DNA of 64,000 bases. It comes from Tubulanus polymorphus (Eukaryota; Nemertea; Palaeonemertea; Tubulaniformes; Tubulanidae). The stretch lies in contig NC_134028.1 in NCBI RefSeq assembly GCF_964204645.1, forward strand, positions 1,860,001-1,924,000, written 5' to 3'. The position numbers were made by a program, and so were the translations under genes. Shown here piece by piece: positions 1-64,000 of the stretch. The notes under the pieces are model-generated. The model searched no databases, was not told the origin of the DNA, and saw only the letters and a program-made list of their open reading frames with translations. How positions within the stretch are numbered: position 1 is the stretch's first letter; each line of letters opens with the position of its first letter.

Positions 1-1126
1 TATTGGTAATGCCAATTGTATCTATTCAAAAACATTCGATCTTTTTATCAGTTGAGCACTGCATAAGAGGAGAAAATAAACTCTGCCCTTTAAGACCGAA
101 AAAATGTTTCTAATCACAACCCGTTAGCATTAATGAGGGCAAGAGGTATTTATTTCAAAGGAGCTAAAAAAGTTAAAACAAATTCATCTCTTGCACAAGC
201 GCCTTTAACCTGCAGGAGGTGTCTTTTTAACTTTAGTTGCTATCTATTAACTCACTGTATAATCAGCAGCCACCGGTTACTGGTACTAATCCGGACAGAT
301 ATCAACACAAGAAAATCATACACTCATAATCTGTCTAGATATTCCAGTAATTAATAACAAGACAACTCACAATATGGGAATAAAATGACCTCATTTGCAG
401 CGCAGGGTGTTACATTCAATGTTAAAGTATCATTCGTTGAAAAAAAAAGAGACAATAGGCTTGTTTATGATAAAAACATTGACAATTTCTAGGCGCTATG
501 TTTGACCGAGAACAAGGAGGGATGATCGCACACCTGTAGCCTACTCACAAAAATAGATAATCATTATCAATACACAGTTCGTTCTAGGATTATGAGGAAT
601 TGTACACAAAGTCCAGGCCCATTACAAAACAGCCACTGCAGTTTTAGGCTACAAACGATGCTAGTTACGTTGTCTACCATCGAAAAAACAACCACTTCAT
701 AAGAGGTTTGACTAAGACCAAGGAGGGATGATTTTACACCGGCACCCTCTCGACCCAGTTCGTTTCAAACTTTATGGTGAACTCAGTGTTTTCAATAATA
801 GCCAGGTCCTAGACCCGTCTGTTGTTTGTTAAGGACCCGCCTGTTTTTTCAAACCAGCCTTCGTTTCAGGGACTGTGACGTATTCTCATTGAAAACACTG
901 GAACTGAACATAGATTAAGTTAAGTACACCCGGTGAGCCTCAACCACAGTGACTGCAGTTTTAAGCCACATTTCTGCTATGAGCGATGGATTGTATATCC
1001 CTTTGAGACGCCTAAGCCAAACCAATGGATACAGAAAATCACATGACGAATGTAGTCGATTACAGTATATCAATATAAACAATGAAGTAATTAGGAAATA
1101 TTGTATGTAGTATGTAGGTCACTTAC
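1..1126. other. Non-coding, intron of the left-edge gene
   Basis: No convincing exon is visible on either strand. The stretch lies downstream of the splice donor at 1126 of the minus-strand gene, so it is probably its first intron. It holds degenerate repeated words: AAGGAGGGATGAT occurs at 514-526 and again at 720-732, each followed by a CACC word. CTGCAGTTTTA followed by a similar downstream word occurs near 636 and 951. This suggests old duplicated or mobile sequence. Confidence 0.5.
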
Positions 1127-1316
1127 GTATCCTTTTCGGGTGAGGTTTCCGCTGTGGCGATAAAAGGTCAGCTTGTTTTTTAGATGCATACACCGGAGCT
1201 GGCCACTCATCTTGCGTCTGGGATACAGCAGGAGTATTTGCAGCACAGGGATTAGGGTTGTCAGTTGAATTGTTTGTAATTTCTAGTTGAACGTCGTTTT
1301 CCCTGGAGGCGGCCAT
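1127..1316 (-). CDS. First coding exon of an unrecognised gene
   Basis: An ATG at 1316 in good context (ATCATGG) opens 63 codons and runs into a perfect donor GTAAGT at 1126, leaving phase 1. The product starts MAASRENDVQLEI and is polar, rich in Asn, Pro and Lys, ending in a basic stretch (KPHPKRI). There is no signal peptide or membrane segment and I recognise no domain. The rest of the gene would lie to the left of the window. It is transcribed in the same direction as the PDZ-SORBS gene and begins about 3.3 kb past that gene's stop codon. It could be a chance ORF, but a Kozak start plus a consensus donor in frame argues for a real first exon. Confidence 0.5.
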
Positions 1317-1411
1317 GATGTTTACGGAAGTATAATCAACGGAATTAGGTCAATTCATGCGATTTTAATTGAATTGATTAGTCCACAACCTTGAGATATT
1401 TTACGATTTCC

Positions 1412-1518
1412 GCTAGACTGGTTGCCTGTCCCATTATTGAAGATATAGACCGGTAACCAGTCTATATTTACAAGAACCTGTTTAGACGGGTTACTTGTCC
1501 AGACCGGTAACCAGTCTA
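1412..1518. repeat. Short direct and inverted repeat cluster
   Basis: The 18-mer AGACCGGTAACCAGTCTA occurs twice in direct orientation (about 1449 and 1501). A degenerate inverted copy (AGACTGGTTGCCTGTCC) precedes them near 1416, and another degenerate word (ACGGGTTACTTGTCC) lies between. The arrangement can fold into alternative hairpins. It sits just upstream of the first exon at 1316, so it could be a promoter-proximal element or a transposon remnant. Confidence 0.55.
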
Positions 1519-1525
1519 GGCTCTG

Positions 1526-1700
1526 TTAGATTCAATTCAATTCAATACTTTATTACAACTTAAAAGTTTTACAGTAAAACATACAAGTATATAATGCAAT
1601 AAAGGAGAAAAAGGACAATTAATTTTACAGAGTAGAAAATTACAATTTAAAATAGACAGGATAACACATTTGCGGAACAAGCATGATAGATATAGAAGTT
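1526..1700 (-). mobile_element. Probable LINE 3'-tail remnant
   Basis: Read on the minus strand the segment ends in AATAAAGTATTGAATTGAAT, a poly(A)-signal-like word followed by a pentanucleotide run (ATTCA)n. That pattern is common at the 3' ends of non-LTR retrotransposons. A structurally similar tail with another pentamer, (TTTAG)n, lies at 60911-60960. No reverse transcriptase sequence is attached, so this would be a 5'-truncated fragment or simple repeat. Confidence 0.35.
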
Positions 1701-1919
1701 AGATCAAACCGTTCAGTGCTGCCTCAATGAATAACGATAGCGGAATTCCTGCGAACTAAAATAGTAGCACTACCAAGTTCAAGTTTAAACGTTGACAAAA
1801 CTTCCAATTTTTTTCCCTGTCGCCCTCTTCCTATAACAGAAATAGAAATACCCCGATATAGATTTACTCTTAAAACTATCAACACAGTGCTTCATTATGG
1901 ACTTTCGCTTTAGCGAAGT

Positions 1920-1977
1920 ATAAGCCCATCCGATTATAAAAAGCTTACCACCAACGATTAGGTAACTAACTAGGGAA
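1920..1977 (-). repeat. Dispersed repeat, copy A
   Basis: The reverse complement of this stretch matches 49402-49461 almost base for base over about 55 bp, including the core GTTGGTGGTAAGCTTTTTAT. The two copies are in opposite orientation about 47.5 kb apart. Flanking sequence differs, so this is an interspersed element fragment rather than a large duplication. Confidence 0.75.
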
Positions 1978-2053
1978 AACACCGACACTACCATCTCGTG
2001 ATAGATCATCATTCATACGGTTATCGCAGATTTTCATTTTAAAAAAACTTCTT

Positions 2054-2099
2054 GATTCAATTAGGGAAGTGTATAATGAGACACTTCCCTGATTCAATT
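2054..2099. repeat. Perfect hairpin flanked by 9-bp direct repeats
   Basis: AGGGAAGTGT (2063-2072) and its exact complement ACACTTCCCT (2081-2090) enclose an 8-base loop. The 28-bp hairpin is bracketed on both sides by GATTCAATT (2054-2062 and 2091-2099), like a target-site duplication around a tiny insertion. A related hairpin, GGGAAGTG with CACTTCCC, is at 17924-17950. Confidence 0.7.
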
Positions 2100-2224
2100 G
2101 AGGCCGGGAGACAGGCTTTTTTAATTACTGGAGAACGAATCCTCCGAAATTCTGCCATAAACTTCATGCTTGCCACTCAATTTGAAAAAAAAAACACATT
2201 TTCTCTTTAATTTTGATACCGGTA

Positions 2225-2317
2225 GAAGCCCCTAGGTGACATACAAGATAATTCTTTCACAATTTCGACTTCAGCTATGTCGAAGTCGAAATTGTGAAAT
2301 CTCGTCTTGGGGCTTCG
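2225..2317. repeat. Nested long hairpin, 18-bp perfect stem
   Basis: TTTCACAATTTCGACTTC (2255-2272) is perfectly complementary to 2282-2299 with a 9-base loop. An outer pair GAAGCCCC (2225-2232) and GGGGCTTC (2310-2317) closes a second, longer stem. It lies past the 3' end of the PDZ-SORBS coding sequence and upstream of the left-edge gene. A miniature inverted-repeat element or a structured RNA element are both possible. Confidence 0.75.
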
Positions 2318-4658
2318 TACTGGATTAGACGGAACATCATCGTGTAAATTTAGGAAAGTCCATATTAAGAATTTCGTTTCTTGTTTATACTATTCTCTTC
2401 ATAGACTTTGAAGCAACTTTCTAAATAGAAAATGATTCTCAATTTTTCTTGCACATTTTTTATTTTGGTTAAATAGATGAGAATTAAATCGTCTGAAAAC
2501 AGAAGTCTGTACATACGTAATTTCTATGGTTTGAAATTAGCACTATAGGGTAGACTACCCTATTAACAAAGTCTATCATGGGCGCAATTCACGTAAAAAG
2601 TGCTACTTTTTCTGCACGATAAGTGATTTTGCTCACGACTACAAACCATAATACATATCAGCATATTCATGCAATAGACATCCAATTTGACAGGATACAT
2701 TCCCGTTATTTTGGGAGAAATTCGAGCTCCATCATTTCTCTTTTTAACGATAGTAAGACTCCAAAATAAACAGACTAATAAACAGACAAAAACGAACAGT
2801 AGTTTTTTGAATTCTTAGCGGCGTTATATTTCATAATTACACAAAATGTTCAGTTACATATACACATTCAAGAACAATAATTTAGAAACTCTAAAAACGA
2901 ATTTTTTCATTCATATATTAATATAATAGTCAACTCGCTGCTAGTAACAAAACAGGTCATACAGTGCAGTAGAATGAACAGGATTCCGTATTTCACTTTT
3001 ATGAGAAATGACAATTCTTATACGATTCAAAAACGTTCTATTGCATCAGTCATATCACAGCAGAAAATTGAATTCAAGCAGTCAACAGGATGATTAACAA
3101 ATTGCTTTAGACCCGGTTATTCAAATGGAAAAAGTTTTTTACGGTTTTTTTTCAACACAGAAAATACACTGATCAATATTTCCACATTCTCAGTGAACAA
3201 CATCAGTTAACATAGTTTCAGAGTGTTTCTATAGTTGTGATGGGAGGCGACTAGGAGATGTTTCTGAACCTTTCATTTGCATCAGATAGATAGATAGACA
3301 TTACAGTAATTTTTACAAAATATAATACAGGTGTACTGATTGTCATGTACAAAATCATTTCTTCTTTAACCAAACAAATGGAACTTTATTAGAATTAATA
3401 GCCACAGTGATGTTGGCCTTCCAGCATAAGTATTCTAAAAGAATAACTCCATTTGCTCTTCATTTTCACTGGTAACTCAGACACCACTGCCCTTCATTGA
3501 CAGTTATCCAATAAATCATCACGCAACTAAAAACAATCATCATTGAAATAAAATAAGACATCATTGTTTGCCGTCATTTCTTTGAATTGATACAAGAAAA
3601 CACGAAATTCATCTTAAAATAAATTAAGCAGAAACAATTTACATATGTAATCATATTACTTACATACATGCGGTTAACGAATGAAGTATATGTACTTGTA
3701 CATATACCGGGTACATGCACTTCGGGTACATGTGATGCATAAGCCGCACTATCGAAAAAATACATAACATATCTTGTTTATAAACCCGTACTCACTATTT
3801 TTGCTCATTTCTATCACTCTGTAATATGTTTTAGCATATTTCTAAGTCAATCTAACTCGCATACTTCGCTTAAGTCCTAAATCCAAAATCGGCAGCTAGT
3901 AATTTTCCCTTTGTTTATTGGTTATACATGCATTTATCACTCTAATTACTATTAATAACTTACCAGAAGGTAAGATTACTTCCTAATAGAAGGAAACTGC
4001 ATGGCCAATAGTAACAAAATTCTTTCGTAAACTTTATCTTTAGGACATAACCTACTTCTGGCCATATAGATGGCACAGCAGTATCAGTATAACATAAAAC
4101 ATTACAGTTGGTTTGATCAATAGCACAAATTCATGTCGACTCAAACATTGGCGTTGGTATAATGGCAGCTTCGATAGCATTATATACATATGTCTTTTGT
4201 TGCACCAACTAGTTAACAATTCAATAAGCGTTCCTCAGTCGACCTGTTTCATGTTCAATCACCTGGAAAATAAATTAAAAGCATTTCTGCATCAGAGAAA
4301 AAATAACAAACATAACCCGAATAAACAGAATAAACAGAATCTATTTCAAAGGAGAGAGAGGTCATTGTCAGCCCATTTATAAATACTAGAGTTTTCTCCT
4401 AATTTTTCCATGTTATTATACAAAATTCTGGGAGTGAATCAGAGAAATCTAGGAAATGTTACGATTCCTTCATTTTTCCATTGAATCACGTTGATAAAGA
4501 AACACGTGGTCAATAGCATAAACCAAATTCCCTGAGTTTTCCAGCTTTTTGGTAAAATTTCTCAAATTCCCTGATTTTTTTCTAGATTTTTCTGATACCC
4601 GAATTTTCCAGGCCAGTGTTAACCCTGAAGAAGGTAGACAGAAGGTTTTCTGATTTCA
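2318..4658 (-). other. 3' flank / probable 3' UTR of the PDZ-SORBS gene
   Basis: No coding exon is recognisable. Minus-strand poly(A)-signal words (AATAAA) fall at 3914-3919 and 3385-3390, about 0.75 and 1.3 kb after the stop codon at 4659. Either could end the transcript. A short GATA run is near 3285. Nothing else stands out. Confidence 0.4.
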
Positions 4659-4860
4659 TCAGGAATTATTTTTCCGCTGTTGATTAAACTTACGTAATCT
4701 TTCGACATAATTTCCTGGGAACGTTCCAACATGACCGGTCCTGCTGTTAGAACCAACGAACCAACCATCGTCGCATTTCTCTATAATGTGTATATGATCT
4801 CCTTCTCTTAGTTCCATTTCATCGTCATTACGTGGTTTATATTTATACTTGGCTTTGTAC
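4659..4860 (-). CDS. PDZ-SORBS last coding exon: third SH3 domain
   Basis: The acceptor TTGTTATTCAG precedes one base that completes the previous codon. The exon then encodes a whole SH3 domain with the motifs [20 protein letters not shown] and [11 protein letters not shown], almost the same as the C-terminal SH3 of vertebrate SORBS1/2/3. The Trp and the PxNY ligand-binding residues are intact. A short basic, Gln/Asn-rich tail ends at TGA (4661-4659). In SORBS proteins this domain binds partners such as Cbl, Sos or dynamin. Confidence 0.93.
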
Positions 4861-7800
4861 CTGAATAACAAAAGTTCAATAAATATTTCAAGTTTTAATA
4901 TCGATGTTTCCTAAATATGTATATACAGTAGAATTAGATTTAGAACTGAGGATCTGGCCCTAGACTTGAAGCCTAACCCCAGGGGTGGATTCAGAGGTGG
5001 ATATAGAGGCCAGTTTTGAAGAACATGTCACATCCCAAAAGGGCACTTTGATGTCCACTAAGGCAATATTGCACTAAATACTGCACTGAAATGCACCAAT
5101 TATCTTTGCAGACAAAATAGAAAAGGCACTTTGATTTGACTTAGTCTTACAAGTCTCTTCTGGATCCGCCCTGGCACTCGAGCATCATTTAGAGAATTAA
5201 AAGGATTAATTACTTACAATTCAATCGGTTTTTCCCGAGTTGGCTGCGGAGGTGGAGCTACTTTTTGTTCGTAAAATCGTTCCGGTTCTTGTCTCTGTTC
5301 ACGACGTCGATACGAAGCCTCATCGAACCATTTCTCGTGTCCCATTGTGCGTGGCGACGACGACGCATGTCGACTACCGCCTCGAGGTGCGGTGGAGGCT
5401 ACGACTCCATTCATTTCCGAACGCGATCGTTCGCGTTCAATCGTCCCGTTATCGTTCGCTCGTCGATCCATGCCTGCTGGATAATTCATTTTGTCATGTC
5501 TTTTCAAACTAGAATAGTTGTTATACGGATGATGTTGGGGAGAATACTGGTCAATACGTGAGATGGTCCCTTGTTCTGAACTATAATCACTTTTATTACT
5601 AGATTGCCGATGGTACGGATTTGTTTCTTGTTGCTGTGGTACGTGATGCGGGCTATAATCCTTATTATGACTAGCACTATGCGGCAGAGAGTTATATTTG
5701 TTGTAAGTTCGTGACGGACTGCGTTGTTCCTGGTTATAGTAACCGCTCGGTCGCGTCGGACTCCGATCTGTCGCTCGCGGACTGTGGCTGTCGCCGTGGT
5801 ATTTGGCAGGACTGATTGGCTCGGGAAACATGAAGTGATTCGGCAGCGAATTAAAATTAGGCGAACCTCGCGGATCATCAGGCCATGATGGTGATAAAGG
5901 ACGAAGCGGGGTACCTAAAGAAAATAAAGATGAAAAAAATTATGCCACGGTTTGAGTCGACAGATTGAACAAGTCTTCTGGGATTCCCAGTAAACATTAT
6001 TCGCTAGTATTCATGAATTTCAAAACATTTCCATTCTATTTCAATGCATGTTTTTGCCGTGAATCATTAAACCAGACATAAATGAAAGTTTCAATGTTCG
6101 TTCACCTGAGCTCTATTCCCTACGGTTCAATAATCATCAGGCAAGCAACTAAATGTCAGAGAGTATCGGCAGAAATTATTTCCCTTTTCAAAAAAACCAA
6201 TCGGCATGAAAATTCATAATGGAGATTGATTAGCATTCTTGCTGATTGGGAAACTATGTCATTGAGACCTTTCAAAATACCGTAATGCAATTAAGTTGTT
6301 TATACAAAAGCTCAGGGGAAATCATTCAACGCGAGTTACTGCAATGCCGAGTGCCACTGAATAGCGACGCCTGATCAATCCAAATCAAATCAATAAATCA
6401 TATAGATTTATCAGTAAATCAATGTGTATTTTTACAATTTCACAGCTAGAAACTTATACAGCATGATATAAAGCATACGTCTAAATTAATTGCATGTACG
6501 CTACTCAGTGTATATACATGTATTTGTATCATATTCATTCTCTAATTCTAAGCATATTTCAATCAAATAAGAATATTTCCCATCTGATATCAAACAAACT
6601 TTGCAACAGAAGTCTTCAAATTGACGTCATAAAATAACGTGCTCACCTGGACCTGGAGTCGTAGCAGTTGAAGGCGCAATCGATGAAGCGTATGAAGGAG
6701 CAATAGATGGTGCTGGTGTCAATAGAGGCATATCAGGATCGCGTAATACTTCCAGATATGTGGCCGGGATTATACCAGTCTGTCCATCGCGTCGAGCCTC
6801 GTACCAGTTATCATCAACACGACGTAGCAATGTTACTATATCCCCCTGAATACATTTAGAAAAACCATTCCTGAATTCCTGTTTCAAGTTACTCGTTTTA
6901 ACCAAAACCCACGAAGATTTGTACAGCAGAATCGGTACCTTCTGAGCAGAGAGCTCCATTGCATTTTGTTTAGTGAACTTGTATTTCAATTTAGCTTGTC
7001 CTTCTGCCCTGAATGCAGACTCGCGGGCTTCATCCAGTGACCGAACGATCTAATTAGAGAGCAAGAAAGCATTTTAATAAGATTTTAAAAGAATCACATT
7101 TTTATCTTTTATCAATATAATTACCTCGATGTAGTTTATAGGTACAATGCCACGGCGACCATGGCGTTCTGCCTCCCACCAATTCTTATCGACTTGCCGC
7201 AATAAATAGATGACATCATCCCTTCGAAATGACAGCTCCCTATAGTGAAAATGGTAGGGATCACAATACGTATTTCAGGGGTAAATCTATGTAACTGTCT
7301 GAAGTGATACTGGTTACTTACTTCGGACCATGTGCCTTAAAAGTGTACATCGCTTTTCCTTTACCCCGAACCTCGGGCATCCGTCTCTTATCGAATGTAG
7401 GTGGCGCTATCATCTGATCATCAAACCGATCTAGAGGCACCGGTGACTTCTGTTTCGGCCTAATTATCAAAATGAATCGTGCTTAATCAAACTCATTCAA
7501 CAACAAGTGGATCTTGCACATCTATTTACAAATCAACTTACATGAAATAGTCAGAATGTCTTCTTGCTTCATTTTTCAGAGCTTCCTCTTCAGCCTTCTT
7601 TTGTTTTTCAGCTTCAGTAATTTGTCGCTGCGAGTAAATTAACGTAATATGAACAATTTATTCAACAATATTTTGTGAGAAAATTGTTCTTCTAGTCATT
7701 TTTCATGGTGCATCTTGTAACTTAAGATCCGATTTTAGCGGTTTATTTTACCAGAATTTCACGACGTCTGGCATCCTCTTCATCCCGTCTGCGCCGGTCA

Positions 7801-10800
7801 ATAGTAGAAGTCGGACTGCGGACTTCCGACGGGATGTCCGACGTAGATAAGTGGTGTTTGCGTATTGGAGGGGTTGACTGGGCTGTAATGAAGAACGTAA
7901 ATAAATTACCAAATAATACCTACAAAATTCTGTGTTGTGATTAAATCTTGACTAACTTTCAGCGAGGTCCACGCGCAATACGAATTAATCATTGCAGCCA
8001 GTCTCTAGGCAACAGAGACATTAAACTGAGAATGAATGCGTTTGAAAAGCTTCTGGCTGCATTTCAATTAATAAGTAATAGGTTTATATATACAACCACT
8101 TGTTAGAACATACACTGCAAAGAGTTGAATCTTAAAACTGAAGCCAGTTCCATAGTCATAGCTTTACCTTAAGACCAGTCTAAGACCAACATGGTTCTAT
8201 AGCCAATCTAGTAACCTAAGACCAGTCTCAAGATTTAAGCCCACTTTTAGACTCTAGTCTCGACTGTGGAATCGGGCCCAGAATGCTAGAATGTTAGAAT
8301 GGTTGATGATGACACAATGAATGATATTAATAATAGAAAGTTAGTAACCTGTTTGATTATAAGATTCACAGTTGTCAGGATGATCATACTCATAAGCATT
8401 GTCGCTATGCGTAGGATAGGCATAATGAGGTGAATCATTCGAATGATCACCGCGGTAAGCTTTAACGCGAGCTTGCACCGGAGCGTGCACCTCAACTCGG
8501 TCGCTACCGTCATCTCGGTAAACCGGTAAACTACCGACGCTCGCCGATGTCTTAAAACCGTTACTAGGACGAGAAGCGAAACTATCCGCGTTTTCGAAGC
8601 GTTTACGGATTTCTGCCAAGTCACCGGATACAGTACGAGGCATGGATAATGAGGGGTTGGACGACGCGCTGCTGCTCTCGTTGAAATTATCCAAACCGTT
8701 CTCGTAAACGCTTTTAATCCGGCGTAGTTCGGCGCTACGCACGATCGCCGGTGACGATTTCGCGTTTCTGAGATCGTATTGTTGAAGTTGATCGTTACGT
8801 TTTCCGTGTTCGAATCTGGCTTTTAGTTGAGACACAGTATTCACCGGCCATTCGGAAGAATCATTTTCATCTTCTGTATTTTCCGGACCATTTTTGTCGT
8901 TTCCATTCCACGCGATGTTTGGCTCGGATTTCGTTTTCCAGATATTCGTCGGTGACTGCGGTTGTGCGTCATTCGTTAGATTATCCTCGGAAATGGCTCT
9001 GTCCAGAAAATTATTATTATTACTAGGAACCTCATCTTTGAAAATGAAAGTATCATTGCTCCCGAATGAGGAACTCGTTCTTAGTTCAGTCGGATTCATC
9101 TCTGTATTATTCTGATCCCGCGATGAAGGTTGGTACGGTTCTAGGTTGGCAGCTTTCTGATATCCTCTAGCCAATGAAAACTTAGTCTGAGCGAAATCAT
9201 TATTATCGGCGAGTTTTCGCAAATCTTTCACTTCGAAACTGGGGGTCGATTTGTTGTTGAGATCGTTTGAGAACTTTCTAGGTGGCACCGCCGGTGATCC
9301 GACTGTTTTCGATGGTTTCGAATATATCGGAGATTTACGATCTGATATCGACGTCGAATCGGTCTGTTGAATGTTTTGTTCGTTATTATTTGACGGATTC
9401 AAATCGTTATCCGACCGTTTATATCGATCCCAAGGCATCGCGTACACGGGAGAATATTTACGAGGTATTTCTTTAGAAGGCTGAATTCGATGCTCGTCGC
9501 GTTGCATCATGGCCGGTTGTTGTTCACCGGAATTATCGCTCGTCGGTTCCCATTTTCTACCGAGAACCATCTGAAACAGAGCTGGAGGTGTACTGCTACC
9601 TGATGAAATGATAGGACTAATTCTTCCATGAGGATTCGATACAATCGGCTGCTTTACGCGTTCAGGCTGCTTGACTACACCTAATTTCTTAGCTGGAATG
9701 CTTTCTCTATCATTTAGTCGATGAATATCAATGGACGGAGGTGATGAAAGAGGCAAGGGAGGCGGGTGACTAGCATCATCGATAAATGGACTACTCGTAC
9801 GTAATGGGGGCGGAATAGGACTAGAATGTCCGTCTGGACGATCGCGATATTCAGGCACTTTCGACGCCGATGGCATATTGGACAGATTTCCAGAACGTTC
9901 TAGTACAATAGTACTGGTGACGCGGACAGGTTGCGGGCGTGTATCAGCGCGTTTCCACGCTGGAGACGTGATGGGTTCACGTTGAAGTTGATAAGTAGAT
10001 TTGGCATTTTCGTCGGATTTCAGAACCGGAGCGACCACTCTGACAGGCGGCGTATCGCGTTCATTTTGCCAGAATTTCTTTGCCTCCTCGACGGAAGGGT
10101 TCTCCGAACTGAAATCCGAAGCTCGGTACGAGTTCGATAAATCTAACTGAGGACGATCTTTCTCGACGACTTCTTTCGGTTTATACGGAGCCGATACGGA
10201 ACGTACGTGCAGATTATTATCCATATCCGGCTCGGATTTAGACTTTTTAAGATTAGTAACGTACACTTCGTACGGATTTACTTTCTCGTCCTCACCGGCT
10301 CGATACAACGGTCGAATCTTCGCCGAATTAGCCGCATTTTCCATAATCTGTATATAAGAACCGGACTTTGCGGACGAGGCGTCTTCGGCAGCGGCGAGTT
10401 TCTTCTGCGCTTCGACGAAATCGAGGAAACTCTGGTCGCGTTGAGTTTCATCGTCGAGCTGTTTATATTTCTCGCGTAATTTCACGAACGACAGATCGCG
10501 TTTGAACCCCGGTTTAACCTGGTAATCCGGTTTAACGACGCGGGTATTTTCGTTCGCGACGCCGCCTTCGTCGTAGACTTTTTTAATATCGCCGACCGAC
10601 TTGGAACGTTTCATCAACGAGCGATCGAGTCTCGGTTCCCATTCGGTTCCCGCTTTCGTCGTTCGATACAAGAACTCGTTTCGCTTCTGAGCGCCGTCTA
10701 GATCGTCGTATAAACTACACAGCTCTTCCTCTTCTGGTTTCAGAGCCATCTTTTCGCAGTCTCGATTCGCTTTGATCATTTTAATCGATTTTAAAGTTCT

Positions 10801-13800
10801 CGGTAAACTGGTCGCCGTTCGACGGTTAGTCGTCGGTTTCTGCTGCAAATCCTTTTCGATCTGCGAAATGCGTTCCAGATTTCCGAAACGTTTTTGCATC
10901 TTAGTGAAATGCGTTGATTTGCGTGTCGACTGCACGATACCGGCCGCGTACGACTGATAGGTTTGCGGATCGAGACGAGACATCGTCGATCGTTCGCTGC
11001 ATTCGCTCGTCGTCGACGCCGCACCGCGTTTTACCATATTCACACGCGACTGATACAAGTCAACGCCGAGCACGTTCGGATTCCACGACGACGACGACGA
11101 ACGTTCCAACGAATCATCGCTCGAATTCAACTCTCGTCGATTGCGATCGCGTAAAACCGTCGATCTCTCCAACGAGTCGTCGCTCCAGTTTAGATTTTGA
11201 ACGCGATTGTTGGAATCAGTTTTACGAACGTCGTCTATTGAATCTATACTAACATTCGGACCTGTAACCGAGGAACCGATGATTTCAGATGTGCTTCCGT
11301 TACCATTGTTAATTCTACTATGAATGGATATAGGAGGTTTTGTCATACGATGATGATTTGAAACAGATGTTGCCTTCATCGCGTCACGCTTGTTTTCGTC
11401 CGTTAAATCACGCATTCTATTATTATCCGTAACATGTGAACTTCGATGATTTTCCCGATGTTTTTTATGCAAATCCGACGTCGACGCATTCAAATTATTC
11501 CGCGTTTTATTCGATAAATCTTCGACGCTTTTACAGCGACTGTATTCCCCCCCGCGACGTAATACGGGCGAATGTTTCTGATCGCGATTTCTATGAATCG
11601 GGACTGATATTTTTCCCGACAGATCTAGCGTTTCACTCGAGTTAGTTTTATCGAATGAAAGACGTCGCTCGTGGTCGACGGCTTTCCAAACGTCGTTATC
11701 GATTCCCGGGTGATAAGTCCGATGTATTTCTGTTATTACATCGCTATCATCTAGCGGCTGATCCTCCTGAGAAGTTAACCGTTTATAGTGTTCTTCGACG
11801 CGATTACGATAATCCTCTCTTTGATAATCTACGAAATCCGTATCGGGATAATCCTCAGGATAATCCTCGGCGCGATCTTCGTTTTGATCGTTATTGAAAA
11901 TTGCCAGTTGTCGAAAGCGATCTTCGTAAGAGTCGGGGTTGTATTTACGTAAAAGAGCTCGAACCTCGGGACGAGTGAACTCTTCCTCGAGACTGCTGCT
12001 CACGTTCGAATTATGACGTAACGCGGGCGACCGATTATTCTCGTCGATGTCGTCACGTCGAATCAAACTTTCCATCGATTTACTATAAACCGATTCCGAG
12101 AGGCTGTCGTTCGAAAACCAGCGAATAGAAAGGTTTTCAGTGGACGTGCAGCGAGACGTATCGCGACTATCTCCCGATTCGTATTGTAACACGCGATCGA
12201 GAACTCGATCTTTCGGTTTTTCGCGGTTTTTAAATCCGAATTCTCCGCGACGTCGAGGTTTTTTGTGTTTTTCGCGTTTTTCTTTGAATTGGTTCAGTCG
12301 AGCGGAGATACCGCGTTGAGGCTGGTCGCGTTTAGACGCTTCGAATTCGTTCAGAGTTTTCCGATCGAATCTAGGAGAAAACGGTTGTTGCATTTTGTTC
12401 GAGATTTTCGCTCTATCGCTTAACGACGCACAAACCACGAGATCACGAGATTTGCGTTCAAAATCATAGAATTTATCATTAGGCCAAATGCGGGATATTA
12501 GCCGAGGAATCTCGGGAATGTTAAAACAGATAAAATGGGATCGAGCCTCATAAATTCACCAACTGGAAAAAGAAAATAAACAACAAAGTTAGCTCAAACA
12601 AAAATACCTCCCAGGGCCCCATATACCATATATATACCGGTACAAACACACTATTGAAGGCATGACATTTTTCTCCTGAGCAAATTATGAACGAGTGACT
12701 CATAGAAATGATGGAAAGATGACGAGTCCAAGAAATAGTCCTGCTATAAACAATATCCTCGACAGAATAATGACGTAAGTTCCCATGAAAAGAGACGTAA
12801 AGAGCAATATCCAAAAATAGATGAAGGGCAAGTAGGAAGGGAATTGACTACTTCACATCAGATAAGGGATAGGCAAGCAGATCCTATCAATGGATAACCA
12901 ATTTCAATAATGTTTGAGGACGTACACTTTGTTTGCTTCGTCTCTCATATTGTTTCTGATATTGGATTTCATATAGACGAAAAGCAACGAGCACAAATTA
13001 CTGACAGTCGCCTGGAAATTATTCAAATCTTTCAACCGGTGAATTATATGAAGAAATTAAATATTTATAGCACGTTCTGGAAGCAGAGTTTAGTCATCAA
13101 TATCTGTGTATACATTTGATTGTATTGTTCGACAAGTGTGACTCTGTGAACACCAGAATATATTTCTCAGACAAGGAAACGCCTATCAATATTTAAATAT
13201 ACCTAAATTCTGCAATCAGATTCTCAATTACTAACGGCATTATGGCTGATACAGTAGTATCATAGCTGACACAGTTGTATCAAATACGGCCAATACATTT
13301 TGTAATAAAGCTGATGCCTTTTATTCGTCAGAGACCCAAGTTATATATTTGGATGCCTAAGATAAATCTTTTTTTTTTAACTCACTCTATCGAGACATCC
13401 AATTTTGGATGAAATTATATCATACCTCAAAAACTCAATCTTAAATCAATGCGAACAAGTTGCTAATCCAAATATTGCGAGTATTATGATAAAGTTTGAT
13501 TGAATCAATGCAAAAATTGTATAAGCCTAAAACTAGATATCGATTGTACAGTTGAAATGAGTCAATATCGTAATCAGAACAATTATAGATAAAAACTCCT
13601 CGATGACTAGAGAAAACACGATGGGAAACCATATGACAATGGCAGAGGGGCCCCCAGGACGATGAGTGTTCAAATTCTCAAATATCCCCTCCATATGGTG
13701 TACGCAGCAGATATGAGATACTAGGAATAATATGATGAATGCGAAATCAATAGAATACACAGTTTACACACATTACAAATACACGAACGTGCTCGGCGAA

Positions 13801-16800
13801 AAACAGACAAGAAAAAACCCACCGATTGAGACACTAAAAAAGACCTCGATTACAACTACCTTAAAGACTACCTTAGAAATAATACCAGAAAATAGGTTTC
13901 ATTTTGAAAATATTGTAAAATGTGGATTTGAACGCGACGCGATACGGATGAAATCTCGAGCAAAATGCAACTGAAACACACTGTGAATATATAATCCTTA
14001 TGATAGTCCAGTTTCAGTGAGAGTATCTGTCACAAACATGTCACTACAGCCACTGTCGCTACGACACTGTGTTCTCTGTGTCCACAGCTTCTGCCGCCTG
14101 TCTCCTTCAGTTAGTGTCGTTAGTGCTATAGAGAGCTAGCACGCGAGTATGCACACTGTGTGTGGTGGTTATAACGATGATGATGTCTCAATAGAACGAC
14201 GGCAATGCTAACTGACGCCCAGTGTGAGGAGACACATGTTAATTATACGCCCTCCTCTAACTGTATAGTCACCTCCAGCAGCATATGTTCAACACCGATA
14301 GATAGAAATTCAATAATTCTCGCTTAAAAACCAGTTTTCAGTTATCCCTGCAAATCACTATGAAATTAGCCGATAGATTCGAATAAACAGTCATCGACGA
14401 TGGTTTTCACTCGTCGCTCGCTATCCGCTTGTGCAGGTATTCAATCAGCAACAACGATGGCCAGGTAATATAACTTTCCGTTGCCAAGAGGCGGCTTAGT
14501 AACCGTAATGGAGAACAACTTTAAATTTCCTTCGTTGGTTCGTGCTGCGACGTTCGGGGCATATTTCATCAGTCGGTAGGACGTGTATTACCGAGTCTAA
14601 CACAGATACAATACATTAATATCGACCTGTCGTCGTATGGTGTCGATATCAGTTGAAGAAGAAATCAACCTTCGATAAGGAATTATAACTAGTAATCATG
14701 AATAATTCCGATCATGACCCAGTTTTTGCAGTACGCGGACGAATCAATCAAATTTTAATGCGTTTGTTTTCTAATGATCGCCGCAAAATTCGAATGAAAC
14801 TTGATTCGATGAATCTTATGAAGTAATAGAAATGAAATTTGACGACTTATGAGTCAGCAGCTGTGGTAAAATACATGTGGGAATACGGGAGCTCGGTACG
14901 ATATCAAATATACCCACAATATATGACAACGTTAGGTATAAATCATAGCACACATGTTTTAAGTAGTTAATTACCGGTTCATATTTCAATTATTCATCTA
15001 CTGCATCGGAGACTCGATTGCACATTTAACACATAAACAATTTATACTTTAAAGTTGATGTCATGATACGTACGGAGATATAAGTATTTGGTTACAGAGG
15101 GGAAAGGTTTTGAGTTAGTACGTACTACATTGGTATATGAAGTTAGTATTTTGGAGAAAAATATAACATAAATGTCATGAATCGAAGAGAATGATATGAC
15201 AGACATGCTTTATAAAAAATCTATAAATTATTGAGATTACTTATTATTTAAATTACGAAATCAACTACATTTATAGTTAATGCATGCATATCTTGGCTTT
15301 ATGCCAGTTCCTAAGATATTTCAGTATTTAGAAATTATCAGAAATATTGTATCTAAATATCTTGAATTCAAATGAGCAAATATTGATATTTGGGTCAGTG
15401 AATTGACCATATAATACGACTGCCAACTGGTGTTATCAGCCAGATTTCAGCAGGAATTTGATGATTCAATGAAAAACCTCATCAGAAAAAACTGTCATGC
15501 CTTCAAAGATGCATCGCAAAAATATACAAAGGTGATATTACAGGGAGATATAATGTTAGTATATATAAACGCTTGCTAAATGTTTAGAAGAAGTATATAC
15601 TATCTACATTCTACATATACTGACAGTTTGACAATGATGTAATTAGTTAAATCAGTTAATGCTAATTGACCCAAAACTAATGGCAAACAAATCCAACCAA
15701 ATCACATGAGTAATTAACTAGTTAATCATAAAGTTAAGGGTGTAACAATCAATGTACAAACTCATTGAGACCCATTATACCATTGAGTAGTTAGAAAGTT
15801 CCTTTGAAAACTGTAAAATTCACCATATCTCTCGAGTCATCACAGATATGACAGATGCCAGAAGTAAATGATACCATTACCTAGTCAGGTAGGATGATCT
15901 GACCAGACTACTAGTCGTACAGTCGTATGGTTGGCAATTCAAATTTGGAATCAGGTAGTTAGAATCTCAATGAGCTGTATAAGTATGGATCGAAAAGAAA
16001 TATATATAAGACATAAATTTACCTCTTCGTTCCGGTGCCGGTTTTCGAAAGCCGGATAGCGGGATATCGCCGCCCCTCTGTACCTGGACGTACCAGTCAT
16101 GTTGCTGCGTAGGAGAAACGGACCTCGAGTTGTTAGCTGAAAGTCGACCACTCGGTACTTTACGATCGTCTAATATACTACAAGTAATTCAAAAACAAAT
16201 CACACATTAATGCTTTATCACACATTACTGTTTATCACAGTTAGTACATACATATTATTTACATAATGTGATGATCTATGAACAGTGTTAATTATTTCTA
16301 AAAACATGGTTTCTATACCTTTTCCACACCCTTTCAAGGGCCAAATATTTGCATATATATTTACATAGCTACCGAATGAAGTATAAGCTTAAGACTCTCA
16401 CAGAATTAAAACTTTATGGAAATAACTACAAGGCCTACAATATAAAAACCACAAGAAATAACTATCGAGACCACATTTCTAAAAGTTTCACAGCTTTTTC
16501 ATTGCTTCAGACACGAAATGTAAAATTTCATAACTTTTCAAAGCCTCGAAATAATAATAACTAATTTCCGTTGCTTTTGCCATAATTTTCAGGTCCAACC
16601 CGAACCCTGTAGAAAACAGTGATCAGTATCTCAATCAGTATTTCCTTGAAAACCTTTGGCAGCAAATGCTATGCTTCACCCATACTTGTAGATATTAGTA
16701 GTACGGTAATCCATACATCATCAATCATCTTATTACAAATGTTTATAGATGTGTCAGAACTAATTGATTTCTCGGCTATATACCTATTATATCCTCTACT

Positions 16801-19800
16801 AGAATAATCCTATCAGTCGTCAATTGATTTTTCTTTTGCATAGAAAAAACAGTACAAGAACATCAGTACATATGCAATAATAGCAACAGGCAGTTTTACA
16901 ATACTACAATATAGGCTACAGCAATACATAGCGCAGGACCCAGTTCCAGAGTTTGACTCTAGGGTCTGATAAAATCAGAGATATTTCAAATGTAGTAATC
17001 AGCAATCAACATATTTTTGAACTACACTTTCATCGGCAGGATAGAAAAAAATTGTTTTCACAAATTCAATCAATAAATTTTTTCAATTCTACTCAATAGC
17101 AAATCGTAGATTAAAGTACCTGTTGAATGGTACTCAAATACCTCTCAATCATACGAGGGACTGTGAAAATAAATGTTGCCAATGCGGTGAAACACTTACC
17201 GCGCAACCAATTGTTTTATATAGTCCACATTTGCTTCATAGTTAACGCAATAGTGCGCTTGTTTTGACGTGTTGATCAATTTCTTATTCCTTGAATTCAA
17301 CGATTCGGATCTGTTTGAACTTTCTTGCATGTCACATATACGAATTGATATAACGAATATTCAATCGGTACAAATCGCTTTTTAAAAAGCCGCCCTAAAA
17401 TTCAACGCTTTTGAATTCGGCGAAAATAGAGGCCTACATGATAAAATTGATAACAACACTAGTTTAGAGTAAGCCGATATTGCGTACTGCTCGCCTATAG
17501 CGCGCTATAGCTATATCTAATGTCATCAATATCGATCAGATATACGCAACATTAAATCCAATATAATATTCATTCAATCCTCACTGCGCGATTGTTGGCC
17601 TACGTTAAGTAATATTCCGGCAGCGGCGAGTTCGTCTCGTCAACTTCATAAAACTAAATGATCATCAAGCAGCTTATTATACAACGATTTGTGGTCTATA
17701 ATTATCTTCCAATACGTGTTTACGCAGCTCTTTATAGACAAATGGCTTCCGTAACAGTCAACGCAGGAAACCGTCACAGGTGAATTGTTTGCCGAGTGCT
17801 CCATCGATTAAAAATCAATCATACAACATACCTACATATTTACATAAACCTACAACGGTACATAGATTCAGACATGAGCTTCACAGGAATAAAGAGCCCT
17901 AATTGATATGAATACCACACTCAGGGAAGTGAAACATCATTACACTTCCCAGCTACTACACTTAACTGTGATAATCTTTAACTTCATCTGAGCTAAGAGA
18001 CATAAGTACAATTTTCAGACTGCAGCTAATTTGTATCTTCCCAGTTTCATGGTATCTCAAAATAGACCCTTGATTAACGCCGCTTTGGTATGAAATATTC
18101 ACAGGTAAGAAAATAAATTGTCGTTCACTGTTCAGATGATAGATATCCTTGGCTCAATTCCAGATCAATCGATAAAATTTTTAAAAGACCGACTGCAGAT
18201 GGATTGCCCTAATTAGACCAAAGAACTCGAATAAGAACACTTGATGCGGCACTACACAGGCATTCAACCTAAGTTTACCTCAAATCTATGGTAATGAATA
18301 CTTACTATTGGCTGTGATCTCCTGGTTTCCCAACTGGTGGATTATGTAAGTTACCCTGAAAAACAACAAAAAAGATAGTCGAGATATCTATTGAACGTCC
18401 ATGCCCGGCGAAATAAGCTTTCAACCTTTTGAATGTTCATATACAGAATCCAAATACTCAAATCATTTCAACCAGCTGTTCATATGAAATATTCCCCTTT
18501 ACATAAAAGTTTGTAGATTAGTTTTTTTGACAGTAAACAGTTTTCGTAAGCCTAATCAGAATATATTTCATTCCACATATAGGTATTTTCATACAGATTC
18601 ATATCTCACAATGATATATAACCTCAATTGAAGAATGGATAATCCATCACTGATGCATCAAAACAATCCACAGCTTTTCAATTGAAGGAATGCACACAGC
18701 AGACGCGCCTGTTCTAATATCTACTAATACGTTTTGCTCTTTGGTCTTATTGGTACCTGAATCATCGTGAAAATTCATCGCCAATTTATTCAGGCAGTCA
18801 CAATACTATCGCAATTATCATAAACGAACATTCAATAGAATTTGAAATTTTCAACAGTTTAGAATTTTCATTTCAGACTCAGGACAATACCTAGATTTTC
18901 ACTGAACATTCTAGAGACTAATTTCAAACGAAAGATTGTAATATAGCAGAATTCGATATTCAGAATGATTTCATCGTTAACATGATATCAAAAACATCAC
19001 AAACGAATTTAATTGGCTTTTGAAAATATTCGAGATCATATGTAGCAGATGTTGTAGTTTCAGTACTAGGGGCTCTCACTATGTACATGTATGGAATATG
19101 AACCACCTCAACATGTAAATATTAATTGAATAGCAATAGTAAAACGAATCAATAGCCGCGAGTAGAACACACAACCATCCTAAGTGATAAGTCACTGTGT
19201 AAAGTAGGGGTGGGGCTTATATCTGAGTAATGATTATCAAATTTTATTCACAACTGACGATGATCTGAAGAGAGATTTCGAGAAAATGTTGTGTTTTTGA
19301 ATTTGGATTTTTTTAAAGATTTTGTTTTTAATCCTTTTTAAGTTGTATATACATGTTGTGGGTTTTTATCTTGCAAATCAGGTCATATTTCTCTGCAAAC
19401 TATCAGAACTATCCGCAAAATAAAGCGCTGCCCTTTTCTATAAATCTAAAGATGAAAATTATGCGAGTATACACAACTACGCACTACAAATGATGTTCAA
19501 TTTACTACAAAGATAATAATTTCAAAAAGCAGTTCTGTTAATCTGTGTTATCTTCCCTTGTAGGGATATGAACCTAATGGCTGACTTGGACAAATCATCT
19601 CTGAACAATCCCTGCTTATATAAAAACGTCTGCTACTGCAGCAGAGCATTGTTATTGCCAAGCCATCCAGTTCAAATCCCTCCAACGGTGGATGTCCTGA
19701 CCAATGTTAAATCACCACATCCCAGATGTAATTGTTAACCGACAATCACAAACACAGATTTTTAGCGTCTGTTATAAACCAGTCCTCAGTTGACCCGAGC

Positions 19801-22800
19801 TTTTACAGACAACAAGAGATTTCATTGACGACATCTGTAGTTACAGTGAGTGCACACTGTCGCAGTAGTCAACCTCAGCTGGTTTAAAACAATCTAAATT
19901 ATGAGGACAAAGTCATTAAAAACACATTGCGGGAAACTGAAAGTTCACTGTACAATAGTGAATGAAGCAAATTGATGTTACGGAAAAATCACAAATCACT
20001 CGGAAATAAAAAACATACTATTTTAGCTACCGGTTTATTCTATTCTAATAAGAAAATGTAGTGTATTTGTATTTAAATCTTTTTTTGTAAGTTTAGGTAC
20101 CTGACTTATAGACCGTTGTGGTGGAATAACTGATCTATATATAGGGCTGTCTATAAGACGCCTTGATTGCTGTAAATTAAATATTTGATTTCAGTTAGAT
20201 AGTCGACAATATTTCACATTATCTAGGTGATCGAGAAAATATCCGACCTGAATATGTGCATCTTAAATCTAGGCAAGACCAGGTCCCTATGCAGAGACTT
20301 ACAATTAAAAACTACTGATTCTAACCTTTAGTTTTTCTCGTTCAGCTAATGATGAATACCCGGGTTCATAATCTTCAATACTACGCGGCTGATTCTTATA
20401 TACATTGATCCGTGCTGTTGCAGATGGCGGGACCCACGGAGGACTGAAATTAAAAACATACCAAAATATAATGACTCTCCGCTTTTAAAAAGGGCGTTTC
20501 ATAAACAACAAACCAAAGTTGATGCCAAGTCTAAAGCCTAGCGCACATCGACACTGCGATTGGAGACAACTAGTTGCTACCGAACGATTACCCCGCACAT
20601 CGAAATCTAGTTACAACCGGTCAGTTGCAGCAGGGAGGTGGGACACACTCCCTGGTTGCAGCGACAGCATGGTGCGTGTCGATTGTCGAGATCCAGAGCG
20701 CGCACATCGACGAATATGACTGCGATTGAGTACAACCAGTTGCTCAAAAGTAGAACATGGGCAACTGGCTGGAACTGGAGATAGATCGACGCTTACCAAT
20801 CGTAAGCTCGCTCACATCGACACATTCAAGCAACTGATCGTATCCAGCCAGTTCCTCTCATGCGCCGAAAACTGCCTTGCAACTAGTTGTCTCCAATCGC
20901 AGTGTCGATGTGCGCTAGGCTTAAAGTCACACCGCTTGAATTTACATGGTTTATTTATATAGATAGCAAATTGGGTTACAGTTTGTTACCTTCGAGGTTC
21001 ATTAAAAGATTCTGTGAAACTTTTACTTCGAGTTCGTTTATTTGGAAGTGTTGCTGATCTTTTGAAGATGTCATCTATTACAAAACAGAGAAACAATCCA
21101 TAAACATGTCAATCAGAAAACGAATCTAAAACCTTCCTACTGTATCACTTACCATCGAGCCATTTCCTGGCTTCCTCTTCGAAGGCAGGGTCAGTGGCTT
21201 CTGGGAAGACGTAGGTCGGGCGGTACGGGTTTTCTTCTGAAAAAACAGAAAAATTTGATGAAAACTCATGGCAAGTACAGCACACCATATAAAGCGCAAT
21301 TTTTCCAGGAAACGCGAGCAAACTCGAAAATATCAACATCCAACACTAGCACGTTCTAGACAAAAAATAACCTGTATAAAATTGGATTAAAAAAAACTTT
21401 GAAATGTTTCTGCTTATCTGTTTTTGTCATTTAAATGTTCATGCATAATCATAGGTGGAGGTAGGATGTTGTTGGATTGGTCATAAGAGTAGAAAATTTT
21501 AAATACATTGAGGAATATGTTTCCTCACTGATTTCGGGTCTAATGGCCATAGGGTAATTACCCACAAAACATGCATTTTACATGCCTAGAAATATACATT
21601 GGAATATAGACGTATACAGAACTTAACAGACAAAATGGACAAAATCTAAACTACAACATTATTAGTAAATATATGTTACAAATATTATATGAATAATTAA
21701 TATATTACAAAAAACACCTTTAGACATGCAATGGTCGATGGGTGCGTTACAATGCAGGTACAAGAAACTGTTATTTGAATTTTCAGATGATATAAACACA
21801 TTACAGATGTTTAGTATCCCATAACCATCATAAGTTATTTGAGTAAAATGCATGTATTTCCACAAACCTCCTTATTAAGAGTGACAAGTAGAATGATAAT
21901 GAATGTGGAAATTTGATCTTTCAGGTGATCGAAATTGCAAATACTCAGTTCAAACACTTTAGGCACTGCGATGGTTTCAACGTTAATACAGCAGACACCG
22001 CTTGCCTCAGATTTGGCGGGACCAATAAATCATCTCCAAGGTACACCAAATCCGGGGTAATCGGAACAGGCTTGGGTCAATATAAGAAAATACCCGGATA
22101 TATTGTCCGGGGCATGCATAACCCAAGGCAATCTAGGGTAAACAATGTCTACTATAAAGTAGATGGTCTAAATTTTAAACCTTACAGTGCCAGTGGTTCC
22201 ATGGACTCAAAAACAGCCCCATTTTACTATGAATGAACTGATTATTTAGTTTCAAGGGGAAATAGCACCCACGATTGATTTCACAGGGGATACCTATCAT
22301 TGCACATAGAATATATAGGAAAGACTACACAACAACATAGAGAGTTGATATTAGGAGACAGAGTAAAGTCACACACACCACTCTGATGATCACAATCATC
22401 ATTATGATCATGATTATTTGATCCATTAATTGATGGACGTGCAATGATGACAGTGTCGGAGGTATAGTGCTCGTCCGTTAGATCCCAGCCTTCATACTCA
22501 TCATCGCTTTCCTCCTCAGCCTCCCCTTCTCCTGGAACAATCAATACGACACCCACACCATGGTTCGTTAACAATCAAACGACTATCGAAGATGACATGT
22601 TAGATTTGACTTGAATTAGTAGATGACAATACATTACATTAGTAGATGACATACACTTCTAAATACAAGATTGATTCGAAGAATAAACAGCTAACCACAT
22701 TATTACTACATCGGTGTTGAATATCTAATCAGTTAATCATGTCATAGACAACCTTGTGAAGAATGATTATATCTACTTGCAAAATCTTTAACTGTTTATA

Positions 22801-25800
22801 CTACCATTAGTGATCTACCATTACGCCATCATTATTCCTGTTTTGTTTGTATTAAGGAAGTTCAAGTTAGTTGAATACGGTAAGTGAGATGCAATTTTGA
22901 TTAATCCTTCAGCGCACAAAAAGCCCAAGCTCGTATAAAGTTAATTTAGCAAAACAACAAGGTTCACTACAGTTGGGTGGTTGTATTGGGCTGATTATAT
23001 TCAGGGGAAAAGGACCGCCACCAAACAACATTCCAAAAATGAACTCGAAATATGAATCTTTTTACTTGAATGAAAAGGAGGAACAAATGACAAAAAATAT
23101 TTTCATTTTAGATTTTGAAATCCAAACAGACTATAAGTATTTGATAATATCTGATACAAGTTTTCATGCATGGTTTTTACTATTTCAAACCTATGTTAAA
23201 TGGCTATTTTTCTATGTCAAGGTTTAGTCAGGTCTAAACTGAGTTATCCGTAGTTTTAATTTCAAGCGTGAAATAATTTCCTATTTGACACAGATATACA
23301 AACCTTTCGGCTTGTCCGGCTTATGCAATGTTTTATAGAAGTTTTTGTACCAATCGTGATGGTTCTTTTCATCAATCGTCTGAAAAAGGTAAAAAAAGTT
23401 CATGCTTTTTGCGTAGGGAACTAAAAACAAATCAAATTGACGATCTATGTACATACACTTCTCATAGCAATGGGAACTCCTTGTTCATTAATTGGACCAA
23501 CACCTTCGTAATGTGGAGCCTTCTTCTCGACGGTAGTTTTGTCGACGACCTTTTTCCCGGGTATCAGGTAATATTCATCTTTGTGTTTCACATCGCCCTC
23601 CCGCGTTTCCTTCGTTCCCATGTAGATGGCGCCCTTCGGAATATGTCCTTCTGAAAGCAGAGTAGTAAATTAATGTAAATGTAATACGAGGGGCAGCCGA
23701 ACTATCTCACAGAGAGACAGTACTTTATTTGTAATTTGTTGCGGATCCTCGTCCAATTCTGGCAACTTATCCTTGAAGCTTTATCTAAGGAAAGCTTATT
23801 TTGTCCCCTCAAAAAGTGCAACCCACCGTTGTTTCTGTGCTATATATATAAATGCTACTATATAAGCCGGTGGTATCAGACAAAAAGCATATATCATTGA
23901 TCTATTTCATTATTTGTTGAAAATATTAAATCAATCTTTGATGAATTAGTTTCTGCACGCGTTATCAGCATTTCTATAAATTCTAAATCTAGCATTCCAT
24001 TCTGATGTCTATATGTTTAGTATATCTACCGTCACCAGTATGCAAACTACTTCGTGATGATAATAATAAAAGTATAAAAATCCCCTAGAACATTAATTCC
24101 ATCAGGAAAATTCTTTTCCAAGATACAGAACTTTTTACCATGACCATCACCCCTTACACACTCAAATATCATATGTATCTTTTTGCCATTTTGATAGTTT
24201 AGTTGAACAAGCAAATCTTACTCCAGTGGAAATATGAAAACCACGCGTACCTATAAAGACTATGTGTTAACGGAAGAAGCTGCTGGAAATGTTTGTAATT
24301 GTTTATCTTCTTGAAAGAGCTAGAAACATCTTCAAAGTGGTACCATCAACAAGTGGCACTTCTGTAGTCTTTCAAAAGCGTTTGAGTTGAAGAAAAAAAT
24401 GCAGACTAAATGATAAAATTGCCAGAAATATAGAAATCAGATATTCGACATCAACAAGTCCCCGTCTGTGAAATAGCAAAGATGTTTCCAATACTTGAGA
24501 TCGAAAATTACAAACAATTTCATCAACTCTTCAAGCAACCTCGCAAGCATAAAGTTAAAAAACCCCACTCGGCAATACACTCTACTGTTAAATTTTACTG
24601 TTATCTGTATTCGTTCGTGAAGAACGTTCTTACCCTTGGAGTTTCTAGTAACTGACGTTTGGTTACTAGATAGATATGCGCTATCGTTTTCATCTGGAAA
24701 AACATTCATTTCTTAAATATCGGACAAACAACGAAAAGATCAGCAAGACCCAGTTTCACAAAGTAGATCGGATTGGAAGTGCAAATAAGATAAAAAGGTA
24801 TATTGAGTTCAGATGGTTTTACTTATGCTTCGTGAAACTGGTGATTCAAATAAACCGGTGATGAATTTTAACGCTTTCATAGCTAAGACACACACTGCCA
24901 AATTGTTTCATGTTGACTGAAACAATGATGAAAATAACTGATATCAAAGAATATCAAACAAATGTAACCAGTAATTCTTTAAAAAAATATCTATGAACAA
25001 ATGTGAAGATAAAACAAGGGTTTTTCACTAACTAGTAGTGAAAGTGTTAATAGAAAAAACCTTGGCAAACTGCTATGAAGTGTTGCATCATAACACAACT
25101 TAACACAAGAGATAAAAGGTTAGTTTTTCCAAAATCTGGAGAAAGATATGAAAGAATAAGATAAAAACAGTGTTTGAAACCAGACTCCAGTAGATAGTAG
25201 AAACATGGTAAAGATATGGACACGTCTACCAGGGTTTGGTACCAAATTGAATTTAGCTGCCTGAATTGGGTCAAAACTTGCAGATTTGGGAAACCTTTAA
25301 AATATATCCAAGGACATAAATTGTTGTAGACTGTTTGCCAAAGCTCTAGTCTAATTCACATATCTAGATGATGTGCAAATAATACATGTTGATATGCAGC
25401 ATGCAATAGGTAAATGTAATGTTTACGAATTGAATATATATAGGAAAATCGAAATATCGATACAGTGCAATAAATAAATGAATTTTTACAATTAAAAAAA
25501 TTAATGAAAAATGAAAATCCTAAATACCACTATGATTTCGTAAGCAAAAACTGATATATGAAAATGGAAGCCATTTTTTGAATCACATCGGAAACTGTTG
25601 CCAAGCGAAAAATACCAAAGTATTGAAGCACCGAAACAATGGACGACGAAGTCAAATATTAAACTTACTATTAGGTTTCACTACAGAGAAGGCAATCAAA
25701 AAATATATTCGTGCTTTTATTACTTTCTTTCACCAATTTTCAAATTATTGCGAATTATCATGAATTACGAGATGAAACTAAATGATATAAGTACAATTTA

Positions 25801-28800
25801 AAATGAAATGTAGAAAATGAAGGAGATATGAGGCAAGAAAATGTTCACATGAAATTTTCAAATGAAGCTCCTTGCCAAGAGACAGAACAATGTGCATTTT
25901 CAGACAAATACAACATTTTCAGGTGTTCATTGAACCGAACTATAGCGAAGTGCAGAATTTCACGGTTTTTACAACAATCAGAGGTCTTAAACTAATGTAC
26001 TTTGATTGAGTTTTAAACCGATTTGAATTCGATAATTACCTCTCGTTTTTTGAAGGATCGTTATCATAGGACTCTGCGTCGGAGGGAGATGTAAACCCGC
26101 CTTGTTTTCAGCGACTTTTATATGAGTCGTTCCGTTCGCGAAAATCGGAGTCGAAGAAGGACGTTCAGGGGGTTTCCAAGCGAAGCTCTCCTCGGGTTTC
26201 GGTGGAGGAGTCTGATCCTATTAGAACAACATGTACAATTTGTAATTTCAATTTTGATTTGGATTATGCAGGTCTGATTGTATCAGGATGGACTGATTAG
26301 GATTATGCAGGTCTGACTGTATCAGGATGAACTGTTTTGGATTAGGCCGGTTTTGCCAAATACATACTGTAATACTTTTCTCAGGTGATTTTGATGGAGT
26401 CTGCAGTTTAACAGGTTTGAATTCTTTCCTGACGATGTCTCCGGATGGTGACCATATATACGCATCTTTCAGCTGCTGAGTCTGTTGTTTATCTCGGTCT
26501 TTTTCTCTTTGTTTCTCTCTTTCTTCTAATTCTTTACTATACTGGTCTAATAACGACATCTTGCCAGGTGTCCAAATTCCTGTCGATTTCAAATATAGCG
26601 TTATTAAACATGATATATGCGCAAGACGCAAAGCCATGTTTCATAAACAGGTTCAAACTCACTTTAGAATTTTTTCATCAATTCAGTTTACATTCCATCA
26701 ATTTAAATCAGTCTCTCAGGGTCAGAAGATACACAATTAAGTGGCATTTGTTTAATATATACCTGAATCAGCAGTTTCTTTAGAGTTGATGGTCACATTT
26801 AACGATGGAATATAAGGTGTAGATGAGGTACTGGTTGTCGTGGTTGTGATTGTAGGTTTTAAAGACGAGCTACTCGCCTGTGAATTGACCCGGCGCGACG
26901 GAGGATCAACATTCGACACGTTCAGATTATGATCAGTCAAGTCGACATTGTCGTCTTTCAAGCGACTTTCAACTGAAATATACAGAATACTGATGTTAAC
27001 AGACTGCAGTTTCAACTTTATGATGGCCGGTTATCATAGCATGGCAGATCTTAGGATATCTCTTACAATATTAGAAAAACTCCTTCACCAAAATTAAACT
27101 GAATCATGAACATTTTCGCTGGCGTCCTTCATTTATTATCGAAATCACAAATCTATCATTCACAAACAAACTAGGTACAAAGTCTATAGTAGAGGTATTC
27201 CAATTAGATTTTTGTAAAAAGATTTGTATAAATATGTACATGGAGAAAATACGATAAATAAAGTCCTTATGCCAATTCATAAGACGGGTCTGCATCCAAA
27301 AGGGTAGATTCATAAGGTAGAATCTAGTGCAAATTTGGTAGACTGAAAAAATCTACTTTATCTATAGACTAGAATGGAGTCTACCATATCATGGTATGTA
27401 TCAGTTGGATAAGATTAAAATGTTTGATTTGGGGTTAAGTTAGTACCACCACTATAAAACAGACCCATGTATTTATGAGGAATACAAACCAAGGAGGTGC
27501 ATTAAAAAGTTACATATCATCATATACACTATATACACAAATATTACAATACGTAGTTAGTTTTAGCTGTAGCAGTCACAACAACATTACGTATATTACG
27601 TAAACAATAAGTGTCTAGAGTCTAAACAAACGTTTTATACTTGTAAGGCACTGAATATCATGCCTTATCACATCGCTTCTTTTCAAGTTAGATAGAACAA
27701 ACGGTTGCCGTATAAGGATCTCGATGGGTATTCCTAGATATTCGGGTAGGAGTAGAACGTAGACAGACATATACACGTTGAGGAGAGATCTTTGAACAAC
27801 ATAAATAATCTTGATTTGAACATAAAGTACATTATCTGCATTCTGAGTTACGACATGCTTCTCTAGATACATGCTTACCGATGCAACATACATTTACAAG
27901 TAAAAGGGTAATTTCAGTCATCAAAGAGAGATAAATCTGTTTTTTGAAATGATGACTAAAATTTTCTGTTTTACGACAACATTAGTTGAATGTACATGCA
28001 AAATAAAAGCTATATATATAAATGTATATGTATGTATATACGTATGATAGAATTAATAGAACGGAGGAATGACATTCTAATACCTTCCAGCGTTTTAGCG
28101 TGTGAAAGATGCATGGAAAGAAAATCACGTTCAGCTCTTCGTCTCACGTCTTCCAAATCATTCACTTCATTCGTAGTCGTATTATAAGAATTCTTGTTCT
28201 GTTCCGATTTTTGCCAAGCAGACGTCTCCGCGACGACGTTACTATTCGCATTACCGTCGGTTAGTTTCCACGATATTTTCGTCGGGCTCGGGCTTCGCGG
28301 GTCCGGTTTCCAGTCGGGTTTTTTTAGTATGGATGGACTCTGCGGGCGTCGAGTGATCTCCGAACCGGATCGTTGTCGATTCCACGGCGTCGTTCCTTCG
28401 TGTATCGTCGTCAGTTTTCCGATACTCGGAGATTTTTGCGGAGAAGGCGGAGGTGTCGGAAGCGGCTGCTGTTTCGTCGTCGTTGACGATGAGTCGTCAT
28501 TTTCTTTGTTATCTTCGTTTTCATCGAACGTTTCCTTTAACCGCTCCTGCTGACGTAAAAACATTGCTTTCCCTTTCGACATCGCCTGAGCGTTATTATC
28601 TAGAGAAAATTCACAAAAACTGAAAACAATTTGCAGTGACTTTGTGACATTATATCATGCGTAAATATAGTGATTGTGTCGCTGCTGTGTCCTGAATGAT
28701 AAGTTCAAGTTAGTCTGCATTTTTATCTATCCCTTAGGTAGCCAGGAGAAAGTTGCTTGAAAGTTAGAGTTATCAGTGGATAGTTGACATAGTGACAATT

Positions 28801-31800
28801 AAAAGTTCGTGACTAACTAATCATTCACTAACTTTTGAGCAACTGGCCCCGGTCTTTGTGAAATATTGGCCAAGTACAATATACCTATAGGGGTAACATC
28901 ACAGTACATCATATGAGACGTCAAGCTCAAGCTGTTAACTGAAGTCAAAAGCCTCTGCTATTTCATATCCGAGATGATATGAGAGAACAATAGGAGTGAC
29001 ATCCGTGCAATACCTATATAGGGAAACTGTACCTCATGGGGCATGTCTTCAGTTCCTAATCCTGTTCTATGACATTCACGTATGATCATCTCGATAATAT
29101 TATTCAAATCAGTTTTTTTCCCGATAATTCAGGATTTAATAGACCAGTAGAACAGTCAGTGCATTGAATTCCATTGCACTAGATACTGGATGGTTTCAAT
29201 ACATACATATAAGTGGTATGATACATCTCTAGTGGAAGTACTTGATTTAGTTTAGTATGATTGTCCTGTGGGACAATTGAATAAACGCAACTGGAATATT
29301 GCCAATGTGTGTATCCACAATTAACATCGAATAAAACTTACTGTTGATATATCATTAGACCACTGATTAGATCTAACAGTAATTATACATCATTATCAGT
29401 CCCAATAGGTAGAATAGCGTTACAGATGAGGTTAAAATGCCACAACTTGTCCTCATCATATATGAATTTGGGTGAATGCCCAGAGTCATGTAAATATGAT
29501 ACTCGTCAAAGCAATTAGCTCTGCGGATCTAGTATTTAGTTTTGCTCCTGGTTCCACAAGGTAAAACTATTTGAGATAAGTAAATAATTTACTGTTTGAT
29601 AGTTAAAGTAAAAGTAGTGAAAGCTGAACAAAGATTGAATCCTTGAATACAATATTAAATGAAATACTTCACACTGTCGCGCTAGTTAGCCAAATTAGGT
29701 ACAACTAGACCATAAGATAAGGACGTATAAATTAGATTTGAAGGTTCTCATTTTAGTCCATTCTCCGATGCACCAAGCCTTCGCACTAGCGAAAAGCCTG
29801 TATTAAGTCCATTCCATTTTAGTACAGACAAATTCGTACTGACCAAAAAGACTGACCCAAGCCATTCTAAATCTTAGAAAGGACCTTTTCTCAGTGCCAA
29901 ATTAGAACCGATTTACTAGCAATACTGTGAATGCAGTTATCATCCCTATCCAGTTCATACGTGCTTAAACTTAGGCTTCCTAGTTAATTGATGAATCAAC
30001 CCTAGGGGTTTTAAGTTAAAACAAATCAATAAGTTCTATCAGCTCATTAACACTTCACCACTGGATACAGCAAGGTTAAAACCACTGGATTACAAAATGT
30101 TGAGGGGTTAAGGGCCTTTCGTACTAAAACTATGAATAATTTCACATTCACCGAACAGTTAACTAGGTTCATCTTTATTTATATATAGATTCAAGAGGTA
30201 AGTGTTCTAGCTCAAGGCCAAGGTTACATGATCATTTCTCTCTATGAAGAAAGTGAAGTTTAAAAATGTGAATACATAAATATTTATTTAACAATTCTTG
30301 TTCTTTTGGTTGTGAGGGTTCACGGAGACACGTGTTATCAAAAATAATAATCATATATGTAACCCTAAACCTAATTCAAATTTCCATTAAGCATATTGTA
30401 CTGATTGACTGTTCATATAGTTTGTGCTTGCAGTTGTAAATATTCTATTCTGAGTAGAAGCGAGGTAAGCAGTGTTCTCATCATCATCATTTTCGTGTAA
30501 ATCATACATGTATAGGAATCTACTATTTTGTGAAGCCGTAATCCGCATATAATTATGACGGTAAGGTTAACGGTTGATGTTGTAATCATAGTTAAAGCTC
30601 GTGTAATCGCGCAGGGTATGATTACGCTCGGATTAAAGCACGCTATAAATTTTACCGCCTCTGGGCCAGAGTTTAGTGACATGAGATTCAGCAGTGAGGT
30701 AGTGAGGCCCGTCGACATTTTCACCGGACGATGAATCTGCTAGATCTTCCTCTTCTATCAGACAAACGAAATCAATCAATCAATCAATTATTCATATCAT
30801 TGAACACTCAAAACGTACATATTATTTTATATCTGATTGTTCAAGTACAAACCATGTCAAATATCTAATTTGGAAACAGCATAGTAATCTTAAGACAGTT
30901 GAGTGTACATACTGTTTTTTAACCCTTTCAGTGCATCTACACCACAGTGCAGCGTATAAATCAGTGATGACTTTGCTAATACATCGCATTGAGGTGTATT
31001 TTGTAAAATCTTCAAATTACCTCCAGCGCTTTCAGCTAAGAAACTACCAGCATTGAAAGGCTTCATAGATTAGCCCTTTGGAAGGATTACCTATTTTGAA
31101 GATTTTTAAGTGGAAAAACTTTCCTGGCCTCAGGGTCTTCTTTGCATGAAAGAATATTCCAAAAATCACATGAGAGAATAAGAATCTTACCTTTAGCCAT
31201 CAGTGAATCGAGTTGTATTGTCATACCGGACGAGGCAATAGAGGGCGACTTGGAGGAACGTTGAGATGTCGTTTCTGAGTTCAGTTCACCAGAATTATTA
31301 TTCACGCCGAACGACACAGGTTTATACGACTTCGAAATATTTCCTAAAAGACAAGAAATTTTAGAATAAGTTTGAAAGGTACAAATCACAATATTTCACA
31401 GTTGGATTTTTTCACTTTTTAATTTCCACTACGATTATGCAGCACCTTGGTATCAGATAATTTTTCAAGCTGTTCGATAAACTTTTTCTCAATTGCTTAT
31501 ATATTTTTACGTTATAGACAGTTTAGATTTCTTCGCAAATTAGAATGAATCACTTGATTTTAGAATAATTAATCTCAAGATCTCATGCAAAAAATGAAAT
31601 GAAAATCAAAACTGTAACGCATATATTTTCTTATTGTTAAAATTCGATGACAAAATTCAGGCCTTGATGAGTTACGTACATGACTTTACACATGAAAACT
31701 AAAAAAATGCAGAAATGGGACAGACAAAAATTAATTTCATAAGTAGAAAAATTTAAAAAGTCATTCCGTCACTGCTTTTGTTCACTTGAAAATACAAAAT

Positions 31801-34800
31801 GAAAATAGGTTAAAACAAAAAAAAAAACATCCCATTCCATATCAATGGCAACTATTTTTTCAGCCTATTGACCTATTCAGTTCATTCAGAAATATAACCG
31901 ATTATTTAGATAATGCTCTTGTTTCCCACATAAAAACTATCGTAATATTGTCGTTGTACAATTAATCATCGTATATAGTACTATAGCAATTATCTGACAT
32001 CATTCAAGAGAGAACGTTGATTATCAACATTAACCATGAAAATGTATGTCATCGTAGATCACTTTAAAAACGTAGTAATTTGACATTCATTCCGCTCGAA
32101 ACAAGTCAAATTTCAATCGAATGTTAATTCTCGTTATTCAATCTGATTTGCGCATGCTGTTGAAGAGTACGGGGTTAATTTTGGTAACGAATACATGCTT
32201 AAAAAACGACGAACTGCGTCATCTAGAAACAGACCAAACGATGGCGTCCAAATTCGATTACTGGGCGTTGGCTTGGACGAGAACGAGGCCGGGAGACTTT
32301 CGACGGAATCGGAGCGAGTCAGGCCGTTGATGGTAATACCGCTAGGTGGCGCTGCCGTGTCGCAGCTGTTATTACGAGTGATAAAACGTTGGCGTGTTAC
32401 GGGTTCAGGAGTCGGTGTAATGCAGCGACGTCTGCTCGGTGGCAAACGCGTTATTTGATACGAGAATGAACCTGTTCGAGATCAAAGAAAACAACACATA
32501 TTCCATTAATATCTGAACTCATTTACGCCTATACGATAATGCGTATTAAAGTCGTAAGGGGTTAGGCATTTATCCTTGTATGATTTTTCAGATTTCAAAT
32601 TTTCAAGAATTTCATTTCTAAACATGATCTCAATACGGATATTTCTTTTTACGCGATTCAAAAAAACAAATCAAAACGGTTTGATATCTATCTGAATAAT
32701 CATCATGACAGGGGCTAGCCAACCGTAGAGAAACACGCAGCCCAGATCCGACTGTTACATTATGCCTGATTTGTTTCCCTCGCCCGCAGTACATCATCAG
32801 CTAAATGAAAGCTATTTAATCATGATTAATTTTCATCAGTTTCGATCTCGTGCAATAAAAACACTGAATGAGAGTTAAAAGTCTTGGTTGTTACTGCCGT
32901 ATGTTCACGTGTGTTACTTGTGCACTGAATAACAAGGTAAAGGAGAAAAATGCTTATTATGCTTTAATTAATTATACATTGATATGAAATACAAAGCCTG
33001 AAACATGAGCTGAGGTCGTTAATTAATTCACTTTCATTATTCAATGTCTATTAAGAATGCCTATATAGGTATATACAATACACAAGGAAGTGAATCTATA
33101 AACAAAGAGGCCAAAATAAGGTATGGCTGCCTGAATACTTGATATGTCTTACCCAGGTAAGATACAAGGACTTCATCAGGCCTACTGATAAATAGCCTAA
33201 CTGGACAATCTAAGGCAAGATCCACTTTGGTAAAAGTTATTTGTTTTGGAATATAACATAATGAAAGTGAATTATTCAATAATATTATTTACAATGTCAG
33301 ATTTTTCAAGTTGCCCAACATTTTGCTTTCATTTTCAAGTCACATACATTACAAATGACCGTATTTGTAGGTGTGACATTGATGGTCCCCAGTGATTGAT
33401 AAGCCTTGGAATACATCTTGCAGAAATTATTTTGACAGGATAATTGCTCAAAGATTGTGCAAATGTGAAATGCTGGGCAGCTTAAATGGGACATTCAACA
33501 CTATTAATACTAATAACAGAACACTGAGGGTATGGGAACAATCCTTACTCTGCTGTTGCCCCTCAAAATGTCGCGCCCTTCTCGCCAGGCGGCGAGCTTG
33601 TCCTGCATGAAACAAATTATGAAAAAATTTGTGACATTAAATCAGTGAAATCATTCAATTCGCTCTAAATTGAGGTGAAGATTCAAACATGTTTGCAGTG
33701 AATTAGTAAAGCAAAAGCATTAATCTTAATATCTCAAGATTCAGGTTTGAGCTCATATTTGGAACTGGGCCATAGTCTAGACTTCAGACAAGTTGAACTA
33801 TAAAGATTTCTTAATTCATCTATAGATAAATTAGAAATGAATATTAACTGCATAACCTGCGGCAGGGAATGAACTTCTGAACCGCGATATTTCATTAACT
33901 TTTACGATGGCATTTTATTCTTGTAGATGGAATATTTACAACTATACGAACGCATAGCACATGGTCGTTACAAGATTCCACCGAATACTATAAACCGGTT
34001 ATAGGTGGTTTTAACCGGTACGACGACGCCATGCTGAAGCTTCAGGAGAGAGCACATGGGGTAACGCACACACATATACAAGACCTACTCTCGCTAGCCG
34101 ACAGGCGCGGGGGCGGCGGCTGCTGCTGCGTCGGTTGGAGGTGAAACCGAGCGGTACCGCTGCTGAAATGTTGCCACTGTTGCGGGGCTGTGAGAGGCAC
34201 GAATAAAATAAAGATTATTCATACGCTTATATATAAAATATATGAGAGAAAACTGCATTCCATAAGCCTGATACAGATACTGAACAGACAGACAGTGCGT
34301 GATTCTATATAAAATTCACTTATTGGCTTATTGTCAATACGCATCAAACAGCTTGGCTTTATTAGATATTCTATTATGTGGTCTTTGGTAAAAATTGCGC
34401 GCTGTCCATCTGTAAGACTGTATTCAAGGCATGAATGAACTGGAAAGAATTCAACAGATTATAAATCTGAAACCTGACGAATTGAGACATAAATCTTTTT
34501 GATTTGAATGTTTTAGATTTAACGGAATTTGCTGGTCATTTCATCAGGTTTCATGAAAAAGTGTCTGAAAAATGTGACGAAATGCCCAAACAGAAAGTGT
34601 TGAATAATGGAATAAAACATAACCTTAACGAATTCAATGACAAAACTAGTGATATGAGAGCTTTGTGAATTGTGCAAACCAGGCAGGTAGTAGAACTTCC
34701 ACCACCTTCCTGATTATGATGATTCACTTCCAGATATTGAAACAGATAATGAAACTAATGCGAACCTTTGCTATCACTTTGGTAGCCGTCGTTTAGATCG

Positions 34801-37800
34801 GTCACCGGCTGACTGCTCCTCATATTGATGCTAGTACTACTTTGATACATGTTATCTTCTTCCTCTTGTTTTTGTGCGTTGTTCTGTTTAGTTTTAGTTA
34901 CCAGTGGTTGCTTCGCGGGTTGCGTCCCCGCTGTCTTCTTCGTCGCTAATCTACGATTGTTATCGACATGATGAATGTCTTCACCTCTACAGAAAATATG
35001 AAAAGCAGAATATGAATTTTCAGTGTGATTCATCAAAATAGCGGTCTCTTCTGAAAACGGTGTCCCATTGATTTCAAATGCCAGTTATTCAAAATATCTA
35101 TGCAGATGGAATTTCTTGTATTGTAAATTCATCATGCTGGGCCTGCTATTTCTTCTATTTGTGACACAATATTTAACGATATAGAATTGATTTCAACATT
35201 GATGACGGCAAGATCTAAAGACAGCAAAAGAAAACAATGCATGCAAAAATGCAAAAAAAAAGTTGAAGAATGATAAACAGAGTGATTAACAAAAAGGTGT
35301 TTATATGAAATAGCCGAAATTGGGCTTTAACTGAATTTTCGATAACTTTCTTAGAATCATCAACCAGATCTATAAGGGCTTCCAGCAGACCTAGCTTAGT
35401 ATGAAGGAAAATCCAATAAAACTGATGAATACAGTGTGAATGAGAGTTGGCCAGACTGGACGCAGCATGATTGTACTGCATATAACCCCAACTGAACAAT
35501 CTAATCTCCACAATATACGAAATAATTACAAAACATGCTTCATGTAGACCTCCCAAAGATCACTTCCTCTGCCCGCAGTCGGTCCTTATCATAATTACTT
35601 ATGAATTGGTTCGAGAAAACACTGACCACCTATGGAGCTCGTCACATATGAAAAGATTTACCCAGAGCAAAAAACCATCGATAACGAAAAAGAATCACTA
35701 TTCAAATGAAAGAACATGAATATGTCATCTTTCAGGGGTTCAAGACAACATCTAGAATGTGAACAGTGTTGTTTGTATAGCCTACATCAATCTTTATTCG
35801 AGAAAATGTCTACTTTTCAGCTAGGTCTACGATATTCACAATATTTTAGGTGATAACCTGACTTTCAAGTGTAATAATCATACAAAAGTCAAACTTAGAT
35901 GAAAATGTAGACCTTCGCGATATTTCATTCAAATAAAGAAAGAAAACAGAACATTCAGATTGATTTCACTAATGTAGACATCAATTTGTACCTTACCTAC
36001 GGCTACAACAGCCCGTTTTATTCCCCATCGTCGTTGATTCAGTTAGCTTTTCATAAAGAGATCATTCAAGACTTAATCACAATGAGCACGAAATCCTGAA
36101 AACTGTGAAATGTTTCGTTTTCTAACGTATCCAATTCGAAATCAACTAATCCAAAAAAACTGAATCCCGAGTTCTTGTGCATGCGTGGTGTGCTTGTAAT
36201 GGTCAGCATATAGATGTAAAATACCGAAAGAAATAAAAATCGGTGTAAATGCCCTAAATGTCAACAACCATCTTAGGAAAACATGAACTTGAACTTCCGC
36301 ATAAAAATTCTCTACACTTCAAGGCGATGTTAATGAGCGATGCCCTGAAAGCGGATATCGCATCTACAAACCAGTATTATCATGGCTTAGCACTTCCGGC
36401 AAAATATCTATCAGCCATCGAGTCAATTTTTTCCAACTTTACACGAGCACCCGTGAGGTTTCTATGTATTCCACTAACACACTCGCGACGACAGTGACCC
36501 TCGCACCAGTAACACCCAACTCAACTATAGACATGTTTTTACCATATGAAATACCACAGCATTGACACAATTCATCGTATAAATGACTGACAGCAACCAC
36601 ATGTTCATAACGATTAAGTTTGATTAGTTATCATCATCAAACTCCGATAACTACATAACCGGGCAAGATACAATTTCATACCCCAAATATCTATTACACT
36701 AACTGCAGTACAGTAAGAGAGAGAGCGTGCTGCCGAGAACTGATTATTATATGAATTAATGAGCTGTTTGAATTTCGTAAGATTAATCTGAATTAAACCC
36801 TTGAGCGATCATTTACCAGTGGAAACCAGACTTTACATTGTCTGAAAGTAGCGGATTGTGTCTGATTAGTACAGATTAATGATATTAATGCCTCTCTTCA
36901 ACGGAAATTTCTAATGGGACTGAGGAAAAAACTGCAGAAAGAGATTTCGAGAGATGATCGAGAGACATTGTTAATACCCACTTCATGACAAAAATGTACA
37001 GAAGTTTCAGTTAAAACTCGTGATAGAGAATTCTTGCTTTTATACGTTCCGGAAACATGTAAAATCTCCACACCTCTTCCAGGCAGAACTTCATCATAAA
37101 ATTCTTGGCGCAACAAATGTTCTTTACGAGACGAGAAGATACACAATATCCGTGTAAGAAGATAACAAGAGAAATCCCACAATAAGTTCAGCCAAAACGA
37201 GAAACTTGAATAGAAGAGTTATATATATTTGCGCAACGTTTCGGCTAAAGACTATTAGCCATCATCAGGCGTACTGATGATGGCTAATTCAGCTAGTTCC
37301 ATACATACATTCATCTGCTTCACATACAAAATAAATCTAGCTGTTTTTTTTACCTCGGCACCGATATTACATCCCTGGAAAGCATGTGTTGATGATTTAG
37401 GCGGAAACTTATTTTTATCACTAGCCCCACATTTTCAGGGGGGTCATTGTGCAACATGCCCATGGATACAATTCTTAATCAAAAATGAAAACTCATCAAA
37501 AGCAGCAGAATTCATTTAAGTTCAACTTCATATAGTACAATCCATTACTAGATGTAAATTTATAATTCAAGACTCAAACACCCAGGATAGGTTTCATAGG
37601 CTGTATAAGGAGAAATCATTGATCTCAGTTAGAAAACATTACGGAAATTAACTTTGAAATGCATCCAGGAATCAAACTTGATATGACCCAGAAACCAGCC
37701 CTCCATTCTTGAAGAAGGATGTTTGTACATATTCATAGTGGATTCGATCTTGTCGAGCAATTAGTCAGAATTAGCGGAATTTAAGCAATGCTAATGATAA

Positions 37801-40800
37801 AAGCCGATCCTACCTTTTCAGTTCTAGTTCCAGTGTATTTCCAGCAGATTTTATCTGTTTCTGAGCGGCGATTAATGATAATCCTTCAGTGTTCTCTCTG
37901 TTTATCAGATGTACCACATCCCCGACTTGTATGCCCTCTCTGTACGCCTTACTGTTTGGATTCACCTGCAAAACATTAATATATCAATGAAAACCAATAA
38001 GAAATGTTGTACCAAACACTAGACCGCGTGTAGATATAAAATCTAACGAGCTGGGAATATCTTGTTCCTTCAAATCCACAGATGAGACTAGAGGTTTATT
38101 ACAACTAAAACTACCTCCTTAAAATGATCTGTTTTTTCTCGGCGAAGTTCATGATGAACATGAAAACGTTGATTAGATGAAATTGGTATGATACAAATCT
38201 TTGTCAAAGGTCACAGACAAAGACGGGATCTTCACTGATCGAACTAAGATATGTCAATCGCTAATACCTAATACCGCGTTAGTTAATGATGTGTCATCAA
38301 GGAATTTTTTCTCGAAGAAACCATTACAGAATAATTATCTCGCGATGTCAATCAAATACTTATAAAAAATCCTGTTCTGTGGTTGTTTCATATATCGAGC
38401 CATTTATGAGGTGTTTCTATAAGCGCTGTTCATTAGTAAATATATTGTGGTTAATGTCATTTTTAGATAGCTATCTAAAATCCATTTGCGGTTTTCAACG
38501 AGGCTTCATTAATCAACTTCAATCAACCCTCGTATGGCCACGACAATTTTTTTAAGCAATAAGCCTACATGCACAGAAAAACTTATTCGTACCTAAAAGT
38601 AAAAGTGATAATGCATATCGATAAATTCAGCGAAATGAACGCGTTATCAATATTTTAACAAGGAAAGATCAAAGTTTATTTGATTAGTTTATTTCTAGTA
38701 TGTAGGAACGTTGAAATAAGTTTATATTTAGCTATGAAAACAATAACAAAATGTTGAGCTAGGTACGAAAAAAAACCCCTATGCCGGAAGTTTCTCATCA
38801 ACTGCGCACTTCACAATAGACTAAGTACTGATTGTTTTCCTTCCTTGGTTATCGTTTTAAGCACCGACATCAGAAATCTATTTGAAAGGGTTCAGAATTA
38901 AAGACAATGAATTTTACATCATGAAACCCCTAGCAAAAAACCACACAGTCTAACACACTTAATCTGGAGCAGCTTAATCCAGATTTTGGTCTAATCCGGA
39001 CAATATTTGCGGTCCATTTGTTCATTATAGAAAATGACTTTTAATCCAGATTTCCCATAAACCGGATGAATTTCGTTGGTCCCAAATGATCCGAATTTAG
39101 CGGATTCCAGGCATGTACTAATACTAAAGCCATAGATTTTAACCTAGCAAATGAAGGTGGACACTTGAGGAAGGATTCCAAGTATCCACCTTCATGGAAA
39201 TAAAAGAATACCTGTGACATCCGTGCATAACGAGCCAGAATTCCATCAGACGGTATCAATCCTCCAGACATTATCGGATTCACTGACCTTTACCACGTAT
39301 CCAACTAACCGAACCAATAGAGAGTTAACTGAACTGAACGATGAAGAACAGATAGAAAGCTGCTAAAATTCCACCTGAAACCCCCTGTGTTTCTACAACC
39401 TGTGTACACTAACTACCATCTGAATCAGACTTCAAAGATAAAGTGATGAAGGAAGTTAAAATTGGAACAAACGGTTGATGTCGATGAACTGGTATGAATG
39501 TGTGTTACTGATGATGATATTACAAATAAAAACCACCAAATGTGAATAAACAAAAACACAACGTTTTTTTTCCAAGCGAAAGACTACAACGTTTTCAAGA
39601 ATGAGAACGGTAAACTAACGTTCTCGTTAATGGATCTGTAATTGTTTGAGATGAAGGTATACAACAGATGAGCTGATGAAGACAAATGATAGGACGTACT
39701 ATTTGATGCCAAGACAAAGATGACCTCCAGGTGCCATAACAGTGATGCCAATGCTCCAAATCCAACAGACAATGCTCCAAACCCATGCAACAGACCATCT
39801 TCCAGAAAGCTATATTCCTACATAGTGGTTCGCAAGAGCTACCCTTATTGACTAAAAGATTGAATGATGGATTCATAAAGTTTTTTCAGCTTTCATAACC
39901 ATTAAAAACATATGGCAGAGCAAATATGAAATCAACTCACACTCACAAATATTCCGTAACTTCTCAATGACCATATTTAGCAAGATTTCAATTTATATTC
40001 ACATTTCTCCGATAATCATGTACCATTTGTCGCCTTGTACATACATGCATACATATAATCTCAGTCTTTGTCAATATCAATACAGACCACAAGTCATTTT
40101 GTGAAGTATTTACAAGACACTTGACACATCTGTCGTACGCTGAGGTCGATAATTGCCTAATGAAAAGACGAACTATTTATTACCTGGTGATTTGTTTTTT
40201 GCTTATCGTTCAATTGTTCTTTGCCAAGAATGAAAACCATTTAAAATTCGGAAACGAATGATGTGAAGTTGAATCTTGAAATGACCTGTTAAATTTAAGA
40301 TAAAACTTTCAGAGAATATCGCGTTATAAATTGAGATATTCCTGATACTAAAATTGGGTTGAACACTAATGATGAACTCATCAATGAACCTGTTAACCTA
40401 TCGAAGAACAACTATGTAAATCAACGTTCTGGTTTTCAGATCTCGTGAGCATCCTAAAATACCCTTCAATCACCAGCATTTGTGAAGTAAGATTTAGTCG
40501 AGCGTTTCATTGATAGATTTTTCTGATAGGTAGTCAATAATATATTCGGTCTAACAGAAAGAAAAAAAGGATTCAGTAGCACTGAAACATACAGGCCAGT
40601 TAGAAATTTATATTTACCATCCCCCTCTTCAAGTGGTGAGGGTTTGCAGAAAGATGCTGCAAGGGTTATAACCGGTGATATAAAGCTCGGTAATGTCAGA
40701 GAAGTAAATGTACATGTATATAACCATCACAGCGGTGGTTCTAGTAAGACAGAAACTGAACGAGAGCTCGTTCATGCTCCTCATGCTCCTCGGGATGAGG

Positions 40801-43800
40801 TGAAAAAATTTACACAACAACCACTACACCACGGTTACATACACACAGTCTAATCAATCAATCGAAAAAATTCACTGTATCCTCCCAGAAACAGATCGAA
40901 TTTACGTACTGTATTTCTGAGAATTGTGCTATTTTTCTATAGTTGTAGTCTATTTTTAGAATGACTGGTCGATCATTGAGGAGATGTATAAGATCTTTCT
41001 TGATGATACTCTTTATGAATTTCAACTTACAAATTCTTGGTCAAGTTGGATGACCAATATCTGAATTAGGAATCATATTCTGAAGCTTGCTGAAGTTCAT
41101 CTATTCTAAATTTGATCAGGCAAGACCAGAACAATTTTTGTACCAACATCTGGTTTTCATATAAGCCGCAATCACAGGGAGAGGATTTGGCCAGGATGAA
41201 ACTGGCCTCGATAACCAAGAGCTAAATTTCCCTTGCGGGAACAGCAAATTTCCTCACTGCAAACTTATGTTAACAAAAGAACCATAATGATTGGGGCAGA
41301 GACTGAAAGGGCATTAACTTATCAAACTGCAAGTTACAAAATTCGAAACATATTTTCTTACATAATCATTAGCAAAATGGCTAATGCACTTGTAGGAAGA
41401 AAGAAGGTGGTTGCGATTTGCGAGCAAAAATCTTGTTGGCGATATTAGCTTCATTTGTGAGGAAAAAACATCGGCGATTAATAGATGAAAACCACATGTT
41501 ATCGAGAATCATTAAAGCTTTAAAATCCGCATTCATTCGATTTGCCCGGTAAAAAGATAAACAATTTGCTGCACAAAACCCAGGTAGAAATTAAAAGTGG
41601 TCTCTTCATAACGAGAGTTTGAACAAGCTCAAGTAAAGGAGAGTCGTTCAATCGTAAAGAGTACTGGTTCAATTTGTTTGAGGTATACTTTGTTACCATC
41701 ATTCAATAGCACGAGAATTTCACAACATTTAAGTCTCAAATTCTAGTGGACTGAATATGAATTCAATATGTACATATCTTGTGCAAAACTGAAAACTGGC
41801 ACAACTTACAATGACGAAATGCCAAGGCTTCAATTCAAGAAATCAAAACAAAAAATGTTTCAAGTGACATAATTTCAGTAGAGAACCTCATGTTTGAGAT
41901 ATATAAAATGAATATACTTGGTTATAATGTCACAGTAAACTTGACTTCAGTAATTAACAGTGTAATTAACTAATGCTCCCCTGCCCTGTAAGTGGAAGAC
42001 TACAATAAGTAAAATTGGATTTGACGTCGCATCAAATAAGAGTCTGCAATTGAGCCCGGGAATCTCGGAAGCGTTTTAAGTATGCGTATTGATTTTTACA
42101 TCGATCGGGCCAATAAAATCAGGATCGGATTTTGCCACTGTCGAGGGAGACATGACGTCGCGGTGTTGTTGGTGGTGGTTAGTTGATGATGACAAGTCAA
42201 GGTTTTCAGCTAAATCTTCGCAGTAAGTTCGCATGTAACAACAACATCCACAGTTCAAGCGTGGGTTAGATACGAATATACAGACTATACTGAACATTAA
42301 ATCATATATACGTTTAACCTATTCTTTTATTAGTATTAGTTCTGTTAATAGAACTATTCCTACAACCTATCTAACCATCAGCTTGCATTGGGATAATTAG
42401 AAATCTAACAACATGAAAGAAAATCTAGCAACAATCTCCATCCAAAATACCTCATAACTGCCGTTATTACAGCAAAATTAACTATAGAACGTATGAAAAA
42501 TTATCTAAAATTTATAATTATTTTATCAAATTGAGCGTTCGTGTTCATAGAAAGTTCATACACGGAATCCTGCAACACATAAGAGCTCTTAACACTCACA
42601 ATAGCGAACTCGATATACTACTGCCCTCAAATATGCAAATTTTATCAAATCGTTCATTGTATTTCAAGTGTGTGATGCCTCTTTCAAAATATGACCGAAA
42701 CAATAAACGCAGATGTTACAAAAACGTGACAAAAGAACTTATAGAATGAACTACGTTAAGATGATGAATTCCGTACTCACCAGAATCTCCGAAAATTGAC
42801 AACATAAATTGAGTAGTACTAGCGATGTTCAGCCATGTTCTAGAGTAATCTACACTAAGATACAGATCCTACACTCATTGCCATGTACAATATTAATAGA
42901 TACCGACCACAAGCGAAACCGCACAACCACCAGCACCACTGACTGACAAAACCGTCCTGTCGAGATGAGAGCGGAATAACGGCTCAACATCGCAGGCCGG
43001 CGATGTCTCTGGGAGACTCTTATACTATAATCATATCAATGTAGAAAATAATTCAAGGGGTATCGCATTTCCATAGCTTGTTAACTGTGGAATGAGACAG
43101 ACTTTTCACCGAGATGTAAAATTACATGCATTCCTCGTAGCAAATAATTGAATGACTAAACTGAAAATAATTTAAAGACGTACTGGAATGAAATGAGTCC
43201 ATGCCTGTTTGATATGGGCCCGACCAAAAATGTCAGATCACAGGCCCGATACAGGTCAGATATATGCTAATTGCTTCTCGAAGTAACTCACCTCGCTTAC
43301 CGCAGCATCGTTTTTATCTTATTTTATATTGATAGTATTTTAGTATCGAGTGAGTGATTTACGTGTGAATGCGCTCTCTAATTAGACACAGGCCAAATTT
43401 GACTCGGGTCTGATCCGGGCCAAATCGTCTCCGTGTGATCGAGGCTTTTGTTTATGAAAGTCTGACATCCATGATTATACAAAGAGTTAATATGAAGAAG
43501 CAGTAGTAAGAGAATAATGAAAACAACACGATCTATCTATCTATCTACCGATGTTGATAGAACAAGCAACAGGAAATAGAAGTTAAGATAACATGTACAT
43601 CATAATACATATAATATATATGAAACTCCTATTCTTGATAATCCTTTATAATCCATTATAAATGATACAAACAATGTGATGTATAATATTCATAGGCCTG
43701 TTATACAAAATTAAACCAGCTTAATTCAAACAGGAATCAACTCAGTCTGTTCTTCCTACAATGAACTGAAACACGTTTCAAATTTAACATGAATTTTTTT

Positions 43801-46800
43801 CCGATTTTATTAGGGGTTCACTGGTATAGCAGCTACAGATGATCCAGTACTGAAGAAGCTGCGTCTTGAAAAAGTATCACATCAATCCTCCTCCGAAGAA
43901 GCGTAACAGTTGCAAATTGACAGCAACCACTTCAGAGCTGAGAATTTAAGAGGGAACCCAGAAAGTTTTAAACCAAAATAGAAAACATCACTATAGTGTA
44001 TGTATGTATGTATGTAAAAACCATATAATGCCAAGGGCTGTTGTATGATGTATAACTTTTCCCCCTATTGCCTAAGATTACTACGAAAAGCCCCAGACAG
44101 GGTAACACAGGGTGGAGTTGTACTGCTGTGAATGTTGGTTAATAATGCCAACTTGTTTTGCCAACAACTAGAACTGGTTTATAATTTGTGAAAGTCGTTT
44201 TATTTGTTGAAAGATCAGTTTTTTATGAAAGCGGAAAATTACTGTATTCATGTATAGGCGTGTATTTGACTGGCAGTCTGATATTCCCAAGCTTCTAAAT
44301 TCAATGAATAGTTGCTTTCAGTTTTAGAAACAGCTGAATATCTAATTTCATCATTTTTTTTTGTAATCGTCATTGAAATTTGTTTCTTTTTTCTCAAACT
44401 GATAGCTGATATTTATAACTAGCCGCTGTTGGTAAAACACAGGTATCTTCTCCTAGAGTTAAACACTGAACTCCCACCAGAATTCCAAGACAATGAATGA
44501 ACCACTGAGTGCTGATGGTATCTCAAGGGATGGTGTTACTCAGCAACAACCACTACAACTCTGCCATCTTTATGCAATACATATAATATATGAAAATTGA
44601 AGGCAGACATACTCATTTTTTATCTGCACCTACGAAACTAGTAAATGAAAGGAATCACGGATGTCTTATTTATACACCCATGGTAACATTTTGCATAAGT
44701 GGAACTTTTAAAAGTCTTTGAACTTTTTAAATTAACCACACATAAAAGGTAGACCTAATTCCTCTACAGTTTCATCTTCTAGTGGTGTCACTGATTAAGA
44801 GCAAATAGTATAGGTCAAGCTGAATGACTTAGTTAGTTACCTGTCGAATAGAAGACCTACTTGAAAAAAAAATATGTTCAACCAGAATTCCATGTGAACA
44901 GTCTAGCTCAAAAGACTGACTAAAACTCATAATGAATATCGGCACTTTATTTTTGTCAAAATAAATAGCGTGTAAAGCATCTGTTTTCAGGATTAAAGTA
45001 AAATATATTCCTTGTAACTTTCATTTTCCCATACACCTACACCTTATACAACGACCATATTGGATTTTGGATTTTTTTTTTTCATAATCCAATCATCAAT
45101 AGATAATTCAACAGATGGTTGAGACTTGTAAATATTGGGTCACACATTTTTTGTAGAGTACATACGAGTAACCTCGAATGATTTTCAGACAATTGTTATA
45201 GTACGGTGTTCTCGACTCAGGCACTACCATGCTTTATACCTTCAATGATTTATAACTGACAAAAAAGTTTAGTCTGTGAGGATCACAAATAATTCACTGG
45301 TATATCTTACACCGAGTCTTTGCTGAATAAATTTCAGGATAACTTCATAACTTTAGGCGGATGATTATGATATTTGTCTAGTTTACCTATGAATCTTGTT
45401 GCTTTGAAGACTGCAAACAATGCAAGCGTTATAAAAATACCTGTAACAACAGGTGGCATAACTCTTAACATACATAACCCAATTTCATAACAACAACACC
45501 AACAGTACCAGCGCTGTAAGGCGTCAAAAGCGGTTTAAAAGTAAGTACAAAGGATAAGAAAATTTAAATCTCCAGTCTAGAAAAGCAAATTGGAAAAACT
45601 ATGTGGACGATAAGATTATGTAAATTCTGGCTATTCAATACGATTTAATCAAACTCTCTTTACCAGAAACTGAATAGATTCTAAACTAAATGCAAAAAAA
45701 TGCTTGCATTCAAATTTTCAACACGAGCATTTAGCGTTTAACAGCCTACTATATGGAACTCTTATAATATAGACTTAACTGTCAGCACCAATATACTAAT
45801 CATTAACAACTCGCTCGCCTCAAACAAACTAGCCTCATCACATTATTTTACCTCTGCACATTCTTCAGGTAGCCAGAAACCTTGGTTTTTTTTAGTTTAT
45901 GTCAGTTGCGGCACTTATCTGACCCAATAGAAACATTTTCAATGGCAACATACAACGAAAAAAGTCTTGGAACTGGAATTTGGTGAGCTGTACGTGTAGT
46001 AAAGCACTGATTAGGTCGCTAGAATTGCTTAGATGGACTGACAATATAGAGGCTTCCATTTTCTCATCACATCAAATATTAACAATAAACAATTAACTTT
46101 TGATACTGTATATACTACTTTATTACTTGAAGATACATCAAAAATTGGGCTAACTCAAAGAAAATGTGAACATGGTATACAGGCCTAAGGCTATTGATGT
46201 TGAGATCTGTCACAACCTATAGGAACAAAATACGGATAATACCGAAAAGTTTTGATAATACTAAATATATAGAAGCTATGTTAAACCTATGAGATTGATT
46301 CTTAAACGAAATAAAACTTTACATAACACGCAACATTTGAGAGAGCAATGACATAAAGAAAACATGAAGCAAACCAAACATTTACAGCCTCGTAAAGTCT
46401 GGTATCTATTAACATTTCCATCGGAAAAACTCAGTGGTTCTTGTATCCGACGAGTGTAACGAAGAAGAATTCCAACGAGAGAACGTTCAAAGAATAATTA
46501 TACAAGAGCTATCCTCCCAGCGTGTCGGGTTAATAGAGAAATAGCCTCAGATAATTAGTTCAGATTATTCTCAGGAATAGGCTATCAGCTACCCATCGAA
46601 AAGTCACTGCTAGAGGGCTGGATACCTGAATAATTTGGATGAAATCATTGTACAGCTTTCTATCTCAGTCATAGATCAGCTCACTCAGTTATAGTTGTGT
46701 CAATGGTTAAAAAAATTCATGACATCAAAAGACTAATTTCCATTTCTGAAATCTCTTTCATTGCCTTCGATTTATTTCTCATAAATGTCTTTTCAACGAC

Positions 46801-48369
46801 AGAACATTTTGCTAACTGCATAGAATCAAGTAAATGTACTAATGACCACTCTGAACTAATTAAGCCAATTAACTTTGCGGCTAATTAGCACAGATTTGCA
46901 TAAGGCTTCCCATATATTTTACTGGTTTTACTGGAGCAAACTGAACAACCTTGAGTATATATACCAACCCAGAGATCGTATAATGTAGCCCAGCTCATAT
47001 TGATAACAGCTGTGAGCTTGAAACTATTTAACTCTCTCTACCTGAATCGGGTAACAGGCTACTATCACCGAGATTCCATTATAACGAATGATTTAGAATT
47101 GCAGCATCAGAGGGAAACATTTTTCAGTGGTAGCTAGAAAATTGTGCTGTCTCATTATTTTCCAGACTCGTTCCTCTATTCAAAATCTTAAAATTGAAAA
47201 CCTTGTTTTGCTCCTGGCAGGTGTGATGGGTTTGGTGGGTTTGTAAGGGACACCTTATCAGACAATAAATAAATAACAGGGTCAATCCGGATTCTAAGAT
47301 CAGAAAGAATTGAAAACCTTTGATATGAGTGACAATATTAGATCATTTCATTCACTCAGATAGTGAAATCTCTTGCGTAAAAACCCCTGACTCACCCTCC
47401 ATTCAATCTATCGCGGAGGATGCTAAGATTATTCTGATCAGAGGTCTAGTAGTTAATGTAACATGATTCACCAACTTGTTTTTAACCGAATGGAATAATC
47501 TATTTTGGTATCGGAATTAAATATCACTGCTGCGATCTCAGTCTGCACCATGTTCTGCCTTTTGCTTCAATACTTTGGAGGAGTTAATAAAGACCGTACT
47601 GGAAATACTCAAGATTTACTGACTGCAAGATTCACAGATTCCACATTTAGAAATCTACAATCCTTAATGAATTACAATTTAATCACTAGGCTGAATTTAC
47701 TTCAACAGCTGACAGGGAAAGTATTCAGCATTTCAGAAGTAATTATTAAGTGACTTAAGTCATTTAATAGGTTTATAATCATAGCCAAACTCAATATTAT
47801 AAACCAAATCCACTTTCTATGAAATAACATGGAGCTCAATTGGATATGAACAAAGGAAGCCCTGGGGGCATCATTATTGGGTTTGACACATTTTGACAAT
47901 TGGGTCTTTGACTTATTTAGTTATAGAATGGGTTGTATTTGTAATACCACAGCAACAACCCAGCTATGCCCGGCGCTAAAGATAAATACAGCTATTAATT
48001 CTAAAATCTGCACAAAATCCTAAAAATTAAACATTAGAAATAGGCACGAATAAATGAAATAGTGATGGAACAATATTTTACGACTAAATATGATACATCA
48101 TGTGTGGCCCAATTATCGAGGTGTTACAGCAGAATAGACCAAACAAGATTTTCACGTGAAAAATGTCAATCCCGGGGACCAAGGTCCAGTTTTAATCCAC
48201 CCCCTAGGTTTGCATATATACATAATCTATTGTCGTTAAATGATCTTACCTTTGATATGTAGATGCGTTCGTCATTCTCCGCGCCTCCCTGTATTCTAAA
48301 TCCCCATGGTGCTCCACCGTACAAAGTGACAACATAGGCCATCTTGATAACCGGGGACGGTGAGGACAT
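4659..48369 (-). CDS. PDZ + SoHo + three-SH3 adaptor protein (SORBS family)
   Basis: Cytoskeletal adaptor of the sorbin/CAP/vinexin family, expected at actin-linked adhesions or Z-discs. My 26-exon chain, high to low coordinate: 48369-48250, 37965-37814, 34986-34766, 32471-32235, 31343-31191, 30754-30656, 28599-28084, 26972-26763, 26579-26368, 26217-26040, 24693-24634, 23650-23457, 23379-23304, 21236-21153, 21074-20990, 20443-20326, 18355-18306, 16177-16023, 7882-7752, 7627-7542, 7459-7322, 7239-7125, 7049-6939, 6845-6647, 5914-5218, 4860-4659. Every junction is GT-AG and phase-matched. The total of 4599 nt gives 1532 residues. Domains: PDZ about 10-90, SoHo about 764-900, SH3 about 1078-1130, 1148-1203 and 1466-1525. 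The SH3 order and sequence are diagnostic of SORBS proteins. The N-terminal PDZ, of the [12 protein letters not shown] type found in synaptopodin-2 and PDLIM proteins, is not part of the vertebrate SORBS proteins I know. Alternative first exons and a 4-kb exon are listed separately. Confidence 0.88.
5218..5914 (-). CDS. PDZ-SORBS exon: disordered Ser/Pro/Tyr linker between SH3-2 and SH3-3
   Basis: This 697-nt exon (phase 1 in, phase 2 out) has acceptor TTTTCTTTAG and donor GTAAGT. The encoded linker is rich in Ser, Pro, His, Tyr and Arg, with many RSPS/DRSPT-like sites that could be phosphorylated, and ends in a proline run before KPIEL. If the donor is not used, the reading frame stops one codon later (TTG TAA), which would give a protein lacking the third SH3. 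No shadow ORF on the plus strand here looks coding. Confidence 0.88.
6647..7049 (-). CDS. PDZ-SORBS exons: second SH3 domain
   Basis: Two exons, 7049-6939 and 6845-6647, are split by a 93-bp intron with no stop codon, so the reading frame runs through it. The spliced product reads [16 protein letters not shown] then [19 protein letters not shown] and [11 protein letters not shown], a canonical SORBS SH3-2 with Trp and PxTY intact. Retaining the intron would insert 31 residues into the domain and almost certainly destroy the fold. The 93-bp intron is a multiple of three and stays open, so retention would be in frame. The exon ends in a Pro/Ser/Thr/Ala run with two APSxAPSYAS-like repeats. Confidence 0.92.
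7125..7459 (-). CDS. PDZ-SORBS exons: first SH3 domain
   Basis: Two exons, 7459-7322 and 7239-7125, encode the first SH3. The basic lead-in [12 protein letters not shown] is followed by [31 protein letters not shown] and GIVPINYIE. The split falls inside the Lys codon of GPKELS, with matching phase 2. In SORBS proteins SH3-1 and SH3-2 together bind the proline-rich hinge of vinculin. The WW pair and the PINY motif are present, so binding should be retained. Confidence 0.92.
7542..7882 (-). CDS. PDZ-SORBS exons: basic/acidic coiled-coil lead to the SH3 cluster
   Basis: Exons 7882-7752 and 7627-7542 encode [10 protein letters not shown], then a Ser/Pro stretch, then [15 protein letters not shown] and an [19 protein letters not shown] helix that could form a short coiled coil. 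The first exon starts in phase 1. That matches both upstream donors that could feed it, the 16023 exon and the 8349 end of the large exon, so the large exon can be skipped or used without a frame change. Confidence 0.87.
8349..12393 (-). CDS. PDZ-SORBS large alternative exon, Ser/Arg-rich, likely own start
   Basis: A 4045-nt open frame with CpG-rich codon use unlike the AT-rich introns. I place the start at ATG 12393 (AAAATG, A at -3). The frame stays open further upstream to about 12550. It ends at donor GTTACT (phase 1) and joins the 7882 exon, giving a 1907-residue isoform with all three SH3 domains but no PDZ or SoHo. The protein is charged and disordered. It contains RVLQYESGD and [10 protein letters not shown], which resemble the ILQYES and KSKSMPNL words of the big neuronal exon of vertebrate SORBS2, and two copies of SDDSLERS. 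A strong acceptor (TTTCTTTTTCCAG, exon from 12561) exists, but entering from the phase-1 donor at 16023 reaches a TAA near 12502. That is why I favour an independent promoter with the upstream part as 5' UTR. Confidence 0.8.
12562..16022. other. Intron, possible internal promoter region around 14.0-14.7 kb
   Basis: No convincing exon is visible. The part between about 13.9 and 14.7 kb is richer in CpG and lacks obvious repeats, and could hold the promoter and 5' UTR for transcripts that start in the large exon at 12393. The rest is AT-rich with only short chance ORFs on both strands. Confidence 0.35.
16023..16177 (-). CDS. PDZ-SORBS exon: conserved [22 protein letters not shown] segment
   Basis: The acceptor GAATTACTTGTAG is followed by one base and then [10 protein letters not shown], a Ser-rich stretch and a conserved-looking block: [17 protein letters not shown], then FRKPAPERR. 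The exon is phase 2 in and phase 1 out (donor GTAAAT). Two upstream exons, 18306 and 17200, both end in phase 2 and can join here. The Gly-Gly-Asp-Ile-Pro block between SoHo and the SH3 cluster looks conserved rather than disordered, but I cannot name a function for it. Confidence 0.85.
17200..17330 (-). CDS. PDZ-SORBS alternative first exon (MQESSN...), SoHo-less isoform
   Basis: The ATG at 17330 opens 43 codons without interruption and runs into a perfect donor GTAAGT in phase 2, exactly the phase needed by the 16177 exon. The peptide starts [12 protein letters not shown] and ends [14 protein letters not shown]. The joined isoform would be 1965 nt, 654 residues, with the [10 protein letters not shown] block and three SH3 domains only. 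I could find no acceptor that makes it an internal exon, because the preceding in-frame bases do not offer a matching phase. It therefore reads best as a first exon with a promoter between 17.35 and 17.7 kb. Confidence 0.6.
17924..17950. repeat. Small hairpin related to the one at 2063
   Basis: GGGAAGTG (17924-17931) pairs with CACTTCCC (17943-17950) across an 11-base loop. It shares the stem sequence of the hairpin at 2063-2090 but not the flanking direct repeats. Confidence 0.5.
18306..18355 (-). CDS. PDZ-SORBS 50-nt exon
   Basis: The acceptor GTTTTTCAG and the perfect donor GTAAGT bound a 50-nt exon encoding [16 protein letters not shown] plus a split Tyr codon. Phase 0 in and phase 2 out fit the exons on either side. 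The last in-frame bases before the donor are TA, so correct splicing into a T (the 16177 exon) is needed to avoid a stop codon. Moderately proline-rich; no domain. Confidence 0.8.
19560..19760 (+). repeat. Possible tRNA-like SINE remnant
   Basis: The word CAGTTCAAATCCCTCC near 19668 resembles a Pol III B box (GGTTCRANTCC), and a GCAGAGC word lies about 30 bases before it. The surrounding 200 bp have no coding signal. A tRNA-derived SINE fragment is possible, but the A box is not convincing. Confidence 0.15.
20326..20443 (-). CDS. PDZ-SORBS exon: C-terminal half of the SoHo region
   Basis: The exon encodes [17 protein letters not shown], then [19 protein letters not shown]. The PRSIxxYEPGxSS block is the hallmark second half of the sorbin homology region (compare PRSIFEYEPGKSS in vertebrate SORBS2). 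SoHo binds flotillin at lipid rafts in the vertebrate proteins. Starts with one base completing a Ser codon from the 20990 exon and ends in phase 0 at donor GTTAGA. Confidence 0.9.
20534..20922. mobile_element. 389-bp MITE with 44-bp perfect terminal inverted repeats
   Basis: The left terminus 20534-20577 (begins AAGCCTAGCGCACATCGACA) is exactly complementary to the right terminus 20879-20922. The interior repeats the words CACATCGA, GCGATTG and CAACNAGTTGC three or four times, as if the element grew by internal duplication. No transposase ORF fits in 389 bp. It lies in the 546-bp intron between the two SoHo exons at 20326 and 20990. A clean target-site duplication is not obvious: the flanks are CTAAAG and CTTAAAG. 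Confidence 0.9.
20990..21236 (-). CDS. PDZ-SORBS exons: SoHo region middle part
   Basis: Two exons. 21236-21153 encodes [16 protein letters not shown] and a short acidic helix ([12 protein letters not shown]). 21074-20990 encodes [19 protein letters not shown], a basic Ser-rich stretch with likely phosphosites. All junctions match: phase 1, phase 1, phase 2. Both lie between the DWYK and PRSI blocks of SoHo, where vertebrate SORBS proteins have variable sequence. Confidence 0.85.
21914..22236 (+). CDS. Unrecognised plus-strand open frame with upstream splice acceptor
   Basis: The frame has no ATG at its start but is preceded by a good acceptor (TTTGATCTTTCAG, ending near 21924). From there it stays open for about 104 codons to TGA at 22236. 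The peptide looks protein-like, with aromatic and Gly-rich stretches ([34 protein letters not shown], ending TAPFYYE). I recognise no family. It lies in an intron of the minus-strand PDZ-SORBS gene, with no exon opposite it. It could be the last exon of a nested gene, a retrocopy fragment or an unusually protein-like chance ORF. Confidence 0.35.
22379..22531 (-). CDS. PDZ-SORBS acidic cassette exon (51 codons)
   Basis: The acceptor TTGATTGTTCCAG and donor GTGTGT bound a 153-nt symmetric exon, phase 1 in and phase 1 out. That is exactly compatible with the neighbouring exons 23304 and 21236. It encodes a very acidic stretch ([20 protein letters not shown]) and an Asn/His/Asp-rich tail. Because it is symmetric it can be included (1583 residues) or skipped (1532) without a frame change. 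The location splits the SoHo region just after the DWYK block. Confidence 0.6.
23304..23650 (-). CDS. PDZ-SORBS exons: N-terminal half of the SoHo region
   Basis: Exon 23650-23457 encodes a Lys/Glu-rich lead and then [19 protein letters not shown]. Exon 23379-23304 encodes [20 protein letters not shown]. Together they give the SoHo signature: GPxxExGxPIAxR followed by DWYKxxxKxxHK (vertebrate SORBS2 has DWYKTMFKQIHMVHK). Phases are 1-0 and 0-1, with donors GTATGT and GTTTGT. This identifies the gene as SORBS independently of the SH3 domains. Confidence 0.92.
24634..24693 (-). CDS. PDZ-SORBS 60-nt exon
   Basis: A small exon with acceptor GTTTTTCCAG and donor GTAAGA, phase 1 in and out. It encodes [20 protein letters not shown], Ser/Thr/Asn-rich with no domain. 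Symmetric, so it could be skipped in some transcripts. Confidence 0.75.
24748..24843. repeat. 96-bp inverted-repeat element, CCAGTTTCACAAAG type
   Basis: ACCCAGTTTCACAAAG (24748-24763) is matched by the near-complement CTTCGTGAAACTGGTG (24828-24843), with only a few mismatches. A second, more diverged element with the same ends lies at 57708-57788. No ORF. Probably a short non-autonomous DNA element. Confidence 0.5.
26040..26579 (-). CDS. PDZ-SORBS exons: WxP/KPV motif exon and proline-rich exon
   Basis: Exon 26579-26368 encodes [20 protein letters not shown], a charged coiled-coil-like helix ([13 protein letters not shown]), then [18 protein letters not shown] and a Ser/Pro tail. I chose the donor GTATGT at 26367 (phase 0) because the weaker GTATTA upstream would break the frame of the next exon. 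Exon 26217-26040 encodes [18 protein letters not shown] and further proline-rich sequence. The repeated IW(T/S)P and KPV words are discussed in the findings. Polyproline stretches may serve as ligands for SH3 or WW domains. Confidence 0.83.
26261..26338. repeat. 39-bp tandem duplication in an intron
   Basis: Two adjacent 39-bp units, each beginning GGATTATGCAGGTCTGA, differ at a few bases. They fill half of the 150-bp intron between the two exons above. On the minus strand the duplicated unit is open in the upstream exon's frame (QSDLHNPNQ twice), but the strong donor at 26367 precedes it, so I read it as intron. Confidence 0.8.
26763..26972 (-). CDS. PDZ-SORBS exon: Ser/Thr-rich linker
   Basis: The acceptor ATATTTCAG and donor GTATAT bound 210 nt, phase 1 in and out. 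The exon encodes [17 protein letters not shown], then a Ser/Thr-rich stretch with a run [12 protein letters not shown]. No domain. Position and phase fit between the 28084 and 26579 exons. Confidence 0.82.
28084..28599 (-). CDS. PDZ-SORBS exon: disordered linker with [14 protein letters not shown] helix
   Basis: A 516-nt exon, phase 1 in and out, acceptor TTTTCTCTAG, donor GTATTA. It encodes [19 protein letters not shown], an acidic stretch, polyproline ([13 protein letters not shown]), two SPSIxK words and a C-terminal helix [20 protein letters not shown]. The KGxxMFxxxxxR word is loosely like a motif in synaptopodin-family proteins, which also carry this type of PDZ domain. That similarity is from memory and is only suggestive. 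The CpG-rich codon use is clearly coding. Confidence 0.88.
30656..31343 (-). CDS. PDZ-SORBS exons: KPVSF linker and acidic linker
   Basis: Exon 31343-31191 (153 nt) encodes [19 protein letters not shown] and a Ser-rich tail ending LDSLMAK. Exon 30754-30656 (99 nt) encodes [17 protein letters not shown], then [16 protein letters not shown]. Both are phase 1 in and out with donors GTAAGA and GTAAAA, hence symmetric and skippable. The first continues the IWTPSFG word that ends the 32235 exon. Confidence 0.83.
32235..32471 (-). CDS. PDZ-SORBS exon: Arg/Ser/Pro-rich linker ending in IWTPSF
   Basis: The acceptor CTCGAACAG precedes 237 nt, phase 1 in and out, with donor GTCTGT. The exon encodes [16 protein letters not shown], a TPTPEP stretch, [15 protein letters not shown] and SNRIWTPSF. 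Without splicing the frame would remain open to a stop at 32134 and add about 34 residues. The donor is only moderate, so an intron-retained short isoform is conceivable. Confidence 0.82.
33996..34032 (-). CDS. Possible alternative first exon ([10 protein letters not shown]...) below a GC-rich promoter-like block
   Basis: The ATG at 34032 has a strong context (AGCATGG). It encodes [13 protein letters not shown] and reaches a donor GTTTAT in phase 1, the phase needed by the 32471 exon. Directly upstream on the minus strand, 34060-34200 is the most GC- and CpG-rich non-coding block of this region (GCGGGGGCGGCGGCTGCTG), as expected of a promoter or 5' UTR. A second possible donor at 34015 would give the wrong phase. 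Only 12 codons support it. Confidence 0.33.
34060..34200 (-). promoter_or_regulatory. GC/CpG-rich block, candidate internal promoter
   Basis: A local island of G+C and CpG (including a GGCGGCGGCTGCTGCTGCG word) sits in an otherwise AT-rich intron, immediately upstream on the minus strand of the ATG at 34032. No coding frame explains the composition. Promoter assignment is inference from composition and position. Confidence 0.35.
34766..34986 (-). CDS. PDZ-SORBS exon: polar linker, joins PDZ or lipid-anchor first exon
   Basis: A 221-nt exon that begins with the single base completing an Arg codon and ends in phase 1. It encodes [17 protein letters not shown], a Lys/Gln-rich stretch and [14 protein letters not shown]. 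Two different upstream exons end in AG in phase 2 and can join here: the PDZ exon at 37814 and the short exon at 35997. Both give RGEDIHH. No domain. Confidence 0.83.
35997..36028 (-). CDS. PDZ-SORBS alternative first exon with possible lipid-anchor start
   Basis: The ATG at 36028 encodes [10 protein letters not shown] and reaches donor GTAAGG in phase 2, exactly the phase of the 34986 exon. Gly at position 2 followed by a Cys-Cys pair is typical of N-myristoylated and palmitoylated membrane proteins. Residue 6 is Gly rather than the preferred Ser or Thr, so myristoylation is not certain. The isoform (4359 nt, 1452 residues) would replace the PDZ domain with a membrane anchor while keeping SoHo and SH3. 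Only ten codons are involved, so coincidence cannot be excluded. Confidence 0.5.
37168..37288. mobile_element. Dispersed element with perfect hairpin and hammerhead-like core
   Basis: The segment begins AGAGAAATCCCACAATAAG (37168), shared with 59824-59841. It ends in a perfect 15-bp stem: ATTAGCCATCATCAG (37254-37268) with 37274-37288 and a 5-base loop. On the minus strand it reads CTGATGA (37268-37262), a GGCTAA/TTAGCC hairpin, then GAAAC (37242-37238). This is the order of the conserved bases of a hammerhead ribozyme. Similar CTGATGATGG...GCCGAAACGTT words are widespread in animal repeats. The cleavage triplet and stem I are not clearly present. Confidence 0.5.
37814..37965 (-). CDS. PDZ-SORBS exon 2: second half of the PDZ domain
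   Basis: The acceptor TTTTGCAG and donor GTAGGA bound 152 nt encoding [20 protein letters not shown], then [20 protein letters not shown] and NTLELELKR. This is a canonical PDZ C-terminal half: SKA.R.G...GD.V..IN, then the alpha-2 helix and final beta strand. Phase 0 in fits the end of exon 1, and phase 2 out fits the 34986 exon. Confidence 0.93.
41161..41193 (+). repeat. Dispersed repeat family, fragment
   Basis: ATAAGCCGCAATCACAGGGA and the following GAGGATTTGGCC match the left end of the element at 58406 with a few substitutions. The rest of the element is missing or too diverged here. Confidence 0.6.
43208..43447 (-). mobile_element. Dispersed repeat family, longer copy
   Basis: Read on the minus strand it starts GATCACACGGAGACGATTTG, continues through a GGATCAGACCCGAGT word and ends with a TTTTTGGTCGGGCC word. 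These three blocks occur in the same order in the element at 58406-58532. The middle is about 110 bp longer. No ORF. Confidence 0.65.
48250..48369 (-). CDS. PDZ-SORBS exon 1: start and first half of the PDZ domain
   Basis: The ATG at 48369 (CCGCCATGT, strong context) encodes MSSPSPVIK, then [20 protein letters not shown]. Residues [11 protein letters not shown] end at donor GTAAGA in phase 0. The [12 protein letters not shown] carboxylate-binding loop is the form seen in synaptopodin-2 and, slightly altered (GPWGFR), in PDLIM/ZASP proteins, which anchor to alpha-actinin. A second in-frame ATG at 48342 (MAYVV) could be an alternative start and still leave the PDZ intact. Confidence 0.93.
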
Positions 48370-49565
48370 GGCGGGTCGTTTCGGAACCCGGGCGCGGGAA
48401 TCACGAAATAGTAAAAATAGCGGCCGAAAATTCCAAACTCGTCGTCATCACTCAGAAAATGCCTTGTTGCACTGCGTGTTTCAGTTGATAAACCAGAGAT
48501 CGGATAAAACGAGATTTGATTGTTTTTTTTTCGGAGATGATATTTATTAGCTATAAAATGTCCCGGTCGCTTCTCTGCTCATTCAGTCACACACTGACTC
48601 GTCCTATAAACAAAACCAAAAACTAGCATCCTAACTATATAACACTCTAGTCGCCTACTAGTTATTAACGAACCGATTTATTTTCATAGACAACACAGTA
48701 GTTGGCACCAATGCCATCTAGCCGGTTGCTGATAAAGTGGATGGGAGGCTAGCGCACTATTTCAGTTCACGTGCGCAGTAATCTACTACTACGAACCGAT
48801 TCATTCATAAAAACTCAATGACGTCAGACGTAAACAATAATATCAGCACGTGGTTGACCGGCATGGCAGATAAACGTGCACTTTTACTGATTTCAACAAC
48901 TATCTGTATAACAATATACACACAATATAACAGTTTTCGCTAGATTCCGATCATTCATTTAAATGCTAGTCATATTTAAAGAATTTCTTCCAATGTTGGC
49001 CACATCGCCGTTTCGTTTCGGTACGACAAGTCTTCAAGTTAAACACTTGCCAGAGTAAGCTGTTCTGATGACGCTTCAAATTCAAACTTAATTCAAAGGA
49101 TTTTAGTTCGCATTTCAAATAGGTTTTGCTAATGTTATCAGCTTCAGATAATCTGAACCTCTCATCCCAAATACTAGATTCACTCTTTGTTGAATCTGTT
49201 TCAGGTATTTCCTCTGTTTCCCTCTTATATACATGTATAGATTAGATTTTTAGTGGAGAACCAGTTATTTACTCGCATGCCATAGTATGTCGATACGTAT
49301 ATATTTTTCCTAGGTGAAAAAAGGACATGAGCTGTAATAATGTCTTGTTTTTTACTCTAATGGACATAGAATCTGGCTAGTTACGAATATTCTTTCAATA
49401 TTTTTCCTTGTTAGTTACATAATCGTTGGTGGTAAGCTTTTTATAATCGGATGGGCTTATAATACTGTGGTTTGTGAAAATATCCGATCGTGAAACCACA
49501 GGCCGGGGAGGTTACTGACTATATTTTTCCATGATCATTTAATTTCAGATTACTGATCTAAGATC
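48370..49565. promoter_or_regulatory. Head-to-head intergenic region, probable bidirectional promoter area
   Basis: 1196 bp separate the divergent start codons of PDZ-SORBS (48369, minus) and PMS2 (49566, plus). The PDZ-SORBS side (48370-48450) is GC-rich with CCCGGGC and CGCGGG words. A possible 5'-UTR acceptor (TTTAATTTCAG, ending near 49549) sits just before the PMS2 start. Dispersed repeat copy B occupies 49402-49461. No TATA box stands out. Confidence 0.5.
49402..49461 (+). repeat. Dispersed repeat, copy B
   Basis: Near-identical inverted counterpart of 1920-1977 over about 55 bp (core GTTGGTGGTAAGCTTTTTAT). It lies about 100 bp upstream of the PMS2 start codon, so its insertion may have affected that promoter. 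Confidence 0.75.
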
Positions 49566-51403
49566 ATGGTTTCGATTCAAGCAATTGATAAAACTTCAGT
49601 GCATCGCATCTGTTCTGGTCAAGTAATTCTGAATTTAGCCACTGCAGTCAAAGAATTAGTTGAAAATAGTATAGATGCTGGGTCTAATAATATTGGTGAG
49701 GATATGTTGGACCATCATCGGACAACAGAAAAAATGATACTTAAGTTTTTTCCATGTTCGTTCAACTTCTTGAAAATTCATGCATTTTAGATGTGCGCCT
49801 GAAGGAATATGGGTCGGAGTCTATCGAAATAGTTGATAATGGAAGCGGTGTTGAAGAAAAGAATTTCCAAGCATTAAGTACATATCTCATTTCTAAGAAT
49901 GGCGCATTTTTTTCATTAACTTCTGTAGAAGTTTAGATTTCAACTTTCAGCATTGAAACATCATACCTCGAAGTTGAAAGATTTCTCAGATCTGGTCAGT
50001 GTCGATACATTCGGATTTAGAGGTGAAGCTCTCAGTTCTTTGTGCGCTTTGAGGTAAAATTTCGTGAGAATTCCTCGTCAAAAATCAGACACTCGTTGAT
50101 AGGGGCTACGTCTATTTTCAGAGGTCATGTATATTTGAATATGTATGTTTTCAGTCAGGTTTCGGTTGTTACTTGTCACAAATCGGCGACTAATGGAACA
50201 AAACTAGAATTTAACCATGCTGGATGTATAGTACGACAAATTCCCTGCGCTAGACAAGTTAGTATTTTCTTATAACCAGAAATAAATTTGCATAATATTG
50301 CTTGTCTCCTTGAAGATCATCGTATTCTGTGTTTGCTTACAGCATGGGACGTCAGTGACTGTTCAGAATATTTTCTCTACACTACCTGTACGTCATAAAG
50401 AATTTCAGCGAAATATCAAGAAAGAGTTCATCAAAATGACGCAAGTTTTAACGGCTTATTGCCTGATATCGAACAACATTCGAATTCACTGCACAAACAT
50501 CAACGGTAAAAAGTACGTAAAAGTCTCTTATCCTTTCAACTTCATAATTATCAATGAAATTACACTTTTTACTGTCTTTCGGTAGGAAAACGTCTATAGT
50601 TTGTACAAATGGAAACAAAACTGTCAAAGAAAATGTTACAAATGTATTCGGACCTAAACAGGTAAATCAAATTGAGATTCACTGGCGCTAAACAGGTAGA
50701 TTAAATCGAGGACTGGATGTTTATATGAAAATTGTCATTTTGAAATCTTTTCAGATTGCGTCACTTATCGAGTTTGTTCAGTGTTTACCTGATGATGAGA
50801 TATGTCAGGATATGGGTGTCAGTTCTGTAACAGATGAGTCCGGTGGAAATTCAGTATTCAAGTAATTAAAGTTTTGTTCAAAGTCCATCAAAATGGCAAA
50901 TCCCGCAATCTCGATAATTTCAATTAGAGCTTTTTTCTTCAGTCTAAAATAATCTTAGATTCTGATATTTAGGATAGAGGGCTATGTGTCGTCCTGTGAA
51001 CATGGCAAAGGTAGAAGTAGTGCAGATCGTCAATTCTTTTATGTGAATAAAAGACCATGTGACTTGTTGAAGGTATGTCTATATATAATTTCATCATCAT
51101 CATACCTGTAAATGATTTGGATAATGGATGAATTGATTTTTGATTTTAGGTTTCTAGGTTACTGAATGAAGTATATCATATATATAATCGTCATCAATAT
51201 CCATTTGTATTACTAGATATTTCACTAGACAAAGGTATTTAAATATTTTACCTTCATCATAAATCATTCAGTAAGAGTATAGTAGCAGTAGTTCTAGTAT
51301 GTAATTTGTTTGCTTGTATTCAGAATCTGTTGACGTGAATGTGACTCCCGACAAGAGGCAGATTTTCATCGAGCATGAAAAACTTTTGTTAGCAATTATC
51401 AAG
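49566..51403 (+). CDS. PMS2: PMS2 exons 1-10: GHKL ATPase and transducer domains
   Basis: These ten exons encode the ATP-binding lid and transducer. Conserved blocks in order are [10 protein letters not shown] (with the catalytic Glu and the Mg-binding Asn), [67 protein letters not shown] and [10 protein letters not shown]. Exon 2 uses a poor donor (AAGTACAT). Exon 6 has its donor region duplicated 34 bp downstream. Confidence 0.95.
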
Positions 51404-54400
51404 GTAAGTTAATATTTATGAGAAATGTTCCATATTCACCTATAAACAGATTTATGATTTAGATGTTCCCCTATTTCAGGCGTCTTTGATACAGATGTTC
51501 GAACCGTTGACCTCAGTATATGAAGTGAAGAAGATTGAATTACCATCCAGATCAAATTTAGATTCTAAAAAATTAGACTACAAAAATGATGCTAAAAATA
51601 CGAATGAAAGGTAGATATATTACAAGGTTGAAATCATAGAGAAAATGTACCTGATCGGACAGGTATGTCCAATTTACAGCTTTTATTGTTCCTTTAGGGC
51701 AGAAAATTCAGAAAATATATTCAATAAACTTAAGAGGACTTTCGCAAAGGCATTTTCAAAACAGGAAGATATGAACAAAAATGGCAATACCTCCAAACGT
51801 AAGTTTAGTTTTTAGATTGCATGCTACGTAAGTTATAGGATTTCTCATACGTGTGATTGTTATTTTTCAGAGCCAAAGCTGGAAGTTTTTTTCGAAAATA
51901 AGACGTCCAAAACCTCTTCTTCATCTGTATATTCAACTAATTCACCTGCAGCACAAGTTAGGGTGGTGAAAGATGAAAGTAATTCTGATGTAGGACTGAG
52001 TTCTTCATTTATTCAGTACGAGGACGCTTCTGTTTTATCAGGATCGAATTACTGTTCTGAGATGTCGGAATTGAAAAATCTAGTCGAAGAAGATGGTACT
52101 GTAAATCATCATACAGAAATCTCAGGAAATTTACTCGTTGAAGATGGTTCTCAGAAATTAAGCGGTTCAACAAACTTTAACGAAAATAGTGGAAACGTTC
52201 AATCAAGTTTAGATTGCCCTGGTGATTATACAAACTGTTGTAGTCAATTATCCACAAAATGTGATTCAGAATTAATTGAAGCACCAGCTTTAGTTACACA
52301 CACTCCAACAGTGAATTCTCCTCGTAAAACTGAATCAAATATTCAAGTCGATTTAGCAATCTCGTCAGATTTAGTGCCTGTAGATTTTTGCGGTGGTGTA
52401 GAAAAAGAAAGAGGGGAAATTATTGATGAAGACTCATCAGTGAGTGATTTCAGAGGTGATGAAATGAGTGATTTTGTGTCTGGTGATTCAACGCGCTACA
52501 TCTCAGAAGTGAAAGTGATAAAGGCTGCTTTAGATGGCTCTGGTGATGGGAATAACGAATGCAATACTGATACCTTAATCCAATATGTTAGTAATGATAT
52601 TTTTCGATTGACAGACTGAAAAATGAAGAAGAATTTTTATAGAATTATCTTGCTTTCTCAGGATGAAGGAAATAGGTCGCGTAGGAAAGTAAAAACGATA
52701 CCATTTTCATGGTCGAAAATGAAGGAAAAAATTAATTCAGCGCGAAAACAGAGTAAGATCGAATATTTATGAATATTTCGACTCAGTTAAACTTTTCATC
52801 TTCGTAATATTTCTTTTGTTTTTTCCTATGACAGAGGAGAGGAATCTTGAGGAGAGCAAGTCGCCCGAAGTGACCCGACTCTTTCGTGCTAAAATCAATC
52901 CTTCTGACAATAAGAATGCCGAAGAAGAACTTGCGAAGCAAGTCAGGTATTGTATCCATTGTTGTTTCGCGAATCAAAATCTAAAAACCTAAGAAAACGA
53001 ATTGCAGATCTTTTCATGTTTGATTTTAGTAAGGATATGTTCTCAAAAATGGAAGTACTTGGTCAGGTTAGTAGTTACGTTTTATAACCTCTTATTCAAG
53101 AGATTTCTTTTTCCAAAGTGTATATATTTCCTTTGGCCGGGTCTCTGTTTTAGTTCAATCTTGGATTCATCATAGCCAAACACGGTGATGATCTGTTCAT
53201 AGTCGACCAACATGCTACAGACGAAAAATATAATTTCGAAACGTTGCAAAAGGAAAGTTCTGTCCAAGGTCAAAGACTTATTCAGTAAGTTATCAGAAGA
53301 ATTTACTAGATCCACCAAAAGTTTCTATTTTCAAATTTAGTTTTCTGATCTATTTTCAGACCACTGCCTTTGGAACTGACTGCAATAAATGAATCTATAG
53401 TTATTGATAATTTAGACATATTCCGGAAGAACGGATTCGAATTTCAGATCAATGAAGCCGGTAAATGAATAGATTTATAGCTGCGTTAAAACGTTATCTT
53501 ATCATTGTCATCATCAACGTTCTTATTCTAATGCTGTGAACTTTCAGCACCATCGACCGAAAAGGTTAGATTAGTCTCAGCTCCAGTTCTGAAGAACTAC
53601 CATTTCGGAAAAGAAGGTAAATCATGTGAGGTATTGTTGCCCATCTGAGCAAGAATTGACTTTCATATGTAATAAATCAATTTGTTTCAGATGTTGATGA
53701 GATGATATTCATGTTAAGTTATTCTCCAGTGAGTACCCATGTATAACTAGTGATTCATTGTGAATTCTAAATTTACTCCAGCTATCATGTTTATAGTCAA
53801 TTAATTGTCTATTACAGACAGCTAAACCTACAATAACACGATTCTTTGATTATATTAGATATTTGAGATGGCCTCCACTTTAGAGCTAATGGAGAACATG
53901 CTAAGATTTATATACATTCATACATCTCACCGTAGACTTTGAAGAATCATTAATGCATTTTCTTTTTTGATCTTTGAAAAACCTTAGATTAAAAATGGAA
54001 GACTTTTCAATCGAAGAGTTGGGAATTTTTGCGTCAATTACTATTGCTACGTTGCGTTTGTGTTTCGGTGACACTCCAAGCATACATGTTAAATCTCTAT
54101 TCATTAATAGGGAGCTATGTGCCGACCCTCCAGGGTAAGACAGATATTCGCGTCTAAAGCTTGTCGTAAATCGATTATGATTGGAACGGCGCTGACGAAA
54201 CCAGAGATGAAGAAATTGTTGAATCACATGAGTGAAATAGAACAACCTTGGGTACGTTAGAATCAATAGAAAGGGAAGACTAATAGGTTTGATTATGACT
54301 AAACCGAAGAGTACTTTTGCAGTTAACACAGCATCATTAGTCTTTCTATCTGTCTTTCTACCTATCAGATACCTATCTATCCTGCTTTATTTGCAGAACT

Positions 54401-54459
54401 GTCCTCATGGTCGACCTACAATGAGACATCTCATCAACCTACGCATGTTACCTACTTAA
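49566..54459 (+). CDS. PMS2: PMS2, MutL-alpha DNA mismatch-repair endonuclease
   Basis: Partner of MLH1. After MutS recognises a mismatch, this subunit nicks the daughter strand. 22 phase-matched exons: 49566-49695, 49791-49877, 49951-50053, 50155-50257, 50343-50512, 50586-50661, 50755-50861, 50973-51072, 51150-51234, 51324-51403, 51480-51610, 51698-51798, 51871-52586, 52662-52752, 52835-52946, 53030-53066, 53154-53284, 53360-53460, 53548-53616, 53691-53728, 54111-54251, 54397-54459. They total 2772 nt, 923 residues (human PMS2 has 862; the excess is in the linker). The start [20 protein letters not shown] aligns with human IKPIDRKSVHQICSGQV. ATPase motifs: [30 protein letters not shown]. Endonuclease motif: [12 protein letters not shown]. 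Zinc/active-site motifs: [15 protein letters not shown] and [10 protein letters not shown] near the C terminus. All key residues are present, so it should be functional. Confidence 0.96.
51480..52752 (+). CDS. PMS2: PMS2 exons 11-14: variable linker
   Basis: The flexible linker between the ATPase and endonuclease domains is encoded by exons 51480-51610, 51698-51798, the 716-nt exon 51871-52586 and 52662-52752. It is acidic and Ser/Thr/Asn-rich, as in other PMS2 proteins, with little conserved sequence. It ends with [19 protein letters not shown], which lines up with the FSMSSLAKRIKQLH region of human PMS2. The donor of the large exon is GTTAGT at 52587. Beyond it the frame would stop at 52619. 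Confidence 0.88.
52835..54459 (+). CDS. PMS2: PMS2 exons 15-22: endonuclease / MLH1-dimerisation domain
   Basis: The domain starts [12 protein letters not shown] and continues [14 protein letters not shown]. The metal-binding DQHA(X)2E(X)4E motif is read directly as [12 protein letters not shown]. Later blocks are [50 protein letters not shown] and [10 protein letters not shown], ending LRMLPT and TAA at 54459. The Cys and His of the CPHGRPT motif and the ACRKS Cys, which line the zinc site in MutL-alpha, are intact. Confidence 0.95.
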
Positions 54460-55571
54460 CAACAAGGAATATACGTTTGTTTTATGTATGGGGATTTATT
54501 TAGAACATTATTACAATACCGAGAGACACTTTTAACAATATAGTCATAGACGTTTTTGAACCATTTTGTGGAAATATGAAACAATATCAAATATACAATG
54601 TACATGTAGACAAGATATACAAAATATTGTTTTGATTCTTTTTCATAGTTAAAACACATCAAGGTAAAAGTGAATCTAGCATATATAATAATACCAGTAT
54701 ATTATTAATACGGTCAGTAATTTGAGTGAGATTTTTAAAGTCTACCACAAAAATAACCTCAATAATTATTGATATCTGAATTCTATATTTGCCAATAGTG
54801 TAGATTCCTAGATACAGGGTTCCAAATACCAGTCCCTACTGAACTAAGTCAATCAGACCATTCAACTGCGTGTTACTACATCTACTCATCCATAACATGC
54901 AGTAATTATCATTTCACTTAGAAAATTAATTATCTTTATCATCCCATGTTACTTGTAGTAATTGAAATGCATTTAGACTACATGGTATCTGCCAATAATT
55001 GATAAATGGCTGATTTTCCTGTCAATAAACAAGAAATTGTTAAGACTTTAGCTGATTTTTTATATATGACTGAAAAGATTTGTTTCATGTATTGAATCAG
55101 GCTGCTAAGCTTCAAATGAAGTATTACATGTACTACTACCCTGTAATTGGAACTTAACAAATGCATGGAATATAAGAATTGACGGTTCGATTATCACTGA
55201 AAATAACTTTCAACTGTCAATATACATTAAAACGTTTCATTATTGTTTTTAAAATTCAATGTCTAAGAGTTGCACCGTTCATTTACATAATTTATGCAAC
55301 AAAAACGTCATCAAATTAATTTCTATGACATGTAGATGCTATGTACAGTTAACATTATATCATGCGCATTTATGTTAACAAAAATATATTGACCATATCC
55401 ATGAAAATATATCGAGTAATTTCATTTTCTTGAAACATTTTGTAATTGTGCTGGATCACTCGTCGACTCGTCGCATTGGATTCCGCAGATGCGGTAACTG
55501 TTTAATTAGCTGCAAGTGGGACGTTTATTTGGGCAGGGGTGTAAGCAGTGGTTGGTTGACACCAGTGAAGT
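54460..55571. other. Convergent 3' intergenic region
   Basis: Separates the 3' ends of PMS2 (plus) and the membrane-protein gene (minus). It is AT-rich without coding signal. A plus-strand AATAAA at 55024-55029 could serve PMS2, about 565 bp after its stop. A minus-strand AATAAA at 55529-55524, 43 bp after the stop at 55572, could serve the facing gene. Neither is proven. Confidence 0.4.
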
Positions 55572-55944
55572 TTACTTTTCTTTGATGCGAACTCTGCGCT
55601 CTTTCGACGTTCGAACCATCGGTTCCAACTCTTCTTCCACTCCGTCGTCCTCGTCAACTTTCACCTCGAGCGGAGTTTCGAGAAGGTCGTTTGCCTTTTT
55701 CATTTTCTCCGCCTTCTCCGCTTTCTCCTGAGCGTCCTGGCTTTTCATGTACTGGGCGTACGCGTATGCACGAGACCCACCACCTCCCCTGGCCCCAGCC
55801 CCTGTGCAAAACCTGGTCATTGTCACGCAACACACGATTACGAATACAAGTGAACCTGTGCCCATTCCGACGACGGCCTCAATTGGCCACGCCGGGCGTT
55901 CATGGTGACTCACCGTGCACTCGGCACCTTGTAATATATAACCT
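55572..55944 (-). CDS. Membrane-protein gene, alternative last exon B
   Basis: The acceptor TTTCTTTTGCAG is followed by one base completing the Arg codon left by the 58906 donor. It encodes GYILQGAECTVSHHERPAWP, a transmembrane helix (AVVGMGTGSLVFVIVCCVTM), TRFCTGAG, a GGGGSRA stretch, a Lys/Glu/Ala coiled-coil-like helix and a charged tail ending RVRIKEK. Paralogous to exon A at 56955-57372. Confidence 0.82.
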
Positions 55945-58900
55945 CTGCAAAAGAAAAATTATCAACTTCATCATGTAATATCCTTTTTTCACGCTGTAGA
56001 AAATCATCAACATATAAATCAACATTATCGCATGTAATAATTTTTTAAAGAATTTTTAGGTTCGTTAGTAAGTATAATATTGATTGAAACATAAATCCAT
56101 TTATATGATATTCTACGAGGAGTTTCTTATCGTCGACGACTGGTGACAACAAATGCGCTTTTGGTTATTTACAACATTAGGACTTGGCTTTGAATATATA
56201 GAAGACAAGGGGAAGGGGAGACTGTAACAAGACAACGAATTGTTTCAACATCATTCGCCACAAATCCATACATGCAAAGGGGTTTTTATATTGTAAAATG
56301 GCCTAACGATGTGTTATATTTTTTCTTTTGTTTTTGACCCCAGACTATCCCTAAGTCAGTTGCACGACTATAACAAAGACCTTGATTGCATTTTGGCTTA
56401 GACAATAATTCATAACCGATCCTGTCCAACCTTTTACATCACTAAGAAATAAATACCCTCGCCTTTTTTCAAATCCAAATACTGTGTTTTGTTTAAATGT
56501 ACAGGTAGAATTAAAAATAATTTTTACATGAAACATTCTTTGCTGTATCATACACTGTTTGGCACCATTCTTAGTAGTAAAACATTACTTATATATTTAT
56601 ATATTCTTAACGAGAAAATGACCATTATTCATGTTTTTTAAATATGATATATATGTTTCTTTATGAAAGCATGGCTTATGTACAGATTATTGTACATAGA
56701 AAACTAATATCTATTTTGAATAACCGGATAACAGATGCACAATCCCATCAGGGCTATTTATAGATAGATATATACTAAATTGATACGTATATTGCAAAGT
56801 TCCCGGACTCATAAATAACTCACCATCTTTCGTCATTGCAAGTATATGGTAAGAATTGCTTTAACCAATAATTAACTTTTAACAAATAGAACTATTCAAA
56901 TTCTAAACATATATACACTTAAGTATAGTAAGTCTGGTATTTCGCTACAGTTATCTATACAGGAAACGGAATTATTTCAGAACACGACGGTTTAGTTTCC
57001 AGTTTAATCACCGATGCTTTTTCCGCTTCGTTATTTTCGAGCATCATGGCTAACATTGTCGCCGTCTCCTGATCCTGTTGTAGTTTACTTTTATCCACCG
57101 AACCGTCCAGCGTTTGAAACGACTTTTGTTCATCTTTCGCTTTCAACGAAGCGCGATTCTGTTGTTCCATGTAGTTCTTGTAATATCGCGCGCGCGATCC
57201 TCCGCCGCTGCTGCTCCCTGCGCCAGAACAAAACCGAGTCAACGTAACAACACAAACGACAAAAAATGATAGACAACCGAATATCATTCCTAAAATGGCC
57301 TCTAATGGCCAGTTTTCATGCTTGAGCATATTTTGACCAACGATACACGGCGATCCGTCTGTGATGTAAGTTCTGTAAGGGAAGAAAAGTATCGTTTGCA
57401 AGAGCATTTCGATTAAAATGGCCCAGAATAATTCTGCGAATTGACATTGTTTTTATTGAGAATGATGACATCATATGGAAATTAGCTGATTTCTTTGCAA
57501 ACATTACAGTGTTTGTGACTCAAACAACTCAATCAATCAAAACATGCATATTCTAAATGTGTTGATATGTGTCTAGAAAAAATGCTTAGATTTGCATAAA
57601 ATTGTGAGATTCAAAAGTGAACTTTGCTAAAGATGCTTCTAAAACGTGCAATGATTCTGGTGCGTGTCAAGAATATATACGTGAAACGTAGTATCTTTAA
57701 AAAACGGAACCAGTTTCACAAAAAATTATAGTTAGTAATGAAAACCATGCCCTGCATTATCAGTGACATCATCTCTTTGTGCAACTGGCCCCGACGAAGA
57801 CAAATCTTGAAACTGTATGCCTTTAAACTCGGTAAAACAGATGTGTTCGTCAAAGAGCAAATTTTACAAAATTATAAGTGATCGTTGAAATCTTTTTCGT
57901 TACAAAATTCCTCTCTCTCAACTTGACTCAAAAATGCGCTAACATGAACTTCAAAATAACATCATATAGTGTGAAAAGAGCGTTAGATCTGAAATTCATG
58001 CCAGTTAAAATTCATAACTCTAGAAAAATCATGCTTTAAATGTGTAAAAGTGCATCATAATGAAAATGTGTTTAACTTCACCTAGAGACAAGGCAGTGAT
58101 AAAATTGACTGATGCTGATAACTCGACTACTCGAGTACATGTTCATGCAGTTCTTTGTGTTTGATGTTTGTCAAAGAAATATCAATTAGGATATGGTTTA
58201 TAGGGATCAACGACACAATGTGGGCTACAAAATGAACATCAGGTAATTTCAAAGGGTCAACCACCATCACCATCACCATTACCACACCATCGAGGTTCGT
58301 ATCAGTGAAACAATTAACGGTGAGGAAACCGAAAATTACTCGGTCAAATGGAATAGATCAAATTTTGATCACATGATATCCTGATAAGAACCTCTTATCA
58401 AATATATAAGCCGCGATCACACGGAGACGATTTGGCCCGAGAAAAATTGGTACGGATCAGGCCCGAGTAAAATTTTCAATCAAAGTCAGACGTTTTTGGT
58501 CGGGCCAAAAATGCTCGCCTGATCGCGGCTATAGAAAGGGTAAAAAGCTAAACGATACTTTCCACACATTCTAGCGAATGGTAAATGCATTTTCAAAAAG
58601 AGCAGTAGAATGAATACTAGTAATGAATACTAGTAATGAATACTAGTAATGAATACTAGTAATGAATACTAGTGATGAAGACTTTACTATAACAGCAACT
58701 GGAAAGTGAGGAAAGTAGTCGTAGTAACTGGTTGCAGTACATCGCATCACAGTGGTTTCATCGCAAAACATTGCCCAGCAGGGCGAGTGAAGAATTATAT
58801 AAGTATCTCAATTTTCAGTTGATTTCCTAAATTTTGCGTGAAATTATCTACTTAGAACTAGTTTTGCCCACTGTGCGAAGGTTGTACGCATCATTACATC

Positions 58901-61900
58901 AGTACCTGAATTGATCTAACAACGACAGGAGTCCCGCTGTATGATTGCCACTTTGCACCATCTCTCTCGTCAATTCGTCGGCATTCTGCAGGCATTGACG
59001 CGTCAATTTTTCACGTATAATCGGACCAACTGACGTGTGAACCTGCAAATGGATTCCACAGGGTTCCTGTTATTTACGCCGTGACAAATGAGCCGATTTA
59101 CTCGCTAAGGCGTCCACCAGATGAAAAAGAAACAGTCGCGTAATCGTCGTACATAAATCAACAAGGTGATAGACGAATAACATTATAGCGCGCAGTGGAA
59201 AAACACACAGTTGTTGGAGTCTGCTTCTATGACTGTATCTTAAATCTAGACAATTAATACAACTTTTCTTTCGTAATGTTTTTATGACAAAATCCAATTT
59301 TGATGCAATCAAACTCGACTTAATAATTTCATGAAAACTCTCGGACCATGCAACGTTTCCCGTATATACATATAATATTGACCTTTATATCATTGAAGTA
59401 TATTTACCAGTCCGTCGGATACGGATAATGCAATCACGCCATCGTTTCCACAGAATCCGAATTTCCAGCTGGTTTTACGTAAATAGGAAGCGAATCGCTG
59501 TAGATCCCGAAGTTTCTGTTCTTCATCGAGCGGTGCTCTACGTACAGATAACACGAACATGTCAGCGAGTTATGGTGAATCAAGCTTATAAAATACAGAA
59601 AGTATCAAGAACCAAAGATATGATTTAATTGTTAGAAATGGTATAATTTCATGATGTTAACCTACAAACTATAGATATTTTCCAACAATTTGGTTTTTGT
59701 TTTAATCTTGAAATGTTTATTCGATTAACTAATCTACACGGGTTTTTCTTGTTTAGCGTGCGATGGAAGTTATCTTAGTGAACCAATGTTCGCCGCAAGT
59801 CGAGAAGATAAACGAAGATACGAGAGAAATCCCACAATAAATCAGCCAAAAAGAGAATTCTTAAATAGAAGTGTTTATGTATTTGAGCAACGTATGCATC
59901 ATTAGGCTGAATTGTTGTGGGATTTCTCTCATAAATCTTCGCCGTTCTGCGCAACGTTTCCCTTATTTTCTATTTGCATACAACATATGATTTACGAAGA
60001 CCTTTCTGAATACGTCAAATGTTCAAATAAGGATAAATCGCCTGTTTCGACGCGGAAACTGAAGAATATGATTTCGATGATTGACCATAAGTTGCCTCGC
60101 TCCACGGGGAATATACGAGGATGTTATCGGCGAGAATACCCCACGTTCTACCAAAGCTACGATGAAGCGGAGAAATGTGGATGAATTTCACGTTGTAACT
60201 GTCAATAACCGCCGCGTGGAAGAAAGCCTGTAGCTCGGGGTTTGTTTTCCATGTGCGATAGAATTTGAAACGCGAAACGTGGAATGCCGTGTTCACGAGA
60301 AATTTGCGTCGTACCGACCTAAATTCGTGAAATCGTAGGGCAGAAATAATTAGTAATTATCTCTAAGATGAATTACGTAGTTCCAGTTTATCTTCATTAC
60401 AAATGTACTGTATCTTGTCATCAGACTATGATTTCATTAAACTACAGTAGTACCGTGGCGTAGACGCTATGGCTTATTTAGCGAATTAGGAAATTCTCCA
60501 GCTAATATTACTGAAATCGCCTCAAGCGTGTCTAGTGATCATTTTGACATGTCGGTGCCAATAACTGTATCAACTGAACCAATAATCCTTCGCACGAGCG
60601 TCAAACGTGTATAAGAGCGGGCAGAAACCTAATCGGATGGTTTTGTGATGGATAGATGGATGAGATTATTTTGACGTCTGGGATGAGAATGTCAGTCGTG
60701 GTACAGCTGCAGTACCGCCATCACTGTGTGACCATGGTTACAATAGATCGTATGAGACCGGAATTCTAATCATTCTTCTTGTGATAACGAGGGTTCTTTT
60801 TTCTTCATACTAAATGACAGTTCATCAGATGTACTAATTTGAACTCTGGAAGGAGTATGGAAATCCTGACATTTCTGATTTTCAATCGCTATAACAATAA
60901 CGATTTATCCATGACTTAAGTTTAGTTTAGTTTAGTTTAGTTTATTTGACGAACTCCTCCATTAGATACAAGACAAGTTACAAAGAAAAATACATTCAAT
61001 ATGAGCATGTTAGGAGTTCAAGAAATCCTAAGGATTCGATTGATTAGGTTCATGTAGCTGATGCACGTGAGAAACATTTTGAAATCATCCAGTGGGTTAT
61101 CCTTAGTACTAGGTCTCATGGTTATCATAAGCCCTAATTATGGACAGGTTACGTCTATAAACTGGACAGCAAGCTGAACAACTATCGATAGTAAATGTGG
61201 GTAATTGATGAATTGCGGAGAGCTGTGTGGTGTGTCGAATGGTGTATCTGCGATAAATAACACTCACTTTCCAGTATAATATCTCAGCACCATCACTCAG
61301 CGTTCACATAGCGAACGTCAGCATCATCGGTATCGGTATCATATGAATATTACCGTTTTACGGTTACCGAATGGGTTTCGAATCGATTTCCAATAACTGA
61401 TCAGCTTTTTATCTGTGTAAATCTGTTGAATAGTGCACACGCCCATGTCTTGTCGATGAGTGTTCTAATACTGGCCTATATACGCTTTCGGAATGCTAAT
61501 AACACTAATGAGTTATCGATAACTGTTTTCGCGCTTATATCTATAGTTAATTAAGTGAACATTTTACGAATTTGTTACAAAAAAATAGAATTCGATTATT
61601 CATTTAATTGGTTAAGGGCAACAATGGTCGACTCCAAATGGTTGCCGATTGGCTGACATGGACTGACGATGGTTGACGTAAACACGTTCTGATTGGCCGA
61701 CATTTAAACCAAGGCACCTATATTCAACTCTGATTGGCTAATCTGCCTGAACGTATGGTAATTTGCCGAAATCAACACAGACGCGAGTTCATTGGCTTAT
61801 TTTCACAAAATATAGATTGATGGCTAAAGACACATCTTGAAATTCTGGCACGTGGGTACTTACGCATCACGGGGTACTAATGCTGGAACAACAGCTACGG

Positions 61901-63222
61901 CCAGTATATAACCTTGTTCATCAAGTGGACAGTTTGAACATGGACACATAGATTTTTCCATTATTTGCATTAGCATATCATCAATTTCGTCAGCTGAAAA
62001 CATATACATATACCAATAAAAACACCAATCACCCCGCTATATTTCAATCAATTACACATCAACGTCAACGTTATTTGACAATGTGTAAATAACGAAATTC
62101 TTAACTGGCATCGATCTATTTCAGATACCGGGGCCATTGACGAATACTTCGTTGAGGTAGAATTGTCTCCTGCGAGTGGATAGCATTTAACGCCATTTTC
62201 ATATAGTTCCATAACCATCCATTTAGAATTCTTAGAACGGCTCATAAATAAATAAGAATGTCTTTGCAGTGACGTAGTTTTAGCCGAGTTTTCGGACGCT
62301 TGTTGTCACACTGAGGATTATTCCAGAATCGTGACAGCCGTTGTTGCCGTTGTTGTCGTTGTTACCGCTGTTCGTGATTACTCGTAGGATTGATTAGTCT
62401 GAGACTGAGATTAACGCTGCTCGTTACAAGTTCGGGTCTGTTGATTGCCGCCATTTACGTAAGCGCGGTCTTGTGTAAATGCCAATGAATGTAGGAATGG
62501 TCTACTGTAAATACCAATCACGATCTATCTTACTCTCAAAGATAATCATGTTGCTGTTGGTCTTGTATGGAACATGTTTAAGGCCAGTCTCTTGATAATC
62601 ACTCGAATTACGTCTGATCACGGTTATATCATCACGTTATATAGAGGCAATTTCCCGCTACCGAGAGTGTCAATTGACCTCCAACCGTTCCTGGCATTGA
62701 TGTCAAAGAGACAGGGATGGAGTGTAATGAATGAGTACCTCCTGGAGTCGTGCTGTGGAATCAGCCATTAACATAACAAGTACCTAAGACAAACCAAATC
62801 TCACAAACAACGCCGACAGATCTCGATGCGTGCATTAGATACCTCTAGGGTAAATAAAAAGCTTTCATCGAAAATTCATCACCGACGTGACGGTGCATTT
62901 GTTTTATATTTAAGTCTGATATATGAAGAAGGTATTCACTTATTCATACGATTCATTGGTTAACATTCTGTCGCTGTGTTCAAACAATTCAATATATCGG
63001 TTCTTGTATTCGAGACTCGAGACTCGAGAGAGACGTGATCTTCGCAGATTTCACGATACTGATTATAAATGTATGCGGTTTATTCCGTTTTATCACCGAT
63101 CATGAAATATTTGCCGATGGTTTCCTGGAAACGTTGAATAGGTTTAGAACAGGATTTACAAGTGTCGTTCAACAGAATACAGATGAGACGGGCGATCATT
63201 TGTGGACGATAGACGAATCTCT
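55572..63222 (-). CDS. Unrecognised single-pass membrane protein with alternative last exons (3' part of gene)
   Basis: Exons from 5' to 3': 63222-63097, 61993-61864, 60318-60140, 59535-59408, 59042-58906, then one of two last exons (57372-56955 or 55944-55572). All junctions are GT-AG and phase-matched. The upstream part lies beyond the first exon I can see and may leave the window. The ectodomain has Cys pairs (CPCSNCPLDE, KSCSK), a conserved-looking SVRRKFLVNTAFHVSRFKFY block and TSWKFGFCGNDGVIALSVS. It ends in one transmembrane helix followed by a Cys- and Gly-rich juxtamembrane segment. I do not recognise the family. The regular coding quality and the duplicated terminal exon argue for a real conserved gene. 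Confidence 0.7.
55945..56954. other. Spacer between the two alternative last exons
   Basis: About 1 kb of AT-rich sequence with no exon. It should contain the polyadenylation region of last exon A and the 3' end of the intron leading to exon B. Confidence 0.5.
56955..57372 (-). CDS. Membrane-protein gene, alternative last exon A
   Basis: The acceptor TCTTCCCTTACAG precedes the same one-base phase as exon B. It encodes TYITDGSPCIVGQNMLKHEN, WPLEA, a transmembrane helix (ILGMIFGCLSFFVVCVVTL), TRFCSGAG, a GGGSRA stretch and a polar tail ending EIIPFPV. It aligns with exon B through the Cys, the W-P-x-E-A, the helix and TRFCxGAG, then diverges. The unrelated tails imply different cytosolic partners. 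Confidence 0.82.
57708..57788. repeat. 81-bp inverted-repeat element, CCAGTTTCACAAA type
   Basis: AACCAGTTTCACAAA (57708-57722) and TTTGTGCAACTGG (57776-57788) are near-complements. They share their ends with the 24748-24843 element, but the interiors differ. Confidence 0.4.
58406..58532 (+). mobile_element. 127-bp short inverted-repeat element
   Basis: The ends ATAAGCCGCGATCA and TGATCGCGGCTAT are inverted repeats of about 13 bp. Internal blocks GGAGACGATTTGGCCCG and TTTTTGGTCGGGCC recur in 43208-43447, and the left end recurs at 41161. No ORF. A MITE-like family. Confidence 0.7.
58611..58675. repeat. 13-bp tandem repeat, five copies
   Basis: The unit TGAATACTAGTAA is repeated five times. 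The first four copies are identical and the fifth has one change. Its perfect regularity points to recent slippage, so length polymorphism is likely. Confidence 0.92.
58906..59042 (-). CDS. Membrane-protein gene, shared exon before the alternative ends
   Basis: The acceptor ATTTGCAG precedes VHTSVGPIIREKLTRQCLQN, a helical stretch (ADELTREMVQSGNH) with a possible N-glycosylation site NHT, and AGLLSLLDQF. It ends in AG at donor GTACTG, phase 2, which fits both last exons. Confidence 0.8.
59408..59535 (-). CDS. Membrane-protein gene exon
   Basis: 128 nt, phase 1 in and phase 0 out (donor GTAAAT). Encodes APLDEEQKLRDLQRFASYLR, then KTSWKFGFCGNDGVIALSVS. Of two adjacent AG acceptors I chose the one ending at 59536, because it restores the frame from the 60140 exon. 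Confidence 0.78.
59822..59930. mobile_element. 109-bp element with 26-bp terminal inverted repeats
   Basis: 59822-59847 (begins GAGAGAAATCCCACAATAA) pairs with 59905-59930 with about two mismatches. The left arm and following sequence also match 37168-37230 in the other intron, so the two belong to one family. Confidence 0.75.
60140..60318 (-). CDS. Membrane-protein gene exon, conserved-looking ectodomain block
   Basis: 179 nt, phase 2 in and phase 1 out (donor GTATTC). Encodes SVRRKFLVNTAFHVSRFKFY, then RTWKTNPELQAFFHAAVID and VKFIHISPLHRSFGRTW. The even mix of aromatic, basic and hydrophobic residues indicates a folded domain. I cannot name the family. Confidence 0.78.
60319..61863. other. 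Intron with LINE-type tail and CCAAT-box cluster
   Basis: No exon seen. (TTTAG)n followed by TTTATTTGACGAACTCC at about 60911-60960 resembles a LINE 3' tail. Four CCAAT boxes in minus orientation lie at 61648-61795 (see that entry). Confidence 0.45.
61648..61795 (-). promoter_or_regulatory. Cluster of four inverted CCAAT boxes
   Basis: ATTGGC/ATTGGCC words at about 61648, 61692, 61733 and 61791 read as CCAAT boxes on the minus strand, three of them GCCAATCA or GCCAATC. Spacing is 40-60 bp. Clusters like this mark NF-Y-dependent promoters. The position in an intron of a minus-strand gene suggests an internal promoter, but no matching first exon was found. Confidence 0.35.
61864..61993 (-). 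CDS. Membrane-protein gene exon with CPCSNCPLDEQG
   Basis: 130 nt, acceptor ATGTTTTCAG, perfect donor GTAAGT, phase 1 in and phase 2 out. Encodes ADEIDDMLMQIMEKSM, CPCSNCPLDEQG and YILAVAVVPALVPRDA. The three closely spaced Cys suggest disulfides in an extracellular domain. The other two frames contain early stops, so phase 1 entry is required. Confidence 0.78.
63097..63222 (-). CDS. Membrane-protein gene, upstream exon (tentative)
   Basis: The acceptor CTAATGCTCTTAG and donor GTGATA bound 126 nt in phase 1 on both sides, which fits the 61993 exon. It encodes RFVYRPQMIARLICILLND, TCKSCSK and IQRFQETIGKYFMI. The coding look is good, but the donor is not a consensus one. An earlier start of this exon or a different upstream exon is possible. 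Confidence 0.45.
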
Positions 63223-64000
63223 CTAAGAGCATTAGTTCCACTTTATTCCGCCTAACAAGCGCCACTCTGCACATTATTGTGCACATTTTTATTGCATTTA
63301 CTAAGTTTTAAAATCGAGTATTTTGCCACGATTCAGACCACAGGTTCCGTGGTTATTTATTTTCCTATCCGACTTTCTGCCGTCAGCCCATTTATCATTC
63401 ACCTCATTCGAAAATATCGTTATGATTTATCGTTTAAATTACGATGATTTGAACGCGTTGATTGAACGAGTGTCGGATCTCATAGGGCGCTGATTATAGT
63501 TATCCAGCAGTTCTTCGTGAAATCTATAAACGAAAGTCTTGACGAATCATTATCGATGAATTCGCAATCTATCTATCTATCAATATTTAGGATGTGCAGC
63601 AGAGACGCATCGATTCAGAAAGACCCAAAACGCCCTCGGACGCAGATAAATCTATGAAATGAATAAACTAATGTCAAGCATTAGAATGTTCCGATTGCTC
63701 ATGGATTTTGACGAGTGAATATCGAACCAAACTGAAGCTTTTGAATATATTTGTCATCATTGATCTTTCGAATTATGGCTAGTAGGCTGATGTTAGTATG
63801 AATACGTATAGCGGGGACCTAACCTTCGAATGAATAGAACAGATGAATATTTTCTATTCTTACTAAAAAAATGCCATTGTAAAAAATTATTCAGACATTA
63901 TAGGTTATTGATTTTATTGATTGGCAACGGATAGAAAATTTCGTTAAGGTATACTTCCATATATGCCTTCGGTAAATGGCGTCGGGGCAATCAATTATGA
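63223..64000. other. Right-edge sequence, nothing recognised
   Basis: AT-rich sequence with short CTAT runs near 63567 and no ORF that I can support on either strand. Probably intron or 5' flank of the membrane-protein gene. Confidence 0.4.

What the first reader, a model, noticed from the sequence alone, without database searches (positions are those of the whole stretch)
4659..48369. One continuous gene joining a PDZ domain to SoHo and three SORBS SH3 domains
Seen: 26 exons with every phase matched sum to 4599 nt, an exact multiple of three, from a PDZ start ([12 protein letters not shown]) to the diagnostic third SORBS SH3. Known: the vertebrate SORBS1-3 proteins that I know have SoHo plus three SH3 and no PDZ; PDZ domains of this type occur in synaptopodin-2 and PDLIM/ZASP proteins, which also sit on actin and Z-discs. 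Inference: either an ancestral PDZ-SORBS architecture lost in vertebrates or a lineage-specific fusion. It would couple alpha-actinin-type and vinculin-type binding in one scaffold.
Basis: partly seen in the sequence, partly recalled or inferred. Interest (0 to 1): 0.8.

Follow-up and report, generated by a model that had tools for sequence, protein, structure and literature searches.

The report
Insect-like SORBS gene carrying a PDZ
A muscle and cell-adhesion scaffold gene (the SORBS/CAP type) in what looks like an insect genome seems to start with an extra PDZ domain of the ZASP kind, which the vertebrate versions are not known to have; the DNA supports this but no RNA or second species has been checked.

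Summary
On the minus strand, 48369 to 4659, I find 28 exons with matching phases and 27 GT-AG introns, 4737 nt, one stop at the end. Pfam finds one PDZ, one Sorb and three SH3 domains. The SH3s are closest to solved SORBS1 domains, the PDZ to ZASP and PDLIM proteins. The linking exons are far more coding than shuffled DNA. The join of the PDZ to the rest is favoured, not proven: 22.8 bits with motif bonuses, 3.0 without; and a phase-blind run loses phase at two joints of the linker. The PDZ has Leu where all six ALP/ZASP PDZs compared have His at the start of helix B, so alpha-actinin binding cannot be assumed. Age and spread could not be tested: no other animal genome was available. Eight searches of an open-access library aimed at it listed no paper I could recognise as describing a PDZ in a SORBS protein.

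The parts
48250..48369 (-). exon 1: start codon and first half of PDZ ([40 protein letters not shown]), phase 0 out
37814..37965 (-). exon 2: second half of PDZ, phase 0 in, phase 2 out; Leu at helix B position 1
34766..34986 (-). exon 3, linker, phase 2 in (fits exon 2), phase 1 out
30656..34187 (-). exons 4-8 of the linker (34187-34089, 33602-33549, 32471-32235, 31343-31191, 30754-30656), all phase 1 to 1
28129..28599 (-). exon 9, 471 nt, strongest coding score of the linker exons; contains [16 protein letters not shown]
24634..26972 (-). exons 10-13 of the linker (26972-26763, 26579-26368, 26217-26040, 24693-24634); alternative 26972-26878 + 26541-26368 also keeps frame but uses a GC donor
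23304..23650 (-). exons 14-15 (23650-23457, 23379-23304): sorbin homology (Sorb/SoHo) domain spans the junction
20326..22531 (-). exons 16-19 (22531-22379, 21236-21153, 21074-20990, 20443-20326); parts read as SORBS-like from memory, no Pfam domain
16023..16104 (-). exon 20, [18 protein letters not shown]
8350..12393 (-). giant open stretch, 1348 codons, from ATG 12393 to a donor (last exon base 8349) of phase 1; likely alternative first or cassette exon of the same gene, not in the 28-exon model
7125..7882 (-). exons 21-24 (7882-7752, 7627-7542, 7459-7322, 7239-7125), ending with SH3-1
6647..7049 (-). exons 25-26 (7049-6939, 6845-6647): SH3-2
5218..5914 (-). exon 27, linker between SH3-2 and SH3-3, taken as one open exon; the finder split it at 5591/5476
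4659..4860 (-). exon 28: SH3-3 and stop codon

Best explanation
The locus is the single SORBS (CAP/ponsin/vinexin) gene of an arthropod, most likely an insect, and its longest transcript starts upstream at a two-exon PDZ module of the ALP/Enigma (ZASP, PDLIM) type. Shown: the domains, their nearest families, phase-consistent splice sites and coding linker exons. Inferred: that one mRNA joins them; that the gene has several promoters, so that PDZ-SoHo-SH3, SoHo-SH3 and giant-exon-SH3 products are all made, as Drosophila CAP makes many isoforms; and that the full protein is an adhesion or Z-disc scaffold. In that picture the SH3s hold vinculin-type proline-rich partners, SoHo sits at the membrane, and the PDZ tethers the complex to a further partner whose C terminus is probably not the usual class I kind, because of the His to Leu change.
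For: Pfam: PDZ 54.4 bits, Sorb 29.2 (cut-off 27), SH3 three stretches, in the 1527-aa translation of the 4584-nt form (the longer form differs only in exons 10-11, where Pfam finds nothing). Solved structures: PDZ best 61.1 bits ZASP, the first 16 of 27 hits all LDB3 or PDLIM; SH3-1+2 best SORBS1; SH3-3 best SORBS1 then vinexin. The PDZ intron position (phase 0) and end (phase 2) are the same in the window and in L005, L006 and L007; L008 shows the same acceptor and end; L005 looks Shroom-like, so the layout is not peculiar to ZASP. Exon 3 takes phase 2, which exon 2 supplies. Gene finder: one gene in both settings. Shuffles: 39 of 40 without any exon. One SORBS-like third SH3 in the genome: 149.9 bits here, next best of 27 matches 63. 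Drosophila CAP spans 38 kb with 23 transcripts and 20 polypeptides, and one isoform (CAP-PP) without the common SH3 exons (PMC7259718, passages read).
Against: No RNA. The gain over the best two-gene model, 22.8 bits, is about the 22 bits that the model charges for one more gene end and start; without motif bonuses it is 3.0 bits, the rival there simply leaving out the PDZ exons, which carry almost no hexamer signal. In the phase-blind run the phase is lost between 37814 and 34986, where two weak exons intrude, and again at 26972 and 26579, next to the best place for a split; the final model mends the second place by other splice sites chosen by hand. The runs gave 32 and 28 exons that differ in detail from my final 28 (they include the giant stretch). 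The 10-kb intron inside the PDZ is long. PMC7259718 does not use the word PDZ in its text; its gene-structure figure is not held.
Confidence: 0.7

Rival explanations
1. Two adjacent genes on one strand: a ZASP-like PDZ gene (PDZ plus some linker exons) followed by an ordinary SORBS gene.
For: With motif bonuses the best split (tried every 300 nt; near 26900-26600) costs only 22.8 bits, without them 3.0. The phase-blind run loses phase at 26972 and 26579, just there, and between 37814 and 34986. ZASP-type PDZ exons exist elsewhere in the genome. Drosophila has a CAP isoform lacking the common SH3 exons (PMC7259718).
Against: The finder prefers one gene in both settings. Canonical junctions that keep phase exist at the suspected split (28129-26972, 26763-26579). 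Exons 12 and 13 join the SoHo exon in phase even when phase is ignored, so linker exons do belong to the SORBS side. No LIM hit is listed in the window; the nearest listed on C4 is at 2.811 Mb.
Confidence: 0.21
2. One gene, but PDZ and SH3 are rarely in one product: alternative promoters and ends give a PDZ isoform and separate SORBS isoforms. (A form of the best explanation; the odds overlap.)
For: The giant stretch has a start context of the insect kind (recalled) at 12393 and a phase-1 donor that fits the SH3-side exon 7882. Drosophila CAP is known for many isoforms, one without the SH3 exons.
Against: No terminal exon in the linker was preferred by the finder.
Confidence: 0.25
3. The PDZ came by a recent local copy from the ZASP-type cluster about 0.85 Mb away on the same contig.
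For: PDZ exons and LIM domains lie at G000:C4:2.771-2.812 Mb; same exon phases.
Against: Over 49 aligned residues of exon 2 the window PDZ scores 82-87 with human ZASP, PDLIM7 and PDLIM1 but 63-71 with the three local ones. Short sequences, so weak.
Confidence: 0.08

Closest known systems
SORBS family (SORBS1/CAP/ponsin, SORBS2/ArgBP2, SORBS3/vinexin; Drosophila CAP)
   Same: SoHo followed by three SH3s; SH3s closest to solved SORBS1 and vinexin domains; large gene
   Different: N-terminal PDZ; giant 1348-codon open stretch before the SH3s (a large alternative exon in vertebrate SORBS2 is recalled, not tested)
ALP/Enigma family (ZASP/LDB3, PDLIM1-5, 7; insect Zasp52)
   Same: PDZ sequence and two-exon layout shared with ZASP-type PDZs of the same genome
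   Different: No LIM domain in the translation; helix-B His is Leu; SoHo and SH3s instead. The family's ZM motif was not searched with a model of its own
Synaptopodin-2 family
   Same: [11 protein letters not shown] start, and a KG--MF--R-ER motif in exon 9, as I recall them from human synaptopodin-2; recalled, not tested
   Different: SoHo and SH3 domains here; their absence in synaptopodin-2 is recalled

Membership tests
SORBS | Sorb (SoHo) domain | tested here: met
   PF02208 29.2 bits, cut-off 27, E 6.8e-7; the genome-wide exon-by-exon search gave no hit, as expected if the domain is split over two exons
SORBS | three C-terminal SH3 domains of SORBS type | tested here: met
SORBS | one continuous transcript with SoHo and SH3s | not testable with these tools
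   no RNA held; phases agree
SORBS | binding to vinculin and Cbl | not testable with these tools
   needs protein work
ALP/Enigma (PDZ-LIM) | ALP-type PDZ | tested here: met
   exon layout
ALP/Enigma (PDZ-LIM) | one or more LIM domains in the gene | tested here: not met
   no LIM in the translation; no LIM hit at E 0.01 or better listed inside the window
ALP/Enigma (PDZ-LIM) | class I pocket, His at helix B position 1 | tested here: not met
   Leu in the window, His in 6 of 6 others; that this His marks class I is recalled knowledge

The most novel reading that the evidence does not exclude
PDZ-SoHo-SH3 is an old animal architecture. In vertebrates the PDZ was lost from SORBS, while SORBS and PDLIM genes stayed neighbours (SORBS1/PDLIM1, SORBS2/PDLIM3, SORBS3/PDLIM2, recalled in part). 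Arthropods still make one scaffold that joins a ZASP-type PDZ with a changed pocket to the vinculin-binding SH3s.
Probability: 0.2. Interest if true: 0.65.

Novelty: new variant of a known kind. Interest (0 to 1): 0.45.

Why it matters
ZASP-type and SORBS-type proteins organise the same places, Z-discs and integrin adhesions, as separate proteins in vertebrates (general knowledge). A single gene carrying both modules would say that the two scaffolds were once, or became, one polypeptide, and would give fly geneticists a concrete reason to look for PDZ isoforms that the SH3-deletion alleles of CAP leave intact (the authors of PMC7259718 suspect leftover N-terminal activity in those alleles). 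The pairing of SORBS and PDLIM genes in vertebrates would then deserve a proper synteny study.

Tried and rejected
A genome-wide search for the Sorb family gave nothing, I think because the domain is split over two exons; Pfam on the spliced translation found it. Synaptopodin-2 as source of the PDZ was considered from memory; no chain named synaptopodin was among the 27 hits, so it stays open. The exon at 1302-1119, last exon in the first run, was not used once SH3-3 was rewarded or the ends fixed. Exons 18355-18306, 14596-14504 and 12675-12638 were dropped because acceptor 16104 lets exon 19 join exon 20 directly. The GC donor 26878 was replaced by GT donor 26763. Dropping up to three of six chosen exons gave no total near 4599 nt. 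In the PDZ comparison I had typed one residue of L006 wrongly and added two recalled residues to PDLIM1; one search repeats it corrected and trimmed to 49 columns, without L005 (which has Arg at the helix-B position). Six exact TTAGG units occur in two places, C3:4.31 Mb and C9:0.82 Mb: no help in naming the order. Rfam (gathering threshold) and tRNA scans of the window were empty. The bacterial PDZ hit L012 is from a Stieleria contig and not an animal relative. The bacterial promoter scan does not suit an animal gene and was ignored.

Papers. Eight searches were aimed at a PDZ in SORBS/CAP and two at SORBS-PDLIM neighbours. One search listed 15 of 42 papers and 12 of 21. I read passages of PMC7259718, PMC1781342, PMC6637155, PMC4346930, PMC4609397, and, on checking, of PMC8570085, PMC5621683, PMC10909995 and PMC13121097, where PDZ occurs only in a pathway name or a reference title, or not at all. 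Other listed papers were seen as listings only. A 2013 paper on Drosophila CAP that I asked for by DOI is not held.

Limits of the gene finder: the non-coding training set included 38000-48000 and two pieces of the linker stretch, and the coding set included the giant stretch, so the zero exons found in the 10-kb intron are no independent control; splice matrices were generic values written from memory.

Full report
What was checked. The window is G000:C4:1860001-1924000 of a 267.8-Mb genome. No name is given; the single SORBS gene and the ZASP-type PDZ genes suggest an insect, which is inference. The gene lies on the minus strand.

Gene model. I wrote a small gene finder with in-frame hexamers trained on long open frames of four other G000 loci plus the window's giant open stretch, and generic splice matrices from memory. 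With the ends fixed at 49000 and 4000 it returned a single gene from 48369 to 4659, with or without a bonus for PDZ and SORBS motifs. Hand revision gave 28 exons, 4584 nt; a better canonical junction 26763/26579 gives the preferred form: 28 exons, 4737 nt, 1578 aa, one stop at the end, all 27 introns GT-AG.

Is it more than chance? In the stretch between PDZ and SoHo (37800-23701) the finder exons with 1962 nt; in 40 dinucleotide shuffles it called none in 39 and 4 exons (249 nt) in one; on the plus strand of the same stretch it called 8 exons (846 nt), and in the whole-window plus run the exons at 26070, 28222, 32166 and 34105 lie opposite exons of the model. Ignoring phase, 19 of 34 junctions over the gene match, where a third would by chance (P 0.006), and 10 of 15 exons from 37897 to 23504 have a matched incoming junction. 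Two joints are weak. First, PDZ to exon 3: in the phase-blind run two weak exons intrude there. Second, exons 9-10-11: the phase-blind run loses phase at 26972 and 26579, and the cheapest forced split lies there too. Forcing a split (every 300 nt from 37700 down) costs 22.8 bits at best with motif bonuses, about the 22 bits charged for another gene start and end, and 3.0 bits without, where the rival simply leaves the PDZ exons out. Support for the joins comes from exon ends: the PDZ pair ends in phase 2 in the window as in the four other PDZs of this layout examined, exon 3 takes phase 2, and canonical in-phase sites exist at exons 9-10-11.

What the domains are. Pfam on the 1527-aa translation: PDZ, Sorb and three SH3; the stretch that differs in the longer form has no Pfam match. 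Against solved structures the PDZ is nearest ZASP (61.1 bits), and the first 16 of 27 hits are LDB3 or PDLIM proteins. SH3-1+2 are nearest SORBS1 (100.5 bits), SH3-3 nearest SORBS1 (80 bits) and vinexin (78.1). The genome shows one such SORBS gene: third SH3 149.9 bits in the window, next best 63. Exon 9 has no second match at E 1 or better.

The PDZ itself. Over 49 aligned residues of its second exon, the window PDZ shares 18-21 with human ZASP, PDLIM7 and PDLIM1, and 16-19 with three ZASP-type PDZs of the same genome. At helix B position 1 it has Leu; the six others have His, and the Shroom-like L005 has Arg. By recalled knowledge of PDZ domains that His goes with class I ligands such as the alpha-actinin C terminus.

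Surroundings. ZASP-type PDZ exons and LIM domains lie at C4:2.771-2.812 Mb, about 0.85 Mb away on the same contig. In people, PDLIM3 is described as sharing a bidirectional promoter with SORBS2 (PMC6637155, passage; I recall the two as same-strand neighbours instead), and PDLIM2 and SORBS3 are listed in one 8p21.3 interval (PMC4346930, passage); that SORBS1 and PDLIM1 are also neighbours is recalled. A long-standing linkage of the two families is therefore plausible, not shown. The giant stretch with ATG 12393 and a phase-1 donor that fits exon 7882 looks like an alternative first or cassette exon; it has no Pfam match.

Known or new. Drosophila CAP is described with a SoHo and three SH3s, 38 kb, 23 transcripts, 20 polypeptides, and one isoform, CAP-PP, that lacks the common SH3 exons; the word PDZ does not occur in the text of that paper (PMC7259718, passages). 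The PDZ/LIM evolution paper PMC1781342 does not contain SORBS, vinexin or SH3. Eight searches aimed at a PDZ-SORBS protein listed no paper that I could recognise as describing one; the three listed papers with both kinds of term that I then checked use PDZ only in passing. Public protein databases may already hold such predicted proteins; that could not be checked here. I rate it a new variant of a known kind, with confidence 0.70 in one gene.

Noticed in passing
window 8350-12393, minus: 1348-codon open stretch, strong coding signal, no Pfam match, start context of the insect kind; fits as alternative exon of the SORBS gene.
   Followed up: partly
window 55576-55736 and 57012-57217, minus: Two similar exons, each after what reads as a membrane-spanning stretch and a glycine-rich SRA motif, look like tandem copies of a small membrane protein upstream of the PDZ exon.
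   Followed up: no
window 51816-52616, plus: 267-codon open frame with coding-like text and no Pfam match, between the PDZ gene and the membrane protein exons.
   Followed up: no
G000:C4:2771100-2812100 (L006-L009): Two ZASP-type PDZ exon pairs (one on each strand), a further second PDZ exon and a block of three LIM hits within about 41 kb: a ZASP-type gene cluster on the same contig as SORBS.
   Followed up: partly
L005 (G000:C5:21256001-21265000): A further PDZ with the same exon phases, which I take for Shroom from memory.
   Followed up: no
G000:C3:4313853-4313927 and C9:818422-818591: Six exact units of the TTAGG telomere-type repeat were found only in these two internal places.
   Followed up: no
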